Part shown: positions 1 through 25,541 of the stretch, piece by piece
Layout of the letters: every line of letters starts with the position of its first letter
How positions within the stretch are numbered: the stretch's first letter is position 1
Virus record (IMG/VR): IMGVR_UViG_3300031603_000026
Coordinates: 1-25,541 of that record
Origin: a virus
Length of the DNA: 25,541 nt
Strand: one strand, 5' to 3'
Translations under genes and position numbers: made by a program
The notes under the pieces: generated by a model
Seen by the model: only the letters and a program-made list of their open reading frames with translations
What the model was told of the DNA's origin: nothing
Database searches by the model: none

Positions 1-1
1 T

Positions 2-1249
2 ATATTTCAATCCAATCCCTTCTAATGTTTTACATCTGGATAATGCAACATAAGTCTGACCAGCACTGAAAGCACCACTTCCTAAATCTATATATACTTT
101 ATCATATGTTTTACTTTGTGATTTGTGGATTGTAATTGCATATGCAAGCTTCAATGGATACTGATTGAACTTTCCTTTCTCAATCAACTGAACTCTACCA
201 TCTTTTAAATCGTAGTCTCCTGAAATCCATTCTTCTTTATACATAGTGAATTTAATTCCATCAAGAATTACATCAATTGAAAAGTCAGATAAACCTACAA
301 CAATTCCAATTTGTCCATTATACCAATAAGGACTATTTCGTAATATCATAACTTGAGCACCTATTTTTAATTCTAAGTCAGCTGGCGCTGGATATGAATT
401 AAAAGGAAAATCTCCTGATACTGATGCATAATAATGTTTTGAAGGTTTTTGAATTTTATCAAGTCTTTCTTTATTAATTTTATCAGCTACTTTGTTAGTT
501 GTTGATAGATAAATATAATCAATTCCAAACTTCTCTTCTTTGATTACTCTTTTATTTATGAAATTAAGATCATCCCAAGTCTGTTTTCCAATTCTAATCT
601 TATTGAGGACTGTTGTAAACTCTTTATCATGCTGTCTGTATATCTTAGTTAGTTCTACAATAGTAAATTCACCAATCTCAGGAGCACTGAAAAACCAGGG
701 AGAGTAGAAATTTTCTTTTATATATCTCTCGTCTGGAGAACCTCTTTGCACAATAGGTGGTAATTGAAACAAATCGCCAACAGCGACAATTTTTATTCCA
801 CCAAAAGGTATTTCGGAGTTTCCGGTTAATACTCTTAATTGATAATCGATAGCATCCATAAGATCAGCTCTGACCATAGATATTTCATCTATGATCATCA
901 CATCAATTGTATTTACTACATCTCTGTTCGATGAGACTACGGAATATTTATTAATAATTCCGTGAGCTAATTTGAAGAAGGAATGAATTGTTACGCCTTT
1001 AACATTGACTGCTGCTACTCCAGTTGGAGCAAGAACAACAACATTTTTCTTAGTGTTTGCTTTAAATAAATCTATAAAAGTAGATTTACCTGTTCCTGCG
1101 CTTCCAGAAACAATAACATTTTTCTGTGAGAACTCAGCAAGTAATAATGCCTTCCTAAGTTCTTCATTTACTTCGTAATCTAAGTTCTTGAAGTTTTTTT
1201 CATATTCTGCTATAATTATCTTAAGTTCGTCTCTTGCTGTTTTATCCAT
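2..1249 (-). CDS. Pif1-like SF1B DNA helicase (3' end outside window)
   Basis: ATP-dependent 5'-3' DNA helicase of the Pif1/RecD-like SF1B group, probably acting in replication or recombination. I translated 416 codons up to the left edge. Visible motifs: Walker A GSAGTGKST (about residues 49-57), LAPTGVAA (motif Ia), MIIDEISM (Walker B), VGDLFQLPP (motif III) and, near the edge, AYAITIHKSQ and YVALSRCKTLEGIGL (motifs V-VI typical of Pif1 proteins). Motif VI is already complete, so little is probably missing. The ATG at 1249 has no Shine-Dalgarno site and lies five bases after the -10 box of a consensus promoter, so its own mRNA should be leaderless; no other in-frame ATG precedes Walker A. 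It is the last gene of the DnaE-led operon. T4 Dda is a functional analogue, but the C-terminal motifs look more like Pif1. The helicase call is secure; the exact role is inference. Confidence 0.93.
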   Translation of the reverse strand, partial: MDKTARDELKIIIAEYEKNFKNLDYEVNEELRKALLLAEFSQKNVIVSGSAGTGKSTFIDLFKANTKKNVVVLAPTGVAAVNVKGVTIHSFFKLAHGIINKYSVVSSNRDVVNTIDVMIIDEISMVRADLMDAIDYQLRVLTGNSEIPFGGIKIVAVGDLFQLPPIVQRGSPDERYIKENFYSPWFFSAPEIGEFTIVELTKIYRQHDKEFTTVLNKIRIGKQTWDDLNFINKRVIKEEKFGIDYIYLSTTNKVADKINKERLDKIQKPSKHYYASVSGDFPFNSYPAPADLELKIGAQVMILRNSPYWYNGQIGIVVGLSDFSIDVILDGIKFTMYKEEWISGDYDLKDGRVQLIEKGKFNQYPLKLAYAITIHKSQSKTYDKVYIDLGSGAFSAGQTYVALSRCKTLEGIGLKY

Positions 1250-1254
1250 AATTA

Positions 1255-1283
1255 ATTATAACAAATTATTCTTTTTATGTCAA
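1255..1283 (-). promoter_or_regulatory. Consensus sigma70 promoter, family member A (leaderless)
   Basis: TTGACA (1283-1278), 17-base spacer, TATAAT (1260-1255) on the minus strand. The spacer shares AAAAAGAATAAT with five other promoters here; this copy has one substitution (TTGACAT instead of TTGACAA). The predicted start of transcription falls at about 1249-1247, on the helicase ATG. The stop codon of the upstream zinc-ribbon gene (TGA, 1282-1280) lies inside the -35 box. Confidence 0.9.
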
Positions 1284-1438
1284 GAAGAAAACTGAGTAAA
1301 TTCTTTTGATTTAACCTCTACCATTTTCTGGCAATGAGGGCAAAAGCCCATAGGAATTTGATTTTCCATTTTTGTATCAAATCTTGCTTTGAAAACTTCA
1401 TCACATTCTTTACAAGTTACTTCCATTTCTTTTTCCAT
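1280..1438 (-). CDS. Small zinc-ribbon protein (52 aa)
   Basis: Not recognised as a named family. The 52-residue product has two CxxC knuckles, CKEC (residues 9-12) and CPHC (33-36), about 20 residues apart, as expected for a single Zn-ribbon that could contact nucleic acid or a protein partner. The start ATG (1438-1436) overlaps the stop of the preceding 85-aa gene as TAATG, which suggests translational coupling. Its own stop TGA is part of the -35 hexamer of the helicase promoter. It belongs to the DnaE-GGQ-helicase operon. The short length and the overlaps on both sides support it being a real gene. Confidence 0.8.
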   Translation of the reverse strand: MEKEMEVTCKECDEVFKARFDTKMENQIPMGFCPHCQKMVEVKSKEFTQFSS

Positions 1439-1695
1439 TATACTACCTTCACCCATTTTTTTACTGTAATTGTTTCTTCGATCTGATGATATTCTTCAGA
1501 ACTTTGAGAATAGAATTCATTATCCTGCATTTCAGTTAAACCTTCTTCCCAAACAAGCTCATAATATTTATCATCTTCCATCTTAACAATAGTAGAATTA
1601 GATCTGGACCATCTGCGGTTTTCACCTTCTTCAGTTTCTACATCCCATTCAAATACTGCTTCTTTTACTTGATCTGCTGTAAAATGTCTTGTCAT
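1438..1695 (-). CDS. Hypothetical acidic protein (85 aa)
   Basis: Unrecognised. An 85-residue, Glu-rich soluble protein with many aromatic residues (several Trp and Tyr) and a basic end, KKWVKVV. There is no signal peptide, membrane segment or metal-binding cluster. The ATG at 1695 has a good Shine-Dalgarno site (AGGAG followed by ATATA), the same arrangement used by the GGQ gene just upstream. It sits 8 bases after that gene and overlaps the zinc-ribbon gene by TAATG. Position in the operon suggests an early accessory function; nothing in the sequence defines it. Confidence 0.75.
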   Translation of the reverse strand: MTRHFTADQVKEAVFEWDVETEEGENRRWSRSNSTIVKMEDDKYYELVWEEGLTEMQDNEFYSQSSEEYHQIEETITVKKWVKVV

Positions 1696-1703
1696 TATAT
1701 CTC

Positions 1704-2030
1704 CTAAAAATATTCTATTTGTATATTTTCTTCTCTCATTTCTTCATCTACTCTTTTATTAACTTCTTCTACATCTAAGTCCATTTCAAATATCTTTCTA
1801 TTTAACCATATTTTAAACTTAGGATTAGAGGTTAAACCTGTAAAAGCTTCTCTTTGATTAGCTACCTGAGATCTATTTGACTGCCCAGTTCCTATTATAC
1901 CTGTTTCATTATGTTTGATTCGACAGCAGTTTTGGTGTTTATTTCTATATTGACCTCCTGCTCCTGTACCTGAAAACCAAGTAAGAGTAAAGTCCTTTTT
2001 AGTAATTGAAAATAATAATTCCTTTCCCAT
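1704..2030 (-). CDS. GGQ release-factor-like protein (peptidyl-tRNA hydrolysis domain)
   Basis: A 108-residue stand-alone catalytic domain of class I release factors. The GGQ tripeptide (residues 25-27) sits in FSGTGAGGQYRNK, followed by RIKHNETGI and the SNRSQVANQREA segment, all hallmarks of the RF-1 fold that hydrolyses peptidyl-tRNA in the ribosomal A site. It lacks the codon-recognition domain of RF1/RF2. In length it resembles ArfB/YaeJ or PrfH-type proteins, but its C terminus (about residues 80-108) is acidic, not the basic tail that ArfB uses to enter the mRNA channel. The ATG overlaps the preceding stop (TAATG), with AGGAG upstream. It may rescue stalled ribosomes or alter termination during infection; that role is inference. 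Confidence 0.88.
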   Translation of the reverse strand: MGKELLFSITKKDFTLTWFSGTGAGGQYRNKHQNCCRIKHNETGIIGTGQSNRSQVANQREAFTGLTSNPKFKIWLNRKIFEMDLDVEEVNKRVDEEMREENIQIEYF

Positions 2031-2311
2031 TATATCTCCTTAATTCTTTCTTCAAATACATGCCATACTAATGCTCCACCTGCCATTTGTGCAGTTCCTA
2101 CAAACTTAAAAGTATCTATGTTTTTAGGAGTTGAGTTTCCAGTTCCATAGATATGAAACGTCCTTGGAAATAATGGTTCATCAATATTAACTAATGCCCA
2201 TATACACACTTTCTCATACTGCACGTCTACAGATAAAGTTCTGTAGATTATTGGCATGAAAATCTCTTGAGTATCTACAATGTCTAATTCATACTTGTAT
2301 ATCTTTTTCAC
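2030..2311 (-). CDS. Conserved phage protein, DUF7352-like (93 aa)
   Basis: A 93-residue protein with the pattern of a small phage family that I recognise as DUF7352-like: an N-terminal KYELDI strand, a central ALVNIDEPLFPRTFHIYGTG, and the C-terminal signature FVGTAQMAGGALVWHVFE. Function unknown; the fold is probably a small beta-rich domain. The start is GTG at 2311, overlapping the previous gene's stop (GTG/TGA share bases), consistent with coupling. It precedes the GGQ gene with a TAATG overlap. Family assignment is from memory of the C-terminal motif and could be checked by profile search. Confidence 0.8.
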   Translation of the reverse strand: MKKIYKYELDIVDTQEIFMPIIYRTLSVDVQYEKVCIWALVNIDEPLFPRTFHIYGTGNSTPKNIDTFKFVGTAQMAGGALVWHVFEERIKEI

Positions 2312-2478
2312 ATGGCCTCCTTCATAAATTCCTTCAAATCATCTCTAAGAATTTCTTTTCCCATAGAACCAATATAACATTGATGCTCAGGATTATTCAT
2401 CCACGCATCAATAAATTCAAACATTAAATCTTGACCTTCTATTATTCCATCACAATAAAGGTCACCTATCATTCCCAT
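2308..2478 (-). CDS. Small hypothetical protein following DnaE fragment (56 aa)
   Basis: Unrecognised 56-residue product starting MGMIGDLYCDG and ending KEFMKEAM. Its ATG (2478-2476) overlaps the stop of the DnaE fragment as TAATG, and its TGA stop overlaps the GTG of the next gene by four bases, so it is held in a tightly coupled string. It shows no similarity by eye to the missing palm, fingers or OB parts of DnaE, so it is not simply the continuation of the polymerase in another frame. There is one GGAG-like site near its end, serving the following gene. Confidence 0.7.
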   Translation of the reverse strand: MGMIGDLYCDGIIEGQDLMFEFIDAWMNNPEHQCYIGSMGKEILRDDLKEFMKEAM

Positions 2479-3767
2479 TATACAGCCTCCATAAAAAAAT
2501 CGAATACTACATCACTACTTCTCTCGTCCGATAAAAATCTTTGGAACAAAAGCCCGTAATGTATAGGATCCAATGTCGTTATATCTAAAGCATATAAAAC
2601 TAAAGATGAAGCTCCAGATCCTCTTGCGGGACCTCTCATTATCTCTTCACGTTTCGCAAAATTAAAAACATCCCACAATATCATTATATAAGATGAGAAA
2701 CCTTTTCTTAATAAGATCTCTATTTCCTTTAATAGTCTCTTTTTATATTCTGTTGTAAGATCAGCCCATTCTTTTACTCCCATTTTTTCAACTAACCCTT
2801 TAATACTTTCAACTACTAATAATTGATCGTCATTGTCTGTAAGGGAAGGAAGCAGCAGCCTATTTCTTTCTTTGAATTTATAACTACATTTATCACTAAT
2901 TAGTTGAGAGTTCTCACACCACTCGTTAATCTCTGTTTCCGTGTAATTATAGCCCCATTCTTTATTAAATCTATGAAAGTCAGGAATGTCCATATAAAAT
3001 AAATTCTTTCCTTCTAATTCCCAATCTAATTCATCTAAAGTAACACCACGACTAATTGCAATTGCTAATGTTTGAATTTTATCTAATCCTGGCTTTGCAT
3101 AATGAACATCACCTGTTAATACTATAGGAACATTATATTTCTTTGCTAATGATATAATCCATTCATTAACAGAGATTTGCCCTTCTTCAAAGTTATCAAT
3201 TCCATGAGTAATTTCATTCAATTGAATTTCAGCATAGAAATCATCACCAAAATTATCAACAAATAGCTTAAATAGTTTCTCTGATTTTTCAATTTCTTCA
3301 TCTCTATATAATCTTGCAAATGGAGAACCCATACAAGCAGTTCCTACAATCAATCCTTCTTTATGCTCAAACAGTTCTTTAATTGTTATTTGATTTCTAT
3401 AATAAAAATGTTTTTCATCTGAGTTTGATTTATAGTTTAGTTTTAATAAATTCTTATATCCAACTTCATTCTTCGCTAAGAGAACAAGATGCATATTTTT
3501 ATTTCTTTGCCTCTTTTGTTTTCCTTTTACTTCCTTATATCTCTCAAGTTCAAACTCAACATATGCTTCAACTCCAAAGATAGATTTTATTCCATACTTT
3601 TTACAAGCTAAATAATGCTCATAATGACCATTCATTTTTCCATGATCTGTAATTGCTAATGAAGGATGCCCCATTTCCTTTGCTAATTGTGCATATTGGT
3701 CTGGAGATCCTATTCCGTCGAGGGTAGATCCCAAATGTGAATGGAGATGGAGGTGATTATAACTCAA
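2478..3767 (-). CDS. dnaE: DNA polymerase III alpha N-terminal part (PHP domain plus start of palm), truncated or split
   Basis: 429 residues matching the N-terminal third of bacterial DnaE. The PHP domain (about 1-270) shows HLHLHS (residues 5-10), TLDG, ITDHG, GVEAYV, MHLVLLAKNEVGYKNL, an ACMG motif and TGDVHY, so the metal-binding set looks complete and proofreading or phosphoesterase activity is possible. The palm begins with GPARGSGASS (379-388) and ALDITTLDPIHYGLLFQRFL. The protein then ends ...SSDVVFDFFMEAV, at the place where DnaE normally has PDFDxDF with two catalytic aspartates; one of these appears replaced by Val. The rest of the palm, fingers, beta-binding and OB regions are absent here. 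Start is TTG with AAGGAG six bases upstream. Either it pairs with a second polypeptide encoded elsewhere or it is a nuclease-only remnant. Confidence 0.9.
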   Translation of the reverse strand: MSYNHLHLHSHLGSTLDGIGSPDQYAQLAKEMGHPSLAITDHGKMNGHYEHYLACKKYGIKSIFGVEAYVEFELERYKEVKGKQKRQRNKNMHLVLLAKNEVGYKNLLKLNYKSNSDEKHFYYRNQITIKELFEHKEGLIVGTACMGSPFARLYRDEEIEKSEKLFKLFVDNFGDDFYAEIQLNEITHGIDNFEEGQISVNEWIISLAKKYNVPIVLTGDVHYAKPGLDKIQTLAIAISRGVTLDELDWELEGKNLFYMDIPDFHRFNKEWGYNYTETEINEWCENSQLISDKCSYKFKERNRLLLPSLTDNDDQLLVVESIKGLVEKMGVKEWADLTTEYKKRLLKEIEILLRKGFSSYIMILWDVFNFAKREEIMRGPARGSGASSLVLYALDITTLDPIHYGLLFQRFLSDERSSDVVFDFFMEAV

Positions 3768-3784
3768 ATTAAACTCCTTAAATA

Positions 3785-3813
3785 ATTATACAATATTATT
3801 CTTTTTTTGTCAA
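3785..3813 (-). promoter_or_regulatory. Consensus sigma70 promoter, family member B (dnaE operon)
   Basis: TTGACA (3813-3808), 17-base spacer beginning AAAAAAGAATAAT, TATAAT (3790-3785), minus strand. Transcription should begin at about 3778, just at the AAGGAG of the dnaE TTG start, giving a leader of only about 11 bases. It lies in the divergent gap shared with the plus-strand gene at 3875. Confidence 0.92.
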
Positions 3814-3874
3814 GTAAGAAGATTAGGAAATCAATTCGTAAAGGTAAAATAAACAGATAACGATGGAGAACTAA

Positions 3875-5341
3875 ATGGTATCTTTTACAGAATATATTAA
3901 GAATAAAGAAATAAATGAAAAATTTGAGACTGAAACACTATCTTCTGCTATTTCTAAAGTAGCTGATGCAAAGAAGTTTAAGAAAGATATAGAAGTTAGA
4001 AAACAAGCTACAGCTTTGCTTAAGGATGCTGAAAAAGGAAAAGTAGAAAAAGTATATAGAAAAGCCGCTGAAGGTTCTCTTAAACCTACTGATCTTGAAG
4101 ATGAAGGGCTTAAAGATATAGCATTAGCAATATCAGTTTTAACATCTCATAAGAAAAATGACGCTGAAAAAGCTGTCTTGAAAACACATAAAATAGAGCC
4201 TCCAGAAGGAACAACATCTTTTGCTAATTCAACTCTTTCATCTACCCTAAATAAAAAAGCAATGAAGACAGTTTTGTTAGCAGCTAAGTCAGCTAAAACA
4301 GAACCTGAAACTTCGGAAACAGAACCTGAAACTTCGGAAACAGAACCTGAAACTTCAGAAAAAGGTGCTAAAACAGAACCTGAAACTTCGGAAAAAGGTG
4401 CTGAAACAGATGAAGTTGAGCCTAAAGAAACTCCTGCTCAAGTTAAATCAAGAGTAGATAAGAAGATAGATACAACTTCTAAGATTATAGATGCAGGAAA
4501 CACTAAAACACTAGATGGACCTGACGCATCTAAACCTAATAATCCTCAATTTTTCATTAATTCTTTTAAAGCAGATAAAGAAACAGCGATGACTGGTTTT
4601 CAAGAACGTATAGATAAATTTGATGAAGGGAAACAAGCAAAAGGAGCTAGCGTTAAAAATGAGTTTTCAGCAAAAGCAGACAAGATTCTTACAACTATTG
4701 AAACATTAGAAAGAAAATGGAAAGATACTACACTCCCAAGTAAAAAAGATAAATTCTTAAATTTAATCAAAAAGGAAACAAGAACTTTTGATAATTTAAA
4801 AAATACATATGAAGGCAATATAAAAAAAGCTGGTAGCGCAAAAGCGCTTGAAAGAACAGGAATGAGATTAAAGAAAACTGGAGAAAATTTAAAAGGTGCT
4901 TTAGACAAAGTTAAAAAAAGTGAAGTTGCAAAAGATGCAAAAAAAGTATTAGATACAGGAAAAGAGCTTGCAGGAAAAGCCGGTGCAGTAGCAAAAGAAA
5001 CTACAGTAAAAGTTCTTAATAATGCTGAACTAAACACAAATAAAAAATTTATTCAAGCTTATACACCTGCTGATTTCCCCGCTTATTCAAAAGCTGTGTT
5101 AAATAAAGATACAAAAGTTCAACAAGAGTTAATCGATAAAGCAAAAGCGGCTAAAGCAAAAGCAGGATCTGAAAAAGAAATAAAAAAATCAGAAACTAAA
5201 CAAGAAATTGAAGCACGAAAATTAAATAACCAGAAGAATAAAATACTAAAGAAAAAAACTAAAACTCTTACTCCGCCACCTGCCAATACAATGACAACTA
5301 AAACTCAAGAAAAGGTTAATAAAAATATTAAAACAGCATAG
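3875..5341 (+). CDS. Lys/Glu/Ala-rich protein with TEPETSE repeats (488 aa), possible virion or internal protein
   Basis: Unrecognised. A 488-residue, highly charged protein, largely helical or disordered by composition, without Cys or membrane segments. The N terminus reads MVSFTEYIKNKEINE, which in outline recalls the short acidic capsid-targeting leaders of T4 internal proteins (F/Y-x-E-F/Y-I). Residues about 142-175 hold four TEPETSE units with KGA spacers. The C-terminal half is rich in KKxG, KAKA and TKT stretches, suitable for binding DNA. ATG at 3875 is preceded by GGAG. It is alone on the plus strand, facing early minus-strand operons, and ends at a two-way terminator. A structural or DNA-packing role is inference; no domain is recognised. 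Confidence 0.8.
   Translation: MVSFTEYIKNKEINEKFETETLSSAISKVADAKKFKKDIEVRKQATALLKDAEKGKVEKVYRKAAEGSLKPTDLEDEGLKDIALAISVLTSHKKNDAEKAVLKTHKIEPPEGTTSFANSTLSSTLNKKAMKTVLLAAKSAKTEPETSETEPETSETEPETSEKGAKTEPETSEKGAETDEVEPKETPAQVKSRVDKKIDTTSKIIDAGNTKTLDGPDASKPNNPQFFINSFKADKETAMTGFQERIDKFDEGKQAKGASVKNEFSAKADKILTTIETLERKWKDTTLPSKKDKFLNLIKKETRTFDNLKNTYEGNIKKAGSAKALERTGMRLKKTGENLKGALDKVKKSEVAKDAKKVLDTGKELAGKAGAVAKETTVKVLNNAELNTNKKFIQAYTPADFPAYSKAVLNKDTKVQQELIDKAKAAKAKAGSEKEIKKSETKQEIEARKLNNQKNKILKKKTKTLTPPPANTMTTKTQEKVNKNIKTA
4298..4405 (+). repeat. In-frame 21-bp tandem repeats coding TEPETSE
   Basis: Units at 4298-4318, 4319-4339 and 4340-4360 are nearly identical (ACAGAACCTGAAACTTCGGA plus A; the third has TCA for TCG). 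A 12-base spacer coding KGAK (4361-4372), a fourth unit at 4373-4393 and another 12-base spacer coding KGAE (4394-4405) follow. So there is a 21-bp unit and a 33-bp compound unit. Repeats stay in frame and probably vary in number between relatives by slippage. Confidence 0.95.
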
Positions 5342-5343
5342 AT

Positions 5344-5377
5344 AAAAAAGACACTCTTAATTGAGTGTCTTTTTTTT
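5344..5377. terminator. Bidirectional intrinsic terminator
   Basis: Stem GACACTC (5350-5356) pairs with GAGTGTC (5363-5369), loop TTAATT, flanked by an A run on the left (5344-5349) and a T run on the right (5370-5377). It therefore has a U tract in both directions and separates the converging 488-aa and 134-aa genes. Confidence 0.93.
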
Positions 5378-5780
5378 ATTCATATAGTTCGAACTGATCT
5401 CCAAAGAAATCTTGTAAGTCCTGTTCTTTTCTTAGTTCGTTTTCGAGTTGCTCATCGGTCTGCTTATTAATTCTATAAACTGGATACATAACTTGTATAT
5501 CAGTTATATTAATTAAGCAATCTCCAGTATCAAGTATTCCACCATCTGTATTTACTGTAAGTATTGATTTTATCATTTCAGCATCTTCCATAATAAGTGC
5601 TTTACTATACATCTTCCAAGATTCTGCTACAACCTCAAAATTATGAAGAAGTCTAACCATAGTTCCATCTTTTAAAACAACAGCTCCAAACGTATCACTT
5701 ACTATATCTATAAAATTATACTTGTTCATAATTTTATTTGCCATTTGTTCTAAAGTATCTTTTGCTTCACTCTCTTCCAT
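5376..5780 (-). CDS. Hypothetical acidic protein downstream of gp46 (134 aa)
   Basis: Unrecognised 134-residue protein, acidic at both ends (MEESEAKDTLEQ; QDLQDFFGDQFELYE). The centre (about residues 25-110) is hydrophobic-alternating and probably a compact alpha/beta domain; no motif or membrane segment is seen. It begins 3 bases after the gp46 stop, with GAGG in the end of gp46 as Shine-Dalgarno site, and is the last gene of the gp47-gp46 operon, ending at the two-way terminator. An accessory role with the nuclease complex is possible but is only suggested by position. Confidence 0.75.
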   Translation of the reverse strand: MEESEAKDTLEQMANKIMNKYNFIDIVSDTFGAVVLKDGTMVRLLHNFEVVAESWKMYSKALIMEDAEMIKSILTVNTDGGILDTGDCLINITDIQVMYPVYRINKQTDEQLENELRKEQDLQDFFGDQFELYE

Positions 5781-5783
5781 TTC

Positions 5784-7961
5784 TTATACCTCTTTCTTTA
5801 TATAACTAAATCCTTTATCGTTTCTTTTAATTGTTATATGATGCCCAAATTTTTCCTTATATGCTTCTTGATGCGAAACAACGAATACTGTATTATTCTT
5901 TCCTAAATTATCTACTATTTCATAAACAGAATTAAAACCTTTCTTATCTAAATTCCTATCAAGTATTTCATCAAATACTAATAGATTAATTATAGTTGAA
6001 AAGAATGTCTTAACCATCATGAATAATGCAAATGAAATTGCTACATCAAATCTTGTTTTCTGTCCGGAACTAAATGATGCAAAAGAAACCTCCTCATTAT
6101 CTACCTTTATTACTTCATTTAAATCTTTGTCAAATGTAACCTTAACGATCTCATCAAAAAAGAACGGAAGATAGAAGTTTACCCTATCGTTAAATATACC
6201 AACCATCTTATTAATAAAGAACTTTTTAAACCCAGAGTCTTTATTTGAAAATACTGTAAGTAATGCGTTGTAATGGTTTTGTTCTATTTCAGCATCCTTT
6301 AACTTCTTTTCAATTCTTTTAAGTTTTGCTTTAGACTTCTTTATTGTTTCTAATGTATTGTCTATATATCCTTTATCATATGAAGACTTTGCTTGAACAT
6401 CAATCTTTTCAATATCTAATCTTTTCTCTTCTGTCTCTTCTTTGAGAATTATTACTTTCTCTTTAAGATCATTAAGGAATATAGTATGATACTCAGGAAC
6501 TTTTAATCCTACTTTGTTTGTTTTTACTTGTGCTTCAGTTTTACTTATACTATTTCTTAATTCTTTATTTGCTTTCTCTGTAGATTTAATATCTTTCTCT
6601 ATTAAGAGATTTTCAGTTTCAGTCTTCTTTATATTAGTATCAATACCAATTAAGTATTCTCTTTTATATACCATTACTTTGAAGTTGCCTACAAGCATAC
6701 CATTAAGTTTAGTTACAGCTGCTTCAATTTCATCGTTCTTCTTACCAATCTTTTCTGTCTTTTCAACTTCTTCTTCTACTTGAAAATCTAATTCTTTAAT
6801 AGCATCTTCTTTTTCTTTTACTAAAGACTGAACTAATTCTTTTTCTACTTCATGACCACAAGTTGGGCATGTCTCCATATTTTCAAGAAGTTTTTTTATA
6901 TCAACATTAATTCCAACTTTCTCTCTTCTTTTTTTTGCAGATGCTATAATTAAATATTCATTATCAACTAACCCAACTTTTAATTTATCTATCCCAGCTT
7001 TGATTTTATCGTCATGAATAATGTCAGCTTCATACTTATCTAGCTCAGCAATTTCTTTTTGAATGTCTATCTTTTCCCAATCTGCTATTCTAATTTTATT
7101 ATCTTCAAAGTCATCAATCAATGCATCTATATTTAAAATTTTCTTATCATATTCTTCTATTTCTTCTAATAACTCTACATTCTTTTTTACTATAAGATCA
7201 TAAGTTATATTACCATTTATTTCCTGCTCAATGTTTATACTATCATACTCAGCAACTTTTTTAGTAAGATTAAAAACTTCATTTTGTAATCTTTCTTTAT
7301 CTGCTTTTAACTTAAGTAGAGTAACAGTAACTCCTTCTTTATATTCATTAATATTATCGCTTAAAGAATTAATTTCAACTTCTACTTTTTCTTTTTCTCT
7401 TTCAACCAATAAAACTTTATCATCAATAGGAGATTTCAGTTTCTTTAATTTACTATAAAAAGTAGTTATGTCTTTTAGTGAAAGGATAGATTCAAATGTC
7501 TTTAATCTATCAGCCCTTGAAGATCTTAAGAAAGATTTGTATAGTTCTGAAGATAAAATAACAGAAGATATCATCGTGTTGTATTGGATCTCAATTGTAT
7601 TATCTATTAACTCTTGAGTAGCGCCAGTAGTCCTTTGGGAAATATTCTTGGTTCCTTTAAAGAACAATAATTTATTCCCATTAGTCTCGTGCTTTCTGTA
7701 ACGAACAACAGAGTAATTACTTCCACCAATTTTGAACCCAACTTCAACCTTACAGTTTTTCTTTGTCTTTCTATTTACAATACCATCAGCGTCATCTTGA
7801 TTTTTTCCGTAGATACCCCAAATAATAGCATCAAAAAACGTAGATTTCCCATCTCCATTTTCTCCAACTACTAACTTGATACCATCAAAACTCAAATCAA
7901 ATTCTGTTTCAGTGTCCGGATAACTCTTAAAACTTTTTAATTTTACAAATTGTAATTTCAT
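5784..7961 (-). CDS. 46: SbcC/Rad50-type recombination ATPase, gp46-like
   Basis: The 725-residue SMC-like ATPase subunit of the phage Mre11-Rad50-type complex, needed in T4 for recombination-dependent replication and degradation of host DNA. Walker A GENGDGKST is at residues 33-41; long coiled coils follow on both sides of a zinc hook CPTCGH (about 364-369). Near the C terminus are the ABC signature FSSGQKTRFDVA (about 630-645), Walker B LLVFDEILD (about 662) and the H-loop VVSHQE. It is longer than T4 gp46 (about 560 aa), mostly in the coiled coil. ATG at 7961 overlaps the preceding small gene's stop (TAATG). Its partner gp47 lies three small genes upstream in the same operon. Confidence 0.97.
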   Translation of the reverse strand: MKLQFVKLKSFKSYPDTETEFDLSFDGIKLVVGENGDGKSTFFDAIIWGIYGKNQDDADGIVNRKTKKNCKVEVGFKIGGSNYSVVRYRKHETNGNKLLFFKGTKNISQRTTGATQELIDNTIEIQYNTMISSVILSSELYKSFLRSSRADRLKTFESILSLKDITTFYSKLKKLKSPIDDKVLLVEREKEKVEVEINSLSDNINEYKEGVTVTLLKLKADKERLQNEVFNLTKKVAEYDSINIEQEINGNITYDLIVKKNVELLEEIEEYDKKILNIDALIDDFEDNKIRIADWEKIDIQKEIAELDKYEADIIHDDKIKAGIDKLKVGLVDNEYLIIASAKKRREKVGINVDIKKLLENMETCPTCGHEVEKELVQSLVKEKEDAIKELDFQVEEEVEKTEKIGKKNDEIEAAVTKLNGMLVGNFKVMVYKREYLIGIDTNIKKTETENLLIEKDIKSTEKANKELRNSISKTEAQVKTNKVGLKVPEYHTIFLNDLKEKVIILKEETEEKRLDIEKIDVQAKSSYDKGYIDNTLETIKKSKAKLKRIEKKLKDAEIEQNHYNALLTVFSNKDSGFKKFFINKMVGIFNDRVNFYLPFFFDEIVKVTFDKDLNEVIKVDNEEVSFASFSSGQKTRFDVAISFALFMMVKTFFSTIINLLVFDEILDRNLDKKGFNSVYEIVDNLGKNNTVFVVSHQEAYKEKFGHHITIKRNDKGFSYIKKEV

Positions 7962-8122
7962 TATTTATTCCTGTTGTTTTTATTGTAAGATTTAGTTCTC
8001 TTCATTGTTCCATCACTAAATATAGATACTTTTTCTGTACTTAAAGAAATCATAATAGTTTCTTTAAGAAAGTATTTGTAAATAAAAGGGAATGTATTTA
8101 ATCTTCCTTTAGTCGTTTTCAT
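7961..8122 (-). CDS. Small basic protein between gp47 and gp46 (53 aa)
   Basis: Unrecognised 53-residue Lys/Asn-rich protein: MKTTKGRLNTFPFIYKYF at the start, KRTKSYNKNNRNK at the end. Its ATG (8122-8120) overlaps the stop of the 74-aa gene as ATGA, and its TAA overlaps the gp46 start as TAATG. These two overlaps support translation as part of a coupled series, even though the product is very short. T4 also has small genes between 46 and 47; whether these are related cannot be told by eye. Confidence 0.72.
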   Translation of the reverse strand: MKTTKGRLNTFPFIYKYFLKETIMISLSTEKVSIFSDGTMKRTKSYNKNNRNK

Positions 8123-8343
8123 TTATTCTCCCCCTCTATGTTAGTCTTAAATATTAACTGTGTAATTTTTTCTTGAATTGCTGATTTATATATTATTCTT
8201 TGCTTTGGCAACTCAATAGAAAAATGACCATAAATCTCATACTTACCGAAAATATAACTTAAAGCTTCTATTTTATTTTTTAATGTTGTCACATTGCCCT
8301 CAATACATTTCAATGTTTCTAGCCTTGTATATAATACTTTCAT
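8119..8343 (-). CDS. Small hypothetical protein (74 aa) in gp47-gp46 operon
   Basis: Unrecognised 74-residue protein, probably alpha/beta, with no metal site or membrane segment. ATG at 8343 follows a GGAG at about 10 bases. It lies 13 bases after the 86-aa gene and overlaps the 53-aa gene by ATGA. Codon use matches its AT-rich neighbours. No function is suggested beyond membership of the recombination-nuclease operon. Confidence 0.72.
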   Translation of the reverse strand: MKVLYTRLETLKCIEGNVTTLKNKIEALSYIFGKYEIYGHFSIELPKQRIIYKSAIQEKITQLIFKTNIEGENK

Positions 8344-8356
8344 GCAAAATTATCTC

Positions 8357-8617
8357 CTAAATGGAAGCTGCTTTTGGGCCTACTACTATTGGACCTGACC
8401 AATATTTATGCATATTTTCAAATACTATTTCAAAATTTTTTCTATATGGTGGATTATTTAATTCAAACGTTATATTACTACCTCTATCAAAGTTAAAAAT
8501 TTGAATATCTTTATTACAAGTATAATTATTAAATAATTCTATTAAACTTCCAAGCCTTGTTTTTACTACATAATCATTTACAACTTCTTCAAAAGTTCCT
8601 ATCAAATTAATATTCAC
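8357..8617 (-). CDS. Small hypothetical protein after gp47 (86 aa)
   Basis: Unrecognised 86-residue protein. Start is GTG (8617-8615), sharing one base with the TAG stop of gp47 (TAGTG), so translation is likely coupled to gp47. The sequence has short beta-like stretches (SNITFELNNPP; FEIVFENM) and ends SGPIVVGPKAASI. No known motif is visible. Confidence 0.72.
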   Translation of the reverse strand: MNINLIGTFEEVVNDYVVKTRLGSLIELFNNYTCNKDIQIFNFDRGSNITFELNNPPYRKNFEIVFENMHKYWSGPIVVGPKAASI

Positions 8618-9597
8618 TACATTGCTTTCAAAACATCTTCAAAGATAGATAATAATTTATCATTATCTATTCCATCAGCTTTTATATTGTTTGCAATATA
8701 ATCCTTAACCATATCTTTTACTGAAGAATTCATATCAATTGATGCATCATCATCAACACTAATTTCATCTGTATTATCTGCGAAAGAAGGAGTTACATCT
8801 AATGCTCCTCTTTCATAAAGTAGATGTTTTAATTTAACATAGTTATCTAATTTCTCTTTTATAATTACTTGAACAAAACAGTTATTGACATCTTCCTTCT
8901 GGAAATCCTCACCATTTATTCTCTTGTATGTAGGAGCTTGAGTATAATACTTTCTCTCCCATTCATCAGTATCTAAATCTAATACAATAAATCCTTTCTT
9001 CTGCCCAACTTCACCAAAATTCATTTGTCTAAAGGAACCAGGATATATAATATTTCCTTTTGATTGAGGTCTATGAAAATGTCCTGTAAATACTTTATTA
9101 TATCCACTAAAGAGTTTACGGGAAAATCCCGCTTTCTCGTTTACGTGGTATTTATTATCGAACGTAAAATCTGCAATTGAAAGATGAGTTATTAATAAAT
9201 CTCCACCTGAAGGCAGTAAACTTTCATCCTTAGTGTAAGGCAATAAATCTATAGTTCTCCCTCCTAATTGTATTTGTTCGAATGATTTAACAACTTTACC
9301 AAAGACTGAGAATGTCTCTACAAGACTATCATTATCTATATTTGCGATATCATGATTACCCAAAACTATAATAACATTAAATCCTTCATCTTTTAATTCT
9401 TTAAATTTAAAGAATAGTGGAATAAAGGCATCGTTTTGTATTTTTGTAGATTTTTCAAAAACGTCTCCAGCGATAATTATATCTTTAATATTTTCTTTTT
9501 TACAGAATTCTTTTATGTAATCAATATAATCAATGGTGATGCTAACAGCGATTCCTGACTGAACGTGCCAGTCAGCAGTTACAAATACAGATGCCAT
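8617..9597 (-). CDS. 47: SbcD/Mre11-type nuclease, gp47-like
   Basis: The 326-residue calcineurin-like phosphoesterase subunit that pairs with gp46 to resect DNA ends. All phosphodiesterase motifs are present: ADWH (D9, H11), GD (44-45), GNHD (80-83), THLS (H138) and GHFHRPQ (H173, H175), binding two metal ions (Mn in the family). A C-terminal region (about 245-326) with an acidic DDDASID segment would contact gp46. Length is close to T4 gp47 (339 aa). ATG at 9597 is preceded by GGGAGG. Its first 19 bases overlap the end of a small endonuclease-remnant frame, and both are read from the promoter at 9710-9738. Confidence 0.97.
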   Translation of the reverse strand: MASVFVTADWHVQSGIAVSITIDYIDYIKEFCKKENIKDIIIAGDVFEKSTKIQNDAFIPLFFKFKELKDEGFNVIIVLGNHDIANIDNDSLVETFSVFGKVVKSFEQIQLGGRTIDLLPYTKDESLLPSGGDLLITHLSIADFTFDNKYHVNEKAGFSRKLFSGYNKVFTGHFHRPQSKGNIIYPGSFRQMNFGEVGQKKGFIVLDLDTDEWERKYYTQAPTYKRINGEDFQKEDVNNCFVQVIIKEKLDNYVKLKHLLYERGALDVTPSFADNTDEISVDDDASIDMNSSVKDMVKDYIANNIKADGIDNDKLLSIFEDVLKAM

Positions 9598-9692
9598 ATA
9601 TTCCTCCCTAAAATTTTTTCGATATTTTTAATATCCCAATATGGGATTCTTAATAAAGTAATGTTATTATCATTAGCATATTTTGAAGGCAT
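9579..9692 (-). pseudogene. Homing-endonuclease C-terminal remnant in a short translatable frame (37 aa)
   Basis: Between a consensus promoter and gp47 is a frame with its own AAGGAG and ATG (9692-9690). Its product includes YANDNNITLLRIPYWD, closely matching the last part of the endonuclease at 20858-21742 (YCNDNNIKLLRIAYNED) and the one at 17689-18588 (NNGIKLLRIKYNED). In those enzymes this is the final strand and helix of the Vsr-like nuclease fold. The rest of the enzyme is missing, so I read this as a deletion remnant whose promoter and start now serve as the gp47 leader. It overlaps gp47 by 19 bases; translation could feed ribosomes into gp47. Confidence 0.72.
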
Positions 9693-9709
9693 TTTTTTCT
9701 CCTTAATGA

Positions 9710-9738
9710 ATTATATCATATTATTCTTTTTTTGTCAA
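9710..9738 (-). promoter_or_regulatory. Consensus sigma70 promoter, family member C (gp47-gp46 operon)
   Basis: TTGACA (9738-9733), 17-base spacer beginning AAAAAAGAATAAT, TATAAT (9715-9710), minus strand. Downstream, ATTAAGGAG lies right at the expected transcript start, much as at the dnaE promoter. The last codons of the upstream 90-aa gene (VDKKRII and TGA) are read from the -35 box and spacer. Confidence 0.92.
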
Positions 9739-9988
9739 CTGTATAGAAGGGTGGTTTTTCTTGCATGAACCTTTCACAAAATGGTATGTAATTAAAGTCA
9801 ACTTTTTTATTATTTTTATTCTCTTCATATTCAACAAATATACGAACCTGTCTTTCTAATTCCTTTAGGAGATAGTCTTTATTCCAAGCAGTTGCTTCTT
9901 CAATTATCATATCTGCATATCTCTGGTTATATTGACTTTTATTTTCAAGAAAATAAACAAACTTTTTAACCATAGTATTAAATCTCAT
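9716..9988 (-). CDS. Hypothetical protein (90 aa) ending inside promoter
   Basis: Unrecognised 90-residue, probably helical protein: charged, with many Glu, Lys and Tyr. I choose ATG at 9988 because GGGAG lies six bases upstream; an in-frame TTG four codons earlier has no such site. It overlaps the 3' end of the HNH gene by 11 bases. The final seven residues, VDKKRII, and the stop are encoded by the promoter at 9710-9738, so the promoter either was inserted into the gene's end or evolved with it. No function can be assigned. Confidence 0.7.
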   Translation of the reverse strand: MRFNTMVKKFVYFLENKSQYNQRYADMIIEEATAWNKDYLLKELERQVRIFVEYEENKNNKKVDFNYIPFCERFMQEKPPFYTVDKKRII

Positions 9989-10571
9989 GATGTCTCCCAA
10001 TTATATCATCAACCAAAAGAGTGTCTGGAAGTAAATCATCCAGTTTTTTAGTCTCTACTTCTTCCCAATTTAAAACACTATTTCTCTCGGAATTCCATAA
10101 AGGAGTAAGATTATTTAAACTCCAGCATTTTTTTATATCGTCTTCATTATAAAAATTGTAAACTTTCATAGGAATAATGTGGTGAACATGCCAGTTTTTC
10201 CTACTTAAAAAAAGGTTTCCAAAATTATTCCAATCCATATCATCTTCAAATTTATCTTGTAGATCTTTCATTAAAGTATGAACTCCATAACCAAGTATTC
10301 TCTCTAGCACTTCTCCCCATGTTCTAAATGTTATTCCAAGATTAATTTTTGACAAAACATTCTGTTTTATTCTATAGTTCATATCACTTTCTTTTTTTTC
10401 AATAAAATAAAGTCTATTTCTTTCTTTAATCTTTTCCTTATTACTCTCATAATATTGTTTAGATTTACTTTTTACTTTATCTTTGTTTTCTTGATACCAT
10501 TTTCTTTTATAATCCTTTATCTCTTTTTTATTGAGATCCCTATAATTTTTACTATATTCTTTTCTATCCAT
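9978..10571 (-). CDS. Free-standing HNH homing endonuclease (197 aa)
   Basis: The N-terminal half (about 1-60) is a string of basic helices with a repeated YxxNKxKxK pattern, a DNA-binding arrangement common in phage HNH endonucleases. The catalytic HNH region is WHVHHIIPM (H130, H131), followed by CWSLNNLTPLWNSERN (154-164), which supplies the Asn and the final His-equivalent positions. Such enzymes cut a target gene and spread by repair. GAGGA precedes the ATG at 10571. It sits between the tail-tube gene (opposite strand) and the gp47 operon. No clear promoter of the conserved family is seen upstream. Nicking specificity is unknown. Confidence 0.88.
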   Translation of the reverse strand: MDRKEYSKNYRDLNKKEIKDYKRKWYQENKDKVKSKSKQYYESNKEKIKERNRLYFIEKKESDMNYRIKQNVLSKINLGITFRTWGEVLERILGYGVHTLMKDLQDKFEDDMDWNNFGNLFLSRKNWHVHHIIPMKVYNFYNEDDIKKCWSLNNLTPLWNSERNSVLNWEEVETKKLDDLLPDTLLVDDIIGRHHEI

Positions 10572-10660
10572 AAATCCTCAAATAATATTCTTTGATAACA
10601 TTACCTTTAATAATCCTATATAAGGGTTAAGATAATTGTATAACTTAATAGGAGACAATA
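10572..10660. promoter_or_regulatory. Divergent intergenic region with weak promoter candidates for the tail tube gene
   Basis: On the plus strand, TTGATA (10592-10597) lies 19 bases from TATATA (10617-10622), a poor sigma70 candidate. TATATAAG (10617-10624) is a loose match to the T4 late box TATAAATA. Further on, TTAAGATAATTGTATAAC precedes AGGAG and the ATG at 10661. I cannot decide which drives the gene. Confidence 0.3.
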
Positions 10661-11200
10661 ATGGCAATATCATTAACAACAAGCAGAAGTTCTAGTTTAG
10701 AAGCTTTAAAGAAAAATAGATTTGTTATGCAATTTACTGCAGTTCCTGGTGGTGGAGAAGCTAGTGACTTAGCTTTTGCAGCTCATACAGCAACTATTCC
10801 ACAAATTACATATAATCCAATTGAATCTCAGAGATTGAATGAGAGATTTTTTACTGCTGGTAAACCAACATGGACTGATCTTTCAGCAACATTTTATGAC
10901 TACATAGCAGGATCTAATTCTTCTGGACAAATCCTTTATGATTGGTCACAGAGCATTTATAATCCTATCACAGGACAAATGTATTTTAAATCACAATACA
11001 GCACATCAGCAACAATCGCTCAATTAGATCCTGCTGGTGGAATTGTTAGATTATGGAACGTTTATTACGTTTGGCCAACATCAGTTGGTTGGGGTGATGC
11101 AATGTCTTATGATGATGATACAATTTCAGAATGTGCAGTGACATTTAAATATGATTATGCTCTAAAAGGAAACGATAAAGATACAAAACCTGCAGTTTAA
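10661..11200 (+). CDS. 19: Tail tube protein, gp19-like
   Basis: A 179-residue protein of the T4 gp19 tail-tube family, which polymerises as stacked hexamers on the baseplate to form the inner tube. Typical features: an N-terminal segment ending RFVMQFTAVP, the ATIPQITYNPIE strand, and LYDWSQSIYNPITGQM, a conserved helix of the family; the C-terminal half is beta-rich (VRLWNVYYVWPTSVGW; ECAVTFKYDYA). Length is close to T4 gp19 (163 aa). AGGAG precedes the ATG. It is a single gene with its own terminator, in a region where both flanking minus-strand genes are homing endonucleases. As a structural gene it should be expressed late. Confidence 0.95.
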   Translation: MAISLTTSRSSSLEALKKNRFVMQFTAVPGGGEASDLAFAAHTATIPQITYNPIESQRLNERFFTAGKPTWTDLSATFYDYIAGSNSSGQILYDWSQSIYNPITGQMYFKSQYSTSATIAQLDPAGGIVRLWNVYYVWPTSVGWGDAMSYDDDTISECAVTFKYDYALKGNDKDTKPAV

Positions 11201-11212
11201 TTAAAACCCTTA

Positions 11213-12676
11213 TTACCCCTTAGAATTATCTAAGGGGTTTTTTAATTCAAACTTAAAATTTCCACAGTCCCATACTCTATCATATCCATTATTAATCATA
11301 TTTTCCCATTCAGTTATTGATGGATTATATTCTTTTAATATTGATTTTAATTTATGTTTTTGAAATTTTACTCTATTTAATCTTTCTATTTTGCTTCTAT
11401 AAAAATAAAAATAACTTTGCTTAGTATCTTCAAGTTTCTTAAAACCATTGTTCTCATAGACTTTACCAGTAAAATATCTTTTATCTGAATAAGTTATTAT
11501 ATCTCCAGAATAATTATTAGTAAAATATTTAAGCAGTTTAGAAAATCCACCAATAACTACTGTATTCTTCTTACTTACAAAACGATGTATTTCCCATTTA
11601 TAATTCTTATTATATCTTGAACTTCCAAAGGTCAATAAAGAAACTAATTCATCGCTATAAAATAATCCAATATTAATTGAACTATTAGATGATCCTTGCA
11701 GGTGATTATTTTCTAAAAAAACGTTTCTATCTTTTTTATTTATTTCTAATATTTTCGTCTTTCTTGCGAATATTTTATCATCAACTATTCCAAGTTTTAT
11801 TCTTATAATTGATTTTACTATTTCTCTTTTATTATCCCATTCATCTTCAAAAATATGTATAAGTTTTATTCCATTATTATTACAAGTTTCAGTTTTATTT
11901 AGGTGATAATCTTTATTTTTTCCATTTAACTCGCTATGCCAATATAAACCATTAAATTCTATTGCAACTTTTTTTTCTGGTATGTATATATCTATTTCTT
12001 TACCGTTAAGTATATTCCTATCATTTTCTATTATATCAAGATGATATATAGATCTTATAAAGTCTATGACTTCATTTTCTTTTATTGATGATGTATTAGG
12101 AACACATACTGGGCATCTAACTTTTTTAGAATGAATATTATCTTCAAATTCTGTATTACATTTTTTGCATTTAAATTTATAATAAATACTTTTATTATCT
12201 ATTCTCATTCCTTTATATTCTTCTAAGAATATAACTTTTTGTTCTTCAACTCTTTTATTTGCAATATTAGAAAATTTATCAAGTCTTGATGAAGTTCTTT
12301 TTTTTAAAACTTCTTTATTTTGCTGAACATATTCGACTCCATATTTTTTAAGATTAGTCTGTTTAGTTTTTTCTTTTATAATATTGTTTTGGGCTGGAGC
12401 TTTTTTACCGTATCTGTTTATATTTGTATTTTCAGTTTTACATTTTCTACATAGAAAGGCTTCATTTTCTATTCTATCTTTTATTCCTCTACGACTTGAA
12501 ACTGTTACGTTTGTACCACACTCTTTACAGTTGAACTCAAGGATACTATTAAAACTATATCCTTTTATAAGCTTTATTTTTTCTATATTAGTATAAGTTT
12601 TTTTATCTTTTATTAATTTCACTATTGAATAACCTTTAGGGATATTTGTTAGGCTACCCAAATAGGGGCCTAACAA
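11213..12676 (-). CDS. Large Vsr-type (PD-(D/E)XK) homing endonuclease, Hef-like (about 470-487 aa)
   Basis: A mobile endonuclease with zinc knuckles CKEC/CRKC and CKKC/CPVC, an intervening DNA-binding repeat (KYGVEYVQQNKEVLKKRTSS), then a nuclease core: EIDIYIPEKKVAIEFNGLYWHSE (split at about residues 230-252), where D, E and the WHS motif resemble the Vsr fold. The C-terminal domain (about 300-480) has EIHRFVSKKNTVVIGGFSKLLKY and ITYSDKRY, common in phage Hef-like endonucleases. The longest frame starts at TTG (12676) within a large hairpin; a GTG at 12622 with AAAGG upstream would give 469 aa and may be the true start. The last seven codons are read from the tail-tube terminator on the opposite strand. 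Confidence 0.88.
   Translation of the reverse strand: MLGPYLGSLTNIPKGYSIVKLIKDKKTYTNIEKIKLIKGYSFNSILEFNCKECGTNVTVSSRRGIKDRIENEAFLCRKCKTENTNINRYGKKAPAQNNIIKEKTKQTNLKKYGVEYVQQNKEVLKKRTSSRLDKFSNIANKRVEEQKVIFLEEYKGMRIDNKSIYYKFKCKKCNTEFEDNIHSKKVRCPVCVPNTSSIKENEVIDFIRSIYHLDIIENDRNILNGKEIDIYIPEKKVAIEFNGLYWHSELNGKNKDYHLNKTETCNNNGIKLIHIFEDEWDNKREIVKSIIRIKLGIVDDKIFARKTKILEINKKDRNVFLENNHLQGSSNSSINIGLFYSDELVSLLTFGSSRYNKNYKWEIHRFVSKKNTVVIGGFSKLLKYFTNNYSGDIITYSDKRYFTGKVYENNGFKKLEDTKQSYFYFYRSKIERLNRVKFQKHKLKSILKEYNPSITEWENMINNGYDRVWDCGNFKFELKNPLDNSKG
11215..11243 (+). terminator. Intrinsic terminator of the tail tube gene
   Basis: Perfect 10-bp stem ACCCCTTAGA (11215-11224) with TCTAAGGGGT (11229-11238), loop ATTA, followed by a T run. 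It begins 14 bases after the gp19 stop. The same bases code the end of the endonuclease gene on the minus strand. Confidence 0.95.
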
Positions 12677-12686
12677 ATATCCAAAG
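12634..12686 (-). promoter_or_regulatory. Long hairpin over the start of the Vsr-type endonuclease
   Basis: GGATATTTGTTAGGC (12640-12654) is exactly complementary to 12668-12682; a further CCC/GGG pairing closes the 13-base loop, and CTTT/AAAG extends the base past a two-base bulge. No U tract follows in either direction, so it is not a standard terminator. On the minus-strand mRNA it buries the TTG start at 12676 and part of the AAAGG before the GTG at 12622, so it may block translation on transcripts coming from the hsp20 promoter. Confidence 0.75.
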
Positions 12687-12714
12687 TCTTACTTGTAGGG
12701 GATAAAAATAAAAC

Positions 12715-13173
12715 TTAATTAATTATAATTTTTTTAGGTTTGATCTCTTCTCTTGCAGGAACAAAGATAGTTAGAATTCCGTCTTTCATCTCGGCTTTGG
12801 AATCTCCTGTATTATATTTTGATACAGGAATTGGAGTTGTTGATTTTACACCTGCTGTCTTAATTCCTTTTTTAAGGATTTTAAGGCTTTCACTTTTTGT
12901 TGATTTTGGAGACTTAATCTCAATTATCATTTTGTCACCGTCAAAATCGACTTCTATGTCGTCTTTATTATATCCGGCTACTGCGTATTCATAAGTTAAA
13001 TCTTTACTTATTTCATCCATATAGATGTTAACTGGTGGGAAATTAGATGTGTGAAAGACTTCACCACATCTTACTACTTCTGGTGAATTAAACACAGATT
13101 CAAAATCTGCAAATAATTCATCAAAAATATTTAATAGGTCATAACTACTTGTGCCATTGTTGTTATTATGCAT
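12715..13173 (-). CDS. hsp20: Small heat-shock protein, Hsp20/alpha-crystallin family
   Basis: A 152-residue holdase-type chaperone. The alpha-crystallin domain runs from about residue 48 to 145: PPVNIYMDE, YEYAVAGYNKDDIEVDFDGDKMIIEIK, then AEMKDGILTIFVPA with the conserved G-I-L strand, and a C-terminal KKIII that matches the I-x-I anchor. The N-terminal arm (MHNNNNGTSSYDLLNIFDELF) is typical of the family. CGGAGG precedes the ATG. It is driven by its own consensus promoter about 60 bases upstream and is followed by a hairpin and the Vsr-type endonuclease. Hsp20 genes are also known from cyanophages; here it may protect phage proteins, alongside the GroES-like gene. Confidence 0.93.
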   Translation of the reverse strand: MHNNNNGTSSYDLLNIFDELFADFESVFNSPEVVRCGEVFHTSNFPPVNIYMDEISKDLTYEYAVAGYNKDDIEVDFDGDKMIIEIKSPKSTKSESLKILKKGIKTAGVKSTTPIPVSKYNTGDSKAEMKDGILTIFVPAREEIKPKKIIIN

Positions 13174-13234
13174 AACAAACCTCCGTAGAGCATTTTATTT
13201 AGTTCCTTCATGCGAAGCAAACTTACTTATTTTA

Positions 13235-13263
13235 ATTATACAACATTATTCTTTTTTTGTCAA
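13235..13263 (-). promoter_or_regulatory. Consensus sigma70 promoter, family member D (hsp20)
   Basis: TTGACA (13263-13258), 17-base spacer beginning AAAAAAGAATAAT, TATAAT (13240-13235), minus strand. It starts three bases after the stop of the 255-aa gene. The expected leader to the hsp20 ATG is about 55 bases, longer than at members A, B, C and F. Confidence 0.92.
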
Positions 13264-13266
13264 GTA

Positions 13267-14034
13267 TTAGATAAAGCGTTTTTTTATAAAGCTTTGCCAT
13301 TTTTTTCTATCAAAAGATTTACTCTTTCTCTTAACAGATTTTTCAAAATCAATTTTAATATAATCGTTTCTTCTTGTTTTATTCACAGCAGTTCCTACCG
13401 CAAAAATTATACCCATTACATATACAGGTTTGAGTTTGGCAACCATTGTGTTCGTTGACCAATCATATTCATAATCAAACATCGTTGATATAGATAATCT
13501 AATTTTACCTGCTATGTCTCTTGGTAGAAATTTTGTAAACCAAGTCCTTGATTTGTTATGTTTCTCCATATAATTTTTAAATCTTCTTACTATATATTTT
13601 TCAAAGTTTATTCTTGTAACTGAAAATTGTATCATCTTAGGTATTTGTTTTTTAAATTTAAATCTCTGTTCAAACTTAGATAATCTATTACTAGGATTAA
13701 CAGATGACAATGCATCATTCATCCATTTTTTATGATTGAACTCAAATGTAGCATTAATAGTAGAGAACTTAGTTAGTTTCATATATGGTCTATCGTAAGC
13801 ATCAATTCTCTTAATAATTGCTTCTCTTAATGATTTCATATCTACATTAGAATTTTTTAACATCATTTCAGGAGCAAGATTACTATTTCTTAAACTTACC
13901 ATATAAACTATTCTATATGTTTCACCAACAGCTCTTCCAAGAGTAAAAGACAAATTAACTTGAGAGTAATTTATCTTTTGCTTTTCGTTTTTTTTAGTTT
14001 CAGGTTCTATCCAGAATCCATTTATAAATGGCAT
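13267..14034 (-). CDS. Hypothetical basic protein (255 aa)
   Basis: Unrecognised 255-residue, Lys/Arg-rich protein. The first half has beta-like segments (INYSQVNLSFTLG; ETYRIVYMVSL), the second a hydrophobic stretch VYVMGIIFAVGTAV (about residues 208-221) that could be a buried strand or a weak membrane segment, and a very basic end (KSVKRKSKSFDRKKW). ATG at 14034 has AAGGAG provided by the end of the preceding gene, with three bases between them. It is likely co-transcribed with the 654-aa protein. A virion or DNA-binding role would fit the charge; that is inference. Confidence 0.75.
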   Translation of the reverse strand: MPFINGFWIEPETKKNEKQKINYSQVNLSFTLGRAVGETYRIVYMVSLRNSNLAPEMMLKNSNVDMKSLREAIIKRIDAYDRPYMKLTKFSTINATFEFNHKKWMNDALSSVNPSNRLSKFEQRFKFKKQIPKMIQFSVTRINFEKYIVRRFKNYMEKHNKSRTWFTKFLPRDIAGKIRLSISTMFDYEYDWSTNTMVAKLKPVYVMGIIFAVGTAVNKTRRNDYIKIDFEKSVKRKSKSFDRKKWQSFIKKRFI

Positions 14035-14037
14035 TAA

Positions 14038-16002
14038 TTACTCCTTGTACTCAAGAGTCTGTGTCTTACTTCTTAATTTTTTAAATAAAAACTCAATCTC
14101 ATCAAGATTTCTTTCAGCATTTTCTCCGTCAGCTTCTTTATATTTTTTAACAAGTTTCTTTAACCTAATTTGATCTTTCTTAAGTTGATCGTCATCACCA
14201 TCATAATCTTTTGCTAACATTCCTTTGATCATTTTTTCTATCATTCCAGCATCAATTAAATCATCATCATTTATAGCAACAGAGTTTCCAACTATCTTTT
14301 TAGGTTTGGTTGATTTTCTATCTTTTATTTGAACCAATACACCTTTCATCTTATCAGTTATTTCTTCATCACCTTGTTCTTCTTTATCTTTAAATAAATC
14401 TTGAGCTTCTTTCTTTGCTTTATTCAAATCAGAAATAGAATCATACTCTGAACTTGCAATATCTTTAATTTTTCTGTTGAACTCTTCATCTGATAAGAAA
14501 GCTTTCTTTTTATTTTCTACAGATCTCTGTAATTCTTCTGGTGATTTGAATAGTTTATCTGGAGATTTTAATTCTCCAACTGTAATAAGATTATTTATTA
14601 ATCTATACTTTTTAAGATTAGCATAATCTTCTTTAGAAAGTTTTTTCTTTAAATTTCTTTCAAATCTTTTAATCCCAGCTTCTACTGATTTTTCTGCTTT
14701 AACTAATTTATCTGATTTCTTAAAATATTTAGGGTTGAAAAAATCTTCTTCTTTAAGTTTTTGAATATAATCTTTTATTTTTCCAGTAGGAGCTCCTACT
14801 GATGCTCTCAATTCCCAAATTTTTCTTTCTTTTTCATTGAATTCTACATTATTTTTATCTTTGGAAATCTTATTAAAATGTTTCTTTTTTCTTTCATTAG
14901 CTAAGTCAATTAATTCATCAACTATAGTTATATAAGTATCTCTATAAATACTATCTGGTCTATTAGGTTTTAGCTCGTCCATTATTTTTCTTCTTAGAAA
15001 GTAAAGCCCAAGAGCTGCATTGAATCCGCCATTAGCTAATCTAAAATTTTTATTTTTAGTAAAATCAGTTTTACTTTTTCTCACTTCAATAGCTTCTTTA
15101 AGCCCACTATCACTAGCAACTTCAGATTTTTTATTTTCAGCTCTTTCGGCAGCTGCTCTTTTGGCTATAGTTCCTCTTCTATATTGAACATTCTGTTTTA
15201 CTAATTTATTAATTTTTTTAGCTTTATCTAATGAATCTAATTCATCGTCTGCATCAATAACGCCAATGTCTTCTACATTATCTCTTATCTTAAAATAAGC
15301 TCTTCTTAAATCATCCATAGAATAACTAGCAAACTCTGCTTTCCCTAAATCATAGTTTTTTAAAATTCTTTCTTGAACAGAAGCTGGAATTTTTTTACTT
15401 GTTCTAATTCCAGCTTTAAGGATTTTCATATCTGCTATAGTTTTCTCTTGCTTCTCTATAGCTTCTTTGGAATCTTCAAATTTATCCCATTTAGATCCAC
15501 GAGCTTCAATTTTTCTTCTTCCAGACTCAAGAGATGATTTGAATTGTTCTTTAGTCATTCCAAAAGTTTCAGCACTTGTAAGAGTTTTATTTTTTTTAAC
15601 TGTTCTTTTTATTATTTGATATGGAGCTAAAATATTCTTTCTAAAAGACATTATCTCTTCTATAATTTCATTGCCATATTTTTCATGTATCTGTGACAAT
15701 ATTTCTTTTTGCTTCTTACTTAGTTTATATACAGTAGAATCTTTATCTTTCCCTCCAGCATGACCAATTTCAGCTCTAAGTTTCTCTCTTCCTACTACTG
15801 CTTTTATTTTGGCACCTTTGATTGCTTTATCTGCTTTCCCAACAGTAGCATCAGTTACTTTCTGTAAATTTTTTAGGGAGTTTCTCTTTAGAGTTAAGTA
15901 TGCAAGCATAGGACTCATTGGTAGAAACCCTTCTGCTATAATAACATCTTTTATATTTTCTGTCTCTAATTCTGTAAAAATTATATTTTCCAAGCTAGCC
16001 AT
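14038..16002 (-). CDS. Large Lys-rich helical protein (654 aa), possible virion or internal protein
   Basis: Unrecognised. 654 residues, rich in Lys, Glu and Ala, almost entirely charged helical sequence with coiled-coil-like stretches and few Cys. The N terminus, MASLENIIFTELETE, is acidic and is followed by VIIAEGF at about 20-26; I-x-E followed by G fits the T4 prohead protease (gp21) cleavage pattern. AAGGA precedes the ATG, and 31 bases separate it from the UvsW gene upstream. A packaged or scaffold-like protein is a reasonable guess but no domain supports it. Confidence 0.75.
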   Translation of the reverse strand: MASLENIIFTELETENIKDVIIAEGFLPMSPMLAYLTLKRNSLKNLQKVTDATVGKADKAIKGAKIKAVVGREKLRAEIGHAGGKDKDSTVYKLSKKQKEILSQIHEKYGNEIIEEIMSFRKNILAPYQIIKRTVKKNKTLTSAETFGMTKEQFKSSLESGRRKIEARGSKWDKFEDSKEAIEKQEKTIADMKILKAGIRTSKKIPASVQERILKNYDLGKAEFASYSMDDLRRAYFKIRDNVEDIGVIDADDELDSLDKAKKINKLVKQNVQYRRGTIAKRAAAERAENKKSEVASDSGLKEAIEVRKSKTDFTKNKNFRLANGGFNAALGLYFLRRKIMDELKPNRPDSIYRDTYITIVDELIDLANERKKKHFNKISKDKNNVEFNEKERKIWELRASVGAPTGKIKDYIQKLKEEDFFNPKYFKKSDKLVKAEKSVEAGIKRFERNLKKKLSKEDYANLKKYRLINNLITVGELKSPDKLFKSPEELQRSVENKKKAFLSDEEFNRKIKDIASSEYDSISDLNKAKKEAQDLFKDKEEQGDEEITDKMKGVLVQIKDRKSTKPKKIVGNSVAINDDDLIDAGMIEKMIKGMLAKDYDGDDDQLKKDQIRLKKLVKKYKEADGENAERNLDEIEFLFKKLRSKTQTLEYKE

Positions 16003-16033
16003 TGTTTTTCCTTGTGTTTGGTTATATTTATCT

Positions 16034-17389
16034 TTACAATATTATTTCTATATCTTCAAAACCAACCTTTTTATATAAGTTCTCACGTTGTAAAGAATGT
16101 TTCTCTGTATATTTGTTTCCTATATCCATGAAATCATATACTAAAGCGTAATCCTTACCTTCATGTAACCTCAATGCTCTACCTATCTTCTGTAATACCT
16201 CTATCTTTGATTTCCCACCTGAAGCATTTATTAATGTCTCTATGTTATTAATAGATATACCTTGCTTGAATATATTACTTGCTATTAAGTATTGAATCTC
16301 TCCGGATTTAAATTGTGCTATTGCATCTTCTCTGACTTTGTTACTATCAGTTCCACTTAATACAATAGAATTAGGTATTCTGTCGCCTAAAATTTTTCCG
16401 TGTTCTATTATCTTATACAATATTAAAGTAGGAACATCTTGTTCCAATGCTAATTTAACTATCTTGTCATTTCTGTCTATGTTATTAATTATACATTTCT
16501 CATAAGCACTATCCCATTCAGGAGTAGGAATACAATCTGTAGTTACAAACTTTATCTTTGGTTTGACCATTACTTTATTTTCAATTAACTCCTGAGTATA
16601 TATCTCAGATATAATATCTCCAATGTGTTGTCTAATTGTGGCAAATCTATATTTATCATTTCCATCTGGAGTTGCTGAAAACCCAAAACGATATGGGTAA
16701 GAAGTTAATTCAAAAAATTCTTGGAACTTAGACGCTCCAACAATATGACACTCATCTACAATAACCATATCGTATCCTGTTAATCCACCGAGTTTCTTAT
16801 ATGAACCAATAGTAGAAATCATATTACGTTTTTCTATTTTTGCTTTTCCGTGACAGATTCCGCACTCAACTCCAGATTCATTTAATCTTTGTGCTGTTTG
16901 AGTTGCTAATGAAACGCTATCAACTAATATTAATGTAGGTAAATTTGTTATTTGCATTAAAGCTATAATAATTTCAGTTTTACCGGCAGACGTTGGAGCT
17001 TTAATTATTCCTACATTTGTTTTGAGGATTGCTTTCAATGCTCTGATTTGATGATCTACATAATCAAAATCAGGATTAAAATATTTTCTAAGTTGTTCAT
17101 CTGTCTTTTTAATGTTAATTAGTTTTGTTCTTTTGTCCTGAAAGTCACTTACTGACATATTCTCATCTTTTATAAATAGAATAAGTTCTTGTAAGAAACC
17201 TGATTTAAGAACTAAGGCTTGACCTTTTTGCTTAGCAAAGCAAATGGTCTTAACTTTTCTCTTGTTAAAACCATTTTTAGTCATAGCCAGACTCATATCT
17301 TTAAAAGTGAAGCGAGCTTTAATAGAAATTATCTCATCTTTAGATAAATCTCCAACTGCAATTAATTTATCAGTTGCTAGTATTTTCAA
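16034..17389 (-). CDS. uvsW: UvsW-type SF2 DNA helicase
   Basis: 451-residue SF2 helicase like T4 UvsW, which branch-migrates recombination intermediates, unwinds R-loops and shifts replication from origin to recombination mode. Motif I APTSAGKTEI (131-140), motif II DECH (212-215), motif III SATPDG (238-243) and motif VI QKIGRALRLHEGK near residue 405 are all present, and an N-terminal domain (1-110) precedes them as in T4. The start is TTG at 17389, right after the GroES stop (TAATTG) with no clear Shine-Dalgarno site, so coupled initiation is likely; the first in-frame ATG lies about 30 codons inside and would damage the N-terminal domain. Slightly shorter than T4 UvsW (about 500 aa). Confidence 0.95.
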   Translation of the reverse strand: MKILATDKLIAVGDLSKDEIISIKARFTFKDMSLAMTKNGFNKRKVKTICFAKQKGQALVLKSGFLQELILFIKDENMSVSDFQDKRTKLINIKKTDEQLRKYFNPDFDYVDHQIRALKAILKTNVGIIKAPTSAGKTEIIIALMQITNLPTLILVDSVSLATQTAQRLNESGVECGICHGKAKIEKRNMISTIGSYKKLGGLTGYDMVIVDECHIVGASKFQEFFELTSYPYRFGFSATPDGNDKYRFATIRQHIGDIISEIYTQELIENKVMVKPKIKFVTTDCIPTPEWDSAYEKCIINNIDRNDKIVKLALEQDVPTLILYKIIEHGKILGDRIPNSIVLSGTDSNKVREDAIAQFKSGEIQYLIASNIFKQGISINNIETLINASGGKSKIEVLQKIGRALRLHEGKDYALVYDFMDIGNKYTEKHSLQRENLYKKVGFEDIEIIL

Positions 17390-17707
17390 TTAACTGTAAA
17401 CAGCCCAAACAGATTTCGCAGGAATAATTCCTTTCATTGTAGGGTTAAGCGGATCTGCTACATTTTCAACTTTAAACTGTTGAATATCGTGTTCGTTAAA
17501 AACTATACTATCTCCAACTTCAAATCCACAAGTTTCAAGATCAACATTATTACCAATTGTTTCTACAATTGCTTCATGAACTGGTTGTTTATCTGTTTCT
17601 CCATCAATTAATTCAATACCACCAGAAGTAACTCTTTTCTTCTTTTCAATTTCATCAAATCTAAGTATAATCATTTCACCAATTGCTCTTAATACTTTCT
17701 TTGCCAT
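17390..17707 (-). CDS. 31: GroES/gp31-type co-chaperonin
   Basis: 105-residue Cpn10-fold protein that should form the heptameric lid of host GroEL, replacing GroES as T4 gp31 does for capsid protein folding. The N terminus, MAKKVLRAIGEMIILRFDE, and KKRVTSGGIELIDGET (the mobile-loop region with GGI) match GroES; VGDSIVFNEHDIQQF is the conserved C-terminal barrel segment. T4 gp31 is 111 aa. ATG at 17707 has GAGGAG nearby, inside the end of the upstream endonuclease, with which it overlaps by 19 bases. Its place between recA and uvsW is unlike T4 gene order. Confidence 0.92.
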   Translation of the reverse strand: MAKKVLRAIGEMIILRFDEIEKKKRVTSGGIELIDGETDKQPVHEAIVETIGNNVDLETCGFEVGDSIVFNEHDIQQFKVENVADPLNPTMKGIIPAKSVWAVYS

Positions 17708-18588
17708 TTTATCTCCTCTAATTTTTCTTTTATATCTTCATTATATTTTATTCTTAATAATTTTATTCCATTGTTTTTACAATAAATAGTTTTAATTTCA
17801 TCTCTTTTTCTTACTTTTTTAAACTCTTCTATTCCTCCGAAAAATTTTGTAGGTTTATAATGCTGTTTACCATCATACTCAATACATAAATTATAATCTG
17901 GCAAATAAAAGTCAAAATATAAAAGTCGCAAGTTTTTACACTTAGGAAATGTTTTTTGCTGTTCAAACAAAGTTTCATTTTCTATTAACATTTTCTTTAT
18001 TCGCTGCTCTCCACGACTGCTATTAAAACAGTTTGGACATCCATGACCATTTAAATGGCTATATGGTTTTTGCTCAAACTTCCCATGCTTTCTACAGTTA
18101 ATTATAACTTTTGCCTGTGCATTGTTATAGTCAACCAAACTATAATCATAAGTATTTCCATGAACATCTATAGCATCTTCTATAAACTCTTCTGTAGTTT
18201 TTTTTGAAGTTCCATAACATTTTGGACACCCTCTATTACTTAAATGGTCATTAGGTTTTTGTTCAAATCTCCCATGCTTTCTACAGTTAATTATAACTTT
18301 TGTATGATTATTTTTATAGTCAACTAAATTGTAATCATATTTATTTCCATGAATATTTATAGCATCTTCTATAAATATTTCTGTAGTTTTCTTTTTATTC
18401 CCATAACATTTTGGGCATCTATTTTTCTTTAAATGGTCTTTAGGTCTTTGCTCAAACTCTCCATGTTTACTACAGATAATTTTCACTTTTGTATAATTAT
18501 TCTTATAGTCAACCAAACTATAAGAATAAGTATTTCCATGAATATTTATAGCATCTTCTATAAACTCTTCTGTAGTTTTTCTTGCCAC
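17689..18588 (-). CDS. Homing endonuclease with three zinc-ribbon modules and Vsr-like nuclease (299 aa)
   Basis: Three tandem modules of about 63 residues (4-65, 67-128, 130-190), each TTEEFIEDAINIHGNxYxYS...CxKHG...CPKC; Cys at 39/58/61, 102/121/124 and 165/184/187 with a His beside the first. Such modules are common in phage proteins annotated DUF723 (family name from memory). The C-terminal nuclease has FDFYLPDYNLCIEYDGKQHY (226-243) and NNGIKLLRIKYNED. It begins with GTG sharing a base with the recA stop (TAGTG) and overlaps groES, so it sits in the recA-groES junction without harming either. It is a close paralogue of the gene at 20858-21742. Modules also repeat at DNA level. Confidence 0.88.
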   Translation of the reverse strand: MARKTTEEFIEDAINIHGNTYSYSLVDYKNNYTKVKIICSKHGEFEQRPKDHLKKNRCPKCYGNKKKTTEIFIEDAINIHGNKYDYNLVDYKNNHTKVIINCRKHGRFEQKPNDHLSNRGCPKCYGTSKKTTEEFIEDAIDVHGNTYDYSLVDYNNAQAKVIINCRKHGKFEQKPYSHLNGHGCPNCFNSSRGEQRIKKMLIENETLFEQQKTFPKCKNLRLLYFDFYLPDYNLCIEYDGKQHYKPTKFFGGIEEFKKVRKRDEIKTIYCKNNGIKLLRIKYNEDIKEKLEEIKWQRKY

Positions 18589-19865
18589 TAACTGTCTTTT
18601 TCCATTGCTGATATCATTTCAGAAGTTTCATACTCATCTTCATCTTCAGCTAAATCTCCCAAGTCATTAACTTGAACATGCCTTTTAACTTCTTTCATTC
18701 TAATTTCTTCAGCCTCTAATAAAGTCTGAAATGTATTAATTGTATTCTCTTCGTCTTTAACGATAAGAGGAATAAAATCTTTCTTGTAAAACGAATCATC
18801 ACCATTCCATCCTGCAATAGTATATCTGCTACCAGACTTCTTAGCTAATCCAAAATCTTTCAATAAAGTAAATAGTCCAGAATACTTAATAGGTCCAACT
18901 GCGAAGTCTAATAAAAACCAGCAATTTCTACGTTCAGTTCCAAACCTTGATTTAGTTATCTGTCCTCTAATTGACTTAAGAGAACTACCAAGAGAAGTTT
19001 TTCTTCTCTCTTTTTCAGCAGTCATTTCCTTATCAGATACTTCACCATTTGCTGCTAATTCAGTGAATCTAACTGAAATACTCGGATTATACTCCGCATT
19101 TACCCCTCCAGTTGCTTTCCATGGATCATATATGTTACCAATATTTGTGTATAATTTATTTGTGAAAATAAACGCTATATTTGATTTTTCAAATGCTGTA
19201 TCAAAAGTTCTAAAAAACTGACCAACATTCTGAGATCTAGCACCCATGTCGACGGTTCCACCAAATTCTCTTACTGACTGTAGATTTCCTAATGAATCCA
19301 ATAGTATTAAAATTTTAGCTTCTTTCAATTTAGAGTTAAATTCTAAAGCGTTAACCATCTTTTTTACCTGACGGGTAGCTCCTTCGACGTAATGGTTTTC
19401 TGGGGTATCTGTATTAACTGGAAATTTATTATCTGCAACATCCTCAATCTTACTTGTTTTCTTATTGATCTTGTAATTACCAAAAGTATGTGCCTTTAGT
19501 ATCCTAACTTTTTTAGGATCAACTCCAGCAAATTCAATAAGTTCTTTTGCGTGTCCTCCGCCTTCTGTTTCCAAAATGATAATCATATCTAACTTGGGAT
19601 CTCTCATAACTGTTGCAGCTAATAAAGATTTTCCTGTTCCTGATAACCCATCAAAGGAAGTTATTCTCCCACCAGGAATTCCATAACGGAGATTCTTTGA
19701 CATAGCATAATTAAGAGAATAAACTCCTGTATCATACCAGTGTTTTACTTTTCCATCTATTTTGGATAAGTCAATTACATTTTTAAACTGCGAGTTGATA
19801 AGTTTGTCTAATTCACCAAAGATATCACTACCAGTTTCTTCTTTCTTTGTTTTTGCTTTTGCCAT
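18588..19865 (-). CDS. uvsX: RecA/UvsX-type recombinase
   Basis: 425-residue strand-exchange ATPase. Walker A is GLSGTGKS (73-80), the catalytic Glu is in ILETEGGG (E99), Walker B is ILILLDSLG, and loop residues FTNKLYTNIG follow, in the order of the RecA core. The C-terminal tail is acidic (LAEDEDEYETSE), as in UvsX and RecA. It catalyses D-loop formation for recombination-dependent replication, working with the gp32-type protein upstream and UvsW downstream. ATG at 19865 has GAGGG. An intrinsic terminator or attenuator lies between it and the ssDNA-binding gene. The TAG stop overlaps the endonuclease GTG. Confidence 0.95.
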   Translation of the reverse strand: MAKAKTKKEETGSDIFGELDKLINSQFKNVIDLSKIDGKVKHWYDTGVYSLNYAMSKNLRYGIPGGRITSFDGLSGTGKSLLAATVMRDPKLDMIIILETEGGGHAKELIEFAGVDPKKVRILKAHTFGNYKINKKTSKIEDVADNKFPVNTDTPENHYVEGATRQVKKMVNALEFNSKLKEAKILILLDSLGNLQSVREFGGTVDMGARSQNVGQFFRTFDTAFEKSNIAFIFTNKLYTNIGNIYDPWKATGGVNAEYNPSISVRFTELAANGEVSDKEMTAEKERRKTSLGSSLKSIRGQITKSRFGTERRNCWFLLDFAVGPIKYSGLFTLLKDFGLAKKSGSRYTIAGWNGDDSFYKKDFIPLIVKDEENTINTFQTLLEAEEIRMKEVKRHVQVNDLGDLAEDEDEYETSEMISAMEKDS

Positions 19866-19876
19866 TAATTCCCTCT

Positions 19877-19910
19877 TAATAAAACATGGACACTTTAATA
19901 GTGTCCATGT
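19877..19910 (-). terminator. Terminator/attenuator between ssDNA-binding gene and recA
   Basis: Perfect 11-bp stem ACATGGACACT (19884-19894) with AGTGTCCATGT (19900-19910), loop of five, followed on the minus strand by TTTTATTAA. It lies between the gp32-type stop and the recA ATG. The weak U tract suggests partial termination, giving more ssDNA-binding protein than RecA. Confidence 0.85.
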
Positions 19911-19921
19911 CTATGTTGTGT

Positions 19922-20758
19922 TTAACTGAATTCTGCTAAAATATCATCGATTGCATCAACGTCAGCTTCTTCTTCAACCTTTGCGGGTTTCTTTGAAGTT
20001 GCTGCTTTTTCAGTTTTAGATACTGGAGCAGATTTTGTTTCTGCTGGTTCTGTAGAACTTTCATCAGGATTAAGAAATTCATTAACTGCTTCTTTAAGTG
20101 CTTCCACTGAAGGAAATTCAATTAAAGAACTATAATCCATTCCTTTTACTGCAGTAAGAACTTTTTTAAGATCTTCACGATCCTCAAAAATTGCTGTGAT
20201 GTTTGGATCTGGCATACTATTATCATAGTTTGTTCTTCGACCAGTTCCTTGCTTGTCTATAATAAAATCTCTTCCTTCAAGAGGATGAACAATGTTTCCA
20301 TATTTTCCACCTTTCATTATTCCAAAAAACTTTTTAAAGATAGTCGGTCCAACTTCATAGAACTCAGGTTCGGTAATGGTATTCTCGTCTTTTGCTCTAT
20401 CAACAATTCTAAAAATGTATCTGTCTTTACCAGATAATTCGTAAGCAATTTCTCTTTCCTCAGAATCCCTTTCTCCAATCTTGTAAAACTTTTTAGATAT
20501 TTTACATGCCGGACATGCTTCTGCTTCATGAACATTACCATTTTTATCAGTAAATGTTTGAGCTACACATTCATAAGGAGTTCCGTCTATCCAGTGTGTT
20601 TTGTGGTGGAAATAGGGTAAGATTTCCCCTGCTGATTTTACAGGTGGTAAGAATCGAATGTTATTTTCGTCCGGTTCTGGACTCCAAAAATTTCCGCCTC
20701 CCTTTTTTTGATCACTTTCCATTGCAGCAAGCATTATCGCTGTCTCATTTTTATCCAT
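19922..20758 (-). CDS. 32: Single-stranded DNA-binding protein, gp32-like
   Basis: 278-residue gp32-family protein covering ssDNA in replication, recombination and repair. The OB-fold core begins at about residue 22 (GNFWSPEPDENNIRFLP). A zinc site fits the family: His 51/52/55, then C64, C82 and C85 (ECPAC-like EACPAC), as in T4 gp32 (His plus three Cys). The acidic C terminus (EEEADVDAIDDILAEFS), preceded by a Ser/Ala/Lys linker, is the protein-interaction tail. AGGAG precedes the ATG. It has its own strong promoter with an 80-base leader, heading the recA-groES-uvsW group. T4 gp32 is 301 aa. Confidence 0.96.
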   Translation of the reverse strand: MDKNETAIMLAAMESDQKKGGGNFWSPEPDENNIRFLPPVKSAGEILPYFHHKTHWIDGTPYECVAQTFTDKNGNVHEAEACPACKISKKFYKIGERDSEEREIAYELSGKDRYIFRIVDRAKDENTITEPEFYEVGPTIFKKFFGIMKGGKYGNIVHPLEGRDFIIDKQGTGRRTNYDNSMPDPNITAIFEDREDLKKVLTAVKGMDYSSLIEFPSVEALKEAVNEFLNPDESSTEPAETKSAPVSKTEKAATSKKPAKVEEEADVDAIDDILAEFS

Positions 20759-20791
20759 TTTGTTCTCCTATGCCTTTTGTCGGTTGCCATA

Positions 20792-20841
20792 TTGGGCTAT
20801 TGGACAGTTGGGCTAATTATTTTAAGTCCTATACGGGACTT
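20792..20841 (-). promoter_or_regulatory. Structured leader of the ssDNA-binding gene
   Basis: The expected transcript starts near 20840 and opens with a small hairpin, AAGTCC (20824-20829) with GGACTT (20836-20841). Two TAGCCCAA copies on the mRNA (plus-strand TTGGGCTA at 20808-20815 and 20792-20799) follow, 16 bases apart. T4 gene 32 mRNA is autoregulated through its leader; this could be a comparable site, but I see no proven pseudoknot. Confidence 0.4.
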
Positions 20842-20846
20842 GATTT

Positions 20847-20875
20847 ATTATATCAGATTATTCTTTTTTTGTCAA
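20847..20875 (-). promoter_or_regulatory. Consensus sigma70 promoter, family member E (gp32-recA operon)
   Basis: TTGACA (20875-20870), 17-base spacer beginning AAAAAAGAATAAT, TATAAT (20852-20847), minus strand. The end of the upstream endonuclease gene (LTKKE and its TAA stop) is read straight from the -35 box and spacer. Confidence 0.92.
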
Positions 20876-21742
20876 GCAATTACTCAACTTACAATTTATA
20901 TCTTCATTATAAGCTATCCTTAACAACTTAATATTATTATCATTACAATATTTATTTTTAATTGCATCATTGAATTGTGTTTTATACAATTGATCAATTC
21001 CACCAAAATACTCAATAGGTTGAAAATGTTGCATCCCATCATATTCAATACAAATATTTCTTTTAGGTAAGTAAAAATCAAACCTTAATTTATTTATTTT
21101 AAGGAAGCTTTTTTCCCTTTCATAATAAAAATTTTTTTCAATTAAAAACTTTTCAATTTTCATTTCTCCTTTACTAATATTACATAGTCTACATCCACTT
21201 CCTCTTAAATGACTTTGTGGAACTTGTAAAAATTCTCCATGAACAGGACAGATGATTTTTATCTTAGTCCTATAGTTTATATATTTAGATAAAGAATAAT
21301 CATATTTATTTCCATGAATTTTAATTGCTCTTTCTATAAATCTTTTAACTGATAATTTATTATTTCCATAACATTTTGAACACTTTTGCCCTAATAAATG
21401 ATTATTAGCCTTTTGCAAAAAACTACCATGAATAGGACAGACTATTTCTACTTTAGTTCGTGAATTAATATAATTTACTTTCGAATAATCATATTCATTT
21501 CCATGCATATTAATCGCATTTAAAATAAAATCTTCTGTTGTCTTTTTATTATTCCCATAACACTTAGAGCACCCTCTTTTCATTAAATGTTTATTAGGCT
21601 TTTGCAAAAAACTACCATGAATAGGACATATTATTTCTATTTTAGTTTGTGAATTAATATAATTAACTTTCGAATAATCATACTTATTTCCATGAATATT
21701 TATTGCGTCAATAATAAATTGTTCAGTAGTTTTTCTTTCCAT
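20858..21742 (-). CDS. Homing endonuclease with three zinc-ribbon modules and Vsr-like nuclease (294 aa), leaderless
   Basis: Same architecture as the 17689-18588 gene: three modules TTEQFIIDAINIHGNKYDYS...CPIHG...CSKC, then a nuclease with FDFYLPKRNICIEYDGMQHF and NDNNIKLLRIAYNED. I set the start at ATG 21742 (MERKTTEQF) because it aligns with MARKTTEEF of the paralogue. A longer frame from ATG 21781 would translate the promoter itself. The ATG lies six bases after TATAAT, so the mRNA should be leaderless. Its stop codon is inside the promoter of the ssDNA-binding gene. It lies between the gp26-type gene and gp32. Confidence 0.88.
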   Translation of the reverse strand: MERKTTEQFIIDAINIHGNKYDYSKVNYINSQTKIEIICPIHGSFLQKPNKHLMKRGCSKCYGNNKKTTEDFILNAINMHGNEYDYSKVNYINSRTKVEIVCPIHGSFLQKANNHLLGQKCSKCYGNNKLSVKRFIERAIKIHGNKYDYSLSKYINYRTKIKIICPVHGEFLQVPQSHLRGSGCRLCNISKGEMKIEKFLIEKNFYYEREKSFLKINKLRFDFYLPKRNICIEYDGMQHFQPIEYFGGIDQLYKTQFNDAIKNKYCNDNNIKLLRIAYNEDINCKLSNCLTKKE

Positions 21743-21748
21743 ATCTTC

Positions 21749-21777
21749 ATTATACAACATTATTCTTTTTTTGTCAA
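21749..21777 (-). promoter_or_regulatory. Consensus sigma70 promoter, family member F (leaderless endonuclease)
   Basis: TTGACA (21777-21772), 17-base spacer beginning AAAAAAGAATAAT, TATAAT (21754-21749), minus strand. It follows four bases after the U tract of a terminator, so stem-loop and early promoter form one unit, like the PeSL elements described in T4 relatives. The start of transcription falls on the endonuclease ATG. Confidence 0.92.
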
Positions 21778-21780
21778 TCA

Positions 21781-21815
21781 TAAAAAATCAACCATATTAT
21801 TTATGGTTGATTTTA
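21781..21815 (-). terminator. Intrinsic terminator after the gp26-type gene and its extension
   Basis: 11-bp stem AATCAACCATA (21786-21796) with TATGGTTGATT (21802-21812), five-base loop; on the minus strand it ends in a six-T run. The stop codon of the +1-frame extension (21799-21797) falls in the loop, which ties that frame to the transcript end. Confidence 0.92.
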
Positions 21816-21970
21816 TCATTTGCTTCTTTCTTGTCTTTATAGTACTGATTTAGTAACATAACAAATACGTTATATTCCTGAAGTGGGATGTCTTTCAAGT
21901 CTGAAAAACTAAAGCCCCACTTAATCAGATAAAAGAAACTTTCTCTTATTCTTATTAAGTTATCTTCATT
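21797..21970 (-). CDS. +1-frame extension of the gp26-type gene (57 codons), probably made by ribosomal frameshift
   Basis: This frame has no ATG, GTG or TTG start near its beginning: upstream it is closed by a TAG 28-30 bases before the gp26 stop. It encodes NEDNLIRIRESFFYLIKWG, then FSFSDLKDIPLQEYNVFVML and LNQYYKDKKEANDKINHK, a well-formed sequence with an IPLxEY pattern reminiscent of tail-assembly chaperone second frames. The upstream gene ends UUC UUU CGG UUU UAA U. A tRNA-Phe slipping from UUU to the next UUU at the stop would read AAU GAA and enter this frame, giving a product of about 350 aa. An unusual ATT start (four codons before the UUU) is the alternative. The overlapping TAATG gives only a four-codon frame. 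Confidence 0.6.
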   Translation of the reverse strand, partial: NEDNLIRIRESFFYLIKWGFSFSDLKDIPLQEYNVFVMLLNQYYKDKKEANDKINHK

Positions 21971-22850
21971 AAAACCGAAAGAAATCCACGCCTATCGGGA
22001 TGGTACCTGAGAAATCACTCTCGCAGTACGGACAAACAACTCCATCAAGTGTATCAACACCTGTTGAAAAATCTGCTTTCTCGTTTAGCTCTGCCCTGTC
22101 CATTCCTATTAAAGATTCATAAAATTCTTCCCAATCTCCCATAGAAACTTCTTCACCATTTGGATCGGTGATTTTAATAGTAGTTACAATTAAATTATCA
22201 ACCATTCTCTGATCTGCATCAGATGTTGATTTTTTTCTCTTTCTGTTTCTGTTATAGATCTCTTCTGAATGTGCAAGTCTTGGTAATACGAATGTTACTT
22301 TATATTTTGACTTAGGAAGTTCAACTACAAAAGGTTCAACAACTTCATCTGGAAGTTCTTCAAAGTTCAATTCATCAATCTTAACTGTATGATCAAACTC
22401 CATTCCGCAAGATGAATTACTACATTTTAGTTTAAATTTATAATCATTACCATATGAGATTCCTCTTAGAAAAAACAGTAAATAATTACTATCATATAAA
22501 AGAATATCTCTTGCTTCAATATCAGAAGCAATACAGTTATCAATTACCATTCTGGTAGCAGCTCCTGACTTTAGAAATCTGCTTGTTGATAAAATTTCTT
22601 CATCCTTAACTGTCATAGGATACATCTGTATCTGACCATTTAGGATATCAACATCATTTGTTACTTGTTTGTATAATCTTCCTTTTGATGGAAGAACTAC
22701 CATTTCAGCTTCTGAAAAGTTGAATTTACCAGATTTTCTGGTTTTCATCACTGAAGCTGGAACATTTGATATTTTAGACATGTCAATTACTGGTGCTTTT
22801 GGAGCATCAGTCTTATTGATAGTCTCTTCTACTTCTTTTTTTGTTGGCAT
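21969..22850 (-). CDS. 26: T4-type baseplate/tail-assembly protein, gp26-like
   Basis: 293-residue protein resembling the T4 gp26-type baseplate family. Evidence: VVLPSKGRLY (51-60), common at the start of these proteins' conserved domain, a helical middle (ILSTSRFLKSGAATRMVIDNC), a zinc-ribbon-like pair CSNSSC (143-148) and CPYC (273-276), and the terminal GVDFFRF. In T4, gp26 is needed for baseplate hub assembly. The N-terminal 40 residues are flexible and charged. ATG at 22850 has GAGAGG; a T4-like late box TATAAATA lies just upstream. The stop UUU UAA U overlaps a +1-frame extension. The family call is from pattern memory, so moderately sure. Confidence 0.78.
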   Translation of the reverse strand: MPTKKEVEETINKTDAPKAPVIDMSKISNVPASVMKTRKSGKFNFSEAEMVVLPSKGRLYKQVTNDVDILNGQIQMYPMTVKDEEILSTSRFLKSGAATRMVIDNCIASDIEARDILLYDSNYLLFFLRGISYGNDYKFKLKCSNSSCGMEFDHTVKIDELNFEELPDEVVEPFVVELPKSKYKVTFVLPRLAHSEEIYNRNRKRKKSTSDADQRMVDNLIVTTIKITDPNGEEVSMGDWEEFYESLIGMDRAELNEKADFSTGVDTLDGVVCPYCESDFSGTIPIGVDFFRF

Positions 22851-22869
22851 GTATATATACCTCTCCTGT

Positions 22870-22877
22870 TATTTATA
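22870..22877 (-). promoter_or_regulatory. Candidate T4-type late promoter box TATAAATA
   Basis: An exact match to the T4 late -10 consensus on the minus strand, about 20 bases before the gp26-type ATG and right before its Shine-Dalgarno site. Late promoters need no -35 box. The local sequence is a run of TA repeats, so chance cannot be excluded. Confidence 0.5.
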
Positions 22878-22931
22878 TTATATATATGATGTATCTTATC
22901 AATTTATTTTATTTTTGAAAACTTCTACTTA

Positions 22932-22950
22932 GGAGGTTTTTAAAACCTCC
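22932..22950. repeat. Inverted repeat GGAGGTTTT-T-AAAACCTCC
   Basis: Nine-base perfect inverted repeat around one central T, in the divergent gap between the gp26-type gene and the plus-strand genes. No U tract follows on either side. It could be a protein-binding site or a weak hairpin with an AT-rich loop. Confidence 0.6.
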
Positions 22951-22968
22951 GCCATGCTTATTATTAAC

Positions 22969-23009
22969 GAGCAAAATTTTGCTCTTTGCTACAAGCAATA
23001 TTTTGCTCT
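22969..23009. repeat. Palindrome and direct repeat in divergent intergenic region
   Basis: GAGCAAAATTTTGCTC (22969-22984) is a perfect 16-bp palindrome. GCAAAATTTTGCTCT (22971-22985) recurs with one change as GCAATATTTTGCTCT (22995-23009), spaced 24 bases. The layout resembles a pair of operator half-sites on one DNA face, about 43-80 bases before the first plus-strand ATG. Confidence 0.65.
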
Positions 23010-23051
23010 ATATTCAGAGAAGTTACAGAAACTATTAGTAAAGATAAGTGT

Positions 23052-23366
23052 ATGACTTTAAACGAACTAATTAATAAAGAAATATTAACAGGACAACTTG
23101 TTAAATTTAAAGAAGGACATGGTAAAACAGGCTCTGTTATTGTCGTTACTTCTTCAATAGATAAAAAAAATTATATACTTGAAAAATCAATAACAAATTA
23201 TGCAAGATTTGAAAAATGGCCTGAAACTGAAAAGAAAGCTGATATTAAACCTACAGGAAAGTATTATAAAACAAAAGATTATGGTAAACTTCCATTAGTT
23301 CAAATCAGGTTAAAAAATGACGAAGAACAAAACGTAGATGATACAAATAAGGAAATAGTATTTTAG
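23052..23366 (+). CDS. Hypothetical small basic protein (104 aa)
   Basis: Unrecognised 104-residue protein: MTLNELINKEILTGQ, a KTGSVIVVTSSIDKKNYILEKS core and an acidic end (DEEQNVDDTNKEIVF). The start is uncertain: ATG 23052 has only a weak AAAGATAAG upstream; a TTG at 22986 opens the frame further but would translate the direct-repeat region. It is followed after nine bases, with AGGAG, by the acidic-tailed 135-aa gene, so the two are probably co-transcribed with the DHH-type gene. No domain is recognised; the compact beta-rich centre suggests a small structured protein. Confidence 0.7.
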   Translation: MTLNELINKEILTGQLVKFKEGHGKTGSVIVVTSSIDKKNYILEKSITNYARFEKWPETEKKADIKPTGKYYKTKDYGKLPLVQIRLKNDEEQNVDDTNKEIVF

Positions 23367-23375
23367 GAGATACAA

Positions 23376-23783
23376 ATGGGAAATTTAATTAATGAAATGA
23401 AGAAGAACTCAGGGGTATCTCTGAATGAATCTGATATTAGTCAAGTAAAAATGATGAATGCTGAATCAAGATTGATTGGTGCTTTTGGATCTTTACTTAG
23501 AGAACTTCAGTGGATACAAAGAGATGCTGAACCAAATCCAATTCCAAGATATGGATATGGTCATCGTGGATATGGTGGTGGATGTGGATCTCCACAAGTA
23601 GATGTTGCTAATCCAGAAGAAATCGAAAGATTAAAATCTGTTGATAAAGTAGCTTTATATAAAATAGCAAAAGAAAAACTTGCAATAGTTGAAAAAGAAA
23701 TAGCTAAAACTTTCAAAGTCGAAATGAAGTCTAAGGACGAAGACGATGACGAAGACGACGACGAGGACGACGATGAGGAATAA
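23376..23783 (+). CDS. Small protein with KNSG-LNE motif, Gly/Tyr centre and acidic tail (135 aa)
   Basis: Unrecognised 135-residue protein. The N terminus is NLINEMKKNSGVSLNES (3-19), where LNE followed by S fits the T4-type prohead protease site (L/I-x-E before A/G/S), and the same motif recurs in the DHH-type protein downstream. The middle has RYGYGHRGYGGGCG, a flexible Gly/Tyr stretch; then a helical segment, IAKEKLAIVEKEIAKTF, and a tail of almost only Asp and Glu. AGGAG precedes the ATG. I infer a virion-associated or scaffold-type protein, processed after the LNE; this is not proven. Confidence 0.75.
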   Translation: MGNLINEMKKNSGVSLNESDISQVKMMNAESRLIGAFGSLLRELQWIQRDAEPNPIPRYGYGHRGYGGGCGSPQVDVANPEEIERLKSVDKVALYKIAKEKLAIVEKEIAKTFKVEMKSKDEDDDEDDDEDDDEE

Positions 23784-23785
23784 AT

Positions 23786-25541
23786 ATGGAATTTAATAAT
23801 ATATTAGATGACGTAAGGACAGAACTTACTGAAGCAGGAATGAAAATCAAGAAAGGTTCTACTTCTGTGAAATTATATCATCACGTTGATATGGATGGTG
23901 TTTTTTCCGCTATGTTAGTTTATAGACAATTAGTAAAACAAGGTGTAAAGCCTGGACAAATACAATTATTTCCAGTTCAGTATGACGATCAAAAGCCTGC
24001 TTTTTTTAATGTATCTAAAAATCAAATGTCTGTAGTAGTAGATTTCTCCAGACTTCCTGATGGTGTTGCTGTTGATTGGTTATCTGATCATCATGAACAA
24101 GCAGAGCCAAAAGATGGTGAAGAACCAAGAAAAGCAAAATCTGGAGTTAGAGCAGGGCCAAAAAGAGATGAGAAAAGAAAAGGTGACGTTGATCATAGTT
24201 CAGATACAAGTAGAATAGCTACTATCCATGCAGGAAATATTGCAGGAGCTAATACAGCAAAACAATTAGCAAAAGTTGATAGTGCAAAAATAGATAACTT
24301 AGCTGACTTAGCCAAGTTAACAATGAATAAAGAAAATTTTCCTAATGTTGTAAATGCTCTTTTATCTGCTGTCTTAAAAGGTGACACAAAAACTGGAAAA
24401 GCATCTGCAAGAACTACAGGGGCGATTGAACATATTATTAGAACTGCTACTCCTAGTGTAGTTGGAGTATATAATGCATTAAAGTCTGATAAAGTTAAAT
24501 CTTTAATCTCTGATGAGATTAAATTAGTTAAAGAACTAAAGAAACCTCAAGAAAAAAGAGATGATGATGTAATTATGAAACTTATTGGATCTTCTTCAAA
24601 ATTATCTAAAGCAACAATAAGAAAAGCATTAAAAGGTGATGGTAGATCAGCTCCTCCTGTTCCTATTGAAGCGATGAAAGCAGCTAACGAAAAAGATAGA
24701 AAGAGAGCAACTTCTAAAACAGAATCTCCATTTAAAGTTACTGGAACTGGAATAACTTCAGAATTATCTGGAAAAGGACAGCCTGGAAGATATACAGGCT
24801 CTATGCTTAGTGATCCTGATGGAAAAAGATATCCTTGGGCAATGAGAACTTGGGCTAATATGATACAGATTGCATTAAATCCAGACCTTCCAGAAGCAGA
24901 AAAGAAGAAACACAATCTAATAACTATAATGAAAGATGCATTTGGTGAAGTTGAAACAAAATACGGAAGTAAATATAACACTAAGAAGTTTATGCAGTTA
25001 AAAGAAAAGATTGGTGGTCATGCATCTATCTCAACAGCACCTGCTTTGTATATGTTAGCAGGAACATCTTGGAAGAACAAAACAAAATTAGGTCAATTAG
25101 AAAGTCTTGTTTCTCTTAGAAAGAAAAAGTTAAGTAGATTAACTAAAGAAATAAAATTACTGAAAGGTAAAGAGAATAAAGAAGCTAAAGCAGAATTAAC
25201 TGCAAAATTAGCACAGCAAAAAGATGAAGTAGCTTTTCAAAATCTTCCAGTAGAAGCAAAAATAGCAGAGCTTAAAAGAAAGAAAGAATGGCTTGAAGGA
25301 AAACCAGCAGTTCCAGGAACTAAAACTAGAGAAGCTGAAAAAGCTAAGCCAGGAAAGAGGCAGGAAATAATTTCATTTTTTAAGAATGAAATTTATAAAA
25401 GACTTGATGCTGAATTTAAAGGTGTTGCTAAAGTAGCTCCGTTAAAAGGTGCAGGTAAAGATTATGAAATTAATTCAAATGAATCATTAATAGATGAAAT
25501 CAGAAAAAACTCTGGAATGTTAAACGAAGACAAGTATGAAG
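23786..25541 (+). CDS. DHH-type phosphoesterase-like protein (3' end outside window)
   Basis: At least 585 residues. The N-terminal domain has DHH/RecJ-type motifs: YHHVDMDGVFSAML (D35, D37), VVVDFSRLPD (D86) and DWLSDHHEQ (D101, H102, H103), the metal-binding set for hydrolysis of phosphodiester bonds in nucleic acids or nucleotides. The remainder is Lys-rich and helical, with no family recognised. ELTEAG (13-18) near the start fits the prohead-protease pattern, and SLIDEIRKNSGMLNED near the window edge repeats the motif of the 135-aa protein. GAGGA precedes the ATG. This combination suggests an enzyme packaged in the virion; the packaging is inference. Confidence 0.8.
   Translation, partial: MEFNNILDDVRTELTEAGMKIKKGSTSVKLYHHVDMDGVFSAMLVYRQLVKQGVKPGQIQLFPVQYDDQKPAFFNVSKNQMSVVVDFSRLPDGVAVDWLSDHHEQAEPKDGEEPRKAKSGVRAGPKRDEKRKGDVDHSSDTSRIATIHAGNIAGANTAKQLAKVDSAKIDNLADLAKLTMNKENFPNVVNALLSAVLKGDTKTGKASARTTGAIEHIIRTATPSVVGVYNALKSDKVKSLISDEIKLVKELKKPQEKRDDDVIMKLIGSSSKLSKATIRKALKGDGRSAPPVPIEAMKAANEKDRKRATSKTESPFKVTGTGITSELSGKGQPGRYTGSMLSDPDGKRYPWAMRTWANMIQIALNPDLPEAEKKKHNLITIMKDAFGEVETKYGSKYNTKKFMQLKEKIGGHASISTAPALYMLAGTSWKNKTKLGQLESLVSLRKKKLSRLTKEIKLLKGKENKEAKAELTAKLAQQKDEVAFQNLPVEAKIAELKRKKEWLEGKPAVPGTKTREAEKAKPGKRQEIISFFKNEIYKRLDAEFKGVAKVAPLKGAGKDYEINSNESLIDEIRKNSGMLNEDKYE

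Follow-up and report, generated by a model that had tools for sequence, protein, structure and literature searches.

A sigma70-type promoter with an invariant 11-bp spacer word in a clade of uncultured T4-like phages

The window, i.e., the whole 25.5-kb stretch of an uncultured virus record that was analysed, carries six promoter-like sites, all on the minus strand, each consisting of TTGACA, a 17-bp spacer and TATAAT (Table 1). The spacer starts with AAAAAAGAATAAT, a single base of which differs in one site (T for A at −29), and the pattern TTGACAAAAAAAGAATAAT-N4-TATAAT is matched exactly by five of the six sites and with a single change by the sixth. Such matches occurred 0 times in 100 dinucleotide shuffles (chance expectation zero), and a scan of the window found no further perfect hexamer pair with 17-bp spacing. 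An earlier sequence-only reading had reported five exact copies and one changed copy at these positions, and it was borne out at all of them; its 17-base spacing is right for the whole −35/−10 spacer (13 fixed plus four variable bases) but not if counted after the 19-mer. The DnaE, gp47, hsp20, gp32 and endonuclease units are headed as that reading had listed them, and a Dda/PIF1-like helicase must be added as the sixth. The ATG of this helicase gene, which continues beyond the window edge, lies at 1249, 5 nt past the −10, and the message is probably leaderless. The same promoter-to-ATG arrangement is found in the Dda orthologs of the related records G001, G002, G003 and G008 (five phages in total), which also have promoters orthologous to the one ahead of DnaE. 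The gp47/SbcD-like promoter overlaps the 3′ end of an ORF (9716–10000), and the ATG of the zinc-finger ORF lies 6 nt past the −10 of its promoter.

Table 1. Predicted promoters and late-type boxes in the window
Feature	Position	Strand	Context
Early promoter, single mismatch to consensus (−29)	1255–1283	−	Heads Dda/PIF1-like helicase
Early promoter, exact	3785–3813	−	18 nt ahead of DnaE N-terminal part (2478–3767)
Early promoter, exact	9710–9738	−	Upstream of gp47/SbcD-like gene (8617–9597)
Early promoter, exact	13235–13263	−	62 nt ahead of Hsp20 (12715–13173)
Early promoter, exact	20847–20875	−	89 nt ahead of gp32-like ssDNA-binding protein (19922–20758)
Early promoter, exact	21749–21777	−	Heads zinc-finger, putatively endonuclease-like ORF (ATG ~21742, end 20858)
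Late-type box GTAAAGGTAA	3838–3847	+	Upstream of plus-strand ORF 3875–5341
Late-type box GTTAAGATAAT, variant form	10626–10636	+	Upstream of tail-tube gene 10661–11200
Late-type box GTAAAGATAA	16028–16037	−	Upstream of ORF 14038–16002

An exact scan of IMG/VR showed that nine other records carry the promoter. Searching the genome and its relatives for the 29-bp pattern, as the sequence-only reading had proposed, yielded 132 copies with at most three mismatches, six in the window and 126 in the nine relatives, versus zero for a reversed-pattern control; five more sites with 4–5 mismatches were excluded. Relaxing −29/−28 in the search added G010, G011 and L091, all with clade proteins, as well as L083, which has a single site and zero clade proteins; of the 13 IMG/VR records that contain the complete composite, 12 form one clade. 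The window has 17–23 proteins in common with each of G001, G002, G003, G006 and G008 at 56–69% mean identity, and cultured phages are distant, their DnaE and UvsX matches staying below about 35% identity among the matches listed. Of the 132 sites, 121 have an ORF start on the same strand no more than 400 bp away, and the promoter is predicted to head nearly all early and replication genes in this clade of uncultured T4-like phages. The strand bias is kept in the relatives, e.g., in the largest record, G001 (201 kb), where 39 of the 42 sites are forward and three are reverse. These three (82288, 101139 and 127770) sit within a large minus-strand gene block that we take to be structural from its size and orientation, so that the claimed absence of the promoter ahead of structural genes would hold almost, though not quite, throughout.

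Across the 132 sites, strong conservation extends from about −42 to −5 and no farther upstream, and past the start there is a weak A/G enrichment that fits ribosome-binding sites. The layout of about 36 bp comprises A/T at −38 to −42, in keeping with a proximal UP element, C at −36 (76/132), TTGACA in nearly all sites, two loose bases at −29/−28 (mostly A, although T and G also occur), the 11-bp word AAAAGAATAAT at −27 to −17, WTGN and TATAAT, in which substitutions are tolerated at −10, −9 and −8 only. The word is as invariant as the two hexamers, with 129–132 of the 132 sites agreeing at each position; G at −23 is present in 132/132, and AATAAT is nearly invariant. Positions −16 to −13 vary, with TG at −15/−14 in 86 of the sites. 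The hexamers themselves match the definition of a host-sigma70 phage early promoter, which asks for TTGACA and TATAAT 16–18 bp apart ahead of early genes. ORF starts concentrate 17–22 nt past the −10, while at 24 sites the ATG lies 4–7 nt past it, consistent with leaderless messages, and at 31 sites the TGA of TTGACA is in register as the stop codon of the upstream ORF.

The word is confined to these promoters. Across the ten records (nine relatives and the window), 132 copies of AAAAGAATAAT are present, 124 of them in promoters, and the eight other copies compare with 7.2 expected under a second-order Markov model. Wherever TTGACA is found within 24 bp upstream of the word, the gap is 2 bp (120/120). 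Perfect hexamer pairs number 114 at N17, 0 at N16 and 1 at N18, and 112 of the 114 perfect TTGACA-N17-TATAAT sites contain the word. Near-consensus pairs without the word were no commoner than in a reversed-hexamer control (17 vs. 15; 220 vs. 221), and these phages therefore seem to have no class of sigma70-type consensus promoter besides the composite.

To separate conservation of the word from that of its surroundings, as the sequence-only reading had suggested, promoters of genes that are reciprocal best hits between records were compared, giving 88 orthologous pairs (pairs, not independent events). The 11-base word is identical in all of them (1.00), with identities of 0.99 for the −35, 0.95 for the −10, 0.74 for −29/−28 and 0.53 for −16 to −13, the last four spacer bases. 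However, the 50-base flanks on either side are only 0.40 identical, close to the 0.31–0.38 of unrelated promoter pairs. These values support purifying selection on the spacer word in a fixed register, beyond shared ancestry alone. The earlier proposal that something reads AAAAAAGAATAAT is thus upheld as regards selection in register, but the core is AAAAGAATAAT, and −29/−28 are relaxed.

In sigma70 promoters, the spacer sequence can ordinarily drift freely. Among near-perfect promoters, the pairwise spacer identity is 0.35 in phage K (0.32 when shuffled), 0.36 in A511 (0.30), 0.32 in T5 (0.28) and 0.32 in SPO1 (0.25), compared with 0.86 (0.43) in the word-bearing clade, terminal-repeat duplicates having been taken out by hand (phage K 45/50 sites, A511 23/25). 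T4, with only three near-consensus TTGACA-N17-TATAAT sites, whose spacers all differ, was left unscored. Because equally strong promoters elsewhere have free spacers, the word must serve something further. The sister records G014, G015 and G016 (DnaE identity 50–55%) keep TTGACA-N17-TATAAT ahead of gp32, Hsp20, DnaE and other orthologs without the word, indicating that the word belongs to one lineage and does not answer a general need of the polymerase. The G014 spacers are free (0.42 vs. 0.40 shuffled), its gp32 promoter containing AAAGAATAAT shifted by one base, while the G015 spacers (0.76 vs. 0.52, n = 6 sites only) share a different A/T-rich word, for which a search found no further contig. 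In a DnaE tree, the six sampled word-bearing phages group together and split from the sisters at a local support of 0.999, so the word appears to have been gained, or lost, at the level of the clade. A free spacer with function kept, which the earlier reading had named as grounds for giving up the idea, is therefore seen in the sisters but not inside the clade.

The composite may be explained as a lineage-specific sigma70 promoter in which a DNA-binding factor recognises the spacer; this factor would most likely be an adaptor that the phage encodes or delivers with the virion, a reading that we favour at somewhat less than even confidence. The RNA polymerase of the host, carrying the main sigma, would recognise the −35, the extended −10 and the −10, as suggested by the perfect hexamers, TGN, the UP bases and the usual tolerance pattern, and the 11-bp word would provide a separate sequence-specific contact in fixed register. 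As the word is in register with both hexamers, this contact would be made together with the polymerase, i.e., the putative factor would dock on the promoter–polymerase complex, read the word and favour the phage promoters, which are presumably transcribed, over those of the host or mark them out from these. The narrower proposal that the adaptor is encoded by the phage, possibly injected, reads the word in fixed register and arose in one lineage is made more tentatively. However, a perfect −35/−10 pair should not need an activator, and the sites seemingly include the very first promoters used, for which an activator synthesised early in infection would not arrive in time unless it was injected. 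It is just as conceivable that the factor is a repressor or that the host polymerase itself plays this part, and both early shut-off and direct reading by host polymerase are serious rivals to the adaptor.

In the former case, the word would be an operator through which an early-made phage protein shuts the promoters off at the late programme or in superinfection. Perfect promoters need switching off rather than an activator, the late programme is served by a separate box (see below), and T4 early shut-off is described as still unexplained (PMC2988021). However, register and orientation are fixed in 132/132 sites with almost no graded degeneracy, there are no extra copies of the word outside promoters, and it is non-palindromic, which makes an operator rather unlikely. 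Direct reading by the main-sigma RNA polymerase of a host lineage whose promoter preferences are unusual appears to be no more probable. The word does behave as a core promoter part, and one clade contig was binned with a Spirochaetia MAG, a weak hint at the host; yet the spacers are free in the three remaining perfect promoters of that MAG, as they are in the sister lineage G014/G016 at orthologous genes. In addition, a scan of bacterial genome contigs found the composite in four contigs only, of which L048 is itself a clade phage contig, L045 and L047 have a single site each, and the genome behind L046 (G013) has the word in 1 of 18 perfect promoters. Selection for DNA shape, i.e., A-tract bending or flexibility rather than base-by-base reading, is improbable: it would suit the run of A after TTGACA in nearly all sites and the A/T-rich word of G015, but a plain A-tract bend, one of the earlier suggestions, does not account for the fixed G at −23 and the near-invariant AATAAT, and the clade has hardly any A-rich spacers of other sequence.

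The idea that the promoter spreads as a copied cassette, its sameness reflecting recent copying, can be set aside as very unlikely. It would suit the many near-identical copies, some of them at lineage-specific places, but the sites occupy orthologous positions with diverged flanks and vary within the unit (−16 to −13, −29/−28), and the stem-loop joined to the promoter that a PeSL cassette should have is lacking, terminator-like hairpins lying within 100 nt upstream of just 5/131 sites (8/524 other ORF upstream regions). Just as unlikely is that the word serves to load a Q-like antiterminator binding between −10 and −35, a role for which lambdoid Q binding elements in the spacer would be a parallel (PMC6606751), as −10-like pause sequences downstream show no excess (26/132 vs. 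29.7 shuffled) and a terminator-like hairpin follows within 100 nt at only 4/131 sites.

For the favoured adaptor, candidate readers were sought among the phage proteins. Pfam MotA and AsiA gave zero matches in ten records, in a search where no positive control rang, and family scans of about 50 G001 proteins revealed no obvious reader. A PC4-like coactivator scored above the cut-off in G001, G004 and G005 among the 16 records scanned, and is no more than a lead; proteins of the PC4 type bind single strands.

Several known systems resemble the composite in part. T4 MotA middle promoters also combine a phage element with a host −10 at replication genes. The MotA box, however, replaces the −35 at around −30, whereas the composite keeps a perfect −35 and has its additional element at −27 to −17. 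PeSL cassettes of T4-type phages are likewise repeated early promoters, but the sites described here have no consistent stem-loop and unshared flanks. T4 early promoters are very strong host-sigma promoters of early genes with UP and extended −10 elements, for which additional regions of consensus have been reported (PMC2988021); their −35 is GTTTAC-like (PMC1524935), in contrast to the TTGACA found here with A/T only at −38 to −42, and the accessible parts of both papers mention no invariant spacer. The Kayvirus vB_SauM-515A1 has dozens of TTGACW-N17-TATANT early promoters and a late box without a −35 (PMC7698491), and Kayvirus/phage K is thus similar in both promoter types but differs in its nearly free spacer. 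The lambdoid Q binding element is also a phage-protein site inside the −35/−10 spacer; however, it belongs to late promoters, forms direct repeats in phage 21 and needs a −10-like pause element (PMC6606751), which is unenriched here. An invariant spacer is not described in the accessible portions of PMC2988021, PMC1524935, PMC7698491, PMC6606751, PMC6070864 and PMC4503421, and a literature search on invariant promoter spacers, covering mostly titles and the beginnings of abstracts, found none, so the novelty of the frozen spacer is provisional.

Eleven frozen bases at every early promoter would point to a contact, so far unrecognised, that phage promoters make with the transcription machinery. 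The invariant word offers a sharp, testable sequence for fishing out its reader, with the free-spacer sister phages, which have the same early genes, as a natural control. An adaptor, if true, would be a third way to mark phage promoters, beside MotA-type appropriation and Q-type loading.

The structural genes on the other strand appear to use a separate late-type box, GTAAAG(A/G)TAA, which emerged from words enriched upstream of ORFs and lies, without a −35, 20–60 bp before ORFs on both strands. Of 99 GTAAAG(A/G)TA boxes, 81 are within 150 bp upstream of an ORF, and a matrix of the box gave 100 matches versus 29 in a reverse-complement control. A late sigma reading the early spacer was considered and rejected, the late matrix scoring about −5 bits over the spacer even though AAAAGAATAAT and GTAAAGATAAT are similar. 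The late-sigma family phrog_12791 matched T4 only, one of 16 records, and a second sigma-like candidate (G001 78856–79527) was dropped for its poor AF2 model (pLDDT 45). The AF2 model of a conserved 127-aa protein (G001 181827–182210) resembles sigma region 2, and sigmaE region 2 and T4 gp55 make up its six best structural matches (E 0.07–0.75), those at E 0.07–0.27, T4 gp55 included, having a probability of ~0.99. This is suggestive of a late sigma that could read the GTAAAG(A/G)TAA box, and a separate late box with its putative sigma would explain why the structural genes lack the early promoter.

The ATG of the Dda orthologs in the window (1249) and in four relatives from the same word-bearing clade (the 201-kb record G001, G002, G003 and G008) lies 5–8 nt downstream of the -10 hexamer, and this short arrangement is kept in all five phages, whose Dda messages are probably leaderless. 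The gp32 and Hsp20 leaders of the window contain short hairpin-like sequences, and such sequences also occur in relatives.

Outside the clade, the gp32 promoter of G014, a sister-lineage record, contains AAAGAATAAT displaced by one base from the usual register, which may be a trace of the spacer word's origin. Several early promoters of the Listeria phage A511 share TTGACTTTA-N-ATAA-like spacers, which is a weaker case of spacer similarity.

Early promoters also stand directly ahead of several of the ~21 tRNA genes of G001, one of which has a CUA anticodon; the same region encodes a tmRNA with the tag DETETYYAQVA. Among the further genes of G001 are those for a peptide deformylase and for a peptidyl-tRNA hydrolase of the PTH2 type, and the small RF-1-domain protein of the window is possibly a ribosome-rescue factor.

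The DnaE polymerase is split into separate pieces, between which lie free-standing endonuclease-like genes. Split inteins are suggested in DnaE because the intein-splicing domain PF14890 forms the end of the middle piece in G001. UvsX of G001 also contains an intein (661 aa vs. 425 aa for window UvsX). G001 additionally encodes a Tubulin/FtsZ-family GTPase (PF00091), a family that also occurs in some large phages.

Positions of the features discussed
Feature	Record	Position	Strand	Basis
Small RF-1-domain protein (PF00472)	window	1704-2030	-	
Hairpin-like sequence, Hsp20 leader	window	13174-13234	-	sequence only
Hairpin-like sequence, gp32 leader	window	20759-20846	-	sequence only
DnaE piece	window	2478-3767	-	
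DnaE pieces	G001	173770-174672, 175524-175964		
tRNA and tmRNA genes (L050, L051)	G001	23049-41579		
Tubulin/FtsZ-family GTPase	G001	189486-190508		
gp32 promoter	G014	43737-43765	-	
Early promoters with shared spacers	A511	127785-132213

What the first reader, a model, noticed from the sequence alone, without database searches (positions are those of the whole stretch)
2478..3767. DnaE gene ends at the first catalytic palm motif
The PHP domain looks intact, but the protein stops right after the stretch that should hold PDFDxDF, here SSDVVFDFF, with one aspartate position occupied by Val. The remaining two thirds of DnaE is not within 2.4 kb downstream. It may be a split polymerase whose halves associate, a natural split at a mobile-element hotspot, or a PHP nuclease freed from polymerase. 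DnaE is unusual in a phage with T4 recombination genes, where a B-family polymerase is expected.
Basis: partly seen in the sequence, partly recalled or inferred. Interest (0 to 1): 0.7.

Follow-up and report, generated by a model that had tools for sequence, protein, structure and literature searches.

The report
Phage replication polymerase in three genes
This phage gene is not a broken DNA-copying enzyme but the first piece of one that related phages encode as three separate genes, cut through the enzyme's active site, so the pieces most likely have to find each other and assemble.

Summary
The ORF is real: window 3767-2478 (-), 429 aa, PHP domain plus the start of the DnaE palm. It is neither decayed nor a sequencing error: four relatives (74-80% identity) end at the same codon. 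SSDVVFDFF is not a damaged catalytic motif but a short, probably flexible tail. The true DxDxD motif lies on a second gene, M (about 295 aa), 1.6-3.0 kb downstream in those four; fingers and HHH lie on a third, C. N and M are separate in 8 of 10 records showing both (4-nt overlap, two genes apart, a Dda-type helicase between, or about 85 kb apart) and fused in two with identical N parts. M and C are separate in 10 of 10. In the two loci checked, N, M and C each have a copy of the same promoter-like motif. No intein lies at either break, and no B- or A-family polymerase was found where searched. M begins with about 90 aa resembling a degenerate second copy of the palm's nucleotide-binding module, so the cut falls between two copies. 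Best reading: a three-subunit, non-covalently assembled replicative DnaE. The window ends just before M is expected, so M and C were not seen in this phage itself.

The parts
2478..3767 (-). dnaE-N: 429-aa first subunit of the split DnaE (PHP plus nucleotide-binding half of the palm), start TTG
3222..3755 (-). PHP domain (residues 5-182); the nine positions that line up with the metal ligands of M. tuberculosis DnaE1 (ligand list recalled) are H9 H11 D17 H42 E67 H93 C145 D220 H222, all invariant in the 5 aligned N parts (the last two lie just downstream of this span)
2607..2636 (-). RGPARGSGAS: glycine-rich (GS) loop of the palm, kept intact on N
   Evidence: role recalled
2481..2531 (-). C-terminal tail (residues 413-429, SDERSSDVVFDFFMEAV): conserved but predicted flexible, not the catalytic motif
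3784..3813 (-). promoter-like motif TTGACA-N-AAAAAGAATAAT-N4-TATAATT directly before dnaE-N (6 in window, 0 in any of 100 shuffles)
2..1249 (-). Dda-like helicase, 416 aa, runs off the left end; in L002 the M gene starts 44 nt after this gene's stop, so M is expected just beyond base 1
1254..1283 (-). same promoter-like motif before the helicase gene

Best explanation
The ORF is subunit N of a replicative C-family DNA polymerase (DnaE) that this group of T4-like phages encodes as three genes, N (PHP and nucleotide-binding half of the palm), M (metal-binding half of the palm with all three catalytic Asp, plus thumb) and C (fingers, HHH). The three proteins are made separately and assemble without a covalent join, so the active site is shared by N and M. 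The N/M cut falls between the original nucleotide-binding module (end of N) and a degenerate second copy of it (start of M), which may be what made the cut tolerable. Shown: the gene arrangement, its conservation, the motif positions, the absence of inteins at the breaks. Inferred: assembly, activity, and that the window phage has M and C just beyond the fragment.
For: N ends at the same codon in L002-L005. PF07733 is divided at profile column 99 (N) / 95-103 (M) in the four closest relatives. M holds IDxDxD and KYDILG, C holds DNA_pol3_finger and HHH_6. N/M separate in 8 of 10 records showing both (L002, L003, L004, L005, L032, L087, L200, L204), fused in L031 and L033. M/C separate in 10 of 10. 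In L204's record M is on the other strand about 85 kb from N and C, which excludes any cis joining there. The fused L031 chain shows N tail then M head in one polypeptide, a natural control for the geometry; its model matches Pol III alpha over 687 columns, E 3.2e-31. In L002 and L005 the same promoter-like motif lies 15-47 nt before N, M and C each. Tail, M head and M core are under purifying selection (pN/pS 0.38, 0.55, 0.23). No DNA_pol_B in 10 family records and no DNA_pol_A in 5. Module duplication: profile of the insertion in single-chain relatives and profile of the M head both hit the same 80 of 929 DnaE columns, just upstream of the cut; 0 of 200 column shuffles reach either score. 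Precedent: split gp43A/43B of Aeromonas phage 25 co-purify and are active (PMC2988022, passages).
Against: M and C were not seen for the window phage (fragment). No binding or activity data. All records are metagenomic and none is rated 90% complete or more, so a missing B-family polymerase is not proof. HHalign's own probabilities for the duplication are modest (52% insertion, 6% M head), and M head against the insertion directly is not significant (2-10%; shuffles 0, 1, 9, 47, 45 of 200 for five heads). The M head is under weaker constraint than the core. The fused model is of moderate quality (pLDDT 71.8, pTM 0.53).
Confidence: 0.8

Rival explanations
1. The halves are joined later: by protein trans-splicing (split intein) or by trans-splicing of a divided group I or II intron, giving one DnaE chain.
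For: Relatives do carry intein halves with an HNH gene between them inside M (L004) and C (L005), and a group I intron inside M of L003 and L005, so such joins are used elsewhere in the same enzyme.
Against: No Intein_splicing match in G000, G001, G002 or G013, which are split all the same. N ends and M begins in protein sequence that is conserved, not in intron or intein sequence. Rfam finds nothing in window 1-4200 at E 0.1. L031 encodes N tail and M head as one chain, so they belong to the mature protein.
Confidence: 0.05
2. N is a PHP nuclease freed from the polymerase and works alone; the rest of DnaE is dispensable.
For: All nine candidate metal ligands are kept; N is its own gene with its own promoter-like motif. 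No DnaQ-type (RNase_T) match in four records.
Against: The palm half with the GS loop is as conserved as in polymerases; M and C with full catalytic motifs are present in every family record that extends far enough (10 of 10). N/M fusion in L031/L033.
Confidence: 0.06
3. The gene is a decaying or mis-assembled remnant (frameshift at 2478-2530) and the phage relies on a host or other polymerase.
For: Only the first third of DnaE lies in the fragment.
Against: Same end in four relatives at 74-80% identity with synonymous divergence near 0.67; pN/pS 0.24; the downstream frames hold unrelated, conserved genes.
Confidence: 0.02
4. The approx. 90-aa head of M is an unrelated insertion rather than a duplicated palm module; the split then simply used an insertion loop.
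For: HHalign probability for the head is only 6% and direct head-insertion similarity is weak.
Against: Both profiles pick the same 80-column module, 0 of 200 shuffles each; helix order in the fused model repeats (331-346, 350-365, 376-379, 381-385 against 424-441, 445-463, 468-474, 482-486).
Confidence: 0.3

Closest known systems
Split minimal Pol III alpha of group 2.2 jumbo phages (PMC7824862, passages read)
   Same: C-family palm encoded by separate genes, cut between nucleotide-binding and metal-binding halves; proposed to reassemble. CBB_328 of phage CBB (KU574722) ends at the same PF07733 column, 98.
   Different: There it lacks PHP and the other Pol III domains and accompanies a B-family polymerase; here PHP, fingers and HHH are kept, a second break (M/C) exists, and no B-family polymerase was found. 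I did not find the second CBB unit convincingly.
gp43A/gp43B split B-family polymerase of Aeromonas phages 25 and 44RR (PMC2988022, passages)
   Same: T4-like phage replicative polymerase in two chains that associate and are active.
   Different: B family, two pieces, cut by a homing endonuclease gene or an untranslated spacer; here C family, three pieces, with replication and other phage genes between.
Cyanobacterial split-intein DnaE (recalled; mentioned in PMC3919608 passages)
   Same: DnaE encoded by two genes.
   Different: There a split intein joins the halves into one chain; here no intein at the breaks.
Single-chain phage DnaE with palm insertion (L034-L058 group)
   Same: Insertion at the same site, before the DxDxD motif, in 20 of the 25 loci L034-L058.
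   Different: One chain of about 1,060-1,089 aa; about 30% identity to the window protein.

Membership tests
C-family DNA polymerase (DnaE type) | PHP domain followed by Pol beta-like palm | tested here: met
C-family DNA polymerase (DnaE type) | three catalytic Asp and fingers/HHH, as a set encoded by the genome | tested here: inconclusive
   met in relatives on M and C; not visible for the window phage
C-family DNA polymerase (DnaE type) | polymerase activity | not testable with these tools
   -
Group 2.2 split minimal Pol III alpha | cut between nucleotide-binding and metal-binding palm halves | tested here: met
Group 2.2 split minimal Pol III alpha | minimal form without PHP and other Pol III domains | tested here: not met
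Group 2.2 split minimal Pol III alpha | accompanied by a B-family polymerase | tested here: not met
   0 of 10 family records (records incomplete)
Split-intein DnaE | intein halves at the break | tested here: not met
   no match in G000, G001, G002, G013; matches in G003, G004, G012, G014 lie inside N, M or C or elsewhere
Split T4-like polymerase (gp43A/B kind) | B-family polymerase | tested here: not met

The most novel reading that the evidence does not exclude
A complete replicative DnaE divided into three separately expressed subunits, with one active site built from two of them, made possible because the palm's nucleotide-binding module was first duplicated and the chain was then cut between the copies: fission by duplication, with living intermediates (fused, overlapping by 4 nt, separated, relocated about 85 kb away).
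Probability: 0.55. Interest if true: 0.75.

Novelty: new variant of a known kind. Interest (0 to 1): 0.62.

Why it matters
If right, a main replication polymerase can work with its catalytic site shared between two free-standing proteins, and a third carrying the fingers. The series fused / overlapping / separated / relocated lets gene fission of an essential enzyme be studied step by step, and the duplicated module offers a testable reason why the cut is tolerated. It also gives a PHP-bearing, apparently self-sufficient counterpart to the minimal split Pol III of jumbo phages, and natural split sites for building controllable polymerases.

Tried and rejected
Sequencing error or decay: rejected by the shared end in L002-L005. 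Intein or intron at the N/M break: none found. Stop-codon bypass: not needed, since the promoter-like motif lies before each piece in L002 and L005 and M is about 85 kb away in L204's record. A reading of the L003/L005 gap in M as translational bypass was dropped when Rfam scored it as a group I intron (65.1 and 60.5 bits, cut-off 50); the default Rfam scan had missed it. The idea that the split arose once, or that L031 re-fused, could not be settled: the splits are paraphyletic on the tree, but one clade is not rejected (AU p 0.082). PHROG families 13169 and 12219 suggested other phages cut at the same place; the annotated phages I opened (Gordonia WhoseManz, Bacillus Blastoid, Salmonella SSU5, Pseudomonas Nican01, Bacteroides SJC03) have one long ORF instead, so that lead stayed open. 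A bacterial-genome scan found no close relative (2 weak loci). The PF07733 match at 53 kb in CBB crosses stops and was not used.

Full report
The observation. Window 2478-3767 (-) encodes 429 aa with a PHP domain and the first part of the Pol III alpha palm (Pfam; PHROG 405 DNA polymerase 1.5e-115; T. aquaticus, M. tuberculosis and E. coli Pol III alpha in the PDB by sequence). The record is a 25,541-base viral fragment. Nothing downstream in it continues DnaE; the next large ORF is a Dda-like helicase that runs off the left end.

The end is natural. A scan of viral contigs gave four close relatives, L002-L005, whose N proteins end at the same residue 429. Synonymous sites differ at about 0.67 per site while pN/pS is 0.24 overall and 0.38 in the last 12 codons. 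A frameshift or fresh decay is therefore excluded.

Where the rest is. PF07733 in the four relatives' records is divided: one match ends at profile column 99, the next begins at 95-103. The second gene, M, is 295 aa in L002 and holds IDVDSDF and KYDILG. The third, C, carries fingers and HHH_6; an OB domain was not reported by Pfam. Between N and M lie small genes and the Dda-like helicase, between M and C small genes and usually a 125-134-aa (152 in L032) protein that resembles a late sigma factor (my reading; PHROGs gave no match for the L002 copy). In the AlphaFold model of the window protein (pLDDT 86.9, pTM 0.81) residues 421-429 are unstructured; the model matches Pol III alpha structures, best E 1.9e-28.

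More relatives. Twelve records hold N or M of this family: window, L002-L005, L030 (cut inside N), L031, L032, L033, L087, L200, L204. N end and M start are both visible in ten: separate in eight, fused into one 712-aa ORF in L031 and L033, whose N parts are identical. In L087 the N stop and M start overlap (ATGA). In L032 two genes lie between. In L200 the gap is about 4 kb. In L204's 208-kb record N and C stand together (197.5-201.0 kb, minus strand) and M is at 113.4-114.3 kb on the plus strand. M and C are separate in all ten where both are visible (for L003 only the first 48 aa of C). For the window, M is predicted just outside: L002's M starts 44 nt after the helicase stop, and the window helicase lacks only about 23 codons.

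Each piece looks like a gene of its own. A 30-base promoter-like motif, TTGACA-N-AAAAAGAATAAT-N4-TATAATT, occurs 6 times in the window and in none of 100 shuffles; one copy lies directly before dnaE-N. In L002 copies stand at 9956, 11459, 12809 and 14497, before N (10001), helicase (11493), M (12856) and C (14531); in L005 at 9955, 12112, 14200 and 16944, before N, helicase, M and C.

Mobile elements. They invade this enzyme at several other places: a group I intron between SGASGG and IDIDTDW in M of L003 and L005, intein halves with an HNH gene between in M of L004 and C of L005, cis inteins in C of G003 and L031 and in N of L087. But four split or N-bearing records, G000, G001, G002 and G013, have no intein match at all, and the N tail and M head are conserved protein. 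Mobile elements therefore do not explain the joints today, though they may have started the break.

The duplicated module. A group of single-chain phage DnaE (20 of the 25 loci L034-L058 met my two motif patterns and were used; 5 were dropped) has a 105-120-residue stretch between FERFLNP and PDVDTD, where other DnaE have none. M begins with about 85-95 residues at the same point. Compared with a 42-sequence DnaE profile of 929 columns without such a stretch, the insertion profile hits columns 321-401 (score 37.6) and the M-head profile (9 sequences, catalytic motif removed) hits 317-400 (26.1); the best of 200 column shuffles reached 25.1 and 23.2. These columns are the nucleotide-binding palm module directly before the cut. 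The fused L031 model repeats the same order of helices. Against this: HHalign probabilities are 52% and 6%, and the head and the insertion are not significantly alike directly. I take duplication as likely, not proven, and a common origin of head and insertion as open.

History. On a tree of N parts the family is one clade (100/99) and L031 (fused) pairs with L087 (split). One split and one re-fusion, or two splits, both need two changes; holding all split rows together is not rejected (AU p 0.082).

Polymerase setting. No DNA_pol_B match in G000-G004, G012-G016 or the outgroup G008 and no DNA_pol_A in G000-G004; no RNase_T exonuclease in four records. With the nine candidate PHP ligands intact (ligand list recalled), proofreading by PHP is plausible. 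The window also has gp46/47-, UvsX-, UvsW- and gp32-like genes and a T4 baseplate protein.

Known work. Passages of PMC7824862 describe a minimal Pol III alpha split into two proteins in group 2.2 jumbo phages beside a B-family polymerase; CBB_328 of phage CBB ends at the same column. Passages of PMC2988022 describe split phage genes that reassemble, including gp43A/43B. PMC10580990 (passages) reports split DNA polymerases in MEP401-type phages. Passages of PMC3919608, PMC9123017, PMC12926913 and PMC6207643 do not describe this arrangement. My paper searches listed no three-gene DnaE; that library is open-access only, so absence in print is not shown.

Verdict. A real, conserved three-gene DnaE; function by non-covalent assembly is inferred (0.8). 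It is a new variant of a known kind.

Noticed in passing
window 1254-1283, 3784-3813, 9709-9738, 13234-13263, 20846-20875, 21748-21777 (all -): A 30-base promoter-like motif with a fixed spacer (TTGACA-N-AAAAAGAATAAT-N4-TATAATT), 6 copies here and none in 100 shuffles; same motif 6 times each in L002 and L005.
   Followed up: partly
L005 14517-14702; L003 14188-14374: Very small group I intron (about 190-200 nt), nearly identical in both phages, inserted inside the catalytic palm motif of M; missed by the default Rfam filters.
   Followed up: partly
L004 12880-15074; L005 16978-19788: Intein halves separated by a free-standing HNH gene inside M and C, like 'fractured genes' with split inteins.
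   Followed up: partly
window 11213-12676, 17689-18588, 20858-21781 (-): Endonuclease-like genes between core phage genes: the first two match homing/HNH endonuclease PHROGs, the third has only weak Pfam matches (DUF723, DUF4379).
   Followed up: no
L064, L065, L067, L071, L072, L073: Another group of phage DnaE ORFs (522-634 aa) ends at the same place as M, with the fingers part further downstream: an M/C-type break without the palm insertion.
   Followed up: partly
window 1704-2030 (-): Stand-alone RF-1-type release factor domain protein (PF00472) between dnaE-N and the helicase.
   Followed up: no
window 3875-5341 (+): Divergent 488-aa lysine-rich protein with TEPETSE repeats, no Pfam match, with similarly placed counterparts beside N in L002, L004 and L005.
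   Followed up: no

Follow-up and report, generated by a model that had tools for sequence, protein, structure and literature searches.

A candidate +1 programmed frameshift at UUU_CGG predicted to yield the long form of a T4-type tail assembly chaperone

In phage lambda, one gene located between those for the tail tube and tape measure proteins gives rise to a short product, gpG, and to a rarer long form, gpGT, in which a −1 shift adds a small out-of-frame C domain (Xu, Hendrix and Duda 2004; PMC5009743). A 2016 review describes the G-T shift as conserved in long-tailed phages, T4 being the exception (PMC5009743). T4-like chaperone genes were identified by Vladimirov, Gautam and Davidson (Virology 2022), the title of which favours a mechanism other than frameshifting; a 2025 paper (PMC12846349) refers to that study for −1 signals of the poly-T kind in such genes. 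For +1 shifting, the nearest described cases are bacterial prfB (RF2), with CUU_UGA, and Listeria phage PSA, with CCC_UGA, in both of which a P-site tRNA slips next to a slow A-site codon, together with the tail chaperone of the myovirus HSTV-2 of Halorubrum, which is very likely made by a +1 shift (PMC5009743).

Here, we analysed a stretch of 25,541 bases comprising an IMG/VR virus record (the window), in which a gp26-type gene is followed by an out-of-frame extension. The locus resembles lambda G/GT in having one gene with a predicted short form, a predicted rarer long form and a small out-of-frame C domain and, in phages related to that of the window, in its place between tail tube and tape measure; however, the lambda shift is −1 while that of the window would be +1 at UUU_CGG, and the two are likened by layout rather than by sequence. 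With genes 26 and 51 of T4 it shares the family PF12322, gp51 consisting of a gp26 domain and a 48-residue tail similar to the extension, but T4 uses two genes and no frameshift, whereas the window type would use one gene and a +1 shift. The loci of Atu_ph07 and related jumbo-type phages have the same family, the same Phe-Phe position and a similar C domain, but their shift is −1 on U UUU UUC, unlike the +1 of the window's branch. As in prfB and PSA, a +1 slip of the P-site tRNA would be favoured by a slow A-site codon; in contrast to them, the A-site codon is a sense codon (rare CGG or Trp UGG) without a Shine-Dalgarno (SD) sequence, and, unlike in prfB, the shift would not serve release-factor autoregulation. 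HSTV-2 is an archaeal virus and is likened by description, not by sequence.

The gp26-type open reading frame ends in GAT TTC TTT CGG TTT TAA, with the second Phe codon TTT at 21980-21978, CGG at 21977-21975 and the stop codon at 21971-21969 (minus strand). The features at the junction are as follows.

22850-21969, minus strand: gp26-type gene, 293 aa, predicted short chaperone form (TAC-N); PF12322 T4_baseplate, phrog_150 baseplate hub
21975..21983, minus strand: favoured +1 slip site TTC TTT_CGG, homologous to UUU_UGG, UUU_C and CUU_U of other +1 phages
21969..21974, minus strand: UUU_UAA, slip site of the original prediction and possible minor second site, invariant in the window, five close relatives and the more distant locus L175
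21797..21976, minus strand: extension in the +1 frame, running from GF to NHK and a stop; predicted to be the C domain (TAC-C) of the long chaperone form, based on open frame, Ka/Ks and profile match
21784..21814, minus strand: terminator-like hairpin of 13 bp, the loop of which contains the stop codon of the extension

The gp26-type protein belongs to Pfam family PF12322 (E=4.4e-15; 56.4 bits against a gathering cut-off of 24.5; residues 71-290) and matches the PHROG baseplate hub family phrog_150 with E=1.3e-17. The +1 frame runs open over the gp26 stop, reads (G)FNEDNLIRIRESFFYLIKWGFSFSDLKDIPLQEYNVFVMLLNQYYKDKKEANDKINHK and ends at a stop codon at 21799-21797; the predicted fusion has 350 aa, the extension adding a 57-residue tail to the gp26-type protein. 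From the upstream stop to 20 codons beyond the slip codon, the +1 frame of the window contains no ATG, GTG or TTG; the ATG within TAATG lies in the third frame, which opens for just 4 codons. The −1 frame opens for 4 codons only, and since the extension is in the +1 frame, the locus does not follow the X XXY YYZ heptamer pattern of −1 sites. The original prediction had described a well-formed second frame without a start that ends within a terminator loop, and this description is confirmed, with the frame open to 21799-21797 and the hairpin at 21814-21784. Loci L012, L014 and L015 share this hairpin layout but differ in the sequence of the stem.

Five IMG/VR contigs encode gp26-type proteins that are 81-86% identical to that of the window, and in all five of these close relatives the extension is present in the same +1 frame. 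Across the six sequences (48 aligned codons), the extension frame has a Ka/Ks of 0.106, against 0.98 and 2.3 in the two other frames, while gp26 itself has a Ka/Ks of 0.097 in the same comparison. The extension evolves as a protein in its own frame. L175, with 59% identity, has kept the ...DFFRF-stop ending and a +1 extension with a shared KWGFS core. Near the junction, the extension frame is without ATG, GTG or TTG in four of the six clade members (the window, L014, L015 and L016). The conservation of the frame with synonymous bias that the original prediction had proposed as a check is thus borne out. It had also named a start codon with an SD sequence in relatives, or loss of the frame in close ones, as grounds for rejection, and on these points the relatives do not refute a shift in the window's clade.

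To survey the wider family, loci were gathered by alignment scans of IMG/VR and by tblastn on isolate phages, giving 165 analysable and 142 distinct gp26-type loci; extensions were counted if they had at least 35 codons, and the locus counts reflect sampling rather than abundance. An extension was found in the +1 frame at 78 distinct loci, in the −1 frame at 60 and in neither frame at 4. In the +1 as well as the −1 group, the frame change maps to a conserved Phe-Phe near the C terminus of gp26, the exception being the −1 locus L005, which has its own ATG in place of Phe-Phe. The motif TTTTTTTGGC dominates the +1 group (53/78), and TTTTTTC, the U UUU UUC heptamer, is found in most of the −1 group, including jumbo phage Atu_ph07. 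The +1 layout is present in the isolate genomes SP-15, immuto, Mel-JY01, GXN1 and LIS04. A profile built exclusively from the +1 extensions of other phages matched the extensions of the window's clade with E values of 1e-10 to 2e-15. Three extra hits of a DNA motif scan for clade members lacked a gp26 homologue and were discarded as chance matches.

In a tree of gp26 bodies from which the last 20 residues had been removed, two changes of shift direction suffice for all 124 rows, which supports that direction is a lineage trait; the root of this tree is not fixed and some of its branches are long. Three loci with −1-frame extensions (L096, L098 and L099) group with the +1 branch and may represent a second change of direction or have starts of their own.

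These data bear on two explanations in which the ribosome does not change frame. The T-rich sequence and the use of environmental assemblies could point to a broken gene, or to a sequencing or assembly frameshift, in what was once a single frame; this explanation, to which we give a negligible probability, is refuted by the same +1 layout in 78 distinct loci, in isolates and in five close relatives, and strong purifying selection on gp26 and the extension alike also speaks against it. The frame could also be changed in the mRNA by RNA polymerase slipping on a run of T, and a seven-T run, TTTTTTTGG, is indeed found in 53 of the 78 distinct +1 loci. However, the window has only TTTCTTTCGG, with no run longer than 3 T until past the site, the Flavobacterium phage immuto locus has TTTCTTTGG and further loci have TTCTTTTGG, making polymerase slippage highly improbable.

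A third alternative is that the extension is translated as a separate small protein, from its own start or by re-initiation near the gp26 stop, in agreement with the small hypothetical genes annotated at this place in the records of SP-15, immuto and Mel-JY01 and with an ATG directly after the gp26 stop in L005. We regard it as improbable, as no ATG, GTG or TTG occurs in the relevant stretch of the window, L014, L015 and L016, and 22 of the 78 +1 loci are without any; moreover, conservation starts at the slip codon, and a separate protein would leave the tight conservation of the frame and of the slip site unexplained. We conclude that programmed +1 shifting very probably joins the gp26-type protein to the extension.

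The original prediction, in proposing such a shift of the G/GT kind, is therefore very probably right as far as the conserved and selected frame is concerned; its choice of UUU UAA as the main site is probably wrong. In that model, the same fusion would arise by a slip at the stop codon, as in prfB, and UUU_UAA does have features that would suit it: it does not vary among the window, the five close relatives and L175, its UUUU allows perfect re-pairing, and a stop codon pauses ribosomes. The wider family argues otherwise. Among the 78 distinct +1 loci, the stop of the gp26 frame lies 2-10 codons, usually 4-6, after the Phe-Phe site; it would consequently not be in the A site in most phages, and RF2-like slippage at a stop is not the general mechanism. 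By homology, the shift maps to a point two codons before the stop of the window, and at the position of UUU_UAA a stop is missing from the other +1 phages. Slippage at the stop would yield FFRF-NE instead of FFGF-NE, and the G at this position is kept in most of the family: the match of the extension profile in L015 begins at the G right after FF, and in the joint alignment the GF of the clade (AF in L014) sits under the GL of the family, which fits a slip at UUU_CGG (FF-GF) rather than at UUU_UAA. The +1 codons TTT AAN in part dictate the stop itself, which is not accompanied by an RF2-like SD. UAA followed by U is also a strong termination context, which counts against slippage there. Altogether, a shift mainly at the stop is unlikely, and UUU_UAA could add a little as a minor site.

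The second option of the original prediction, UUU followed by the rare CGG, is now favoured. In 74 of the 78 distinct +1 loci, Phe-Phe (or Phe-Leu) has UUU or CUU as its second codon and U or C as the next base, forming a conserved slippery sequence that lets a GAA-type anticodon of the P-site tRNA pair anew with UUY one base on; LIS04, with UUU_A at the slip position, is an exception. The immuto locus has CUU_UGG, in which the slip codon is that of RF2 and the A site holds a sense codon. A −2 shift was rejected as incompatible with CUU_UGG in immuto and with UUC UUU_Y in the window and other loci. No sense codon of the window is rarer than CGG, which is used once in the 6,484 codons of its open reading frames, as codon 292 of the gp26-type gene. 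CGG occupies the slip position in the window and in four of the five close relatives; L014 has TGC and L175 has CGC, both of which are rare. The overlapping glycine codon constrains the choice of CGG in part; it does not dictate C rather than U as the first base. No downstream RNA structure was consistently conserved in the six sequences (fold z −2.35 to +0.22), and an internal SD sequence was found in only 17 of the 78 distinct +1 loci, so that the slip codon and the rare codon are the only stimulators identified. UUU_CGG is probably the main slip site.

Based on these observations, we suggest that most ribosomes would read gp26 to its stop and produce the short form of 293 aa (TAC-N), while a minority would pause when tRNA-Phe occupies UUU at 21980-21978 and the A site holds the very rare CGG. 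P-site pairing would then move from UUU to UUC, base C at 21977 would be skipped, and reading would continue in the +1 frame to give a long form of 350 aa consisting of the gp26 body and the C domain (TAC-C). Going by lambda G/GT, the short form may be expected to coat the tape measure protein, with the C domain recruiting the tail tube protein. The occurrence, efficiency and exact codon of the shift as well as the chaperone roles are what we infer from sequence and analogy, and the explanation as a whole, a T4-type myophage chaperone pair made by a +1 slip at UUU_CGG, is probable.

A role in tail assembly is suggested by the genomic place of the gene and by its relatives. The gp26-type gene and the extension are flanked by tail tube and tape measure in SP-15, LIS04, Mel-JY01 and immuto; the large gene that follows the extension in Mel-JY01, at the tape measure position, carries no name. 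The public records of SP-15, immuto and Mel-JY01 show the extension region as a small hypothetical gene of its own, and that of LIS04 leaves it unannotated; the coordinates of this region are 2294-2413 in L003, 2330-2440 in L008 (immuto), 2261-2497 in L002 and 2242-2471 in L001. The window has the extension followed by the terminator and an HNH endonuclease gene, with no adjoining tape measure gene and none seen in the 25.5-kb fragment. The tail tube gene of the window (phrog_45; 10661-11200, plus strand) stands alone among minus-strand genes, far from gp26, indicating that the tail genes of this phage are scattered.

In Pfam, both gp26 and gp51 of T4 belong to PF12322, the domain covering residues 1-201 of gp51 and being followed by a further 48 residues. 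Ten aligned gp51 tails matched a combined profile of +1 and −1 extensions with an hhalign probability of 88.6%, and nine of the ten tails scored better than all 200 of their own shuffles, the tenth better than all but one. Against the +1 extensions alone, the hhalign probability was 30.8%, and given this weaker match, homology of the gp51 tail and the extension is likely and not proven. There are two PF12322 copies in T4, 44RR and EC-F2 and one in each of seven complete genomes of the frameshift type, as judged by PF12322 or the family alignment; in the 19-62 kb available for each close relative, which like the window are fragments, no second PF12322 gene scored above the family cut-off.

Structure predictions were also compared. 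The AlphaFold2 model of the extension is helical, with a mean pLDDT of 89, and a fold search of the PDB with the extension gave no significant match. Searching BFVD with the AlphaFold2 model of gp26 retrieved the baseplate hub subunit of SP-15 (E=8.6e-16) and viral baseplate hub and hub-assembly proteins. In the PDB, the HK97 chaperone 2ob9 had the highest probability among the Foldseek matches listed, but this match was not significant (E=2.3, probability 0.16), and a sequence search with the gp26 profile found no significant match. Separately, Pfam DUF6760, of unknown function, was weakly matched by 5 of 45 extensions of the +1 group (best E 7e-4) and in none of 14 control genomes, and it may be the same C domain as the extension. 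Most probably, the product is a G/GT-type tail assembly chaperone in its long form. Read most simply, the family has a single chaperone pair, for which T4-type phages use two genes and for which elsewhere one gene with a frameshift serves.

Two side observations in the window concern a repeated element and an endonuclease-like gene.

1255-1283, 3785-3813, 9710-9738, 13235-13263, 20847-20875 and 21749-21777, minus strand: six copies of a promoter-like module
20858-21781, minus strand: HNH/homing-endonuclease-like gene with tandem KTTExFIxxAINIHGNKYDYSxVxY units

In the module, TTGACAAAAAAAGAATAATNTNNTATAAT, the −35 and −10 boxes are perfect or nearly so and the spacer (AAAAGAATAAT) is conserved, which is unusual for sigma-70 sites. 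Its six copies in the window compare with none in shuffled sequences, and the five relatives have 4-20 copies each, on one strand throughout. The HNH-like gene lies just downstream of the chaperone terminator and has its own consensus promoter. Judged by eye only, open reading frames at 17689-18588 and possibly at 11213-12676 and 9978-10571 (all minus strand) resemble it.

The original prediction had regarded a stop-codon +1 shift in a gp26-type gene as probably new. Frameshifting in T4-like chaperone genes is already known in general, as the −1 poly-T signals cited in PMC12846349 indicate; provisionally, the +1 form may be new, as we found no report of +1 shifting in the gp26/gp51 family in the literature searched, where Vladimirov et al. 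2022 was represented by its title and by citations. We consider the chances about even that a whole T4-type branch shifts +1 at Phe-Phe, beside a −1 branch and the two-gene arrangement of T4, and that the lineage of the window all but purged CGG from its genes and kept it at this one site as a frameshift signal. The site would be a compact one, with apparently a single rare codon as driver and neither SD sequence nor RNA structure. For annotation, the "hypothetical proteins" between gp26 and the tape measure gene in SP-15, immuto and Mel-JY01 become probable chaperone C domains. For the gp26/gp51 family, +1 and −1 solutions apparently occur at a single homologous site, and T4 has a solution with two genes; the family thus allows a clear test of how gene duplication takes the place of a frameshift.
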